A stretch of DNA of 64,000 nt. Origin: Lepidurus packardi. Lineage: Eukaryota; Arthropoda; Branchiopoda; Notostraca; Triopsidae. Below the pieces are notes generated by a model. That model saw nothing but the letters and a program-made list of their open reading frames with translations. It was not told the DNA's origin and ran no database searches. The stretch spans positions 2,501 through 66,500 of the forward strand of contig JAKZAN010000115.1 of assembly GCA_023053545.1 (NCBI GenBank), in the 5' to 3' direction. Both the position numbers and the translations under genes were made by a program. Below are positions 1 to 64,000 of the stretch, one piece after another (position 1 is the first letter of the stretch; every line of letters starts with the position of its first letter).

Positions 1-1006
1 TTTCAGCGAGAAGAGGGTCGGCCGAGAACGTCTATTCGATGATGGCGAGATCGATATTACACTAGTTTATAGCGCAGAGGACCAACCCAAAGACCATTAG
101 CCATAGAGAGATCTCGCTAATAAGCGCACCGATAATCGAAGTAAGGTCCTATCGTCTGATGATAGTCGATGGGATATCATCCATCAGATACAACCCGCGA
201 ACGGTCGCTCGATCTGGTAGTTGAGCATAACTCACGAAAGCATACCTCTTTAAATAATGTGGGGAAAAGACTATGTAAACTTTTGGCGGGGTACCAATCA
301 GAAGAGAGTCGTAAACGATAACTTCGAATGCTATAATGAGGTTAAGAGCGATTAGGGGTCTGACTAAGGGGCTGGTGATGTAGCACAGGCTCCAGAATCT
401 CATAGGAGCCTAGCTTGATTGTGTCAAATCATTGAAATCGATCGTTTAGCCCCAAAATACGATGTGAACGAGGTTGACAAACGCTTTGGAAATCGAAACT
501 CGCAAGGATCTCCCCATTTCGATGAAGCTGGTATTCACATCTGTCTGGATACACACCATAGCAAAGTACTTGGAATCAATTGTTAACTCATCGATCTTCT
601 CCTCAGCAATTCCTACCTTAAATGAATCAGGGCATTCGATGCGCTAGATGCCAGCAATAAAAGTATTGTTGGACGAGTTGTAGTATTCAGTGAAGAGGTG
701 TTTTGCCGGGTCGAAACTGGACTTGATAGTGTCTTTTTTGGTGGAGTTTGCGAAGGGGTGGAGGGTGATTGCCAGCAATTGAGAGGTCATGCTGACATCG
801 GATGTAATTTTCCTCGTGTAGGTGCTGGGGAGCTAGTTAGTTGGAAGCCAGAGATGCGCGATTTGGCTGGAAGCCATGAAAATCGACAGGAGGAAGACGA
901 GGACAGTGAAGCAGATGGTCTTGAAGGTGGTGAACTGTTTGCGTCCAGCGAGGGTCCACCTGGGCTCAGTTCTGAAAATATCGATATTCTTCCTGACCCA
1001 CTGCAT
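1..1006 (-). CDS. Predicted two-span membrane protein, 3' end outside window
   Basis: Reading from an ATG at 1006 leftwards gives about 335 codons with no TGA up to the window edge, so the C-terminus is missing. In-frame TAG/TAA codons (for example at the end of the LWLPTN stretch) are read as Glu. An in-frame TGA lies about 60 nt upstream, which supports this start. The N-terminus has a basic, aromatic stretch (NIDIFRTEPRW) followed by a hydrophobic span near residues 32-52; a long middle region with several N-x-S/T sites follows; a second hydrophobic span (IGALISEISLWLMVFGLVLC) lies near residues 288-307. This layout resembles a large family of uncharacterised ciliate membrane proteins with a short N-tail, one span, a lumenal domain and a C-terminal span. 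That family link is from memory of the architecture only; no enzymatic motif is visible. Confidence 0.7.
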
Positions 1007-1066
1007 ATAGTTTTCTGGGAGATAGACTTGAGATTATTTGTATTTTCTTCTAAATTATAGAAATCA

Positions 1067-2440
1067 GACTTTCGATATACCCACTTTATATATGATTAGA
1101 TATAAAGAAATAAAGAAAAGTCTGTTGCGAGTTCTAGAAGAAGCATAACTATTATCAAATATTTTAAACAGCTAACACCTTTTTGGCTTTTTCTAGTCAC
1201 AATAAAAATTAAGCCTCATCGTCAATACAAAAATACAAATATATATATATAGATTGGAATACCATATCTATATATATAGATTAGCTGAGGTTATCGAAAA
1301 TATTATATTGTCTTTTAATTCATTAGAAACAGAACGGCACAGAAAATAGATATGCACAGGAGGCATTCGTCGGGGGGTTCTTTGTCTCATCGCACAGAAG
1401 TGGCTAGAACAGGCTGCCAAACACACCCCTCCTCATTGGTGACGGCCCCCACACGATTGCTATGGACTCCGACTTTGTGTTCTGTCCGCAGCTGCCCCTC
1501 AACTGTTATTTGCTGTTCAGTCGAAGAACTAAATTGACATTCTCCTTTTTTAATTAGTAAATACCTTTTATATATATATTTATCTGAAAAGGAATAGAAT
1601 AAATAAACCTTCATTATAACATACTGTTCTGTTTTTTTTAAAAATATTAAATAGAAATACTTCAACGAAAAGGACACACGTATGATTCTTCTATATGGTT
1701 TAACCATTATATAAATATATGGATATATGGATGTTCCTTTACATTTTCATTATCATTTGTTAGTCAGGATTTATTGTCGACTATTCTGACACTCTCATTC
1801 CCTGCTGTTTTCTACAATTAAACTTAGTACGCTCACCCAAACGAAGTTTCACAAGCAGGATGACTAAAAGAGATGTCGTCCTTCAAGTCTACTCAGGATT
1901 GGTGCTGCCCCTCATTCCACCATAGTTAACGGGGTGGATTCCGGCCGTGCATGGTCACTGTATATTTCCGACTATGGAAATCACCATGTTAATAAACTCA
2001 TTTTTCTTCTCTCAACATTCCCTATTTATAAATGAAGTAGAATAACCCGTGCTAGTTGGGTCTGTCTTGAGATAACTTTTGACATATTAGGAGTATCCTT
2101 TTCTACTTCTCTTCGTGCTTTCAAAGCATAGACTTTATATATTAGTTTTAGGGCCTGATGCTAGTTAGAGCATCGATGGTGGTACTTCTCATGTGAGGAC
2201 GACCATATATTTGTGTGATGGGGATGGAAGTACACACGAACTGCGTGGTGGATATCTGCAGGTTCTCCCAGTCTCAGGACTTCATAATTTTGGCATATAT
2301 ATCCCTATCAGTTACTTTGCCTCCAGGTTCATCAAAAATATTTATATTTGCTCAGTATCATATTTGGCATCTAATATACACATGCATATCCATATCCATA
2401 TAAAATTTGATATCTCGAACATTCGGAAAGGAGTATGCAT
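1067..2440. other. Intergenic stretch with GC-richer islands, no confident gene
   Basis: About 1.4 kb between the 5' end of the leftmost gene and the 3' end of the GDPD gene. Most is AT-rich. Three GC-richer islands stand out at roughly 1345-1545, 1845-1975 and 2150-2320. None gives a convincing reading frame under UGA-only stops, and no tRNA (no B-box such as GGTTCGA) or 5S rRNA was seen. They could be non-coding RNAs, decayed coding sequence or regulatory DNA. Confidence 0.5.
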
Positions 2441-3436
2441 TCAGACATTTTTTTGGTAGAACACTTGCTCCTTTTTCAGGTACTCCGCTAGTCTCAAGGG
2501 CACATCTGTCATTACGCCTCTGCACCCCAGGCTGACCGCGTACTTGAAGTCTTCCTCGCTGTTCAGCACGAAGTGGAAAGTCAATATCCCTCTCTTCCGC
2601 AGATGATAGATCATCCCTCCACTAATGAAGCTCAAGAACCTCATTACTCCAAAACCCAAACACTTCAGACATGCTCCTCCGGGTCTGATGGTGTCTATCC
2701 ATTCACGGGCCTCACGAGTCATTAGTGGGACTTCCATGAACCCAGGCTCTATGCAACAGAAAGGCAGTAGTCCGAAAATGTACAGCAAGAATAACTTGAT
2801 GACTTTCCCTGCATTGAAGAATGTCTCCACATTGGGGTTTTACAGTTGGAGGAGTTCGAGATTTTTGCTGCCTGCGATTCCCCACACCGTGACGTGTTCT
2901 CTTTTGAACTCCTTCACGAGACGAGATAGCTCTCTGATAGCAGACTCAGTAGGACTCTTGAGTTCGATATTCATCGGCTTCTCAGGAAATTTCCTGAAAA
3001 GCTCTTCGAGCAGAGGAATTTTATTGCCGTAGCCCTTGCCGAAGTCATTCGTGAAGTGCAAGGCGAATCGCTCTTTATAGACAGGCAGGTCAGAATAGTT
3101 GACATCACATAGGGCTTTGCCAAGACCACATGTCCTTTACAGAGTCAGATCGTGATGGACTACTAGTCTCTTGTCACGAGTTTCCAAGACATCGAGTTCG
3201 AACATGTGGGAGTAAGGTGCTGTGAGTTCAAATGTCTCGAGAGTATTTTCCGGCCCTTCACGCGAGCCACCCCTGTGTCCAATGCAGAAGACTTGGTCGG
3301 AATCGATGAGATCATTGAAAGGCTGATGTCTGAAGACTCTTCTTTTCCAGAGTATATTAGGGAGGAAAAGAAAGAACAGGGAAGTGAGATAGTAGGCAGG
3401 GATGAGCATCCATAGCCAGGCGAGCTCGATAGCCAT
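2441..3436 (-). CDS. Glycerophosphodiester phosphodiesterase family protein (GDPD1/4-like)
   Basis: A single exon of 331 codons ends in TGA. An N-terminal hydrophobic span (residues about 3-24) is followed by GHRGGSREGPENTL, the GDPD signature that begins the TIM barrel, then a metal-binding E-L-D (FELDVLE) and HDLTLERTCG, matching the family HD-x-x-L-x-RTTG block with a TAA supplying Glu before Arg. NIELKSP matches the later E-L-K metal/active-site element. Length and the single N-terminal anchor fit the membrane-anchored GDPD1/GDPD4 type (about 315 aa), which cleave glycerophosphodiesters or lysophospholipids to glycerol phosphate products at ER-type membranes. The start was chosen because it begins the membrane anchor, as in the animal proteins. 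The exact substrate cannot be told from sequence. Confidence 0.88.
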
Positions 3437-3868
3437 ATGGGTTAAAAGAGAGCCGGGGAAACTAATACTTGGACTTTTCCTTATTCGGGATAAAACAATG
3501 TATGTATAATAAAAATATGTGTTTCTCTTTTTTAGATGGGGTTGCAGGGGAGAGTGTTCGTATGGGCGACAACTTAAATTTATAATTTTCCTGATGCCCA
3601 CCTGTGAACACATTTAGTTTCTTTAAATTCCGAATTTAGTGGAGAGTATTGTTCACATTCTGGAATGGCTAATTCCTCTCTTTGGTCGCGACTTTTGGGC
3701 CACAATCCCCAGCCAACTATCACCCAATAGATTGTCCCAGTCATCTTCCCTCTGTCTTCAACTTATTTCCACTACTTTCTCTTCTTTTTAATAAATAATT
3801 CTCATATAACTACTACTATTACTACTACTCATAAATATATATATATATAACTCCCCTATCAGAAACTA

Positions 3869-4684
3869 TCAGCGATTGCTTTGCACTTTTCGCTCACATC
3901 CACGGCTCCGATGCTTCTGAATAATTCTCCAATCCTCAAGTACCGTGCTTTTGTATCGAACTCCATCACGTGTTGCAGCTTCATAAGACAGCATGGGACA
4001 CAGCAGCGACTCCTCATTCGAAAATGGATTCATCAGACATCCCCATAATGTGCAATGGTCAAACCCTACCATGTGCAGAGTCTCATGCAGCATCGTCAAT
4101 ACAATGGCCTTTTGCGGGTTTAGGGTAGTCAATACAGCTGTGCGGCTACCTCCAATCGTCCTGCCATCTACTTAGGTGAAGTCTTCGTGGATCAGGGTTT
4201 CGACAAAGACTACCAGAAGGCGCGAAGGCTAAGCGTAGTCTCTGAACAGTTCGACTAGCTGGACTGAATCCATCCATCTCTATGGTGTGCGGTCTAGTGT
4301 GTACTCAAGTTCCTGGTGATAATCCGTAATTTTGGCTCCACGCACCGCGATCTTCAGATCTTCGCGGATCTTTACATCTTGAATACCAATAAAATGTTGG
4401 AAGAAGGGAACCAGGAGTTTCTTGTCTTGGGACCAGTCTTTGGGTTTGTCTTTTCTTGGGACAAAGAGCAGGTCGATACCCTCGATTTAGTTTTTGACCC
4501 ATTCCTTGGTTTTGGACTTATGTGCAAAATCGGAAAAAGATTGGTTGCGTTCCCTGCCATTTTTGGTATTGAAGTCGTCAAGAGTGCCAAAGTGGATACT
4601 GGACTGGGGATTCCAAAATTAAGGGGGCACGGGAGTGTCCTGCTGTGCGTTTAAGGCTTTTTTTTGCTTATTGGATAAGCTCAT
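3869..4684 (-). CDS. Archaemetzincin-like zinc metalloprotease
   Basis: A single exon of 271 codons ends in TGA. Near residue 200 it carries HETLHMVGFDHCTLWGCLMN, which is HExxHxxGxxHC-x4-CM, the exact archaemetzincin (M54) arrangement: three zinc-binding His, catalytic Glu, and the extra Cys/Cys that with later cysteines (LLCPMLS) form the second zinc site. Upstream reading is unbroken only with UAR as Glu (for example PPEFW, KNEIEG, DRTPERW, FTEVDG). Length is slightly below the 310-360 aa of animal AMZ1/AMZ2. The N-terminal 130 residues do not obviously align, as is common in this family. Role inferred: a soluble aminopeptidase-type metalloprotease; physiological substrates of the family are poorly known. 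Confidence 0.86.
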
Positions 4685-4801
4685 CTGTGCTCAAAGATTC
4701 AGGTATTAATTACTTTTATTAAGTGTGGATAGACAAGAGATCAATTAAAAACGGGGGAAATTTGTTATGGACCTGATGACTTATTTCGGGTATTGTGTTT
4801 T

Positions 4802-5047
4802 ATGAGTGCTGTGGCGCAGTTAGGCAGATCTTGTGAGATGTCTCCGAAATGCACCATAAGACTGACTTCGATCAGCCCTAACCATGCTCCTCTGCTAGGT
4901 ATGGCATTCGGAAAACTTCTGCATTTTGATACTCTGGTGACTTGGGTTTTATTGGGGATGGTAGCCTATGGGTCGACTGAAAAGGGAGAAAGGTTGCTAT
5001 AATTTGTTTAAAGCTAGGAGGTTATTGCTAGACCATAGACTTTTTGA
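4802..5047 (+). CDS. Possible small ORF, unrecognised
   Basis: An ATG followed by 81 codons to TGA lies in a GC-richer island between the AMZ and TMBIM genes. The predicted peptide is partly hydrophobic (LVTWVLLGMVAYG) with an acidic C-terminus built largely of UAR codons. With only one stop codon, an open frame of this length is easily met by chance, and no family match is seen. It could equally be a non-coding RNA or the 5' flank of the archaemetzincin gene. Confidence 0.2.
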
Positions 5048-5197
5048 ATAACCAAAAAAGATCTATTCTAAATAATATGTTCGTGACTTTCAAAATATTC
5101 GACGTATTCAGATAGGCTAAATTTTTTATCGGGATTTGCTTAGACATAGGTATATGAGTAAAAAGAATATTGATCAGGTCGTATGCCACCCCTTCAG

Positions 5198-5970
5198 TCA
5201 CCGAGTCAGCCTCATGATGTTCAAGATATGCAGGAACAGTGTGATTATGTCCACGTATAGCCGCATGCAGGCTACCGACGCAGAGTCTATTGTCTCCTCG
5301 TTTTCCCGTCCTCCCACGATCAGCTGCGTGTCCACCACCAAGTACACTCCGAAAAGCATAGCTCCGCCCACTGAAAGCACTAGGTGCACGATCTTATTGT
5401 GGGTGAACAGGGCGAATAAAGTGAAAAGGGCCAGTCCCACGCCGATCACTAGCAAGACTCCTCCTTTAGTAGTAAAATCAGTCCTGGTTAGCAAAGCATA
5501 CATTGTCAGTGCAATCACAATAGCTAGGGTTATTAGGGCTGCACTAAGGACCATTCCGAAGCCATACCGGGCAGCGGTCTGGGCGCAAATAGCACTCACG
5601 ATATAGCTCTCACACATTGTGAATACAGCCAGCAACAAGGCATCGATAGGTGATCGTCTTCCAAAATCGGTGCAGAAAAGAACGATTTGGATGAGCAGGG
5701 TGATAACGACGCAGACTATGAAAAGCCACTGGTTGGTCTTTTGGAAAGCTGCGAACTCAGGCAGGAACAGGGCAAGGTTGATGACGACGGCAGTGACAAG
5801 CATCTGGACTAGGTATAGAGATATTGAATGTGTTTTTTAGATGTTGTACGTGAGAGCAAGATGTAGACCTTTCTGATGAAGGCGAGTCGTGCATTCCTGT
5901 AGAGATCGGGAGACTGATTCGAGAAGACATAGGGTTCGAACTCCGGTTCAGGATATTTAGCTGTGAACAT
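5198..5970 (-). CDS. BAX inhibitor-1 / TMBIM (Lifeguard) family membrane protein
   Basis: Two exons (5970-5850 and 5808-5198) join across a 41-nt GT-AG intron to give 243 codons ending in TGA. The N-terminus is acidic and Pro-rich (YPEPEFEPY), then FIRKVYILLSLQMLVT, the typical family entry into the first membrane span. Six to seven hydrophobic spans follow, with LVVDTQLIVGG and the final LYVDIITLFLHILNIM, matching the conserved DxQ and LDIxNLFL-x-ILxIL blocks of Lifeguard/GRINA proteins. Without the intron the N-terminal exon is out of frame. Family members sit in ER or Golgi membranes and leak calcium, dampening cell death or stress responses. Function here is inferred from family; the fold assignment is strong. 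Confidence 0.92.
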
Positions 5971-6407
5971 TGCTCGGAGAAATCGAGGAAGAAAAGGGAG
6001 AGGAAGGAGTGAAAGAATATGATTAGTAATCTATCTATATATGTATATGTATATTGTTTTGGTAATTTGATGATGGAAATAGCGAGCCAAAAAACAAGAA
6101 AAAGACCTCTGGAAAGTAGTGAGATGTGTCGGGGGTTTAGTATGGGTGCTATATTCTTATTTTTATGGAAAACTGAAATATTATTGTAAAGTTTATTCTC
6201 CTCGTATATATCTATACACATATATTCTGGATAGGTATTCGGGATGATACAAATCTATTCGTTTTTTTATTATATTGATTGGGTTATTTGTAAAAAATAT
6301 ACAAATTATACATTTTTCAATCGTTAACCCCCCCCCCTCTATCTTAGAAACACTAATATATATATATAATATAGTTTAGTCCCGGCACACAACCCACTCT
6401 CTACGAT
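5971..6407. other. AT-rich intergenic region between divergent genes
   Basis: 437 nt between the start of the TMBIM gene (minus strand) and the start of the coiled-coil gene (plus strand), so it presumably holds both promoters. It contains TA-rich tracts and a run of ten C at 6328-6337. No motif that could be named was found. Confidence 0.5.
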
Positions 6408-7285
6408 ATGCCACCCACACCCACCAAAGCCAATACCCTCCCTCATTCCGAACCCATTCTACACAAACTATCCCAGACTCATGTACACATTCTCAATTAA
6501 CCATACATCTACTCACTCCTCAGAATCTCATACTTGAGTCCCTTCACAACGTCTCCAGACTCTCTCACCAAGTCCAACACCTCAATAATCTCCTCGCAGA
6601 GTCCCGATCCCTTTAAAGACTCTCGGCGATATCAAAGAAATCCCTCGCATAATTATCGTTCGCCTCACCCAAACCTAAGAAATCCAAATCCAAAACTAGG
6701 AAACCCTCGACTCAGACTACAATCCCAACTAGCCCGTACCTGAAACAAATCCATACCTACAACTCGGTTAAAGTACTACCTCAATGCCTGCACAACCAAC
6801 ATCTCCATCTGCACTCTAACTGTGAAGCTTGTCACCTCAAAAAATAGCCCAGCATGATCCAACGCATCTTCAGAAAGAAGAAGAAGGAAAACATCGCCCC
6901 TGCTGCTATGAAAAAGGAGAAAGTGTAAAAGAAAACTTCGCAAGGGAAGCTTGTAGTGGTCAAGTATACTACTGAATGCGTACCCGCAGAGGGGGATGAT
7001 GACTGGGAGAACGACAGAGTCGTCAGGACTGAATAAACCCAAGAAGATTCGAGTTCCCCGCTTCGGAATGTTCAGACCCACCATATTAACAATGGATAAT
7101 GTGATGGGAGGTTGAGTTTATACCGAGATCAGCTCCAGAAGAAACTGCTGAACATTAACAAGTCGATAAAAAAACTGTAGCTGGACCACTCCATGTTAGA
7201 ACTGAAGAAGAAGATCAAAGACAATTTCGAGATGCTGCGACCAAAGAGAAAAGCAATAATGACACGGCAGTTGTCACCACCCTGA
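6408..7285 (+). CDS. Charged coiled-coil protein, unknown function
   Basis: Exon 6408-6482, a 41-nt intron, and exon 6524-7285 give 278 codons ending in TGA. The joined N-terminus runs smoothly into a heptad-like helix (SLHNVSRLSHQVQHLNNLLAE). The middle is Lys/Pro/Ser/Thr-rich and looks disordered, followed by a very basic patch (IFRKKKKENIAP), an acidic patch (EGDDDWENDR) and a second Lys-rich helix near the C-terminus (LQKKLLNINKSIKKLELDH). Several UAR codons are in frame. The same 41-nt intron size as the neighbouring TMBIM gene supports the splice. No domain is recognised. Confidence 0.72.
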
Positions 7286-7474
7286 GAAAATACAGATGCC
7301 CCAGTCGATATATACATCATTTTGGTTTCACTCTTTTAAGTTTACGCACCACATATGTAAATAAAGGCAGTCTTATTAAAAAATTGTGTGAATAAACAAA
7401 AAATATCTTCATCAAACATATTCCTTTTTTTAGTATGTCTATCTTCTTGAGATTTTTGGACCACTTCCAGATAA

Positions 7475-10400
7475 TCATAATCTATCCCTTGAGTTCGACT
7501 TTGTGCCACTCCACTTCGGCATGTCTAGCCTCTGCAGGTAGATCTTCTCCAGCTGTTTGTTCACCTTCACTTCTTTACCTTGACTAGAGTGGTTGTTCCG
7601 CACCGTCTTCTCCTTGCTCGGAGGCCTGTAGAACTACTGCAGACTATCCATCGGGCGTTCATTCAACTGGTGCATCATCGGCCCTCCACTCATGTTGTTG
7701 TTATTTCTATTCCGCTACATAGAGTTATCTGGGTCCAACTTTCTACCAGATGACATAATTTGTGTGGTCGATGCTTGCCTCCTGTGCTGTTGCTCCTTTT
7801 CCCTGCTGCTCATAAGGTAGATCTGGGGTTTCTCGGGAACATCGTTCTTGCCTAAGGGTTTCCTGCTCGGTGGGTTGCGCATTCTTTGTACTCCCGCTGC
7901 ATTGTTGATGTTGCCCGAATTCTGCTCGTCATATCGCTGGTTGTATTGGTTGAAATCCGAAGGCGAGATCCCGAATTAACTATCGTCTGCATCTCCGATT
8001 CCGCTTGTGTCATAGACCACATTGTACTTGCCGGGAGATCTATTAGTTGGCTTGGGGTTGGTGTGGGTATTGGGGACTCGAGAAAGTGGGGCGATTCTTT
8101 CAGAGTCCTATCTGCTCTGTTGGGTCACTACTTTGTTCCTTGCGACTATGGTGTTAGAAGGATAGCCAGAATCTGAAATATCTTCGCTCTCAGACAATTC
8201 GATATCTGGAGTCTCTGCTTTACGCTGTTGTTGGCGTCCTTTAAGAGGAGAGACCTTTACGCTGCTTTTCTTATCCAATCTACGATCACCAGCTTCACCT
8301 TTACCTTTGGAGACAGAAGGAATCACAGGATTCATCACAGGCGAACGGCTGTGCGAACTCGTCTATCGTCTCTCCTTATTGTTATCAGACGGGATTTTGT
8401 TACGGTTATTTCTGACAGCAACTTCAATTTTGGGATTCGCATACTCTTAGATCGTACCTGTCTCACTGAAGGTTACTGCACTCCTCCTCTGGGTGTACTA
8501 GAGCATAGGATCACTATCATTAGCCATATTCTGTCGTCTGTTGTGTGCATTATAGTAGCTGGGTTGTTTGTAGAGTTCATCCTGCGACTCTCGGACAGAC
8601 TTCTCGAGATCCTTGTCATCAATAGTAAACTTCTTACCATTTTGTGTCATTCGAGGGGAGTCATGCTCTTCCCCCTCTTGCTCCTAATACTGATACTGTC
8701 TACGGTGAGTTACTGGTTATTGTCTAATCTCCACTGGGACAGTAGAAAGCTGTTTGGGGTTGGGAACAGCACTGGCAGCTACACTGGAATCGTAGTCTCC
8801 ATTATTTCTGTTAATATTTTTATTCTTGAACCTGAAATCATCTTCTTGTTCACTCAAGAGTTCCTTCATCTGAACAGGTTTCGAAGTAGCCTCTTCCTGG
8901 ACTGTCTTCATGGAGTTCTTGCGTTTGATTTGGGAATTACCGATCTGTTCTTTGCTTGTCTCTGCCTACTTTCTAGACTTTCTGGTGCGGGTAGGTGCTT
9001 GGGAGTTGTCTTTAGCATTGCTATTTTTGGCTAGACTTAGGATATCATCGGGATCTTCCATGGAGTCGGCATTGATAATGTGGGCATCGTTGTTACCCAT
9101 AGGGTCAACAATCTCGCTCTCCTATTAGATAATGTCGATTTGTTCCTCGTCGTCCATACCATTGTTATTCTCCAACTCGGACTTCAATGACTTCAGATTC
9201 TGGATATCATCTTCAGATAGCTTAGAGGCGATCTCGCATTCGTCTTTGTTGAATGTGAAATTTTTCTAGAATTTTTTCGGCTCTCTCGATTCTCCCTCCT
9301 TCAGCTCCTCCAACATATCCTTCATCTCTCTCATAGTCTTCGAAGACTGGTCTTTATGGAGTTTGACTCCACTCTTGCTGCCGATACTTTCTTCTTCATA
9401 TCTCCTGTTCTTCTCTTCACGCGCGTCGAATCTGCTAGCAGTAGGCATGTTGTTGACTTAGCCGATTTGAGCCATAGGGTCAGGTAGCCTCTATTCTCTC
9501 CTCAATGTCTGGGTTAGATCAGACTTCATGAAGTTATTGGATCTCGACAGTGGGTAGCCATTCTGAGGCTCTCCTTCTTCCGCTCTCTTTTTGACTTCTC
9601 TGGCTTTCTTTGCATCTTTTTATACTGATTCCCGCAACATCTTTTATCGCTATTTCTGTTCTACCTATTTCTTCAGTTTGTTATATTCCTGCTGTTTCTC
9701 CCTCAGCTGTTTCTCTAGCAAGATTTCAGCTTCATTTCTATAGGTACTGACCGAGAGATCCTACGTCTGAAGAATTCTGGATTCCCTGGCGAGTGCAGCT
9801 GCTTTCTCATGCTGGGTATCATTCACCGTGTTAGTATCCTGTGCATTGAGACTTCTTTAGAAATATTGATACTGGACTAGATCTTTCTATTTTTATCTTC
9901 CTGATACAGACTTCTGGATGCTCTTGTTCTGATTGTTTGCTTAGTATTGTATAGATTCGTCCAAGAGTTGTTTATCAGATAAGCTGTGGGAGTTCTGCAG
10001 ACTTTTGTCCAAAACTACCACTTCATCGTACTTCTATCCCTGTTGGCTCTGGTCTTTGATTTGGGGTGCATTTTGGACTCCGTAAGATAGTCCACTTTGG
10101 GACTTCATTTGAGATCCTTGCACTGATACTTCATGCATACTTGGGGCTCTATCAGAAACCTGTTTGTTGGTCATCTGCATGGACCGATCCTGCATATTTT
10201 TATCGATTAGAACTGCGGACTTCAGTGTACCTTGCACAGACTGATCAGCTACCGAAGGGTCTCTGATGCTCCCTTGCACAGAACGTTCTTTGTTGCTAAT
10301 GAACACTCCTTGGATGCTTTTGTTTTCATAATCGATAGTCCGAGCGTATTGACCCTCGTCCACCACGTTTTTATTAGGAGCAATACTGCCTTGCACACTT

Positions 10401-13400
10401 CTGTCATCACCTTTCATTCGAGCTTGGATCGACATAGATTTTTGATCAAATGCCTGTCCCTGTGCGCTCTGGTCCTTGTAGTATCGAAGTTGATCACCCT
10501 AAATGCCTGTTTCCCTGAAACTATGATGGCTCCCCTGTATGCTTCGATCTTCACGTTCATTGTTTGGGTTATCTGCCATCATGCTTGTATCCCTCATAGC
10601 GTTCTTTTCGATGGGAGCCCAAGATCCTTGTACACTTGTGTCTTTCAGTTCATTTTGCATTGTGTTAGTATTGGCATTGAGTTTTAGAGGCTAATGGATG
10701 CTTCCCTGAACACTTGTATCCTTATAATTATGCACGGAGGATTCTGCCACACTTTTTTATCTGGGTTCTATCGTACCCTGGATACTGGTATCTTTATAGT
10801 TTCTAACTAAGGGTTATGCTATGCTTTTTTATCTAGGTTCGATTGTGCCTTGGATACTGACATCCTTGAGCTTTGTGGATTAACCCTGAACACTTATATC
10901 TCTTTGTTAGTATTGGCTATTTTGCATACCAACATCGATCCCGTGGACAGATCCTTGGATACTCATATCTTTGTTATGCACTGATCCTTGAATACCGTAA
11001 TCCTTAAGACTCCTCTTTTTCTCTACCGCCGATAATATGCTAGGTTGATACTGCATGGATTTGTCGGCATTAGAAATTCTATCTCCCTGGATACTCCTGT
11101 TGGCGTAGTCTACTGTTTTGTACTTCTGGCTAAACTGCACCGATCTTTCCCGATTCGATACATTGTATTGTTCGCTCTTCTCAACTAGCTGATTTGGATC
11201 AAACATGTTATCCACTGATTTATCCTTCTGCAAATCGGAGTAGGATTCGGAGTTGTTGTCCAGAATATCGAGACATTGCACCTCGACTTATTTTCTACTG
11301 GCCACATGCACGATATTGTATTCAGAGTTGTCCGAGAGACTGAATTCCGAAGGTTCCTCAATACTGCTGTTGAGATTTTGGGTCTGGAATTTGGGAAGAG
11401 GGGGTTTATGGGTTGCCTGGAATTTTAACTTTTCTTCACGGTATTTTTATTTGACCAAGGGTTCGGGGATGCTTTGTTGTCCTACTTCCTCGCCCACCTG
11501 GAACTCACCATCTTCTTCTTCTTTGATTGTAAGAACTGAAGGCTGGGACTCTGAGTCTATTTCTCCGTGCTTGAACTTACTCATTCCAATATAAGAACGT
11601 TCTCTTTAGGATATGATTCCAGATGGCTATGCAATATTTACTACCACGAACTCTTCGCTTTAGTTACCTTTACGGTTCAGAGTAATCTCTCCTTCTTTGA
11701 TCTCAAAGAAATCATCATCTTTGTGGGCATTTGCAGCTCCCAGGATCACGTTGAGTACGGTTACTATCACAACATCTAAAGAACACAAGAAAAGTTGGCT
11801 GAGGGTGGAACTGTTATAGTATCCTATGTAAGCAGCTATGCCGATGGCAGCGAGTGAGTGTATCATGGAGACGAGAGACATCAGATGCAAGGGGAAGAAT
11901 TTGGAGACAGTATCAAGTTGGGACTTGAAGATATAGCAGTTGAAGAGCCTCGAGAACAAGATATTGATATATTTGTGGTTGGTAAGCGTGCAGAAGATCA
12001 GGGCAAAAGTATAGTGGGATTTAGATGTGCAGGATCGAGCAATCCAATTTTGGAACTTCGCGTCTTTCCTGAAGTAGAAGAATATCGTGATGAAGTTGAT
12101 TATATTCACACAGTATAAGGAGGCTAGCGAGGCAAGAATAAGTTCCAAGAGGTTATCCAGCACTTGATTCATGGAAAAGTAGTACACGATAGCGAAGACT
12201 ACCAGTGCTCCCCACTCGAGAATGCCGACTAGGGCATAGATGGCCCCAGAAGCAAAGGTATTGTTGTTTTGGAATTTGGAAACAAGACAAAATGCCACTA
12301 TAACACTGCTTCCTATCGTAAAAGGAACTGGGAATATCTTGCTGCTTGACAGAGTCGTGTTTAAGCGCTGAGTACCCTCGTCAATAGTCACGCAATGAGT
12401 ACCATTGGAGGTCAAATTATTTGGGCAGCTATCTATACAGTTTCCGAGATAGGACAGTTTTGGAGAGTTACAGATCAAACAATAGTCTCCGGCAGTACAG
12501 GTCGCACAATTCGGTTTTGAACACAGAGTACATGCCCCGTTTTTAACAACCGCTTTTGTTGCAGGACATTCTGACACACAAGTGGTATTGTCTAAGAAGT
12601 ATCCACTACTACAGTTCAAGCACACAGTCAGCGAAGAACATGCCAAACAGCCTGTCTTACAAGTGTAGCATATCTGGTTCTGGGCGTAGTAACCATCTGG
12701 ACAGTTCGCAAGGCAAGTATTGTCGAGAAGATTGCCAACCGAACAGCTCGTGCAGTTTGTAGTAGATTTGGAACAGGTTAAGCACACAGAACTGCAGCCC
12801 ACACAGTTGCCAGATAAAGCATCCGCGAACAGGCCGGTCGGGCAATTTTGTACGCAAGAGCTTGTAGAAACAACACGATAATATCCAGAGCTACAAGTAA
12901 GGCATTGGCTAACCTGATTAACGCAAGAGCTGCATCCGGTGGCGCATGGGTTGCAGACAGAGGCTAGACCCACGTACCCAGTTGGGCATGCACTCAAACA
13001 GGAGCTATTTAGCAAGTAAAAATTAGTCACGCAACTCATACAAGTAAAGAAAGAACTGCAGTAAGCGCAAGGAGATACGCAGGATTCACATTTGCTTGTT
13101 GAAGAATTAGCATAAGTTCCATCGGGGCATGTATTGACACAGGTACTGCCAGTCAGGAAAAATGCAGGCGTGGCACCAACGCACGTCAGACAAGTAGTTA
13201 AAGTACCCATGCAAGTGGCGCAAGGGGATGTACAAGAAGTACATACACTATTGATGGGAATCGATCCAGTTGAGCAATTACTGAGGCACAGATTGTTTTG
13301 GAACTGGTATCCGTCAGCACATGCCATGCAATAAGTCGTATTTTTGCATAAAGTGCATACGCTAGGGCATGATACACAGGAAAGACTCGAAGCATTAGCG

Positions 13401-16400
13401 TATGTGCCTGAAGGACAGGCATCCGCTAAGACACAGCTCGTCCCGAAGAGGTATTGAGGAGGAGAGAGAGTGGACAGGCAGGAGTTGCAAGTAGTCTGTG
13501 AGACTGTGCAGGTGGCGCAGGGCGATGTACAGGCAACGCACACCTGGCTAGAAGTAACAAAGCCCGTTGGGCACGAATTTAGGCATCCTCCTTGAAACAG
13601 ATTAAAATTAGCAATGCAGGACGTGCAGACACTCGCAGAACTACATGTCGAGCAAGGGCTGATACAAGCCGTACACACATACCCAGTGCTGTTTGCGAAT
13701 GTCGTGTTGGGGCAAGTCTCCAGGCACTGGTTATTCATTAGGAAGACAGATGTAGATAGATTGGTCAAGCAAGAGGTACAGTTTGTTAAGGAAGAACTGC
13801 ATGTAGCACAAGGCGAGGTACATTGAGAACAAACGCCACTCACAGGAGCGAAACCAGAATAGCAGGTAGAGATACACAAGTTGTTCTGTAGGTACAGGGT
13901 CTTACAGGAAGTACAGTTCGACTGGATCCCGGAACAAGTCGCACAGTCTCCGGTACAGGGCTGTGCGACTCCACTAATATTGACATATCCTGGAGGGACA
14001 ACTGACAAGCATTGTGTGCCTAGCTGAACAAACCCAGTATCACAGGTTTGGCATGCTGTTGAATTCAAACATCTTGTACATCCAATATTAAGATTTGCAC
14101 AACTAAGGCAGGTACTTGTAGCAATATCACTGTAGGTGGTTGAAGGACAAGTGGAATAACATTTATTGTCCAGGAGATAAATAGTGGTAGTACTGGGATC
14201 ACACTTTGTGCAGTTTGTAGATGTTCCTTGGCAAGTCAGACAAGGGGAGTCGCAAGCTGAGCATAAACCATTTTTGATGACCAAGGGTGAAGGACATGTG
14301 GTTACGCATGTGCCCTGGTAAAGGGCAGCGGTGGTTGCACAACTGGTACAGTTTGATGTGGTTCCGGAACAAGTTGCGCAGACAGAGTTACAAGAGTCAC
14401 ATGTGTTTGTTATATTATTTGGTACAGTGGTTAAGGAAGGGCATGTTGTCACACAAGACCCACTAGAAAAGTAAAAATTAGTCACACAACTGAGACAAAT
14501 TGAGATGGTCGTACAAGTTGCACAGGGCGAGACACAAGCCACACACAAAGTCGGAGACTGGGTCGTGTCCGGATACATCCCCGGGCTACAAGTCGAAACA
14601 CAGGTACTGGTGGTTGAGGTTCGATTGAGGAAAGGGAACAGAGACGTCGAGTTACAGCTCAGGCAATTGCTAGAGTTCGTGCTGCATGTGGCGCAAATAG
14701 AATCACACGGAGAACAGAGGAAGCTAGTAGAGTTGGCAAAGTATCCTGAAGGACAGGTTTGCAAACATTGCGACGTAATTGAGTGGTAATAGTTATTTGA
14801 AGTTACAGCCGTGTCTGTATAACAACTGGTACAATTGGCGGGTATGCCTGTGCATGTCCTACAGGGTAGGGTGCAAGTCAGTCTGAACAGGATGTCTGTG
14901 GAACTCTGGTCGATGATGTAGCCACTCGAATCGTAGGAAGTGAACACAGTATAGTCTGTTGGCTATGAGCTAGGAGTTATGAATCCCGATAAAGTGACAC
15001 CCATCGTAGATGTACTGAAAGTACCGCTGACATTCATGATGTTATTAGCAGAGCCAATGTTGCAAGACCCAGAAAAAGCAGAGAAGGATTGGCAAGTCAA
15101 AGTTTGGACCGTAAAAGAGGATGCCAGTGTAGCTATCACATAACCTGTAATTGCGCTAGTTGGTGCGAAAGTCAAAGCGACTGAAGCCGATGATTTTAGA
15201 ATAGTGGGAGTGAAGATTGCGCTGATGGTCGGGAAGTTCGAAGGTCCAGTGTTAGTGATGATGACTGTAGATAAGTTTTGGGAGTAAAAGTTCACCCCAT
15301 CAGGAGTACGTGTTTGAAAGCCAAACCTGCTGCTCGGCTTCATCGATGGTGCATTCTTGACGCTATTAACGACCACCGTAAATCCAGTGTTCGAAGACGA
15401 GGATCCGAGGTTGACAGTAACAGTTTGACTACTGACAGTACAATTCAAACTGGAAGAGCCATTGCTACAAGTAGTTGTAGTTGAAGGAGAAATCTATGCA
15501 GGGAAAATAATATCAAGAAGAGCATTATTTGCAAAGGTTGAAGGTTGGCTCAGCTGGAAAGTATATGCTGTTGTTGCGCTATTAACTGTAGAAACGCGAG
15601 AAATTGATACGACTGGGAAATTCGCAGGAGTTGTCATCGTAATTGATAGGCCCGAAGTGAGTTGGTCGATTGCAGATACTGACGAAGTGTAGGTCGTAAG
15701 GGTGAAGGAAAATACTGATTGGGTGGACAAAGGGTTCGTGAATACTGAAGAAACTTGAAGATTTATTGTTTGATTAGCTGTTGCAGCTGTGCTCTGGAAG
15801 ATCGAGGTGAAGTTGATCTGAGTGAATGAGGCTCCATCAGCTCCCGAGCAAACAGTAGATGTTAGAGTTGTTCCTGTGCCGATCGAAGCTGAACATTGGC
15901 TAGAAACACTTGACGTGAGGACTTTGATGGCAGCAGGTATACCCAAGCTCAAAAAGCCATTTACGGGTATAGCATTCGTGGTAACAAATCTAACGGTATA
16001 AGTGGTAGGCGAGTTCATAACTACAAAGGAACTGGCATTTATAACGACTGATGAACTGTTGAGGGGAGCAGGGGTCGCAATCACGGAACCTCCACTGCCG
16101 GTAGCTACGGCGGTATCATCACCAGAACTAAAGAAAGTCGTGATTGTGAAATTTCCTGAAGATTGATTGGATAATGGATTGATAACCCCAGAAACCGTAA
16201 CGTTAAACGTTTGGGCAGCAATCGATTGGGAAGAGCTATTCAAAGAAGTCAACGTTAGGATTCTTCCTGAAAGTGAACACACAGGCGTCGAACTCATATT
16301 AGTTCCGGCTAATGTCGCACAGCTCGATGAAGTGAAAGCAGGAGTAATGTCTGTAGGAAATGTAATTCTCAACCTCCCACTGCTCAGAATAGTATCAGCA

Positions 16401-17880
16401 ATGGTGATTGTGAAAGTGTAGGAAGTATTGGTGTTGACCAGACTTGTGGTGGGGGTAACAGTGAAACTGAGGGAAGTGACTATGGCTACCAAAGTCGAGG
16501 AGCCAGTCATTTTGGCAAAATTGTTCCTCAATATCGTCATCGAAATGGCGGCAGTTTCCTGAATGGATGTAGGTCCAGTATAGTTAGAGATTGTAATGTT
16601 CAGCAAAAACGTGCTGAAGAAGTTTCGCGAAGCGGTAAACCCAAACGTTAAGACAGTCGAGTTCACAAGTTGGTAGTTGGTGATTGAAGTAAAAGGGTGA
16701 GCGATGGTAATCGATGAAGAGAAGCGAGATCCAGTTGGAAAGGCGATTTGGAAGGTGTCCTGAGGACTGATTGTATCAGCTAGTGTAGCAGTGAATCTCA
16801 AACTGACAGCCCTATTGACCATAAGGGTCGTTGTGGGAGTAATAGTAAGGGACATTGTGTTGGCAACTAGGGAAATTACAGTCGTGGTGCATGAATCAAC
16901 AGGGTAACCATTCATCATAGAACTAATTGTTATGAGATCGATCTGTTCGATCGTAGGAGGGGAAGTAAGGCCATTGACTGAAAAACTGAAGAAGGCCGTA
17001 TTGTTAGTGGTGAAGAGGTTATTAGCTGTGAGCGTATAGGCAGAGTTATCGCCGGTACAGGCGAGCGTGGGGGAGACATTGTTAGAATTATTAGCGCAAA
17101 TCATAGTCGAGGTCAGAGGGAACTTAGTCCTGCTAATATCGTAGTTCCAATTCCCGGTAGAAGGGAACGTGACGACTATGCTCATGGATGAAGTGATTGC
17201 GTTCATCGGTGTCACGGAGATGGTCATAGGATTTGTGCGATTCACGAGGCCTGGGTTAAAGGTAATCGCACAGGACTTAAAACTAGCAGCTTCAAGTATG
17301 ATTCTGGCGTTAGGATTTGCACTGGATAGAGTAAAATCATTGCCGATATAACCCAGGAACTCGTCTGTCTATTTTGCGGGCATCGGGTTCAGCACGTTGT
17401 TGATTGTGATGTTGATAGTGTCTACCGCCGTACTCGTGGTGAAGAAGTTGGCGATAGTAAGGTTGCGACCGGCCATGACACAGCTCGAATAAGGTGCCTA
17501 ATTTTCAAAAAAGAGAACGCATTTGATAAAACAATAAAGAGGCGAGTATATTACGCTGCAGGTATAGCCGACAGAGGTGTTGTATTCTGCAGGGAAGACG
17601 ATGATGATACTGGCGCCAGCGGGTACTGGCTACGTAGTGTAGGGTGCAGGCGAACTGTCATAGTACTGGGTGCGGTCAATTATTATGGTGTAGGTGGTAT
17701 AGGCATTAACAGTTTTGGATGTGCAGTCAACCTCGAGTGTCTTCATCTGGTAGCCTGTGGATGTTCATATTAGTGGGGGAATTGAGTGATTTGGAATGGG
17801 ATGTTACCTGCAGCAGGGGACAGGGAAAACGAGAAGAGGAGGAGGAGGGTGACAAAAAGATAGTGTATGGAGTAGCTCAT
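7475..17880 (-). CDS. Giant receptor-like membrane protein: signal peptide, beta-repeat ectodomain, Cys-rich modules, multi-span core, repeat-rich tail
   Basis: Three exons (17880-17808, 17754-17555, 17497-7475; the 57-nt second intron is a multiple of three and optional) give 3,431 codons ending in TGA, with the last 10,023 nt in one frame. Residues 1-24 form a signal peptide. To about residue 930 the ectodomain is Ser/Thr/Asn-rich with repeated beta-strand-like units (SLSFTVTP, ITFPTD, ...), comparable to REJ-type or adhesin-like modules. Residues about 940-1790 hold roughly two dozen furin-like/growth-factor-receptor Cys-rich repeats (C-x2-C-x2-C patterns). Roughly five hydrophobic spans lie between residues 1820 and 2017. 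The remaining ~1,400 residues are predicted cytoplasmic, polar, with many S-V/I-Q-G repeats (about 2220-2590), a charged coiled coil (about 2610-2740) and a disordered end. Cys-rich multi-span proteins are common in ciliates; this tail is not one I recognise. Role inferred: adhesion or sensing at the cell surface. Confidence 0.85.
10034..11160 (-). repeat. S-V/I-Q-G peptide repeat array inside the giant protein's tail
   Basis: Within the giant gene the minus strand encodes many degenerate units of the form D/K-x-S-V/I-Q-G-S/T spaced about 17-25 residues apart, for example RSIQGD, MSIQGSVHG, TSIQGTIEP, TSVQGSIS, RSIQGSHH, RSVQGSIA, SVQGTLK. Two neighbouring copies (NYKDTSIQGTIEPREKS and NYKDTSVQG) are nearly identical, pointing to recent duplication. 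Weaker copies continue on both sides. The region is polar and probably unstructured. Confidence 0.8.
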
Positions 17881-18518
17881 CGGAGAGGGGTGGTATAGTT
17901 TCAAATTTATAATTATTATATATGTAAGGGTATGTGATCACGAATAAAACATTATGCTCAGTATATGTACTAGAGGGAGGGGGGACTACACTTTCATCGG
18001 GATGGCTAAGAGTAATATTTATTTTTGGGTTGTCTTTTTTATAGTCTTGAATCATACAAAATAATCAGAAAAGGGTGGGTTGTTAGTATAGGCCCCCATT
18101 GTGATTAGTCTTTAAAAAATACAAAGCATTGATGATGATGCTTCAGGGGAAATGTTATGTTTTTCCCACCCATTTTTAGTAATTTAGTAATGGGGGGGTT
18201 GTTGTTTCTGAAGACTGCCATCAGAAAATACAATACCAATAATTCGTAATCCCTCTTCGAATATATCCCTACAAACTTACACCATCATCTATTTTGTAAC
18301 TGTCGCCAACACAACTGTAATCATAACTCAAAAAAAACAACTCATCATCGCATGCTGATCTCCCCCGATCTTTTTAATTAAAATATATATATAGAAAAAT
18401 ATTCATTCATTATCTGTTTCGAATATTTTGACCTGTGGTTTGTCAAAAAATAAAAACATGTATAAATATATATATATATTGCACACAACTATTTACTGAA
18501 TAGTTACATCATCATACT
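17881..18518. other. Intergenic region, nothing recognised
   Basis: 638 nt between the start of the giant gene and the 3' end of the SAC gene; both genes are on the minus strand, so this spacer must hold the giant gene's promoter. It is AT-rich, with TA-rich runs near 18380 and 18465. No gene or RNA was recognised. Confidence 0.5.
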
Positions 18519-20398
18519 TCACACACCTGATGACTACTTCTTCTGATCTTCTAGCTACTCCTTCATCTACTTCATCTTCGCCTAGAATTCTCCTAAGTTT
18601 ATTGTCTCTGTATGCTCTCCCAGCAGCAGATCGATCACTTCCTGCTTGTAGTTGTCCTACAGGTTCTGTTTGTAGAATCGCGACAGTGTCTTGAAGCCAT
18701 GGTCCAAGATTCCCTTCAAATCCCGTCTCCCAGTTCGAGTCACACTATAAATATCAATATGTAATTCAGCCACAGGTTGGTTCAGATTCTTACTTGGTGT
18801 GGGTGGAGCCCGTGCCGGTATAGTGTTTCGAGATCATATCGCCAGAGTCTGCCCAGACATTGACGAAGTTTACGATAAGAACTTCGGGGTTTTCGGACCT
18901 ATCGTCGAGTGCTCTGACTAGATTATCGCAATGGAGTGCCTCCTTGATATCGATGCCCAGTTGTTTGAGTATTTGTTCGAAAGTATGGACTGCGATTTTG
19001 GTCTGCACGTAGTTCGTCCTGTCCAGACAGTCGAGGCAATTTGCCCGAATCACCCCTTTCTGGGTCAGCACTATCTTGTGACTTACCAAGTCCTAGGCGT
19101 AGAACTTGAACGAATCGTTGAGGTCAGACAGTTTCGAAACTAAGTAGTTGGAGCGTTCAAACTTCTGGCCTGTACAGGCGAAATGGAAATCAAAGTAGTC
19201 GTAGCGCAGATAGTCTAGAGTGAAGTGTTTGATCATAGCCTCGTAGTAGAGAGTAAGTTGGTACTCATCCTCCTTATGCTTGGCCAACAGATTCACGCAG
19301 AGTATATTTTTGTAGTTCTGGTTGAGCTTCGTAAAGTGTTTCTTGAAGGCTGCTTTCGTGACTTCGTGTCTATGGGAATAGATTTTGATTATAATATGGT
19401 AAGTGTATGAATGAATGAGGGGGAAATGTACTCTCGGTTAAACTCAACCTTCGCGCGATAGCCTGACTGTTTCCAGAACACAGGGACAGATCCTCGGATC
19501 TGTATGTGTGAGCACACGAAGTCGTTGTAGTAGACGATTTGTTAAGTCTCGACGAAGTTAGCTACGTTACCCTTATCATCCACTCCCCGTGCGTTGTAAC
19601 GGGTCCCACCTTTTTTCCAGCTACGTCTGTTGATCAGAAAATACTATAACTTTTTGCCCTGCAGAAATACGCTGAAACACTTGATGCTGCCTTGGATCAT
19701 AGGGGTCATCCAAGAGGCATCGCTCAGCTGCAGGAGCTGTTGTGATAAATGGGCATTCCAGCAGAATTTGAGCTGGGAGGGGTATCCTTCAGCCCATCGA
19801 GACTTGCATAGGCTGAGATCGTAGGTGTAACTGAAGTAGAACCCTTGGTAGAAAATGTTCTCTTTGAGATACTGGAGGTAGTCTTGGATTTGCTTCTCTT
19901 TTTCAGGCTGGTCTGTGGCATGGTCGATGGCCACAAATGCAATACCTGCTACTTCGAAAATATCATGCTTGTCGAGTGTGCAGGCAATACTGACATCCTC
20001 AACGAATACGAGGAAGTTGCGGTGCAGTACTGGAAGTATGCCGAGGAATACTGAGTAGGTTTTCGTCATAAGAGCAGGTGGGAGTGCAGTTTGGCCTTTC
20101 TCCTGGAGAGTAATAGCATTATTGGCACGACTAATATGGAGCCTGGTTTTTATTTTGGTGAACTTCGAGTTGGGGTCAATCTGAAAATCTAGCAACAACG
20201 CACACACGGGGTCAGGGTGTGGGGGTTGTTCCAAAAGAGTAGTTATTATGGAGGGGTGATGGCGATGAGGTTTTTTGATTATGTATTTACGAGGAGATAG
20301 TCGTCGTAGATGTAGAGAGTGACTGCCTGGACATTCTGCTTGTAGCGTTGAGTAGCGATGGGGTCGGATGTCTACTCTGTGTTGTGGAGGAAGCTCAT
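18519..20398 (-). CDS. SAC1-family phosphoinositide phosphatase
   Basis: Four exons (20398-20291, 20180-19432, 19369-18794, 18744-18519; introns of 110, 62 and 49 nt) give 552 codons ending in TGA. SAC-domain hallmarks appear in order: GTRYNARGVDDKGNVANFVE followed by T-E-Q (the final E of NFVETEQ is a TAA at 19542-19544), IQIRGSVPVFW, VNLLAKHKEDE, YFDFHFAC, and the catalytic RANCLDCLDRTN (C-x5-R-T) near residue 397, then YTGTGSTHT and VTRTGRRDL. The C-terminus is a charged helix without a clear membrane span, unlike yeast Sac1, so a soluble Fig4/Sac2-type role or peripheral membrane binding is possible. It should dephosphorylate phosphatidylinositol mono- or bisphosphates on endomembranes. 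TAA/TAG codons occur throughout. Confidence 0.93.
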
Positions 20399-21318
20399 AC
20401 GCCTGGGATTGATTATTTTGGTGTGTGTGTTGGGATATACGAGAGTATGGGTGATTATTTTTATTTTTTGTTTTAGTTCTTCTATTCTTTTTATTTTTGG
20501 ATGCAAAGGGGCGACTAGGAGGGAGAGAGAGGTCCTGACTATATTTATTTATTTAAAGTTATCTTACACTATTTTAAAGGGATGAAAATGAGGATAGGAT
20601 ATTGGTAGAGGTTGGGAGAGATTGACGAAAAATGTATCAAAGAGGAGATTGGAATTTATTTGTTCCTTATCGAGGGGGTATAATGCTCTGGCTGTCTTCC
20701 TGCCTGCTTTCTTTACTTGATCTATTTGTTACCATGGACGAGTGTGCACCTCAGAAAAAGTAACGTCCGACATCACCGATTGAGAGTTTTTCCCAATTTT
20801 TTGAAAATCAGCATTAATTGATATTCGCTTACAGTTAATCAATAAATCGGTGCCCATTGCTCTTAACAAATGATCTGATTAGGATAAATAATGGATCGAT
20901 TTTGTTGTTGTTGTCGTACATCTGTGCCTATGTTATTTTATAAAATATAACGATGAGAAATGAAAAATGATGCAGTTAAATAATAATAAGAGAACGAGAG
21001 AGAGAGAGATATATGTATATATTGGGTTGAGTTTTAACTGCTGGCCTGAACACATGAATTAACAATAAAGAAATAGTAGAGAATCCCCAACATTTAAATA
21101 CCCACAACAAAAAGAATACAGTATTTGTATATGTATATATCTCTATTGAAGGCCTTAGAAAGGTGGGAGTTCTTAACTCTTCCTTTTTTTCTTTATTATT
21201 AGTTGCAACAAAAAATAGGCATCCCACACTTATATAGTTTAGCCAATAACTTCTTGGTATTTCAATAAAACAATAAAAAAACACACAAAATAAACACCCA
21301 ACTCCTAACTTCCCCCTT
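20399..21318. other. AT-rich intergenic region between divergent genes
   Basis: 920 nt between the start of the SAC gene (minus) and the cyclin gene (plus). The sequence is AT-rich with a short GA repeat at 20994-21010. It probably contains both promoters. No RNA gene or convincing frame was seen. Confidence 0.5.
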
Positions 21319-22347
21319 ATGAATTAAAAACCTGCACTCGTCAGACGCACCTCCCATCGATCATTTGGTCTCGAGCTCAATCTCAACCTCGCACGCTCTG
21401 GCCCCCCAACCCTCCCGCCCTCACATAAACAACACTCCCTCCCCCCCAACTTCCTCCCTCCTCCCCCTCTCCGCCGGCCCACATCTTCCAAACAGCCTCA
21501 CAACAATGGAGTGTCGCCCTCGCCGTTCCCCGAACTCTTCCTCTCACGTCCGAAGATAGAGTATGAAGACGACATCTTCTCCCATTTTATTCGCAAGGAA
21601 GCAGACTCCATGATGCAGTAGCCCTCAGCCATAAGCTTAAGTACAGCTCGACAAACTTCGATCGACTGGTCTATGCGAAACATACTCGTGGGCTGGCTCA
21701 TCGACGTGGACCTCCGCTATGGCTTCTCGCCTGAGACTCTGTTCTTGGCCGTGGACATTGTCGACAGGTTCCTGAGAATCCAAAACAGTTCAAAGAATGA
21801 GCTGCAGTTGCTGGGCATTACAGGGCTCTGGATGGCTGCTAAGTTCTAAGAGACCTACGTGGTGCCCAAGATGGCCCACTTGGTGCACTTGTGTGATGGT
21901 ACTTACACCAAAGAGCAGGTCCTAGCTATGTAAACCCGTGTTATTCAAGCCCTGGACTTCCAGCTGCTCGCCGGCACCCCCTTCCATTTCTTGGAGCTGC
22001 TATCTCGCCATGCTGACTTCACCATCAAGGACTACTTCCTGTGCAGACTGCTGATCTAGTCTTCGCTTTTCAGCAGTTAATTGACTGCGTTTCCTCCACG
22101 ACTGATTGCAGCTTCAGCATGCTACTTAATTCGAAAAGCCTCTAAGAAGCACGCGGTAGCATGGAGTGAGGCACTATAGAACGTGTCGAGCCTATCGGAA
22201 TAGATGGTGAAGGGGTGCGCAATGGAGCAGTCATCATTCATGAAGAAGGATTACCATAGAGAGGCGAGCCTATAGTCGTTGCGGAAGAAGTACAGTTGCT
22301 AAGCCTTTATGGAAGTGGGTAAAATCCGATTCGACGTTAGGTGTTGA
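21319..22347 (+). CDS. Mitotic-type (A/B-like) cyclin
   Basis: A single exon of 342 codons ends in TGA. The first ~75 residues are Pro/Ser-rich (PPTLPPSHKQHSLPPNFLPP) and lack an obvious RxxL destruction box. The cyclin box starts with SMRNILVGWLIDVDLRYGF (family MRAILVDWLVEV), continues LFLAVDIVDRFL, LQLLGITGLWMAAKFEE (first E is a TAA at 21847-21849) and VLAMETRVIQALDF (E is a TAA at 21931-21933). A second cyclin fold follows: FHFLELLSRHA, SELTAFPPRLIAASACYLI, and AWSEALENVSSLSEE. These match B-type cyclin block order. It should bind and activate a CDK in the cell cycle. The two TAA codons at near-invariant Glu positions are key evidence for the code. Confidence 0.92.
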
Positions 22348-22959
22348 TTGAGTAAAGAAAAAGTAAAAAATAAACGAGGGAATCCCTAATTAAAAAAGTA
22401 GTAACGGATAATCAAAGGAAAACAAATAAAAGAATAGAAAGAGGAGGAGAATAAGAAATAGGGAAAAAAGCAACCAAAACCAATAGCCAGCCTAACTAAA
22501 AAGCATAAATTGTTAAAATAAACAGAATAAGAGAGATAAATTAAAGAATATTAAGTTACTCTTTCTCTTTACTTCTTTCCGAGGTATTCTGTTCTTTGGT
22601 GGTGGTCTGTCCTTGCTTGCTCCCCTACCTTCACACTTTCTCTCTCTCTCTCTTCTTCTTTGATTCCTAGATTCTCATCCATATATTTATATGATGCATT
22701 ATTTAATCAATCCTCCGATCCCTCCCTCACACACACACATACATAGTCTCCATATATTACCCCAATAAACACAGATAAAGTGTAGTATTATTCTCTTTTT
22801 TAGACTCAAGCTGCCTTCATGTCTTTTTTAGTCTATTGGGTTCACATCACAGATATTAACCACTAATTTTTCAATGCATCTATTATTTTATTACTCATCC
22901 ACGAAAAATGGATACCATATTACAAAAAGAAATATCAGAATAAGGAGTGGGGTTTCGAA
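22348..22959. other. AT-rich intergenic region between convergent 3' ends
   Basis: 612 nt between the 3' ends of the cyclin gene (plus) and a coiled-coil gene (minus). It contains short CT and CA repeats (about 22635-22652 and 22728-22742). No gene was recognised. Confidence 0.5.
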
Positions 22960-24009
22960 TCAGAGCCTGACACCTGACTCGCTCAAACACTCCACACTTC
23001 TCTTCAGCTAGTCCCTCTCCATCTACAATCTCATGAAGTCTCTCCTCAACTACTAGAGTTCCACCACAATCTTCTCCCGGAATGCCTCACTCTCTTGTCT
23101 GAGCTAGTTCACTTCGTCCTTCAGCATCCTGTTTTCCTACTCCAATAATATGGTCTTCAAACTTTCTCCTCTCCTAATTGCTTTCTCTGTTGGCTCTGGG
23201 GATCCCCTCTCCAGCTCATCTCTGCTCCTTTTCTCTGAACCCTAGAACATATCTACAGCTTGTACCCCCGTTTAATGCTTTTCCGCACCTTTCAATAGAC
23301 TCTTCTAATGTTTTACCATCTCTAACTGACTTTTGAGGTCCTGGTAGTCCTGAACCGGGACCATTCTGATCATCATGAGTTCCAACTGAGACTTTATTTG
23401 CTCAAGATCTGCGATCGTGTCTCTCAATCTCGAGTTCTATTTATGTAGTTTCTGGTTTTTATGCTCTGAAGCCTCGACTTTGGCCTCAGCTACGGTTGCT
23501 TTTTCAATAAAGTACTTGATTTTCGAGTCGAACTGCCTGAATCGATCCTGGAAATCTTTTTCTTCCATCTCTTTCTGTTACTGCTTGCTCCGAAGACTGT
23601 CTGACCCCAAAAGATGGTTGCACTTGTACTATTAGAACTGGCGTCTCACATTTTACAGCTAGCTCAGCAGCTATTCCTTTTCACGGGCATGTGCAGCCTT
23701 TAAGTTCTTAATCTCCTTCATAAAGTGTTATTTAGTGTGTTGGTTTTCGAGTCGGCACTCCAGCTACTCGAGAAGTCTCTGGTAGGTCTTAAGAGTCTGC
23801 CGGTTGGATTCATTTTCTTAACGTAGTCGTTCCAAGACAGAGGGGTCTTCAGGTTATGAGTTGTTAGAATCCAGAGGGCTTTATGAAAATTAGAGAAGGG
23901 TTGGGGGTTGTGGACGACGGGAACTCTTGGATTGCTGCTGTTTGGAGAGATTCTGGAGACCATAAGCAAGGCAAGAAGGCACTGGAGGGTTATTATGATA
24001 CTTAGACAT
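22960..24009 (-). CDS. Coiled-coil protein, unknown function
   Basis: A single exon of 349 codons ends in TGA, with about 20 in-frame TAG/TAA codons, nearly all in heptad-like stretches where Glu fits. After a ~50-residue disordered N-terminus (QQQSKSSRRPQPPTLLEFSE), almost the whole protein is predicted coiled coil: EERLRLL-like repeats such as LLEELECRLENQHTKE and EKEELLSELENVRR, and a C-terminal LREESEAFREKIVVELEELR type helix. No catalytic domain is seen. Such proteins in ciliates are often cortical or axonemal structural components, but nothing here identifies which. Confidence 0.8.
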
Positions 24010-24321
24010 GTGACCTTAGATGCACAAGCCTCTATATATAAATGGGGTTAAGAATAAAAAAAATCGAGTAAGTTTTTACGGGTAACCCGTATATTAAAGG
24101 TTATGCTTGACCAATATGATGTTTTGGTTGTGGTATAATGGAAATACTGGTATAATCACCATACACCCACCATCAATAATTCATTGATAATAAAAAATGG
24201 AGGGAGAGTGGCGAAGTCTGTTTGTTAGGAAAACTATAACAACAGCATATATATTCATATATTGGACACGAAAGAAGAAAAAAAAATAAACACAAAACCC
24301 CAAACACTCCGACCTAGATCT
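24010..24321. other. Short intergenic region
   Basis: 312 AT-rich nt between the start of the coiled-coil gene and the 3' end of the next minus-strand gene. The sequence AAACCCCAAA occurs near 24296 but lacks any wider telomerase-RNA-like context. Nothing else seen. Confidence 0.5.
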
Positions 24322-25935
24322 TCAGATTTGCCGGAATGCAGGGGAACTCACTGAGTCTTCTTCACTTTTCTTCTAGAACGAGAAGTAGATCTACTTGTTC
24401 TTGCTCGCTGCAGGCTTCGGCACCAGCCCTTTGAACCCCCACTCCAGTTCCTCCTAGCAGAATAGTCCCGAAGAGTTGCTCTCTTCCGCCACCATCATTA
24501 TCGTCGTCCCTGTAGCCTTATCGTCGAGACTGTAACCCTCGACCTCTTCCATCGTCTACCTGCTGTTGCGCACCTCGTTGTCCAGCATATCAAGAGATTG
24601 CTGTTTTTTACTCATAGCTTCCGAGGTTTGACGGTTGTTGCTCGTATTTCTTTGTTGTTGAGTTTGCTAGTGCTTAGCGGTGTTAGAGTCTTCTTCAGGA
24701 TCGACCCGAACAACATATTTTTGGAAGTCCTTTTCGAACTGGCTGATGTCTCCAGGTTCCACCTTCCAGATTTCGAAGGTTGGACACATGGATTAGATGT
24801 CGACTATGAGGTTCTTTTCGTACTGGTTGATCAAGGTGCTGAAATCAGGATCGCTTAGCTTACGGATAGACTCACGGTGCACAGTCACGGAGTTATAATG
24901 GGTATCTACTGTGCTCAACTGATCATTAATTCGTTTTTCGAGCTGTTCAAAGTATCCTTCGACCTGCTGGAGCGACTTGACCAGCACCTGACGGGACTCC
25001 TCCTTCCTCTTCTAGATTATCTCAATGATGCTATTGTAGTACTTATCATGAGCCTATATTTCGTACATCATCTCGTTAAGAAGACACTTGCGATGTTCAG
25101 GCAGGTACTGCATTTGTTTCTTGAGACTATCCATGCACTTGAGGGATTTCTGGACGAACTCATCCAGCTCATAGTTACGTTTGGATTTCAACTGGGCAAT
25201 GTCGAGGAGTTCCCATCCCTGGCGACTATAGGAAGAACCGCATTCCTGACAGCAAAGTATGTCCTCGTCATCATTTATTTAGACGAGGTACTTGGCCTGC
25301 TTGGAGGGGTGGTTATGGCAGCTGAGGACGATATTGTTGGAATGGGGTTGCTTTTGTTTGTTGCCATCAATGCTCTTACGATGATGGTAGGAATTCATCT
25401 TTTCGTCGACTTCTGGAGTAAGTTTCTGGGAATTGGACTCCGGGAGTTCGAGTTCTTTGAGGGTGGAGTAGTACTTCTGTTTGTAGTCCTGAGTCTCACC
25501 CAGTGACATCTGAATTTCAGGGACATGGTTGAGACTCTTCTTATTCCTCATCAGAATATTGGAGTAGTGGTTGCTGCTGCTGGGGTTATTATGGCTCGAA
25601 CTAGGCATGTTACGATGGTGCATGTCATTCATGTGATTGATGTTCGGCAGAAGAGGAGGCTTCGCATACAAAGAAGCCATGCTGTTCTTGCCGTGGTTAA
25701 TCGGAGAGTACTGCGACGGACAAGGAGTGTGGTTTTATTCGTCCTTGAGAGTTTTGATTAGTCCTGTCGAGGGTTGCTTATGGATTTTTTATTTGGAGAG
25801 TCTGACGACGACCTGGGAGGAGGGCTGATGGTTCTAGTCTGTATGACAGTCCGGGGTGGAGGAGTTGTGGGGTTTGGAGTAGTGCGGGTAAATGGGGGAG
25901 GCAGCTTTGGGCAGTATTTTTTTCGACTTTTTCAT
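24322..25935 (-). CDS. B-box zinc-finger / coiled-coil protein
   Basis: A single exon of 537 codons ends in TGA. Residues 1-180 are Pro/Ser/Asn/His-rich and disordered. Around residues 200-230 lies SCHNHPSKQAKYLVEI followed by LCCQEC, i.e. C-x2-H ... K-x-A-x-Y ... L-C-C-x2-C, the B-box type 2 pattern. A long helical region follows (ELDEFVQKSLKCMDSLKKQM, VKSLQQVEGYFEQLEKRIND), as in the B-box plus coiled-coil core of TRIM proteins. No RING is visible. The C-terminal ~100 residues are acidic. It is divergent from, and 553 nt away from, another B-box gene. Role inferred: scaffold or adaptor; ciliates have many such genes of unknown function. Confidence 0.8.
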
Positions 25936-26488
25936 GAGAATGGTATGGGAAAGGATGACTAACGGAAGTGTGTGTGTGTGAGTTGTGAGTGAGGCTAGCA
26001 GAGGAGGAAGAGAAAAAGCGAGAGACCAAAATATATATAAATATAGTTATGTATGTAAATAGAGTCTAATTTATGAATTAGAAAGAAGGATGGGAGTGTA
26101 TAGAGTTAGTTAGAAATACATCTATATATGTTTGCTAAGGTCGAGTTTGGCAATTAATAGAGGAATAGAGGTGGAGGGGGGGATATTTGAATTATGCGTT
26201 TATTCGTTAAAATATGGATAATAAGTGTGTGTACAGGAGGAGAGAGTGGTTTCAATCTATGCCTATATTCATGACTATATAATTGACCAATGTTCTGTCC
26301 CTTTCATGTTTTTCAGCCACCTTGATCCTCTATTCAAATTACTTCTCATTTTCACGCAACAATTTTATATAATTTTCCTGTCTTCTTCAAAAAACAAAAC
26401 TAATTAATCGCTACTAATCCTACTACTACAACATCTCTCTCACTCGATTCCAACCCTCTCCCCATAATAACCATATAGACACATATTC
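25936..26488. other. Shared upstream region of two divergent B-box genes
   Basis: 553 nt between the starts of two oppositely oriented B-box genes, so it should contain both promoters. It is AT-rich with a short GT repeat at about 25971-25985. No named element was recognised. Confidence 0.5.
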
Positions 26489-28109
26489 ATGCTCCTGGAT
26501 CTGCAGCTCAAGTACCTCGAACCTAGGTTCAAAAAACAATGTCCCTACCATTCCAAAGATGCCCATCTCATGTGCCACAAACTTATCTGCAACATGCACC
26601 CTTATCTCTGTCCTTCCTGTGTCAAGTAGAGTATCCATCACCACCCTGACAAAGTCAGTCCCTTCCCAGACGCACTCCGTGACCTAACTCTTGAGATTTC
26701 TGACTACTAATCCAACCTCCCTAAATCTAACACAGCTGACCCTTTCAATGGAGTTAACTCAATCAGTGGTTCTTCTCCTGAGTTACGTTAATACACTGAA
26801 ATCGTATCTGCGTTAGACAGCCTGGAGTTGCAGGTCTGTGAGGCTATCCGAGATACGAAAGCGACGTATCCAGAGCAGCATCGTGGAAATCAACAATGAA
26901 AAGACCAGAAAGGCAGCGAGTAATGGTGGTATTTCACTGAAGTACTACAAAAACCCCAATATTCTCGCCAAGAAACTAGTCTCTGAGAGCTCGACAGAGT
27001 TCATTTCCAAGGTTAAGAAAACCCTTGCTGAAAACAAGAGTAGCTCCAACAACAAGATGGGTAAATCCTTCTTCAGGAAGGAAATCTAGTAGCTGAGTGT
27101 TAAAATACAGGCGCTCTTGGCTCAAAACATCCGAGCTGCATAGAATCTCCAGCCACCCATTTCTGCGGCACTTGAGGAATTTCAACTCAGGACCACAAAC
27201 TAGACTCGTATGTATGAGCTTCCTAAACTCCCGAACAGAGTCTTTCAGATGGCTGACCGCATGCTTGTCGGCTGTGATAAAGTCTCCTATCTCTTCAGCC
27301 TCGACCAAAGGACAGCAATACCCATCGAAGGGACTATTTCTTTATGTAGTGCCAACCCCAAACTGCGTGACGATTTCGTGGCTGTAAACCTCAGAAATAA
27401 CAATAGTATCCCTATCATGCTGTTCTATAATATCCCGAAAGAAGAAGGACAGGAGATAGTTTTGAAACGGGAACCCACTACGATTGGTCTGATGTGTACT
27501 GAAAAACGGGAGGCATTAGCGGTGGCTGGGTATTCGGATGGGGAGATTGAGGTGTACTCCTCCCTCAACAACAAATAGGCTATTCAGAGAATTCGAAAGC
27601 ATCTTGGGGCAATCACATAAATTAAGTGTTTTGAAAATGGGGCTTTGGTTGCCAGTCGAGACGGAAAGATATCTGCTCTGAAGCTGGTTGATCGGAGCCT
27701 GCAGTGGGTCGAATATTTGGGAGTATCGGTTGAAGACGTCAATGGGTTCTAAATACACCTCAGTGACATCGTACTGTTCACTGACTCTGGCAATATCCGC
27801 ATATTTGACTATAAAATAGGCAGACTCCTCTTAGAGTCCAAAGGTCGAGACAAGTCTATCGTCGATATGGTCATTAAGCCACACCCCAAAGGCTACTTTT
27901 TGATTACCCTGCATCAAGGAGAACGATAGCCAAAGGTGTGGAACGTTGATCGAGAGAGATTGACGTACAAGACCTCAAGTCTGGGTTGCAACATGAAGAA
28001 CCTAACTGCACTGCGGAATAGCATGTTCATATGGAACGGCAACTTATGGACTCTTAAGGGCCAGGCAGCAGAAATGATAGTATATGGACTCGAAACAGCA
28101 AACTACTGA
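26489..28109 (+). CDS. B-box protein with C-terminal propeller-like domain
   Basis: Predicted exons 26489-26752 and 26817-28109 give 518 codons ending in TGA. The N-terminus holds CPYHSKDAHLMC then CNMHPYLCPSC and HHHPDK, the spacing of a B-box zinc finger. A helical linker follows, then from about residue 240 short beta-rich units with repeated D-G/S-G turns (AGYSDGEIEVYSS, VASRDGKISALKL, LFTDSGNIRIFDYK, HPKGYFLIT) resembling a WD/NHL-type propeller. The join is uncertain: the upstream frame stays open and looks coding until about 26890, where it meets TGA, so either a 64-nt intron (26753-26816) or a +1 frame change connects the halves. TRIM-like architecture is inferred. Confidence 0.65.
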
Positions 28110-28467
28110 TTGATGCCAATGAACAATTTACTATTGATTCGTGGGGGGGGGGGGGGGGAGTATATCTTAAGAAATATTGACTCTAGGAATAAATGGATCT
28201 TTGAAATATTTTGAATAATGTTGATTTAAGGAAGAGAGAAGGAACACTAGTGATCTAGATATAGGTGTATCTATGTTTAGTGTGGGGATCCTTGGATTAT
28301 ATATAACCAAGCCAATCTAACACACCCCGGGGTGTTTCAATCTGAGGGGAGTTCTATTTTCCATCCTTCTTTACTCCTTCTACAATAAACTATATATTAT
28401 TCATTATCATTATTCCTCTCCGATTAACTTCTAAATAAATCTAAATCTCTACCATAAACTTCAAAAA
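28110..28467. other. Intergenic region with a 16-base G run
   Basis: 358 nt between two plus-strand genes. A run of 16 G sits at 28143-28158, only about 35 nt after the upstream stop. The rest is AT-rich with no recognised feature. Confidence 0.6.
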
Positions 28468-30218
28468 ATGGAAAAACCTAGCAAATTCCTATCCTCCACC
28501 ACCTCCACCCACACCCCACCCATACTCAATAACGCAGTAGATCTGCTCACGCTCTGCGAAGTGGCTCCACCTCCTGCGGTTCCTAAACACATTACCTTTA
28601 AATGTGATCTCGAGGCTGTGGTTGCAGATCTGGTGCAGTCCACCTTGGTCCATCTCTATAGAAAGGTTATCAGGAAGCTAACACTCCCAGAACTCAAGGA
28701 CACCTAAAACCTTACGTCCGACGAGGAACCAATATTGATTGATGGTCTGGATCTCCAGTCTAAAGCTTCCATCGAGGAAGAAGAAAAGAAAAACTCTAAA
28801 ATAGAGGACTGTGTCATCAAAGTGCATAAATAAAACAAAGCACCTAAAGTCGAAAGAAGTATCGTGTCTGCCGTGCAGTCTGGCATGTTTTCCGGCATGG
28901 GGTCACCGCATTTCCGCAAGCACAACCACCAGACGAGACTCGAGACTCAACGTTCTGACTACTCCAAACAGAGCTACATGGGTGCTTCCGACAAGATCAG
29001 CATTCGTCTGGGCACCGAACTCTTAAGCGAGTGCAGCGAATTCTACAGTTTGGTCAACAGCTGCCGTACAGTCATTTTGCGATCCACTGCATGCCATAAG
29101 TTGGCCTTCGCTGAGTTTTTGTAGTATAGCCAGTCCAAGTAAACCCTATCCCATTAAAGCAGCCCTAAAAGTATAATACTACCATCTTTAGAAAGCTTGT
29201 GATATTGAACGATAGCGAAAGATAAATAACAGTGAAGAAGCCCCCAACGAGGTCAATCATGGGTATTCTGAGCCAGTGCTGCATTAACTACGGCAAACAC
29301 TTCGTGATTCAGCTCCAGGCCGAAAATGTAGGCTCCCAAATCCTTAAACTCGTCATGATCGAAGGGGTAATCATACCTATTAAAAAACAACACTGTATCA
29401 TCCATTTTAATCAAAATTTGTAGACATGCGAGGAGTTCGACATTTTGGAAAAGTAGTACAAACTGAGGCTATGGAAAAAAGGTAGTCTTCTTCTCGATGA
29501 AGAGGAGTCCTTTAGATTCTACCTGGAAACCCAAAGAGCAGTCATCGAAGAACTCCAGGCCGAATACGAAGAGCACAAACGGAACAGGAAGACCGAGTAT
29601 ATCCTTGAGGTTTCTCTCGAAAGAACCGTAGAAACCCAGGAATCCATATTCTAACCGTTCCAAAAAAGTGGGACTCCCAACTGCGACAAGCTCATATCGA
29701 TTCTGGAGGAATTCGTCTACTTAGAAAGCAGACTATTCGAAAATGTGTTCTGTGAGTACTTCAAAAACATCGAAAAGGTGTACCAGACAAGAAGAACCCA
29801 GATTCTATCTAGGTACAGTTTCCAAAGCTGCCTGGTCTATTTGGAAGCTGAGAAGTGCAACTAGTTGGCGAACTTCACTGAAATCCCCTACAAATCAGCT
29901 ATCGAAGAACTTGAAAATATCAACGATGAAATTCTACCTTCGAAAAAACTGGAATGTATCAAGTCCTTCTACCTGGAAATCATAAAGAAGTGTGGGGAGT
30001 ATCATAACAGGACAGTTGATCTGGATAACATGGACAACGCCCTGCCTCTACTGATTTTCACAGTTCTCCATGCGAAGGTCGATAACATTTACGCTAATAT
30101 CAAGCTTGTGGAGTATTATGTTCGCAGGTCTTCATCGTTCGACCCGGAACAGAAAGTGTTGACGAACCTGTTTGTGTCTCTGGAATACATAACTACTGCC
30201 TGGTAAATCCAAGGATGA
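28468..30218 (+). CDS. VPS9-domain protein (Rab5-type exchange factor family)
   Basis: Exons 28468-29138 and 29192-30218 (53-nt intron) give 565 codons ending in TGA TGA TGA. The C-terminal ~70 residues match VPS9: DNMDNALPLLIFTVLHAKVD, then YANIKLVEYY and KVLTNLFVSLEYI, corresponding to the family blocks ADDLLP-LIYVVL, SNIQYI-F and TNL-AV-FI. Two residues important in Rabex-5 look changed: the second Asp of ADD is Asn, and the Tyr before TNL is Val-Leu. The exchange activity may therefore be altered. The rest is helical (LQAEYEEHKRNRKTEY) with a Ser-rich N-terminus. Family members act on endosomal Rab5/Rab21. Eight or more UAR codons are in frame. Confidence 0.8.
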
Positions 30219-30421
30219 TGATGACACATACATTACACCCTTAAGATGGTGATCCCTATACTAGTCAATCTTTCTCTCAATTTCTGATTCAATGGTCAGT
30301 AAAGAAACAAGGTTATGCGAAGAAGTATTGTTGAAGAAATTGGTATGATTAGAGATCAAGAGATGATTGATCCACGAATAAAAAATTGATTGCAGATATG
30401 TGTCTTAGGTGACCTTGTTTA

Positions 30422-31375
30422 TCATGAGTATCTGATTTATTGGTGGTACGAGCTCACGCTATATTCATCCCCCATGTTCCGGATCGCTGCCAGTCCATCT
30501 CTCAACCTCTCATCTATCACCCTGTCGATAGCCTCGCTCATTGCTCTTTATGACTTTGCGAAACAGTTTCCAGTCGCTTCGATCATCCCCCGCGTATCCA
30601 CTGCTTGCGGAGTTGGAGGAGCAGCACCCTACTGTTTAATTTTCTCATACATTTCGTATAGTTTTTGATACTCCTCATAAAGCATCTACATCTGGATCTT
30701 CTGTCTTTAGATTTCCTATTCGAGGTAGGCAGTGTTTTCACCTCCTCCTGTGTAAACTACTGGGTTTATGATTGGAACGGGAGTCTGGATTACGGTGTGC
30801 ACCTGGTTCATATGTGGAGGCTGTGTGATGACTGAAGATTGCCCAATTGGAGGTCGGGTGTAGATATTGGAGCCCAGGAATGTACTCGTTGAACCACCAT
30901 GAGGAGCCGGTGGAGCCAGGTGAACTGAGTCCTGATATACTGTGCTATGAGGGATAACTCTTCCTGGGGATTGGTTGATTATTCTGGAGGTTCTGAGTAC
31001 TGTGGCACCCGGCAGAGTGATCGAAGCTTGCATGGGAACATTGTAGGTCGAAGTGAAGGCAGGGGAAAAGTGATGGTTCTGACGGTATGAAAAATGGATC
31101 GGTTCTTGTGAAGTGACACCCGATCTGAGGTTATGAGCAGTAGTAGTAAAGGCTGCTGTATTATTGATTGTGGATGCTGGTTAATTGTTTCTTCGGGTGC
31201 CAAAGTCGATGGAGTATGGGACGGGTTCGGAGATGTTAATAGTTTCCTTGAGGGTATAGTTTTATTTGTCGATGAATCTGCGATAGGAACTGTTCTCGCT
31301 CTCTTTCTGGGGGCTGAGTTCGGGGTCTTTGGAGGTGAAAAGCCCATGTTTCCTCGTACTGCTGTTGGAGGTCAT
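30422..31375 (-). CDS. Disordered Pro/Ser/Thr-rich protein, unknown function
   Basis: A single exon of 317 codons ends in TGA. Composition is Pro, Ser, Thr, Asn and Gln-rich through the middle (QSPGRVIPHSTVYQDSVHLA, TRPPIGQSSVITQPP), with a short helical, charged segment near the end (MLYEEYQKLYEMYEKIKQ and AMSEAIDRVIDERLRDGL). No domain or membrane span was seen. The start is the first ATG of the open frame (MTSNSSTRKHG). UAR codons occur at KENYT and NNEPAS and in the helical end. Confidence 0.7.
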
Positions 31376-31607
31376 GCGAATAACAGGAAATGTGAGTGTG
31401 TGTTAAATGACTATAATGAATATTTTGATGATGATGGATTAACCAAATAAATGGGATTAATTAAATAATTAAAAAGAGAAGCCAATTATAGACATAGAAA
31501 AAGCTAACGGTATCGAGCACTTTTAAGATATAGACTATATATTAGACTAGGTGTGGATAGTTTAAATTAGTAACCGAAAGTAGGAGTGTTAATAGTTCTA
31601 TCTAACA
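31376..31607. other. AT-rich spacer
   Basis: 232 nt between the start of the disordered-protein gene and the 3' end of the kinase gene. Nothing recognised. Confidence 0.5.
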
Positions 31608-32681
31608 TCAGGGGAACTCAACCTTGCCGGAATAGGTAAACAGTCTAGGCCCGATCTTGCATCTCACTGTTGCTTCTTCTTCTTCTTCGGGCACAAAGTA
31701 GTTATAGCAGATACCGTACATCTTCTGTTATCCAGATGACACATGGCTATTGCTACCTCCTTTTCGACTTTTCTCTGACATTATCAGCTTCTTCATCTCC
31801 ATACTTCCTTTTTGGATAGGCACACTTGCTTAGTTCTTCCTACTAGATGCATTCGTAACTTTGCCCAGAAGCACTAGTTCTACTAGGTTTTTGTCTGCGA
31901 ACCACGGATGCTCTAATATCTCGTATAGATTGGTATTGCCCAGTCTTCTTTCAGGGTCTTTTTGGATCATCTTCTTGATCAGGTCTTTAACTAAGGGACT
32001 GAAATGTTCTGGGTATGTAATTTCAGTGCTGACTGTTTGCATTACGTTCTACTTTTTGAGCCCGAAAAACGGTCCTTTCTGGTTTATCATCTCATAGAGC
32101 AGGATACCCAAGGAGTATACGTCATAGGAGTAGGAATAGGGTTTGTTCCTCAACATTTCGGGTGCCATGTACTCGAAACTCCCGCAGATTCCCGTCAGCT
32201 TTTCTGTAGAGTCTACAGGCTTGGCCAGGCCGAAATCCGCGAGTCTCAGAAAACCAGCTTTATCAATAAGAATGTTCTCTGGTTTGATGTCCCTGTAGAC
32301 AATCTTCCTGCGGTGTACTGAGAAGAGTGCTTTAAGTATTTGGATGAAGTAGATCATCGCCTCTTTTTAGGTCAGTCTCTTACGGTATAGATGTGTAAAT
32401 AGATCTCCTCCAGGACAGTACTCCATGACGAGGTAGACATTGAAGGCATCTTCGAATGCGAGGTAGAGTTTGGTGACGAAAGGTTCTCCGTTGAGACTTG
32501 AGAGGATGCTGAACTAGTTGATGAGGTAGTCTTCTTACCCTTTATCGAGGGTATAGGCTTTATTGATGACCTTCATGGCGTAGAGTTTAGAGTCCCAGGC
32601 ATACCTGACGAGGTAGACAGTGCTATAGGTGCCCTAACCAAGTTCGTCAAGTACTTCGAACTGAGACAAATCAAGAATCAT
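31608..32681 (-). CDS. AGC-like serine/threonine protein kinase
   Basis: A single exon of 357 codons ends in TGA. Kinase motifs in order: glycine loop LGEGTYSTV (Glu is a TAG at 32634-32636), beta-3 YAMKVINK, alpha-C LINEFSIL (the conserved Glu is a TAG at 32514-32516), hinge YLVMEYCPGGDLF, catalytic loop VYRDIKPENIL, DFGLAKP, activation segment GSFEYMAPEML, DVYSLGILLYEM and RRLGNTNLYEILEHPWF. All catalytic residues are present. YRD and the end of the C-lobe fit AGC kinases (S6K/PKA/SGK region), with a short acidic C-terminal tail rather than a full hydrophobic-motif extension. It is expected to be active. Substrate is unknown. Confidence 0.92.
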
Positions 32682-33199
32682 ATGTGGCTTTGTCTAAGAC
32701 TGCCTGTCGCAATAGAGAGGGAAATAGATTATTATAATTATTTATTTAATCGTTATTCGGTTTCCGAAAGTTGTAATGAAAACAATGTAATAGATGGGGG
32801 GGGGGGGTGTATTGATTGGAGGATTTTGCTTCGAGAAACATTTCGTGGGGTTGAAAAAACTATAAATGTGTTTTTTATTTTATTTTAGATTATTGTGGGA
32901 GGGGGATTACTGGATAGATAGATAGTGTGATGACATCGGAGCATTAGAGAGAGAGGTATATATATAGATTAAGCTATTTTAGAGGATAGTACAGACCAAC
33001 ACAGAACATGATCAGTAGGAAAGAAAAGGTATATAATTGTGATAGACTGGAAGAGATACATCCCGATATATATACGCATAAATGTACCCCCACTCCCCTT
33101 TTTTACAAATTAAAAAGAGCCATCCCGAAAATATATAGATCTCATAATCGATAGGTCCTATCTTCTAATTTTATCAAGAGACAAAACATAGTACTCAGA
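32682..33199. other. Intergenic region with a 12-base G run
   Basis: 518 AT-rich nt between the divergent starts of the kinase gene and a small plus-strand gene. A run of 12 G lies at 32796-32807. No gene was recognised. Confidence 0.5.
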
Positions 33200-33562
33200 A
33201 TGACAGATAAACAGGCACAGAGTGGACACAAGGTCGACAAACCTGCAGAACACAATATACCTGCACCCAGCGAAATGCAGCAGAACCTCGGCATGCATGT
33301 TCCTCCCAAAATGACACCTGCCGAAAACATCCCCAAACAGATGCAGGACACCAGGCCTCAGGCTCAACAATAGAGCCACATGATCCCCAAGAGCCAGGAG
33401 CCACTCAACCCTGGAGGGATATCCAATCTCACCCAACAACAGGGCACCACCAAACAAACGGGACAGCCTCTCAACATGTTCGAGCCTCTCGAAGAAAAAG
33501 AAAGGAGAGAACTCAAGGGCAAGGATACCCTGGGTATGGAGGAAAGAGGCCAGAAATTCTGA
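33200..33562 (+). CDS. Small Gln/Pro/Met-rich hydrophilic protein
   Basis: An open frame of 120 codons starts at an ATG and ends TGA TGA. The peptide is hydrophilic and disordered: repeated Pro and Gln (PQAQQESHMIPKSQEP, with one TAG as Glu), several Met-x-x-Gln-Asn/Pro patches, and an acidic/basic end (LEEKERRELKGKD). It has no cysteines, membrane span or known domain. Base composition is GC-richer than the flanks, which supports it being real. Confidence 0.6.
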
Positions 33563-33720
33563 TGATAACCCATATATTTATGGTCTTTTGATCGTTTGTG
33601 CTAAAAATAACCTGGTCCATTACCATGAAATGAATTCCTTGACCGATATATTTCTGTAATTCTCGATATATATCAACGAATACTGGAAGCATCGATCTTA
33701 TAATATGTATGTATGTAGGA

Positions 33721-35755
33721 TCAAGGTTATCTCTCCATCAGCCTTGTGGGGGGGATCAGCAACTCATGATTTATCTGCAAGTACTGGTTCAGTAAGTTCT
33801 TCAGTTCTTCGTTCTGGTTGTGCAGCTCGCCAGTCTCTTCGATGAGCTGTTGTCGTGCCAGCAATAACTCGTAGTACTTCGACAGAGCCTTGTCCAATAC
33901 TTTCCAGATCCTGAAAGTCCTCTCGGGTAGCACCTGGGTCAGGTTTTCCCAATATTTCTTACCCTCCCTCGCGATGTGTTCCTTCTTCTCCCGTTCTGAG
34001 AGTTGGTTCAGGGATTTCTTTATAATCTTTTCCAAGGCCTTCTTGCGATCGTCTTTCGTCTTCATCCAGTCGATGAGGAACTCCACAACCAGTGTTGGGT
34101 CAATTTTGAAGTCTGAGCTCAAGTCAACCCGTTCTTCCACTTCTACCTTGGGCTCCTCTTTCTTCTCCTCCTTCTCAATCTTCTTGTCCTCGCCCTTCTT
34201 CTTCAACTTACGCTGCTGTCGCTATTCCTCCTCCCGCAGATCCTGCTCTCTCTTGAGTTTCTCCTCCAACTTTGCCTGTTTCTCCTTCTCACTGATCCAC
34301 TTGCACTTGTTGGCCATCTCCTCCAAGAACATGTTAAGCTCGTCCAGAGAATCAATATTCAGTGTCTTCTTCAGGAGATCCAGCTTCTCCTGCACTTTGT
34401 CGTCTTCACTCGCCTTCTCCAGTTCCTCCCTCATTTTGTCGTCGAATATAAAGTCTGCCTCTTCTAACAGCATATCGATCATCTCTCCTAACTTCTTCTC
34501 GCTCACTTTCAGCTGGGTTTAGGGGGCGTCTTCCTCCCCGGCGAAAGCGTTGCTCTTCGACTTTTAATCCTTGGCGTCTTCAGTAGGACTGCCAGCCCAT
34601 TGTTTGCCGAGCTGTTGAATGTGGATGGTCACGTCACACTTAATGATTTTCTCTTTGAGTTTCTGCACCTCCGCTTCATTCATAGCCTGGATTTCGTTGT
34701 AGCGATCGAGATCAGCCTTCTCGAAGTGCTTAAATTTGCGTTGGAGTTCCTTGAACTGCTTCGTGATGCGTTTATATTCCTGCGTGAACTATTTGTTCTG
34801 CTCCTTGAACTTCTTGTCCGCCTTCTCGTATTCATCCTTCAGAGCACGAAGCCTGTTGGTGAGTTGACGTTCCTTCTTTGTGTAGTCTGCCATCAGGTGG
34901 GTGTTCTCCTCCTTCTTCTCGCGCAGCACCTTGAGGTTGTAGTCTAGCTTCTCTGTGTTGAGTTGGTACATCGCCTTCATCTCCTCGTAGCACTTTTCGA
35001 GGTTCTGAATATCGGTTTCGAGTTTGATCTTGGTGCTGGTGTAAACCTTGGCACCGTCGATCCGTAAATCGGTTATCTTTTTCGTAAAATCCTCCTCGGC
35101 CTTGCGCCTGTTCTCAGCGAAAGACTGTTCCATATCGATGTGTTTCTGGAAGCAGGCCTCCACCTTTTTCTTGGCGTCCAAGATATAAGCCCGTCTCTCA
35201 GAGTCGAATCTCTTCTGAATGTCCTCCAGCTCCTTGATGTTCTGGTCCCGGACAGTGAAGAATTGGTTGCGCATCTTGGACACCACCTACTTGATGCTGT
35301 TGGATTGTTCCTTGAGCATCTTGACGTAGTCGTCGTCCTTTTTCTTGAGCTCATCCCAGAACTGCTTGATGAGACGCTCCTTTCCTTCAATGATTGCTTG
35401 GAATGCTGCTTTTTGTTCTTGAATAGCCTTGACTCAGATATAGAATTAAAGAATGATCGAAGATTATTGTATTATGGATGCAGTAGAATACCTGGAACAG
35501 TTTTTCGCACTCCTCCTCTTCCTTGAGTTCGGACCAGCGCATTTCGAGGGCTGTGTTCTTCTTGTTAGATTGGACAGCCTCCTCCTGGATACTAGCATAG
35601 CGCTGTTTGCTGCGTTTGTCGTCGAAGAGCCTGGATTCCTTCTGCAGGAGTTCGTTCTTCTGGCGGACTGCGTGTATCTCCATGCTGGTGTTCCTGACGA
35701 GGTTATTGATATTGTTGTAGGACTGATCGACCTGACGTTTGCCTTCGCCTTCCAT
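33721..35755 (-). CDS. DRC1: Dynein regulatory complex protein 1 (DRC1 / NYD-SP28 family)
   Basis: Exons 35755-35492 and 35427-33721 (64-nt intron) give 656 codons ending in TGA. Most of the protein is coiled coil (ALEMRWSELKEEEECEKLFQ, ARIDGAKVYTSTKIKLETDI-like segments). The C-terminus carries the DRC1-specific block: KKYWENLTQVLPERTFRIWK, LDKALSKYYELLLARQQLIE, HNQNEELKNLLNQYLQINHE and LLIPPTR, matching the NYD-SP28-associated domain and its ELxIPPT ending. DRC1 is a core subunit of the nexin-dynein regulatory complex that links outer doublets and governs dynein activity in cilia. Length is somewhat under vertebrate DRC1 (about 740). A standard reading would end early at a TAA; the frame continues two codons to TGA. 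Confidence 0.92.
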
Positions 35756-36670
35756 TTTTCTTATGTATATGGAGAGAGGGTGGTTAGTTATACTTTTAAA
35801 TGTATATATATGTATATATATGTGTAGTTTCTTTCTTTTTGGTAGATGGTTATATGATGATGAAGAAGGGAGAGACTGTTGTGGAGTTTAGAGGGATGGA
35901 TGTTTGGAATCGGAAAATTAAAACCCCACATTGAAAAAGTAGATGATGAATAGGCATATGACTAGTTAATAATTAAGCAAAAACAATAGCCAGTTAGGGA
36001 TTGTTAGTGTCCGAGACGGATATTCACGGGAAAACTATTAGTTACAGGGGTTATTCTGAGGGGACCCTGAATGAATAATTTAGAAAAACAGATAGGAGAG
36101 GATTTTGTTTGTTGGCTCGCATAGCCTGACTGACTGGCCATGGGAGATCGATGCCTCGACAGTCAACTACTATTCCGAAAGATCCAAAAAACAAGTAGAA
36201 TAATATATACATGTTGACAAAATAAAATAATAATAATTCGAGATAGTAGGAAATAAATAATTCAGAATAATATAATTAGAAATGATTAATTGCCCAAATT
36301 TCAACGATATTTTTTGTTATTTTTGGACTATATAGATTCAAAACTTATAATCGATAGAAAAGAATATAACTAAAGGGGATCATTTTATTTATCTATTCTT
36401 TGTATGGTTCTTTGGACTAAAACACGACTGCTCACTACTTAGATGTGATACTCCTATTCTTCAATTGACATACATACACACACATACACACATACACATA
36501 CACATACACACACATATACACACACACACACAGAGAAACATTTTTCATCCATCTATTAAAATAAATATAGATAGATAGACACATACATACACTGTATTAT
36601 ACATATACTGTATTATATACATATATATATATATACTTTGAACACGACACACGCACCCATTTGAGAGTCC
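35756..36670. other. AT-rich intergenic region between divergent genes
   Basis: 915 nt between the starts of DRC1 (minus) and the YANK-like kinase (plus). It includes a CA/TA microsatellite (separate entry) and TA-rich tracts close to the kinase start. Both promoters should lie here; no named element was seen. Confidence 0.5.
36468..36533. repeat. CA-rich microsatellite
   Basis: A run of (CA)n interrupted by TA and CATA units, about 65 nt, in the upstream region of the YANK-like kinase gene. Confidence 0.9.
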
Positions 36671-38642
36671 ATGTTAAAGAGTTCCAAACCCCAGCTCAAT
36701 CCCAAACAGCCGATCGACATCAGAATATCCAACAACTACCCTGCCTACTCCATCAAGGGACTCGTCAAAAAACACCACCAACAGCCACAACCCGTAGTTA
36801 TCCTCAACCCCTCCGCCCAACTCTTCCGACCCAAAAGCAATTCCAAAATTGAAACTGCCAAAGACAGCCATCCCAAGGCATCCACTGCGTGTCATTCCAG
36901 GTACCCCAAATCTCCTCCACCAAGCATTATCTCTTTTTCATATCATATCCAATCGATTCTATATTGAATTCCCTTTACAACGACTAACCAATACTCTACC
37001 CCCTACAGGAAAGTGAGCGTCAATGAGATCTCCCGCAAAGACGGCAGCGTGACAGCCTGCACCTCCGGCATGAACAGCAGAAATACTTCCAAGTAAAAGA
37101 AAAGTCGTCCGAAAGATAATGTGGTTAGTGGCATCGTCTCAAAAAATAGCAACAATAGCACCCTACTCCAGCAAGAAGGAGACCTCAAACAAAAAATCGT
37201 AATTTCCAAAAACCTTGTCCAGGGACACAAGCACAGGAACAGTCTGCACATCGATCTCTCTGCTCTTCTGCTCAGGGAACCGATGCTGCAGGATGAGACG
37301 AGGATCGCTTCGGCACATCTTAACGGAACTAACAGCAACAGCCATAACAACCCCCAACAATCGATAAACTCAGCTTCCAACGCCAACAATATGAATTCTC
37401 GCACGATCTCCCTCGAACAGGGCATACCAGAGGCAACCATCTCGAAACAGCACTTCAGATTCCACTACATTGTGGGTAAAGGGGGTTTCGGCAAGGTTTG
37501 GAGCGTCGAACATAAAAAATCAGGCAAAATCTATGCTATGAAGTAGATGCTAAAATCTAAAATCGTAGCCAAGAAGAGTATCAACTCGGTTATGAATTAG
37601 AAGAACCTCCTCAGCAGACTCAAACATCCCTTCCTCGCCAATATGACCTACGCCTTCCAGGATCGTGATTGTCTTTACCTTGTCATGGACTTATTGACTG
37701 GGGGTGACCTCCGGTATTACCTGGGCAGGCGCAGAAAATTCAAGGAATCTGAAGCCAAATTCTTCATCGCATGTATTCTCATCGGATTGGAGTATCTTCA
37801 CCTCAACAACATTATACACCGTGACATCAAGCCCGAAAATCTCGTATTCGATTAGAAAGGGTATCTAAGAATCACTGATCTCGGAATCGCCAGCGAAGTG
37901 CGACTAAATAACAACACTGACACATCGGGCACTCCTGGCTATATGGCACCAGAGGTGATGTGCCGGCAAGACCACTCTTTCCCAGTTGACTACTACGCTG
38001 TGGGGATCATCGCTTTCGAATTTATGCTGGGCTGCAGACCCTACAATGGTCGAAACCGTAAATAGATAAGGGATAATATTCTATCGAAATAGGTCCAAGT
38101 CAAACCCGATGAAGTCCCTGAGGACTGGTCTCCAGCATCGATGGACTTCGTCAATAGAGTAATACAAACATATTAACCCTAACCTTTCATTGACCTTTAT
38201 GGCGTGTTTAGATGATCCTCAGAAAACCAGCATATAGACTCGGTACTCAGGGAATCAATGAGATCAAAGAACATCCCTGGTTCAAAGGATTCCCTTGGCT
38301 AAAACTCCTGAGACGCGAACTCAACGCCCCTTTCATCCCTAAGCATGTAGGGCAGAACCACGACTACAGAGCACAGATCTCATCAACTTCTGAGGACTAA
38401 CTTGAAGCCGAAAACCAGCTGCTTCTTCGCAGGAAATAGGTTGAAGGTATTTTCCACTCGCTAATCACTAATATACTCTGTTGTAATTTGAATCGCTTCT
38501 AACATGTTATGTAGAATTGTTCGAGGAGTATGAGTTCGTGCCAAAGATTAAGAAGAAGAGCATGTAGTCGACGATCAACACTTCGACGGATGACTGCAAG
38601 AAGAAGCCAGTTGTCAGAAAAACTAATAATTTTTTCCAATGA
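36671..38642 (+). CDS. YANK/STK32-like serine/threonine protein kinase
   Basis: Four exons (36671-36900, 37009-38158, 38212-38446, 38515-38642; introns 108, 53, 68 nt) give 580 codons ending in TGA. A disordered ~220-residue N-terminus precedes the kinase domain: VGKGGFGKVWSV, IYAMKEMLKSK (Glu is TAG), alpha-C SVMNEKNLL (Glu is the TAG at 37598-37600), HPFLANMTYAFQDRDCLYLV, MDLLTGGDLRYYL, IIHRDIKPENLVFDEKG, ITDLGIA (DLG in place of DFG), GTPGYMAPEVM, and RLGTQGINEIKEHPWFKGF. The YAFQD and DLLTGGDLRY blocks are typical of STK32/YANK and its many ciliate relatives. Catalytic Lys, Glu and both Asp are present. The C-terminus ends ELFEEYEFVP then basic residues. Confidence 0.92.
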
Positions 38643-39013
38643 GAGACACTCAAAAAAGACCGAAGTGGCTGGGACTTACAGGGATGTTCTGTATGGATAG
38701 TCGGCGTCTATTTAACGCGATGCCTTTTTTAATATAATATTTCACGAGATTCTTCATTCACTTCTTCGTTGTCCATTGGGACTTTTGTGATGACAAAGGC
38801 AATGCTTACTACTTATCTATTGATCTTGAACAAAAAAGGAGTGGCAAAACTCACTGCAGAGTTGAAAGGGCGACTAGCTACTCCATACTTCTACCATATT
38901 CCTTCTCTCTCCTATATCAAATTCAATGTTGAACAAGGAGATCTCAATAATTTTGCAACAGATGTTCATCCTCAGGATCAGTCATTATTTATTTTTTAAT
39001 ATGTGTTTGCGCA
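38643..39013. other. Intergenic region, small frames not convincing
   Basis: 371 nt between converging 3' ends. An open frame of about 67 codons starts near 38731 and another lies at about 38790-39000, but they overlap in different frames, have AT-rich codons and resemble nothing known. Treated as 3' flank. Confidence 0.4.
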
Positions 39014-39286
39014 TCATTCGAGCTTGAGGTTGGGAGAGTTGGGAGCCTCAGGGGAGTTGGGGTCCAGGACAGTGCCCATGGGCAGGTTGACATACTATCA
39101 CAGGTGAATAAAGCATGAAAAGAGGAGAGGGATTACGGAGCTGAGATAGAAGTGCCTAACGACGCCGAACATGCAGAGGGACGCACCGAAGAAGAGATGC
39201 ATGGAGTTGCGGAAGTAGTGCTTGTTGATGATCCATTTATAGGTGTTGAGGTAGCGGGGGACGGGGTATTTCTGGAATCCAGCCAT
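39014..39286 (-). CDS. Small single-span membrane protein (76 aa)
   Basis: Exons 39286-39137 and 39094-39014 join across a 42-nt GT-AG intron (phase kept; unspliced, the frame would hit TGA at once). The peptide begins MAGFQKYPVPRYLNTYKW, has one hydrophobic span (HLFFGASLCMFGVVRHFYL) and ends in a Pro/Asn-rich tail (PNSPEAPNSPNLKLE). Size, aromatic-basic N-terminus and a lone span resemble accessory subunits of mitochondrial respiratory complexes or ATP synthase, but no specific family is recognised, so this is only a suggestion. Confidence 0.7.
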
Positions 39287-39440
39287 CGGGTATCACTATA
39301 AGATTATTATTATAAATGATTATTGGTTATGTGAAGAGTCAGTCTTGGTGTCATTTTGATTCAAAGACGATATAAATATATATCAAAAAGTAAAAACAAG
39401 GAAAATCAATAATAACCCTTGGACTATAATATCTGTTCCA

Positions 39441-40880
39441 ATGATGGATAGACAACAACTCGATGAGCTTGAACCGACTCGCATACTCGAAATCCGCAAG
39501 AAACTGCACCCCGAACAGGCCCTACTTTTTAGAAAGATAACCAAAATCAACAGCACCAACAAAGCTCAGGAACGCAACATCGTCATTACTAACTCCACCC
39601 TTTACAACTTCGAAAAAGCCTCACTCAAACGAACCATTCCTCTGGCTTCGATAGAAGGCATCTCTCTCAGCATTTCTTCGAACTAGTTCGTGCTGCACGT
39701 GCCTTCAGAGTATGACTACCGTTACGAATCCCTCAGCCGAGACTTGATCCTGTACCACATCTTCTGGTGTCGAGAGAACTTCCTGAGAATCCTGAGTCCT
39801 CTTAAAGTGTTCGTGTATGCTGAAAAACTCCTCGAACACATTACTACCACAGAAGATGACAAAAAGAAGAAGAAGTTTAAAGAGCCCAGAGCGTTCCCCA
39901 AACAGCTGACCCTAAACAGTTTCGCGATATAAATCTGTAAATAGGTCCAGGATGGCGACGAGATCCTGTATATCGATCCCTTGTATAACCAGAATTTCAA
40001 CAGAAGACAGTATGAAAAAGTGATCAGGATCACCCAACACACTGCTTATGAGATCAGCATGCTCCGATGTGCCAAGACCAACCGACCTTTTCTCTGCCGC
40101 GAGTTACCTAAGAATCGCCTTACTGTTTCTGTTGACACCTTCCGCAAGAATCTGATCGAGTATCGCCAACACAACTACACTGAAAAACTAGTAACTGCGA
40201 AGTAGAAATAGTTATCCTTTGAGCTGATTTTCTAGTACTGCGAAGGAGGGGACCTATATGGTCAGATGTACTTGCGTCTGGCCCCGATCGAGGAAGAAGT
40301 GCTCAAAAATATATTTGTGAAGATGCTGATGGCCTTGGAGAGGATTGATTCGGTCTACACAGGGCTGCACCTTGAGAACGTCTTAGTCAGTGGGGACTCC
40401 TCCGTGTACTTGTCTGAGTTTCCGCGTTATTTAAAAACAGACTACCCTCTGGAGTATACTTCTCCCGAATAGGTTCTGTTTTTGCAGATAAAATAACCCT
40501 TGAAAGCAGCTCGGCTCACAAACCTGTGGAAGCTCGGCGTGATGATCTACGAATTGGCCCTCGGAGTGCCTCCTTTCAGCTTCCAGCAGATCTTATATGT
40601 CGCGACCAACCAGGACAAAACTGTATAATTCTAAGCGAGGTTTCCGAACACCGTGTTTATCTCGCGAGAGTTGAAAGACCTACTGGTAGGAATACTGAAG
40701 AGAATGCCTGTGGATAGACTGGGGGCAACCAGCTACATGGGAGACTTCATGGAGTGTGAGTGGCTGAGGAACGAGAACTGGGAGGGATATTTCTAGAACA
40801 AGACTAGTCTAGGGGGGAAGGGACTGCGAAAACTGGAAGTAGATCAAAACTACCTAGGCCATGTCTAATACCTGCGATGA
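39441..40880 (+). CDS. PH-like domain plus degenerate (pseudo)kinase domain
   Basis: A single exon of 479 codons ends TGA TGA TGA. Residues ~25-125 read KITKINSTNKAQERNIVITN, LYNF, RTIPLASIEGISLSI, EFVLHVPSEYDYRYES: the PH/TH1-like fold found next to AGC kinases in protists. The kinase-like part keeps the fold: EYCEGGDLYGQMYLRLAPIE (hinge Glu is the TAG at 40233-40235), LLKN-type helices, YTSPEEV in the APE place, LWKLGVMIYELALGVPPFSF and RMPVDRLGA. The catalytic residues are lost: beta-3 A-x-K is FLCRELP, the HRD loop is VYTGLHLEN (Asp replaced by Gly, Lys by His), and DFG is SEF. It is therefore predicted to lack phosphotransfer and act as a membrane-binding scaffold or regulator. Confidence 0.85.
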
Positions 40881-41203
40881 TGATGACACATGACGACTCG
40901 CACATCATTAATAGAATCTATATACATATATTTGTTGTGATAAATCTTTGGAGAGGATCTATATATATACAGGGAACACAGAAACCCCTCCTATCATACT
41001 CATACTCAATAATTAGTATTTTATAGTATAATAAAATAAGAATGAAGGGAAAAAACAAGAATAATCGATTTTTCCATAAGGCATATATAGATATATAGTT
41101 TATATATACTTCCTGTACAAGAAGAATGAGTCAGCACACCAATATTCCTGTTACATTTTCCAGTCATTTTCCCCGCTTCATTTCTTTGTCTTTTTCTTAG
41201 TGC
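40881..41203. other. AT-rich spacer between convergent genes
   Basis: 323 nt between the 3' ends of the pseudokinase (plus) and RING (minus) genes. Several short TA repeats; no gene recognised. Confidence 0.5.
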
Positions 41204-42424
41204 TCATACACTCACGAAACCATTCTCGTAAGTATAGAAAAATAGCATCACAAAAATGAACAGGAACATGAACGTGTTGTTGTAGTTGCCTGGCACTTCG
41301 ATCCTGAATGCGATCGCAGGGTTCCGTGCCACTGTCTCCGGGTGGAACTTCCGCATATAGGCCTCGATCTGCAGGATCCTGTAGTCATCGTCGAAGGTCG
41401 TCAGTAGGTCGTATTTCTGCTTGTCATTCATTCTCAGGATACCGATGATGCTGTAGAGGAGAGCGATTGGGTTGTTTCGACTGCCCATGATTGAGGGTTC
41501 CACGATATTGTAGAGGGAGTTCATGAGATAGGTATAAGGGATCCGGTCGAAGACTTCAAAGAAGAATCTGAAATCTGCGCTTTATAGTTTGGTGTTTTCT
41601 GTGATTTAGTAGCCTGAACAGACTTAGATTGTGTAGGGTTTGCCTTAGTACATGCCTTCTATTTCCTGGACCTCCTAGATTTCGAAGAAGCAGCTGGCTT
41701 CGAACACACCTTGCACCTCCAGTGGGTTCCGAGGGTTGGAGATACTAATCATTCTGCCAGACACGGTATATCCTAACAAAACACAAAACAGAATAGGTAA
41801 AAAGATAGGGATTTACTCTGATCTGACTGGGTAGGTTTGATGACGAAGCAGTTGAGTTCGTCCCTCGTCTGAGGCTCGAGGCTTAGTGTGATGCGTCTCT
41901 TCAGGCAGGGGAACATGTACTCCTTTACCTAAGTCCCAATGCATAGTCTATTTTCGACTTTCTTCCTGACAATCTTCTGAAATGCAGTATTTTCCTGAGG
42001 TTTCCCAAACTCCTACTTTTATTGTTCTTCCTGAACCAACTGTTCTGTACTCAATTTTCTCTATGCGAAGTCTTTGTTCCTACGTAGTTCATATTCCTTT
42101 TGCTTATGCTTCTTGATGAGGTTGGAGATGACGATGCTTTATTTCATGAGTTCCACGTTGCTATACGGTTTGGAGAAAAGTGTTATGGACTTGTATTTGG
42201 ATTTGGGAAAGGACATAGAGAGTGGATAGGAAATATGGAACGATGAAGGTATGTATATATATATATCTTTACCTGAGGAAGATGGCCCGGCAGACAGGAC
42301 AGACAGGCTTCTACGTGACCGACTTCTTGAGACAGTGTTTGCAGAAAGTATGTCCACAGGGTATAGTGACGGGTAGATAGTAGTATTCAGTGCAGATGGC
42401 GCAAGTCAATTACTATTCCTACAT
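41204..42424 (-). CDS. RING-finger protein with C-terminal hydrophobic segment (putative E3 ubiquitin ligase)
   Basis: Exons 42424-42273, 42160-41817 and 41772-41204 (introns 112 and 44 nt) give 354 codons ending in TGA. The protein opens M-E-E-E-E, with three of the four Glu encoded by UAR directly after the ATG. A C3HC4 RING follows at once: TCAICTEYYYLPVTIPCGHT, FCKHCLKK, CPVCRA. A Lys/Glu-rich helix (KKHKQKEYELRRNKDF) leads to a ~180-residue domain of unknown type (FVIKPTQSD, EVQGVFEASCFFEIEEVQ), and a hydrophobic stretch (FMFLFIFVMLFFYTY) near the C-terminus looks like a membrane anchor. RING proteins of this type usually transfer ubiquitin; membrane tethering is inferred. The middle domain superficially suggests LON-type E3s but that is not secure. 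Confidence 0.85.
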
Positions 42425-42827
42425 TGTTTTTGTAATTTTTTAAAGCAAAAAGTGTGTATATGTATGTATATATATATCTTGTTTCTATGATTTGTTAATC
42501 TTATGTATGATGGAGGAATGATTGATCAGGAGGGAGGGGATAGGAGAAGGAGAGGGGGTTTTTTATATTGGGAAATTATAGACATTTCCCGATATATATT
42601 GACATTTGTTTGTTAATGATGATGATGGATTTCTTTGTTTATTATTATTATTATGGTGAGTGTGTGGATAGCCCGATATGTATGCATCTGGCCCTAGTTA
42701 TCAGCAAAGGGCATCAAATATATATACACACTATCAATTAGTACCTAACATATGACTCTCTTATTTGTATATTTTGCTGAATATCCGTATATATATATAC
42801 CCATGTATATATTTTTGTATACAACCA
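42425..42827. other. AT-rich spacer
   Basis: 403 nt between the start of the RING gene and the 3' end of the carboxypeptidase gene, both on the minus strand. TA-rich tracts around 42460 and 42790; no gene recognised. Confidence 0.5.
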
Positions 42828-45800
42828 TCAGAATTAGCCAAGATGCTTACCATATCTGATCATATTCATCTTCCACATCCTCCCCACCTACCCGTAACCC
42901 AGTTCGCTGTTCCCTGCCTTCTTCTGCTGCTGCTTCTGTGAGCAGATAATATTGCTGCTCTCGTGCGACGCTAGTTTATCCGACTGCGAGTAGGATTTCT
43001 CTGTAGAGGCTCTCTTATAGCAGGACGTGCTCAGGTCGACTCGCTGCTTAGGTTGGTCTTCTAATGTCTATGTGTTCTTTTTACGAAGCTCTTCTTTGTG
43101 CTTTTCGCTGACTAAATAGAGTCCCGTCCCTGTGTCCATGCTGGAGTTATTGGGGTGATCCGAGCTCAAGCGGTAGTGAGAAGTGTTGGCGGTTGGCTGG
43201 AGGTTGCTGGTTGTATTGTTGGCCAAACTGCGGTAGGAATCGGGATCCGCCCTTATGCGTTTCTATCTGTTTATGTTTTTGAGATTGGGATTGCGGAAGT
43301 AATATTCGCTAAACTTCGTCTCTCCCGGAATATGTTGTTGGGCCTCGAGCATGTTTTTAATGAATCTCGACCTACGGTCAAAGATGCTGGCTTTGGAGTT
43401 GGAGGCGTTCTACGTTTTGTTTAGATTGCAACTTGCTGGCTCGGCTTATCTGGGCTGGGTGCTTGGATTTGCTGTGAAATTCGGGGATTTCTATTTGGGT
43501 TCAGACTCGGTTACTGTTGGTTTGCGGGAACGTGTTGCTCTGGAGTAACTACCCTAGATGCCCATGTTTTTTTGGGACTCTCGGTTGGCGGACTGGCTAA
43601 CAGACATTTCTCGTTCATCACGATTGTATTTGGTCTCTGTGGACTCTCTTTTGCGGATTCTTGGAGGCAGACCTGGAGATAACACTATATCTTTCATAGG
43701 GTTATCTTCAGTTTTTGTGACGACTATGGAAGGTTTGATGACGACAGGCTTTTCCAGAATACTGAATATGTTGGGCAGTTTAGCAGGAGAGGGCATTCCT
43801 TTTTTCTTTCGACCCTTTCTCTCGATCTTGAACTGGGTGGCATTGGTACTTTTTTTGGGCAGAACCCTCAAGGATCTCTATTCATTCGAGATCTCGAATT
43901 CGAAAGGATCGGAGTCCGAGCCAGAATCTGCGGGGTGATTCCGTTGGTAGTTAACCAATAGGCCTATTTCCCTTTTGGCTTTTTCTTAAACCAATACCTT
44001 TGTGGTATTCTTACATGACTCACTGGAGTAGTAGACATAGAGAGCCTTAAGAAGATTGTTCCCAAAATCAGACATAAAATTAGGAGTAAAGGGGACTCTG
44101 ATGCCTGATTTATCAGCACAGAAGAAAGAACACTCGATAGTCATGACTTTAAAAGAGTTGATGAGGTTAAATATGATCGCCCGCGCAGTAGTGACCTTGG
44201 ACTTATCGAGGTTGAAGGTGCAATCAGGGAAGTTGAACCCAGCGTCGAGCTACTCCAGAATTAGAGGGAAAAGCCTGCACTCGAGTTCGTCTTCTTGTGC
44301 ACAGCTATAGCAGAAAGTGTTGGTCTTTTTGCTGTGGCCGTGCAGATCGAAGAAAAAACTGATCTTATTTTATTTGTGGATTTGTTCAAACTTGCGCTTA
44401 ATAGCGAGTATGGCACCGTTGTAGATCTTCTCACTGCTAGCCCACCTTCGGTTCATGTCTGTGCCGTTCAGATCGCATCTGAAGTTGCCGTAGATCACCC
44501 CGTCCACGTTCACCATCGGGATTAGGTAGATCACGAATCTGCCTCGCAAATACTTGGCTTCTGCTGAGTCTCCCACGAGGTGAGATAGAATTCCTTCCAT
44601 GAGATAAGATGACCACGTCTCACCAGGATGTTGTCTGGCCATGATACAAATCGAATGTTTAGCATGTCTTCCGTTGGTACTTTGTGAACCTCTGGCATGT
44701 GTTTTTTCTGGACTTCCCTCCTCCTCGATTCTGATCATAGGAATAGCATTGTTAGAAAGAGAATACCCCACTATTGAGATCTTGTAGCTTCTAAAAAACA
44801 AAAAACAATATTTTAATGGATAGGATATGCATATATGCTTATTAGAAAGGGTATTACATAGATTTGGAAACCGCAGTTTTCTATAGTTCCTGAATGTTCT
44901 TGATCATCCGTGAATAACTGTAGGGCGGGCACATCGCCATGAAGATAGGGCCCTAGACTTATACGCCTACCTCCAATTCGAAAGAGAGTTGGTAGTAGTA
45001 CTTGGAGTCCTCGCACTCCCGCAACACCCGTGTTTTCTCATACGTGACATTGGCAGTACAACACCTCCAAGTCGCCAAACCAGTCTATTTGTCTGTGGTC
45101 AGCACCCACGGTTTCATCCCCTCGCTAAACAACGACCTGCGTTTGATCTAAAAGACTGATTAAATATAGGGGTTGCTTACGAGATTGACAATTTTGAATT
45201 TGTATTTGCGATTGGGTTCATAGTTGCTGATCGAAAAGTAGAACCACTGTGTATAGCCTTTGCTGTTGGTGTCGTTGCTCAGGACTAGCTCATACTCATA
45301 AGGAGTCTGCAGATTCTGGAAGACAAAGAGTAAATTCCCACATTCGAAATTCGAATCGAATTTAAGTCCAGGGGCATCTGTAACTTTATCTTCGATTGTT
45401 GACGGTTGTTATGTGCTGGGTTGCTGGGGGTAGGGTGCGAGAAGACTGTAGTTGCTGATACAGTAATCGGTGACATGACCAAGATACACAAAATTGGCTA
45501 CATTTCATTAATATATATCCTTGATAGTTGTTTTTTTTGTCTCAGTTGTTATTATTGGGGGTTACCTGCAAAATTCTAGTTGAACTCGAAACCCATGCTA
45601 GCCAGGATTCGGGGCTAGATGCGGGTGTAGATCACTCGGTAGTTATCGCCCCCGAGGTATCTATCGTACAGGGTGGTTTTCTTGTCCTTAGAGACTGTGG
45701 TTCTTTTGGGTCGATTCTCCTCATCTTCCCGTACTGGCAGAGGGGGTACAAACAGAGCAGTGTTCAAGTAATGGGGTTCAGTCCTACAAAAATCAATCAA

Positions 45801-46151
45801 TGATCAAAGCTAGCTGGATGTTTACACAAATACGTGATGAGCAAATAAAATAAAATAAAAACCATGATGAGGATCATGATGATGTATTTTTTTTGTTCAG
45901 ATTTATTGCTAATTTCTGAATGGGCAAGTTTGCGATAGGTATTGGTGGGATATTGTTTGGTATTCGGGTGGTTACTTTATGACGTATTTAATGTCGGTGA
46001 AATGCCTGGGTCTGAAGTCAGTGGGTCTGGCGATCTACATCAACTCGATGGCAGACTCAGGAGTAAAAGGGACATCTAGCATAGTTTTCTTCTCTTCAAC
46101 TTCGAGTTCCAGCTGTGCGGCAAAGCCTTATTACTCATGATCTCTGTGCAT
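42828..46151 (-). CDS. Cytosolic carboxypeptidase (CCP/AGBL family, M14D), tubulin deglutamylase type
   Basis: Five exons (46151-45976, 45783-45566, 45497-45181, 45147-44858, 44790-42828; introns 192, 68, 33, 67 nt) give 987 codons ending in TGA. The CCP-specific N-domain is clear: FDSNFECGNLL, LSNDTNSKGYTQWFYFSISN, RKYKFKIVNLIK, SLFSEGMKPW, MCPPYSYS. The M14 catalytic core has IMARQHPGETWSSYLMEG (zinc His and Glu), NVDGVIYGNFRCDLNGTDMN, FFFDLHGHS (third zinc ligand) and MTIECSFF (catalytic Glu). Family members trim polyglutamate side chains or genetically encoded Glu ends from tubulin in cilia. A ~340-residue Lys/Ser/Asn-rich C-terminal extension is probably disordered and may mediate targeting. 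The N-terminal exon is the least certain join. Confidence 0.93.
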
Positions 46152-46732
46152 TGACTGTTTTTAAATGTTATTAGGTTCGGGGAAGGAACGTACTTACGAT
46201 TATTATTGAAAGACTCAAGTTTAATTAGAGGGGTATATATCGTTTATGGAGTTGCAGGAATGAATAGGTTATTTTGAGGTGACACACAGGTAATGACTAT
46301 AGATAGTGTGTATAGTGTGTGTATTCAGATTATGGGGAAGCTATTGCTGGGAACTGGATTATAATGATGATCATGTATATCTATCTAGAGAGTGTGGGGG
46401 GGTTTTCGGTAATAGATAGTTGCAGAAAAGGGGGAGGGGTGGGGGTAGAGGAGGGAGGATGGTCAATCTCAAAGTTAAATAGAGTTGACGAGTGATCGAT
46501 AAAATTGCTTCAATTGACAATAGATTACTACGGGCAATGACTGCTTTTGTTCTTCTTTGAATAGTTCCTAACTGCTACTTTTTTAAAATACCATTTGTCA
46601 TGAGTCTCTACATTTTAATCACTAGATGCTTATCTATTTTAGATATTTTTATTCCTCTCTTGCACTTTTCAAATTACGAATTAAAAAAATATTCACACTT
46701 TTATTCAAATCTAGCTAGTTGCAATAAGAAAA
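46152..46732. other. AT-rich intergenic region between divergent genes
   Basis: 581 nt between the start of the carboxypeptidase gene and the next plus-strand gene. A G-rich patch lies at 46398-46450. Both promoters are presumably here; nothing named was seen. Confidence 0.5.
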
Positions 46733-48613
46733 ATGCTCAATCTATCCTTCGTCAATACTTCTCGTTCTTTCTCCATTCAGCAAGAACTCAGGTCGATCCA
46801 CAACAAACTAATCAACTCTGTCACCACCAAACCCAGTCCTTCCCCACACCAGACTCCATAACAATAACCCCATGATGACGATGACGACTCCCAGCAACTC
46901 GCTCGACGCCTTGATAATGTTATACAACTCTTCTCCATCCAGCAACAGATCCACGATGAACAACAGAACACGCAACTCACGTATCGCTCGCCTTCCTCTG
47001 GACTTTACCACATCGATATCGACACACTCTTGAATGAGCTATCGAACAAGAATAACGAAGTAGAAAGTCTGACAAGGATGTTTATAAAAAGACTAGAAAC
47101 CCTGGAAATACTGCTCTACTCCAAAGACTACGACGAGGCACTGCGAAGGATCGACCACTATAAATCCCACTGCACAAGGACCCAAGAAGACGCAGACTAT
47201 GATGATGGTTTTGTGATGAGCGACAGCGCATTTAAAGATTCAGACCCCGAACTGATGATGAAGGAGTCAGCCAAATCCGAACTCAACAGGGCATTCTGCA
47301 ACGAGACATGCGGATAGTACTCTCCCTCGAGGAATCTGCAAGCCGTGGAATCAGAAAGCCTACTCTTGCAGCCAACAACAAGCGGGAAGAAAAATAATGC
47401 CTATTCCTATCTGAAAAGGTTGGTCGAGGATGACAATATCTCATTAGGGTAGAAGGAGAACACACTTTTTGGAGTCCTGATGGATCTGCAGGAAAGGTAG
47501 GACTGGCGTGAGGATCCGCCGATCCATGTGACTATTGAAGAGGTACTCTAGGCCAAGAGACTCTGCTTGACCTAAAAAGATTCCTACAATACTTCAGTGT
47601 TCGAGGAATATGTGGGTCTGGACGAACTCGTAGCCCTGCAGCAACGCGATCGTTCTACTCCAAGACTCCAGTAGCAGTCAGAGTTCAGTCCAGATGATGA
47701 ACAGTACATCATCTACGCCCCGAATACATCCCAGTTCGTCCCATACGAGGGATACGGTGAAGAAGAACTAGAAGACTAGGAGTAACAGAAACTATCGGAC
47801 TCCTTTACCGTAGAACAGCAAGAGTAGCTTAGTTCCGCGCACCCATTTTCCAATATCTTCATCCGGAACATGCCAGCCAAGTCTGAGTCTCTGTCAGGAA
47901 TCAACTGGTCTAAAGAAAACAACATAAGTGTTATTCCTACATAGAACAACCAATCTTGTTACAATAATAGGAACCCTGCTGCCAGCATGTTCAGGAGCCC
48001 TGTGGACCATCATAAAAACTCAGGTCCCTGTATCAGTGGCAGAAAAATCGACCATTACATCCCAGTCAATGATGATCAGCATGTATCCCAGTTCAACAAC
48101 AGGAGGACCACCTCGAAGAACAGAAACACCAGCAGCCAGGATATGACTACCCAACAAGCGAGCAATGGCCGGGTTAAGTCAAAATTCAAATCCCACCAAT
48201 CCTCGGGACTTGAGGAGAAAAGTAAAAAGAAGATCACCACGCCTGTCACAAACAGGAAGAAGGCACCTCAGAAGGAATCGAGTTTCGTGAACATAATGAT
48301 TGATGCCAGTAATCTTGTATCTGAAGGGGTCTACAACTACTCCATGGAGACGGGCAGGAAGCATCCCCAGCAGAACTCCGGCAAGTTGATTCCGACCCCG
48401 AATAACAACAATAAGGCATCGGCAGGTCCAACTCGCGAGAGGTCGATGAGCACCAAGAAAAAGCAGGTGAACGTGCTGGGACGGGTGATAAGCGATGACA
48501 AGAAATGCATAATGTCGATGCACACGGACAGGAAGGCTGTGGGGAAGTGCAGTGTGGTGGGATAGCCCCCACAGGGAGGAATTAGTATGCAGTTACCGAG
48601 GTTCAGATATTGA
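46733..48613 (+). CDS. Large acidic/disordered protein with coiled-coil start, unknown function
   Basis: A single open frame of 626 codons ends TGA TGA TGA. The N-terminal ~200 residues are helical (SFSIQQELRSIHNKLINS, QQLARRLDNVIQLFSIQQQI, SLTRMFIKRLETLEILLY) with an acidic insert EPHDDDDDSQQ. The middle is acidic (YGEEELEDEE, with clustered UAR) and the C-terminal third is basic and Asn/Ser/Lys-rich (NRRTTSKNRNTSSQD, EEKSKKKITTPVTNRKK). No domain is recognised. It lies immediately upstream of the telomere-type repeat block. Short helical repeats such as KDYDEALRRIDHYKSH might be a TPR-like hairpin. Confidence 0.72.
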
Positions 48614-48870
48614 TGATGATTAGGAAAAACAATTGATATATATATTTCAAGAAGAATGACAATGATATTATTCTAATAATGATAATAACCCTTCCCCCCT
48701 TTTTTTTAATGCTATTCCCCCTATTTTTTTAAAGTTTAAATTATGTATGCACATTTATATTGGCATGAGAATAAAACACTCATTTTTCAGGATTCTTTGG
48801 AACATGAATGGATTAGATGTACTCTTTTGGTTATTCTTTTAGAGATCACCGTCTCCGTCAGGGGTTGAGA

Positions 48871-49033
48871 GGGTTGGGGTTGGGGTTGGGGTTGGGGTTG
48901 GGGTTGGGGTTGGGGTTGGGGTTGGGGTTGGGGTTGGGGTTGGGGTTGGGGTTGGGGGTTGGGGTTGGGGTTGGGGGTTGGGGTTGGGGTTGGGGTTGGG
49001 GTTGGGGTTGGGGTTGGGGTTGGGGTTGGGGTT
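48871..49033 (+). repeat. Interstitial telomere-type repeat (TTGGGG)n
   Basis: About 163 nt, some 27 copies, of TTGGGG on the plus strand, the Tetrahymena-type ciliate telomere repeat. Two units have five G instead of four (about 48953-48957 and 48973-48977). A degenerate copy (GGGGTTGAGAGGG) leads in on the left; the array stops cleanly at 49033. Because the G-strand reads rightwards, the orientation is that of a right-hand chromosome end, yet ordinary gene-bearing sequence continues beyond it. It may be a chromosome-fusion relic, alternative macronuclear telomere addition site, or an assembly join. Confidence 0.95.
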
Positions 49034-49146
49034 ATCCTCCCAACCTAGATCCTAAATAAACTAAATAACAGTATCCCATCCCAATTCTATCTTTTATATG
49101 TTAGTTCCCAGTTTTTTATTCCAAACTTTACTATCTCTCATCCCAT

Positions 49147-49187
49147 CATCTATCTATCTATCTATTTATCAATCTATCTATCTATAG
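49147..49187. repeat. TCTA/ATCT microsatellite
   Basis: About ten tetranucleotide units with two interruptions, 110 nt to the right of the telomere-type array. Confidence 0.9.
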
Positions 49188-49300
49188 AAACACTGCTAAT
49201 TCCCTCCCTCCATATATTCTTTAATTGAATTACAATTCATCTACTTAAGAAAACAGCACACCAAACACACTACACATATACCTTTTTTTAGCAGATACCT

Positions 49301-51437
49301 ATGAAACAACCATAGACAAATATACCTATTTCTTTCTGTATTGCCCGTAACCCTGCTTCTAGGCTCTGCTTCACATGTTCCTCGCACCCTTTCCTCTGTA
49401 ACCTACCTAAGTGCTCATGTTCGTCCCTACATGCTCAGTGTGGCTCTCTCGTCCCCACCTCCCTATTCTAAAATGCCATCCATGGCTCTTCCACTGCCAC
49501 CCCTATCCCTGTCGATGCTCTTTTCAGGCAAGTCGAGAGTGTGAGCCAACAGCCACTTTCAGGCGCAATTCTGCATCATTTGTTCCGGCTCCTCATATAA
49601 AATAAAGATACACAAACCAGTATCTAAGACTTAATTACTTCAGCCTTTTCCGCTAGACTTTAGGCATAGACTTGGATCTAATAGTAAAAGGTAGAAATAG
49701 CTCCTGGAATAGTTGTTGAGACAGCTCCAGTCGATTTATCCCACGAACCCTACCCCTAGATTATAGCTGAGCTAGGTGGGATACAAGGGGGACCACCTGC
49801 TCTCTGGAGCTACCTTAACTAGGATCCCCAGTCTATGACTGACTTCGCAGATTTGAACGACACTGCCGGGTTGAAAGGCTGCAGAGTTAAAAAGTGGAGA
49901 ACATTCCTCTCTCTAAGAAGGGGATGGCGCCGCTGGAAACACAACCTGGAGAACAGGGGTCTGTACGAGCAGCAAGTAGAATAATGTGGGATCAATCTAT
50001 AGTAGCTCCGGGATTATGGAGGACTATTGGAAGCGTATGGTAAAGTTCACATGCGACTGCAGGACCTCTAAAAGATAGTAGCAGGTATTATCTTCTACAA
50101 TGATTGAAACTATCAACTTAATTTGGGGATTTGTTTTCTCAGAATCTGGACTCGTGTATCAGATCGAGGACTTGGCGGGTCTGCGGATGCCGTGTTTGAA
50201 ATAACTGCGTATCAGAAATCAGATGCAGAGGGGCAGGAGGATCAAACTAAGTCCGTTATCTAAGGCTAGTCTGCCTGCACTGAGGATTCTGGCTTTCTGT
50301 AAACAAACATACCCTCATTTATTTATTCCCTGCGTATCTACCATCAATTTGTAGCCTCATTGATGATTGATTCTGATGACTTGGCCCACATGGACTGGAT
50401 CTCGCTCCCGAAACTCCAAGAACTTTGTTTCGGTAACTAACATTAAATATGATTATCATTTTTTAATTGTGTACTTTTAGAATCAACGACTCTTCCCTCT
50501 CTTAGCCCATTCTGTCGTTGGCACCTGCCCAGTTTGAGATCTATTCGTGTTGAGAACTGCGATGTCCACCAGATATAATGTCTATCCCGAACCTATTTCC
50601 CCAATCTAAGTCTCCTGTCGCTTAGCTCTAACCATATTACGGACATGACACCCCTCACATCTTGTAACATGCCAAAACTCACTCAAATCAATCTGAGTAA
50701 TAACAGGATCCAGGATCTGGACTGGCTTGCAGCATTATCCAATCATCACTCAGTGTGTAGCCTACATGTGCTTGACATATGTAACTATTTTATTCTCTAA
50801 AGTGTCCAACCTTTAAATTCTTGACTAATGATGCTTTCAGCCCATAATCCCCTCAATTAAAATACGAGTTGCCTGACCAAGTACTAGTTTCCAGATCTGG
50901 AATAGCTCAACCTCGGTACCAACTCATGGTCTATCTATTTTACCGATGAACCTGATCCACTTTTGAATTGTAGATGCTACTGGTTCGGAGCAGATTGCTT
51001 TTTTGAGAAAAATGAAGTGTCCTCGACTTGTTTGTCTCAATCTAAGTATATCATTTACGATTTGAGGCCTACTACTTCTCTTATCTTTATTTCTCTTCAT
51101 CGTTTAGACTAGAATCAGATCATGGACATCGATGTGCTGCCCTACTGTGCTTTTCCAGATCTACAAATACTCTCTCTTTGGTATCCAACCCTTTTTTCCA
51201 TGATGAATCTCAATGTTTTGTCTGTGCCAACTTCCCCCATTTTAGTAACAACCTTGTCACATCAATTCTGCCTCTCTTGAAGATGACTATGCCTTGCTTC
51301 AAATAGATCCGTCTACGTACAAAAAAATATAATGATGTTTAACTGTTTTAGGAAGGAATCCCATGCCACATCGTGGCCTTACTCAGTTGCCGTCTTTGCA
51401 GAAAAAGTACCCTCTATTGAGATCTGATGTCATCTGA
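49301..51437 (+). CDS. Leucine-rich-repeat protein with Cys-rich N-terminus
   Basis: Nine exons (49301-50084, 50143-50298, 50355-50432, 50481-50780, 50841-50915, 50974-51045, 51108-51180, 51246-51316, 51352-51437; introns 35-65 nt) join in phase to 564 codons ending TGA TGA. The N-terminus has a B-box/zinc-like cluster (CFTCSSHPFLCNLPKCSCSS). After a helical region come LRRs: LVYQIEDLAGLRMPCLKELR, LPSLRSIRVENCDV, FPNLSLLSLSSNHITDM, MPKLTQINLSNNRIQDL, LHVLDISHNPLNE, FPDLEELNLD, CPRLVCLNLNENQIMDID, FPDLQILSL. Several introns fall at equivalent places within repeats, suggesting repeat-plus-intron duplication. LRRs provide protein binding; no enzymatic domain is seen. This is the most intron-rich gene in the window. 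Confidence 0.88.
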
Positions 51438-51774
51438 TGAAACAAGGCCAGACAATGCTACCGCATGATTTCATATGATATGAGTCTATCCTTTGTTTTG
51501 CGATACTACTAATCCCTCCGATGATGATTATTTTCCCGTTGGTTGTTTTGTGTACACCCTCTATCTCTTCGCCACACTTTAAGAACCCTTGCTGGGACAA
51601 TCACTTCATAAAAGGACAGTTGGGCGAGAGACGAGGATAATGCAACCCAATATAATATGGAATTATTATTATTGACTCGTTTTCTCTCTCTCTCTTGATA
51701 TAATTCTTTATAGTTATTCTCTCCCTCTCTCTCTCTGATCTATTCTCTTCAATTCCAACCCCATAGCTCAAGAA

Positions 51775-52170
51775 ATGAACAAGTAGCCATTTACATATCA
51801 ATCCCATCGCAACAGTGGCCATAAGAAGAACACGGCACACTCCAAAGTCAAGAAATTGAAGAAAAAATACAAAAACACTAAACAATCGGAGGCAGCCTCA
51901 TCGTAGCCCACTCCTGTCTCTGGTAATCTTTCCAGGAAAGTCAAAGTATCTGCAATAATGTCTTCGAATTGGGCGAAGGAAGCCTGTGAGAGTAGCCAGT
52001 ACTGTCGACTTTTTCGGAGCCTGGTGGAAGGTGATGCCGAAATAATGGATAGAATCGAGCTAGGAGAAAATGAATACATCTTGCTGCGGGAACCTGGATG
52101 CTAATTCAAGATGTGGGTGCCTGTGGAGACAATCAACTGTTACAATCCCAAACTGCTTGAGCCTCGCTGA
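51775..52170 (+). CDS. Small basic protein, unknown function
   Basis: An open frame of 131 codons runs from ATG to TGA. The N-terminal 50 residues are Lys/Asn/His-rich (SHRNSGHKKNTAHSKVKKLK) and the rest is more globular with several Cys and Trp (SNWAKEACESSQYCRLFRSL, GDAEIMDRIELGENEY, CEFKMWVPVETINCYNPKL). Three UAR codons sit in plausible Glu positions. The gene looks coding by composition, but no family is recognised. It could be the first exon of a longer gene continuing to the right. Confidence 0.55.
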
Positions 52171-52706
52171 AGAAGAGACCATCACTAATAGATAGAGATA
52201 TATACCTACTTATATTGACATCTGACATTTGATGGGACTACGATCGGGAACACAATATACATATATATCGACTTAGTAATGTTTTTTATTGATTGGTCGA
52301 TTTTTTGCATTAGGGATTGTGTACAAATGTGATTGTTTGGGAGCAGGGATTATACATAGATAAGAAGGATCGGTTCAGAAGGTAGACGCAAGGACCATCA
52401 AAACATGTGTAGGGAAGAAGAATGGGCAAATCGATTATGGCCTGGGCTGTAAGAAAATGGGTGTATTTTGGTGAGTAAGAATAAGAAATCATTAGGGACA
52501 GTAAAGTATGAGGCATGAGACTACCTTTCGCAGGACCAGTCATACCGATGAAAGTCACTCTGTCTCTCTCGTCGAACAGTAAACCATCAGAACAGATTTA
52601 TCTATATCATCAGAGTATTAGACTGCAAATCACTCTTACAATAGGGAAACAATGGGCAATAATTGGGGCCTACACCCCAGAAAATTGAAAATTATAAGAT
52701 TCTGCC
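52171..52706 (+). other. Possible exons of an unresolved gene
   Basis: A plus-strand frame from about 52319 (GAGIIHREEGSVQKVDARTI ... GLGCKKMGVFW) joins in phase across a GTGAGT...AG intron of 63 nt (about 52472-52534) and then either runs through or takes a second intron (GTAAACC...TTAG, about 43 nt) to read QITLTIGKQWAIIGAYTPEN, which faintly recalls the GGYTP segment of TLDc domains. No start or end could be fixed, and minus-strand frames are also open, so no gene is claimed. Confidence 0.25.
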
Positions 52707-53542
52707 ATGATGAGTATAGCACTGAGACGAGTTGACAGAAGTGACGATGGACTTGTTCTTATCCTTTTCGTTCTAAGTGTCCATTTATACTTTTTTCCGA
52801 AGCTTTTACAACAGAGTTTTTTGTATAGTAGTTTTGGTTTTAGCGTTGGGGGAAGAGCACAGAAGGGTGAAACATAGTTGTGTTATTTTTAGTATCCACT
52901 TCATAGAGAACAAACCTAATTCACTTCCACAGGAACAACAACCCCATTGCCACTACTAGTCTTTTATCTAGACACACCGCATTTGCAATACTATCTTTCG
53001 TATGCAGCAACTCACTCTCGACTATTAGGTTTGGTGGACCATTTCTGTAGTTACCGATCCCAACTCTAGCATCATATTCCGGGAGGAGGAAGGATGAGTT
53101 CGCCTATTACAAGTACAGTTACTCAGAAGAACAAGGGTTGGATAATCATATGTGATTATTCTCAGGACATATTATAATAGAAGGTGATGACAAATGCAGT
53201 GTGTAAATAGATGCCAGAAGACTGTCCCAACACAGATAATTAGTCAGGACAGACTCTTTTAATCCTTTTCTGGTCAGAAGGAGATAATGTTGACTATATA
53301 TATCATGGTGGGGTCTCAATATTTAGGTGTGCCCAATACCCATACAATATCGTGTTGGTTATTAGGCAGTTGGTTTGAGAAGCAGTGAGGTATACATATA
53401 TTGTTTATCAGCCAAGTGGAGCAGAAAAGATGGATAATTGCGAATTGGATAGTTAGAGCTCTTCGCCGGTATTATCGTAGAGTTCTCGATAAGTTTAGAG
53501 TCTACTGAGACCAGACTTATCCAGTTTTTACAAGGAAGATGA
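52707..53542 (+). CDS. Uncertain gene, low confidence
   Basis: From ATG ATG at 52707 one frame stays open for 206 codons, then a GT-AG intron (53327-53385) keeps phase into SEVYIYCLSAKWSRKDGELR ... LFAGIIVEFSISLEST and TGA, giving 258 codons. The N-terminus contains a hydrophobic stretch (LVLILFVLSVHLYFF). Codon composition is AT-rich and weaker than in confident genes, other frames are partly open, and no domain is recognised. It may be a genuine fast-evolving gene, a decayed copy or chance. Confidence 0.3.
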
Positions 53543-53797
53543 AATCTTTGAACACGATGGCCTGGCAACAATTTTATGATTTTAAAAAATCATCTAGCTA
53601 CATTTATCTAGTGTCCCATATGAGAAGAGACCTTCTTTCATTTATGTGTAAGAGTCGATATATACATATATACATATATAGGAATACATTTTAATGTCTA
53701 CAAAAAACAATATGATGGTAAAAAATATTGGCACCGATTATTAACAAAATACATATCAATGTGCATATTAGATATATATAGAGGAGATATATAGTCG

Positions 53798-54895
53798 TCA
53801 ACGTCTAGTAACTTATGATATCATGCTATTATTCAGCGAGTCCAGTCTCGCAGAATTCTTCTTATGGTTATTAGTGTTGCTCCATCGTGCTGGTTTCGCT
53901 ACAGGCACCTCATCCTCTTGACCCCTACGCGAATACTTCAGCAAGAACTTCACCAGCATGTTGTCTCGCTTTGAAAGATCCAGGAAGTGACCCCTGTTCT
54001 GTGCTGTGTATAGGGCCTTTTCAAGTTGTTTGTCGAGTAGATTTAGTTTGCCGGAATATCGCCAGCGTGTGGCCATGATCTTGAAATGATACTCGAGCTG
54101 CTTCATGCAGAACGGGTATTTCTTCAGCTCTTCTAGTTCGGCCCAGCCGAGAATGGTCTAGTAAATAGTGCTGTCTTTCAGCGCGATCTGCAAAGGCATC
54201 TTTATGCATTATTTTAGGAACCTCTAGATGGTCTCGATTATCGTGGCCTATTCGCCAGGACGCAGTCTCTTTCGGTTGCCCGTGCCGTAGATCTCGGCAA
54301 GACCCTCCGTTATCTGACGCATTTCGATGTTGCGTGGGTTCGGGAACCAGGTCCTTTATCTCTCCACTTCCATCCTGTCCTCCCGCGAAAGACACAATTG
54401 CCATGCCGCCACGATCTCCTTCTCAAATTCGCTGAGCGTGTATTTCTGGGGTTCTCGCTGCAAGATATAGACTAAGACTACTTTGGGCTGTTCCAGATAG
54501 TTCTCTTCCAGCACGATCCCATCGAAATGGCTGGAAGAGACTTCTTTAGCGGTGTTCGAGATATCTTCACTGACTTCTTCATTGTTGTTATTTTTGCGAG
54601 CGAAGGCAGATTTTCCTTTCTTCGAACTACGGTTATTTATGGTCTTGTGGGTCATAGCAGCAGAGTAACAGGATATCCTGTCGTCCTGCGTCTAGTTGTG
54701 TTCTGGCAGATCCAGGCATTCGTATATGGAGGATCGCTTTTGCTCGATGTATTTGTTAGCAGACTTCAGGAGAGCGCACTCGGGTAGGGCTGCTGGAGCA
54801 CGAGTGTGTGTTTTGGGCCTAAGCTGTTGTTCGAGGCGTAGGAGCCTGGGGTCTGTAGAGCCTTTAAGAGTGTCAAGGTTGAAGGTACTATACAT
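53798..54895 (-). CDS. Unknown soluble protein (365 aa)
   Basis: A single exon of 365 codons ends in TGA. The first ~120 residues are polar (KKGKSAFARKNNNNEEVSED), then a helical, probably globular region follows: LEENYLEQPKVVLVYILQRE, TLSEFEKEIVAAWQL, RNIEMRQITEGLAEIYGTGN, ATIIETIERFLKECIKMPLQ, ILGWAELEELKKYPF. About nine UAR codons are in frame and most sit next to other charged residues. No catalytic motif, membrane span or known family is recognised. It is convergent with nothing obvious on its left. Confidence 0.72.
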
Positions 54896-55061
54896 TATTT
54901 TTTATTGGAACACCCTCCAGTTTTTATTGTGATTTTAATATACCTTGTATATTTTTGACGAATCCTAACAAAACATTCAGGTCCCCGATTCAAAAATAAT
55001 AAAAAAGGACAATGATTCACAGAAAAATACATTATTCCCTCCTGTACTCTTTTATTTTCTG

Positions 55062-58000
55062 TCACTTGACTGACCATTTCTCCTTGTTCCCATCAGGGTT
55101 CACCACCTACATCTCCTACACTTTCTAAAGATCATCCTCGTTCATCGCCTCTAAGAAGCCTGTCTTCTCTCCTAATGCAGGCTTCTTGTCACCCTTCTTT
55201 AGACTCATGAATAGCTCCTTTTGCCTGGTCCTCTCCTTTGGAATCCCTAATCCGTTCATATACCTTTCTAACTCTCCTGGAGCTAGTTCCTTGAGTCCCG
55301 CATAGTCTTCTAGCAAATTCTTCTTATCTAGAGTGTTCTTTAAGGACAGACCCAAAAGTATCTCTTCCATAGCATCAAATGATATACCCTTGTCCTGTCT
55401 CTCACGTAGACTTGTCTTCAGCATGAGTGCGGCTGCGTTGGTGTCACATAAAGCCAAAGCCTGACAGATATGCAACCAACCTTTCTGCTCGATGCAGGTA
55501 TTTTTAGCCTGGCCTATTTAGTAATCATTGAATTCCAGACCATAGGCGTACAAGGCTTTCAGCTGTTCTTTGAAGGAATTAAAGACCTTTGCGACTAATG
55601 GCTCGGTGTAGAGTTTCTTGATGGTGTCCTTGATATTCTTCTCTAACTCTTTTTTCTCCTTGTCTGCCTCGATGACTTTTTGTGCTTGTTTCTTTACCGC
55701 CTCTTTCTTCTTGTCCTCTTCTAATTTCTTATTCTTGAGATCTTACTCTTCCTTCAGCTTCTTCTTTTTGAGAGCCTCTTCTTCTTCTTTGCGCTTTTCC
55801 TCATCCTTCTGCTTGTGTTTTTTCTGCAACTCTTTCTTCGCCTCTTACGCCTTCTTGTCTTCCTCTTCCTGCTTTTTCTTGGCATCCTTTTCCTTTTCTT
55901 CCAGCTCTTTCTTGCGCTTCTCGATCTTCTCTTTCTGTTCGCGTGTGTACTGCTACTTATTCTCCTTTTCCTTGCGCAGCTTCTCCTCGTCCTCCTTCTT
56001 CTTTTCTTTATCCTCCTCCTTCTTCTTCTCTTTCTCTTCCTTCAATTGGTTCTGCTGCTGCTCTAGTTTTTTCTTAACCTCTAATGCACGTTTCTTCCTC
56101 TGCTCCTCATCCTCAGCCAACTTCTTTCGTTTTTATTCCTCCTACTAGTGTTTCTTTCTTTCCACAGCATTTGTTATCTTCTACCCCTTATCCAGCGACT
56201 TGGCGGTGCTTCCTTCATGCCTTTTCATTTCCGAATTCTGCCTCGGAATACCTTTAGCAACGAGGTTCTTCTTCGACTAACTTAATTATCGTTTCATCTC
56301 AGGCTTCTCAACTTCTTCTAAAAGAGGAGTATCCTTCCTCGTGCTTGCCTGACTCGGTTTCGGTGGCAACTGTGCCTTCTTCACGACTCGAGTTTCTTCC
56401 TTGATCTCAACCTTTGTCTCCATCATTCGACACTTCAATTTATCGTTGAGGATATCACTAAAGATTGAGTAGCAGATAGCGTATTTTTCAGGGAGCGCAC
56501 TCACCACATTATTGCTCAGCTTGCGATTCACCATGAATACCTTTTCGACGACTTTTTTGTAATTCCCAGGCAGTTATAGCTGTGGGTCATTCCTGATTTT
56601 GATGGTAAGGTCGCGAGCAGTATCATCTTAGTCATCATCTAGTTTTGAATTCTCACCAATCGATAGTTTCTTGATGATGTCCCGAAGGTGGCCTCCCATA
56701 GGTTCGACGACTGTTATCCGATCTCGTGCGTACGTGTAGATCGTGAACTGCTCGAGGAACTTCAGAAAACCCTAATAATCAATCGATTGGGCTGCCTTCC
56801 CGCCTTCTCTCTTATGGACTATCTTCAGAATATCCTGTATCACCAGTTTGTTCTTCTCGATGCTTTTTTCTTTAAACATGCGCAGTAGATCCACATGACT
56901 CATCAATCCTGCTGAATCCTCCTCAAAAGTATCCTTTTTCTTGAGATTCGAAGCATTCGAATAGCGTATGAACAGCTTTTTCAGGAACTTCTAATATTTC
57001 TTGAGGGTCAGTGCGATCGACATTTCATCTCTGTCCTACTCTTCCCTGAGCAGATTCTCCTTGAGGACCTCAGTGTCCTCGAATAGTTTCTAATTGATTT
57101 CATTATCTTCGAAGAGAACCTTCGCGGCTTGATTCTTTTCGCCTGGGTTCGCCTTGCCCATTGCGAGATTCCTTTGCTCCAGTTCTTTTTTGATCTTTTA
57201 CTTCAGCAATTCCTTTTTCTTATCTATCTTTTCCTGCTACTTTAATTTCCTGATGATCTCCTATTCTTTCTTCTCCTTCATGTTCTCAATGTACTCCATT
57301 ACCTTAATGTTGTTGGAAGCACTAGAGGAAGCACCCTATCTGGTCTTCGTTATTTTGAAATTCCTGCCTCCGTTTGAGGAGGAATTGTTGGCATTAGAAG
57401 AGTTGTCGTTGTTCAGAGATCTCTTATCTATGCGGTCCATCCGTTACATTTTCTAGACTGATTTTTTCCGATGAGCTTATTAAGGCATCTTTCTGGGCGG
57501 ATGTCCTGTTTTTTTGAGCCCAATTCCATGCTGCTGCATGAACATTTTTTCCTGGTCGGTTTAGAATTCCTAATAATCTTTCAGCGGGAAATCTTGTCTA
57601 GAAGTACCTTTGGACAAGTGCGTGCCTCGAGAGTTGAAGCTTCGCTGACTAGCAGTATCATCTCTGTTGGAGCTTCTGGAGTTGATACGAGGCAAGACCA
57701 CCCGATTAGGATCGGGAACTTGAAAGTCTTATTCCTAATGTTGGTTCTAACTGGCTTTAAGCACTTCTTTCTCCACCTAATAAGGATCCCCGAATATCTT
57801 CAAGATCTCGAGGATTCCCTTGTGCTGGATTTTGTAGTGCTGCGCCACTTGGATTCTCAGATGGACAGACAGGTTCTTAATCTCATTATTCAGATCAAAA
57901 CACTCCTTTTTACAAAGATATATGATGAAGTTAACGATTTCTGCTCTTTTCTGCATTGCCAGCCGTGTAGCATCGTCAGAAACGTTGTTCCTATTCGTTG

Positions 58001-59916
58001 GTCGTTTTTTTAGCGAGGAGAAGAAGATTGCCAGACTTATTTTTACCAGCTTAATCGTATAACTCACAAAGGACTCGTCATCCATGAACCTATCGATCAG
58101 GTACTCCATGATGGGCTGCACAGACTTAGTGAATATGTGATCGTTTAGGAACACTTTCGCAAGGAAGTCAAATAAGTCAATTGCAGTCCTCACTTTCAGT
58201 TTACGATGCTCAGATGCCGCCTTCATGAACTCGATGTCGAACACATTCAGGATGTAGGTTTTGGACTCACTGACTTTGAGCTGTTTGATGAAGGGCTCCA
58301 TGAATATCTCGACAGGGATGGACTGGTAACGTTTGAAGATGTCTCTAAAGTTGGCGAGGATGTTCTCCCTTACATCTATGTTTTCGTGGTTCTAAATGAA
58401 CATGAAAGTCATCTTTTTGTAGAGGATGGATGCGTAGGAGTTTTTTTGATTCGCGAAGTGGTTGAGTAGATCGAACAGCAGCTCTAAAAGAGTGAATCTG
58501 AGCACGTTATTGTCCTCGCGGATGCCTTTTTTAATGTAGTTGAGGATATTATTGACCAGATTTAGTGTTTCCTCAATATGGATGGGATAGGCTTTCCAGA
58601 TTCTAAGCAGTAACTCGATACTCACGACTCTCATCTCAGTACTGTTACGGTAGTCACTATCCGCACCCTTTTATGCCAACTCGATCCAGTAGTCTAGAGC
58701 CCCGCTATTCAGAATCTCCTCAGAACTAATTTTGGACTCTATCAGTGAGTTGAAGATGATGAGAATGAACCTAAGGTAAGCGATGTTGTCGGTAGTAAAC
58801 TTGCGTAACTATACAGTGAAGAGGTCACTGACATTGTATCTTCCAAATTGGAGGATGTAACCGACTGCGCTTTAGCTGAGTTTCGGATGCCTAGTAAGAG
58901 CGAGTATTGTGGTGGCGAGCCCCCCATTCTCCTTGATAAGCCACTCATAAGCGATCGGGAGTAAATCATTATTGGCCAGATCCAGTCCAAGTTTGCTCAG
59001 GATTCGGCAGGCCCATAATGCGACTTCTTCGCTTTTGGAGAGAAGAGCTGGTTTGACAAGCTGAAGATAAAAGGTGCACATCTAGTTGTTCGTAACCATC
59101 ATTGCAACAACCCTTTCATTGTCCTGGTAGAACTTTTCAAGGACAGCTTCGACTTCTTGGAAACTTCCCTTGATGCCTTTCACATAGACATGGGCCAAGT
59201 ACTTATTATTATCAGCAACGAGGGCCACGGCTTGTTTGCGGGTGAGTTTAAGTTTAGAACCAATCACATCCAAAACGTACTCTAAGAGATCCGATGTTCC
59301 ATTTCCTTGGTTACTATCAGGATTTCCTGGTAGCATGGACTTCTCGATGTTGGACTCGGACAAGGGCTGCTGGGAGAGGTTAGAGTTTGTATTGATTGGC
59401 GCAGACTGTCTGTGGGTACTGGATTTGCTGGGGTTGTTATTATTGGATGCCATGTCCAGAGAATCGTCAGCATTCTCCTCCTCGTATAGTTTCTTGAGTC
59501 CATATATGATTTTGAGGAGAGCCTCATGGTCACCGTTGATGATCTTGTTCTTTTCTTCAATGTCTACTTCGAAGTTAACTTTTCGCATGGCCTAGGCAGT
59601 TATTAAACGAATACTGATCAAAAATCAGGGAGGAGCGTGTTGCTTTGCTGTGATGGGTTACCTCGTTGAGAATGTTCCAGTTGTACAGTTTAGCGGCGGT
59701 GTGCGTTGATTTCTTGAGATGCGCCAGGCCCTGAGGAGCAGGCAGACCCTTCTTGAGGTAGATCTCTACGAGTAGTTCAGAGATCTTGATTCCATTTTCG
59801 AAGAGTTTGGTGATTTATTATGGGATGAGAGAGAAGCCATTGGGCTGGAGGGTCTTGTCATTTTTGATGAGAGAGATGGAGACCATCCACCTGTAGAGTT
59901 CGAGTTAGACTTCCAT
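55062..59916 (-). CDS. Large CH-domain, helical-repeat and coiled-coil protein (1,594 aa)
   Basis: Exon 59916-59662, a 70-nt intron and exon 59591-55062 give 1,594 codons ending in TGA, with the last 4,530 nt in one frame. Residues 1-115 form a SPEF1/CLAMP-type calponin-homology domain: LFENGIKISELLVEIYL, AAKLYNWNILNEAMRKV, INGDHEALLKIIYGLKKL. Residues ~180-620 are ARM/HEAT-like helices (ALWACRILSKLGLDLANNDL, GRYNVSDLFTVELRKFT). A Ser/Arg-rich linker is followed by helices with an EF-hand-like stretch near 1030 (QSIDYEGFLKFLEQF), then a very Lys/Glu-rich coiled coil (~1230-1410) and a globular end (LGLSLKNTLDKKNLLEDYAG). CH_2 domains bind microtubules and occur in axonemal proteins such as SPEF1/SPEF2; no adenylate-kinase domain is seen, so it is not a plain SPEF2. 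Ciliary or cortical role inferred. Confidence 0.85.
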
Positions 59917-60640
59917 AGACACTACTGTTATTTAAAGAATGAGAAATAATATATAACTTTTTAGTTAGTATTATTATCTTTTGTAAAAATTGGGAATAGA
60001 TATTCTTGACTCATTCAAAATAGTTTGAATGATGATACACACAGATGGATGTGTGTTATTGTCCTATTTTTTGGCATCAGAATCGACAGTCCCAGTCAGA
60101 GTATAATAGTGTATGATTTTTGTTAAGCAAGAGTAGCTCGATGCTCTTAATACACATATGTATTTCTCAATTCTCGCACTCTTTTCTCTTACACTCTCTC
60201 TCTCTCTTTTATAATATTTGTATGATATTTTCCTTCGATTTTATGGATAGACTGTCTGGATGCTACAAGAATTGAATAGTTCACATTATATAACTCTTTT
60301 TTCCTGTTTTTCTAATGTTATTTTAGCACCCAATCACTCCCCCTCATATATTTATCATTATTTCTTATATTTAAAACAATAGAAAACCCTGAATAATTCT
60401 AGCTCCACCCCCCCACTGTTCTTCTGTCCTTATTGTTGATTCGTTGCTAACCCCTCATTTCTACTACCCAATCACAATACATATAATTTACCCTCCCTCA
60501 ATACTCTAAAAATGAATAAATATAATAATCCTAGAAAATATTTAACACAATACAATACAATACATATTTGATATTCAATAATATATAATACATTCATAAA
60601 CTTGACATCTCACACAACACTTTATTATTTTTACTCAAAA
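59917..60640. other. AT-rich intergenic region between divergent genes
   Basis: 724 nt between the start of the CH-domain gene and a small plus-strand gene; strongly AT-rich, with a CT repeat near 60195-60210. Both promoters should be here. No gene recognised. Confidence 0.5.
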
Positions 60641-61183
60641 ATGGCAACGATCCGTGCAGTCCTCATCGACAAGTTCTCCACCTTCAGCAATCCCTTCACT
60701 TCCCTCGCCAACAGTCTCTCCACCTTCTTCAACTACAGTCTCGCACTCGAAGAACATAAACCCACCATACCTAATGACACCATCCCTGATCCCCTCCCAG
60801 CCACAGCCAGACCTTCTTTCTTTACCAAATAAATCTGCATGCCAATCCCCAAAAAATCTACCGAACTCCATAAAATGACCCTCGAAAGGACCCACCTGGG
60901 TGCCCTGGCTTCGGGCTGCAACGACTTCCCGACCCTCGGATTTATTGTATAACAACTCCTAATGACTTTATGCCAACATCTCTCATGAATTTCTTATTTT
61001 TTTTCAACATTTGTTCAGCACGCCCTCGATATCGCACAATAAGTACAAAAACTTGAAGTTAGCCTCGAGGATATGGAGGTGGTGGAGAGTGATTACTAAT
61101 AGGACTCTAACAACAGCACCAATGTGACGTATGGATCGCGGTTCCATCGTAACGCCTCGGATATCGTTAGTTGGGTGCCTTGA
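60641..61183 (+). CDS. Small unknown protein (156 aa)
   Basis: Exons 60641-60946 and 61019-61183 (72-nt intron) give 156 codons ending in TGA. The N-terminus (TIRAVLIDKFSTFSNPFTSL) is amphipathic, the middle Pro-rich (NDTIPDPLPATARPSFF), and the second exon acidic and helical (HALDIAQEVQKLEVSLEDME) with clustered UAR before NNSTNVTYGS. Without splicing the frame would hit TGA inside the AT-rich intron. No family recognised. Confidence 0.68.
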
Positions 61184-61470
61184 GCACGAGGATAAGACCT
61201 AGAGAAAGAATAAGGTAGCATGTCAAAATAAAAAAAGGAATTATCGGAAACAAAAAAACTCCGTTTAGACAATATCATGTGACACATATACACGAAGGGT
61301 CTTTATTACTTAATATATACAATTACACAAATGAAAGAGAGAAGGAGATAGTTGTACTGGATATTTTTGTGAAGGAAAACCATGATTGAGTGAGATACTT
61401 TTTTTAAAAAGAATAGATGGATGGGGGATTATTTTTCCAGGGAAACCAATATATTTTAGTGTTTTCGAAG

Positions 61471-62076
61471 TCAGAAGTATGTTTGTGGGTCCAGGGGTTG
61501 AGTTATCGGGTTCAGAATGTAAAGACGAGAACACTGTGCTGTGTGTGGTCGTATGGCTCGGGCTTAGGTTCTTATTCTTTTGATTGTTTAGACTATCAGA
61601 TAATTAAAAAAATTACCTAGCAACCAATGAAAAACAGGAATTGTTCGGCATCTAAGGTATGGATTTGATAAGTGACAACAGACTATTGATGATCCACAAG
61701 TGATTTCGGGTATCAGCCATAACTTTTCGTGACTCCTTGATGACCTTATATATTACTCTTTTCAAGTTTCCAGAAATGAAGTTTAGAAAGCTAAAAGAAA
61801 TATGCGAAAAGGTAAACCAGAGCAAAAAGCATATCGAGTAAATGTATGCTATGTAAGTTGACATGATAATTGTTTTATTTTGACTTTAAAGCACAGTTTT
61901 TTTATTTATTTCTATTCTATTGTTCTCGTTTATTTGTTTTTACGTGCCCTTTAATCGAATAGGTCAATGTCCGTTTGTCTCTCGCAGCTTTAGACCGTAC
62001 GTTTCAACTCTTTCTGATGAGTGTTTAGGTTCCATACTCCATAATCTTCCTAGGAAACTAGCGATAGAGAACTCAT
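61471..62076 (-). CDS. Possible small protein gene, exons tentative
   Basis: The first exon (62076-61944) is convincing: SSLSLVSEEDYGVWNLNTHQ then KELKRTVESCERQTDIDLFD. Tentative exons 61848-61617 and 61576-61471 (introns 95 and 40 nt) keep phase to a TGA, total 156 codons, and add a hydrophobic stretch (SICFLLWFTFSHISFSFL) and a helical, basic segment (SGNLKRVIYKVIKESRKVMA). The later exons are AT-rich and alternative joins are possible. A small membrane protein is the best guess; no family recognised. Confidence 0.4.
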
Positions 62077-62305
62077 GATTAAAAAGGAGTAACTGAGACA
62101 GACCATTATACGAAAATATCGAAAGTGATACAATGAACAGAAAATAAAAATAATTAATTGCATACCATTAACTCTCCCCAATCTAATCACCCCCTATTGA
62201 CCCATTCCTAAAAAATACAAACCAAACACCACAATACCCTTCTCTCTCTATCTCACTCAATAGTCCCAATACCCCATCATTAGAGAGATATTTATATCTG
62301 GATAT

Positions 62306-63433
62306 ATGTTCGCCCAACCTATGGGTTTCCGTGGCAAAATTCTCAAACCCACCCATCTTCGAACGAGCAACCCTCCCAATACCCACCATACCAATCTCAA
62401 TACCAGCATCCAGCACAACACTCACAACCGCAACACCCAGACTGCCAAACTCCTAGCCGCTGCCCAAGTCACTTCTTATCGCTGCAAAAGTTCTCTCGAC
62501 AATCCTAATCCAGGCAAATGCACAAAAACCTAACCCGATGATCAGACTTCGACCGTGAAAAGCCCGACGCGTCGAAGCCTGTTTGAAGTCTATAAATAGC
62601 ACCATCGACTCAAATACAGCCCTAAAATCCACTCAGTCTATACCAACTCCGAGCAGAACTCGACACTGGAAGATTCTCTACGAAATCTCAACATATATTC
62701 GAAATTCTTTCACTGCAGCCTCAATAGGAGATCCAAGCAGAGCAACAGCCACAACAGCAACCATAGAAACTATCCAATACATAACAAACACCCGAATCAT
62801 GATAGACCTGATCCTTTCAGCGAGTTTTCTTTTGTAAGGCGCAAGTCATTGGAGAACAAATGGATCACAAACGATGGCCAGAATCATTTGTTGCAGGGCA
62901 AGGAAAGGGTCAGACTAAGTTTCCTAGACTCCATAGTCAAGGAAGGGCAAGCAGCATCCCCGTAGAAGCACCCAGAAGATATGCAGAGTCTCCTTAAGAT
63001 CGTGAAGTTACGAGAGTTCCATAAAAACTTTGTAGACAAAGACAATAACTCCCTGGATGCTATGATGCATGTAACTCGTAACAATGAAGGCAGCCAGAAT
63101 ATGAAGTAGTTAGGGGATTGGAAGCACAAGAGTGAAGAGCCCAGCAAGTTTACCACATTCTATCAATAAAACTAAACCCTTATGCGTCCCATGACCGAGG
63201 GCAAAGCCATGCAGATCAATTAGCGTGCCAACTGGAGAAAGGACATGATGGCGTCTACGCTCATGTCAAAAGAGAGAATTAGATGGGAGAGAGGGACCAA
63301 CAATGCTTTTAAGTACTAACAGAGGAATTTGGAGCGTTATCGTCGGAAGAAAAATAAGAAAATGACGAGCAGTGAAGGGATTTTCACTCCATGGCCGAGC
63401 GAAAACACTGCAGAAGATCACTATCTGTTCTGA
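62306..63433 (+). CDS. Basic, Asn/Ser-rich protein, unknown function
   Basis: A single open frame of 375 codons ends in TGA. The N-terminal half is Asn/His/Thr/Ser-rich and disordered (NPPNTHHTNLNTSIQHN). The second half is more conserved-looking, helical and basic: RKSLENKWITNDGQNHLLQG, LLKIVKLREFHKNFVDKDNN, EGKAMQINERANWRKDMMAS, RWERGTNNAFKYEQRNLERY. Seven or more UAR codons are in frame. It is hydrophilic without membrane spans or known motifs. The Trp/Arg-rich C-terminal helices might bind RNA or membranes, but that is a guess. Confidence 0.7.
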
Positions 63434-63705
63434 GTACGCAGGGTGTATTTTTGTGTACCATTGGTATAGGGGAGGTATTGTGATAGAATTTTTGAGTAAA
63501 ATATGCGTACCAGATATTAATATCTTTGTACATTTCGATATATATATATATATATGTGCTACTCTCTTAGAAACAACAGAATCATGAGTCCGAAGAATAC
63601 TCTAAAAGTCTTCACTTATATTTATTTATTTATTTATCTACTCCCTATTCAGGCAGGATCATTACTAATAACCAGAGTAAGAGAGAGAATCTAAGCTATT
63701 GCCCA

Positions 63706-64000
63706 ATGAACCCTCACAACAACAACAATAATAATAATAATACCCGCCTTCTCGACTCCCTCCTCTAGATACTCGCTTCTCAGTACCCTTTTGTACGCTA
63801 CTATTTCACTCTACTCACCACCTTCTTGCGCAGCGTGGCCCATCTCTCCAACCTCAATCAGTACTCCCACAAAACCACAGAGTCCCTCCGTCTACTCCTC
63901 TAGATCATTCAGTAATCCAAGCCGCTCCTAACAGATCGCAACAAAAACTATCTCTAACTCAAACCCCTATTCGTCAAAATCACTTCAATCTCCAAACACA
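63706..64000 (+). CDS. Partial gene at right edge, unknown helical protein
   Basis: An ATG at 63706 opens a frame with no TGA to the window end (98 codons seen). It starts with an Asn run (from an AAT/AAC repeat), then a helical, Leu-rich region: TRLLDSLLEILASQYPFVRY, YFTLLTTFLRSVAHLSNLNQ, ESLRLLLEIIQESKPLLTDR. UAR codons supply Glu at helix surface positions. The pattern suggests an all-alpha domain; the family cannot be named from this part. Confidence 0.6.

Follow-up and report, generated by a model that had tools for sequence, protein, structure and literature searches.

Background

The nuclear code registered as NCBI table 30, in which UAA and UAG (together UAR) stand for glutamate and translation ends at UGA, is used by Vorticella and Opisthonecta. 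Judged by its title, a study of three peritrichs (doi 10.3389/fmars.2020.602323) reportedly found stop codon usage there to be less biased than in other ciliates. Campanella and Carchesium are further peritrichs named with this code (PMC10553269). Peritrich genome data are described as scarce in one source (PMC12411067), while telomere-capped contigs are available for the ciliate studied here.

We analysed a stretch of 64,000 nucleotides, called the window in the following. UAA and UAG are read as glutamate in it and UGA as stop, which confirms what a first-pass annotation had observed. This code is that of NCBI table 30 and hence already known, not new. Very probably, the window comes from the macronucleus of an oligohymenophorean ciliate, most likely a peritrich, that uses this table. 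Of this explanation, the data support the readings of UAA and UAG, the role of UGA, the telomeric contig ends and, from one gene, the grouping with the Oligohymenophorea.

Results and discussion

Features of the window

The frames and domains on which the analysis is based, together with one repeat array, are the following (bit scores for UAR read as Glu or Gln).

7475..17764, minus strand: open frame of 3429 codons with a Cys-rich Furin-like_2 domain, UGA as the only stop, 42 UAR
19293..20636, minus strand: exon of a SAC-domain phosphatase, Syja_N 165.2 bits as Glu and 161.5 as Gln, UAA at 19542-19544
21058..22347, plus strand: exon of an A/B-type cyclin, UAA 21847, UAA 21931 and UAG 22057 in columns where Glu is nearly invariant
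29115..30218, plus strand: VPS9-domain exon, three successive in-frame TGA at its end
31608..33011, minus strand: protein kinase, Pkinase 236.9 bits as Glu and 231.2 as Gln, UAG 32514 at the alpha-C Glu, UAG 32634 in the glycine loop
33721..35433, minus strand: NYD-SP28 domain exon, which served as a gene-end check
36968..38215, plus strand: second protein kinase, Pkinase 204.5 bits as Glu and 200.1 as Gln, UAG 37598 at the alpha-C Glu
39360..40880, plus strand: pseudokinase, UAG 40233 at the hinge Glu, three successive in-frame TGA at its end
42828..44903, minus strand: M14 carboxypeptidase exon, 55.2 bits with Glu and with Gln alike, uninformative
48871..49033, plus strand: interstitial GGGGTT array, with the same unit as the telomere at the right-hand end of the contig
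55062..59624, minus strand: open frame of 1520 codons, 39 UAR

How UAA and UAG are read

The first-pass annotation had named seven UAR codons at conserved glutamate positions. All seven are indeed UAR in the frame given there (TAG at 32514, 37598, 32634 and 40233; TAA at 21847, 21931 and 19542).

For the decoding, two duplicate rows were removed and, with UAR masked, a profile was made from 51 distinct kinase domains found in the same assembly. To these, 240 external RSK-type kinase domains, of which the named ones are metazoan, were joined with a total weight of ten sequences. Prior to alignment the kinase sequences were split at each TGA, and ciliate rows with fewer than 80 match columns, or external rows with fewer than 150, were dropped. 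Tested apart, each of the two codons decodes as glutamate. UAA (n = 77) reached +77.1 nats for Glu, followed by Gln with -8.4, which is a lead of 85.5; for UAG (n = 86) the values were +64.2 for Glu, +11.2 for Lys and +0.9 for Gln, hence leads of 53.0 and 63.3. At kinase columns conserved to at least 85%, Glu stands opposite UAR in 20 out of 20 cases (UAA 13/13, UAG 7/7), and at those conserved to at least 70% in 24 out of 27, with Gln in one. When sense codons were masked singly as a control, the true residue was recovered for 51 of 61, GAA and GAG included, and missed for TGC, TGG, CAA, CAG, CGC, ATG, ACC, GTC, GTA and GTG. With the metazoan kinases alone as test set, UAG stood opposite Glu in only 6 of 14 cases.

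Of the individual positions, both alpha-C codons fall into the same kinase column, which has 40 Glu and 2 Phe among its sense residues. In the column of the pseudokinase hinge codon, the most frequent sense residues are Glu (40), Asp (4) and Gln (1), and Glu is present there in all four PDB matches listed, each an S6 kinase beta-1. The glycine-loop codon 32634, also put forward as a conserved Glu, is a weak example, its column consisting of Lys 13, Glu 12, Ser 7 and Gln 6. In the cyclin, codons 21847 and 21931 are matched by Glu in 48 and 49 of 49 homologues and in all five PDB cyclins listed (four B1, one A2). A third codon of this frame, UAG 22057, stands opposite Glu in 47 of 49 homologues; 11 of the 13 cyclin UAR were tabulated, the two in columns with at least 30 gaps being omitted. 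In the SAC phosphatase, codon 19542 belongs to an ETEQ motif and is Glu in the three PDB sequences listed, two of which are yeast SAC1.

Summed over ten proteins, the Pfam scores put the glutamate reading ahead of glutamine by 23.2 bits and ahead of UAA as lysine with UAG as glutamate by 12.3 bits. Tyrosine for UAR was rejected as a worse fit, 73.9 bits under Glu for the same proteins. These totals omit WD40 matches below the cut-off as well as PK_Tyr_Ser-Thr and other secondary kinase models, the latter two because they overlap Pkinase. Set aside as weak evidence were the M14, VPS9 and NYD-SP28 domains, whose scores are equal or nearly so whatever the reading, and Pelota, whose five UAR lie in columns without a specific preference for Glu.

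The commonest variant code of ciliates is table 6, with UAR as glutamine (PMC11687900), and a few domains slightly favour it: Myosin_TH1 (46.9 bits with Gln, 45.1 with Glu), eRF1_2 (63.4 and 62.9) and the WD40 matches under the Pfam cut-offs. Against this stand the kinase decoding and the Pfam total. Furthermore, CAA and CAG at columns conserved to at least 70% are found mainly opposite Gln (12 and 24), where UAR is so only once, and the two tRNA-Gln genes seen on the ciliate contigs have, by eye, the ordinary anticodons CTG and TTG. We therefore consider glutamine very improbable.

Lysine for UAA combined with glutamate for UAG is a real code within the same class, that of Oligohymenophorea sp. 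PL0344 (PMC10553269), and compared with glutamate for both codons it scores marginally higher for the pseudokinase (53.6 against 52.7 bits) and the second kinase (204.6 against 204.5). This alternative is nevertheless highly improbable, as UAA alone gave -18.8 nats for Lys, the strongly conserved kinase columns and both cyclin UAA positions have Glu, and the Pfam total is lower. Lys-dominated columns are moreover rarer for UAA (6/77) than for UAG (22/86, p = 0.003), opposite to what this code would predict. A mixture fit gave an apparent Lys share of 0.39 for GAA, 0.37 for GAG, 0.33 for UAG and 0.20 for UAA. Since the share is larger for GAA and GAG themselves, the excess of UAG in Lys columns is taken as background.

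UGA as the stop codon

With standard stops most domains would be interrupted, as in pseudogenes, in the presence of sequencing errors or in germline-limited DNA translated out of frame. The chance that UAR are such ordinary stops appears negligible, as they sit on Glu columns and occur inside domains, whereas UGA does not: there is none among 12507 kinase match codons, in segments that had been cut at TGA before alignment. Without this cutting, the in-frame TGA of kinase matches were found in insertions in five out of five cases; by hand count, 5 of 127 kinase matches on contigs C73 and up have a TGA inside. The frame at 7475-17764 also has no internal TGA, for which, at this length and the TGA frequency of 0.0182 per triplet in the window, the chance is about 4e-28. 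The 1520-codon frame is likewise free of internal UGA.

That genes end in TGA, as the first-pass annotation had stated, is partly built into the reading. It is independently favoured by the position of these five TGA in insertions and by two of five gene ends checked, where two further in-frame TGA follow directly after the first. Judged from these sequences, UGA appears to behave as stop. A code like that of Blastocrithidia, where UAR is reported as glutamate as well (PMC12153298), would in addition have UGA as tryptophan and UAA also as stop. For the window we regard it as hardly conceivable, since the five UGA examined are not at profile positions, and both the telomere unit and the Pelota tree fit a ciliate.

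Suppressor tRNAs and eRF1

In the mechanism proposed from established ciliate biology, suppressor tRNAs that resemble tRNA-Glu and have UUA and/or CUA anticodons would bring glutamate to UAR, and an altered eRF1 would recognise UGA only. Two kinds of pattern were used to scan for such tRNAs, one joining a UUA/CUA anticodon loop to a T-loop across the assembly, the other a Glu/Gln-type D-arm to an anticodon loop with at most two mismatches. These scans revealed no suppressor tRNA on the ciliate contigs, the result of one of them covering roughly 100 of its 226 places, up to contig C4; in two of the scans the counts were near those of the reversed-pattern control (69 against 81; 78 against 70). 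A UUA candidate on C183 was rejected, having no plausible T-arm by eye. The real-looking tRNAs on the ciliate contigs were of the Lys and Arg (ARAGORN) and of the Val, Gln and His types (anticodon by eye).

Domain searches found no ciliate eRF1, only Pelota on C219 and other matches on C2 and C5. An ordinary tRNA-Glu was also not found on the ciliate contigs, a human tRNA-Glu query matching two places, both on C2. A tubulin search yielded a single divergent tubulin, on C321, and no alpha- or beta-tubulin that could be assigned to the ciliate. Because alpha- and beta-tubulin and ordinary tRNA-Glu are missing too, the missing suppressor tRNA and eRF1 say little; the assembly seems to cover the ciliate genome only in part.

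Origin of the ciliate contigs

The contig of the window has a GGGGTT telomere at its right-hand end. In six contigs, CCCCAA/GGGGTT repeats occur at nine of ten readable ends. Three of the contigs examined are flanked by telomeric repeats on either side, as expected of whole macronuclear chromosomes. Six large contigs belonging to another organism dominate the assembly. The ciliate contigs would be a cobiont or contaminant fraction, the rest belonging mostly to another, standard-code organism.

In a tree of Pelota (one gene, midpoint root) the sequence falls into a clade with Tetrahymena, Pseudocohnilembus and Paramecium (support 100/99), which places it in the class Oligohymenophorea as far as this gene indicates. 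Its nearest rows are three unnamed environmental sequences, and no named peritrich is among the rows, nor among the 120 proteins listed. The placing among peritrichs made in the first-pass annotation is likely but unproven. The tree would also be compatible with a non-peritrich oligohymenophorean having acquired glutamate for UAR independently, or with an unsampled sister of the peritrichs. Together these are rather unlikely, as among 46 ciliates this meaning maps to the Peritrichia only, with a single origin among the species sampled (PMC10553269). The former case taken alone, which would be a second origin of the code within the class, is a little less probable still.

Comparison with known codes

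The ciliate contigs lie in an assembly made up mostly of sequence from another organism and have to be annotated with table 30; standard gene-finding would truncate many of their genes. The claim that every gene would be mis-translated goes too far, as some kinase matches on the ciliate contigs have no UAR. The present data show UAR plainly as sense in an oligohymenophorean that is probably a peritrich.

Compared with described systems, Blastocrithidia shares UAR as glutamate but reads UGA as tryptophan, has UAA doubling as stop and is unrelated to ciliates. Tetrahymena and Paramecium (table 6), of the same class, share UAR as sense and UGA as stop, but their UAR is glutamine. Oligohymenophorea sp. 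PL0344, again of this class, has UAG as glutamate and UGA as stop in common with the window, whereas its UAA is lysine and here glutamate. To the peritrich nuclear code, with UAA and UAG as glutamate and UGA as stop there and here, no difference was found.

Open frames and cited codons of the window

The window spans positions 2501–66500 of contig C104 of the assembly, which comprises 108.6 Mb in 344 contigs. When UGA is taken as the sole stop codon, it holds two long open frames:

7475–17764, minus strand: open frame of 3429 codons with 42 UAR (UAA or UAG)
55062–59624, minus strand: open frame of 1520 codons with 39 UAR

At the TGA frequency of the window one would expect frames of such lengths to lack TGA with a chance of about 4e-28 and 7e-13, respectively; the long UGA-terminated frames are real. 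A Pfam scan of 20 window frames, with UAR translated as X, returned no family for ten of them, the 1520-codon frame included. The remaining ones include a SAC phosphatase, a cyclin, two protein kinases and a pseudokinase, and furthermore M14 carboxypeptidase, VPS9, NYD-SP28, a Furin-like repeat and weak WD40 matches. The product of the 3429-codon frame is very long, rich in Ser, Thr and Cys, and contains a Furin-like_2 domain; it may be a surface protein of the ciliate. The protein at 39360–40880 (plus strand) has a kinase fold and, in its N-terminal part, a Myosin_TH1 match above cut-off. In a PDB alignment its catalytic loop and DFG segment depart from the usual motifs; by these features it is a pseudokinase of unusual make-up.

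The first-pass annotation had named seven codons in these families (32514, 37598, 32634, 40233, 21847, 21931 and 19542) as grounds for reading UAA and UAG as Glu over the whole window. All seven are UAR in the frame given, which confirms the observation, and the interpretation of both UAA and UAG as Glu is supported by alignment in kinase columns, cyclin homologues and Pfam scores. The glycine-loop codon (32634) had been regarded as a conserved Glu position, which does not hold, as the kinase column there is not a conserved Glu.

UAA and UAG are read as Glu

Of 49 cyclin homologues, 48 carry Glu opposite codon 21847 of the window, all 49 opposite 21931 and 47 opposite 22057; the other eight listed cyclin UAR fall on variable columns. 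In PDB alignments, too, the codons in the SAC domain, in the cyclin and at the pseudokinase hinge face Glu. Ten proteins, nine from the window and the Pelota of contig C219, were compared by Pfam bit score under four readings of UAR. In total bits, summed by hand over non-overlapping matches above cut-off, Glu was ahead of Gln by 23.2, of Tyr by 73.9 and of UAA = Lys/UAG = Glu by 12.3. Some domains do not tell the readings apart, and Myosin_TH1 and eRF1_2 favour Gln by <2 bits.

For a larger sample, kinases were drawn from three window regions and from 48 further loci of the assembly; after removal of duplicates, 51 different domains were profile-aligned with UAR as X, and the residue was predicted for each codon from the aligned columns. 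Glu ranked first for UAA (n=77; +77.1 nats, followed by Gln at -8.4 and Lys at -18.8) as well as for UAG (n=86; +64.2 nats, followed by Lys at +11.2 and Gln at +0.9). As a control, the 61 sense codons were masked one at a time, and 51 of them, GAA and GAG included, had their true residue as the top prediction. The method handles Gln poorly, since it called CAA and CAG Lys once they were masked; CAR stayed unmasked during the UAR test, however, which left Gln columns for UAR to match. Where columns were conserved to ≥85%, Glu stood opposite UAA in 13/13 and opposite UAG in 7/7 cases, and at ≥70% in 16/17 and 8/10, the other three being Gly, Pro and Gln columns. With RSK-type kinase domains as sole reference and columns 90% conserved, Glu was faced by UAA in 16/20, UAG in 6/14, GAA in 77/111 and GAG in 47/76 cases; the UAG result is weaker in this external test.

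UAG also meets Lys-dominated kinase columns more often than UAA does (22/86 vs 6/77, Fisher p=0.003). A Glu/Lys mixture fit assigns UAG an apparent Lys share of 0.33 and UAA one of 0.20, yet it assigns larger shares to GAA (0.39) and GAG (0.37). Because the regular Glu codons behave in this way, we read the excess as usual for Glu codons in this data set and not as Lys decoding. It is, moreover, opposite to the code of Oligohymenophorea sp. PL0344, where it is UAA that stands for Lys. The separate UAA and UAG tests disfavour that code (UAA = Lys, UAG = Glu).

UGA as stop

The assembly holds 136 kinase matches, 127 of them on contigs numbered 73 and up. By hand count, five of these 127 contain a TGA, and all five TGA lie in stretches inserted into the kinase profile, as TGA inside introns would. 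At two of five gene ends examined, two more TGA follow immediately after the first. For PL0344, PMC10553269 describes UGA enrichment downstream of genes.

Origin of the contigs

Sampled contigs of the ciliate kind measure 51–143 kb. CCCCAA/GGGGTT repeats cap nine of ten readable ends of six contigs, including both ends of three (C258, C207, C335). The window itself has an internal 163-bp GGGGTT array (48871–49033), followed by unique sequence, which shares unit and orientation with the right-hand telomere of the contig; it may be a former or alternative end of the chromosome, or mark a point of fusion or a join made in assembly. The Pelota gene of C219 (417 aa, ending in TGA) falls, as a single gene, into a 100/99 clade with Tetrahymena, Pseudocohnilembus and Paramecium, and is sister (100/99) to three environmental sequences, P0121, P0154 and P0184. 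P0184 is short, stopping at 229 aa, which might fit standard-code translation of a UAR-using gene.

Contigs C1–C4 are 12.9–14.0 Mb each. Among nine kinase matches on C1–C6, four lack any stop and three contain all three stop codons, a pattern as expected of a standard-code organism with introns read through. On C4 (405125–474043) at least 28 near-identical copies of a repeat gave false matches of a tRNA pattern. C43 and C95 carry Tubulin/FtsZ-family matches in long frames without stops, which we take to be bacterial FtsZ; contig number alone therefore does not delimit the ciliate set. On C42, tRNAs are closely spaced. The assembly appears to combine DNA of three or more origins: the large contigs with the standard code, the ciliate contigs with telomere caps, and others that are probably bacterial (C42, C43, C95).

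Decoding and relation to known codes

The codon meanings, as derived from alignment, are best explained by the peritrich mechanism: Glu-accepting suppressor tRNAs with UUA and/or CUA anticodons would read UAR, and eRF1 would be restricted to UGA. Among the matches listed, neither such a tRNA nor eRF1 was found on the ciliate contigs. Searches did not find alpha or beta tubulin or ordinary tRNA-Glu there either; the ciliate share of the assembly is therefore probably incomplete, and failing to find the suppressor tRNA and eRF1 carries no information.

The UAR = Glu code of peritrichs was reportedly first described by Sanchez-Silva in 2003. The code found here is the same as NCBI table 30 ('peritrich nuclei'), with UAR as Glu and UGA as stop. 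It is described for peritrichs in PMC11687900 and PMC10553269, and PMC4967479 gives code predictions for Campanella and Carchesium. As this code is already described, what is new is one more organism using it, a table 30 user with telomere-capped contigs inside the assembly of another organism.
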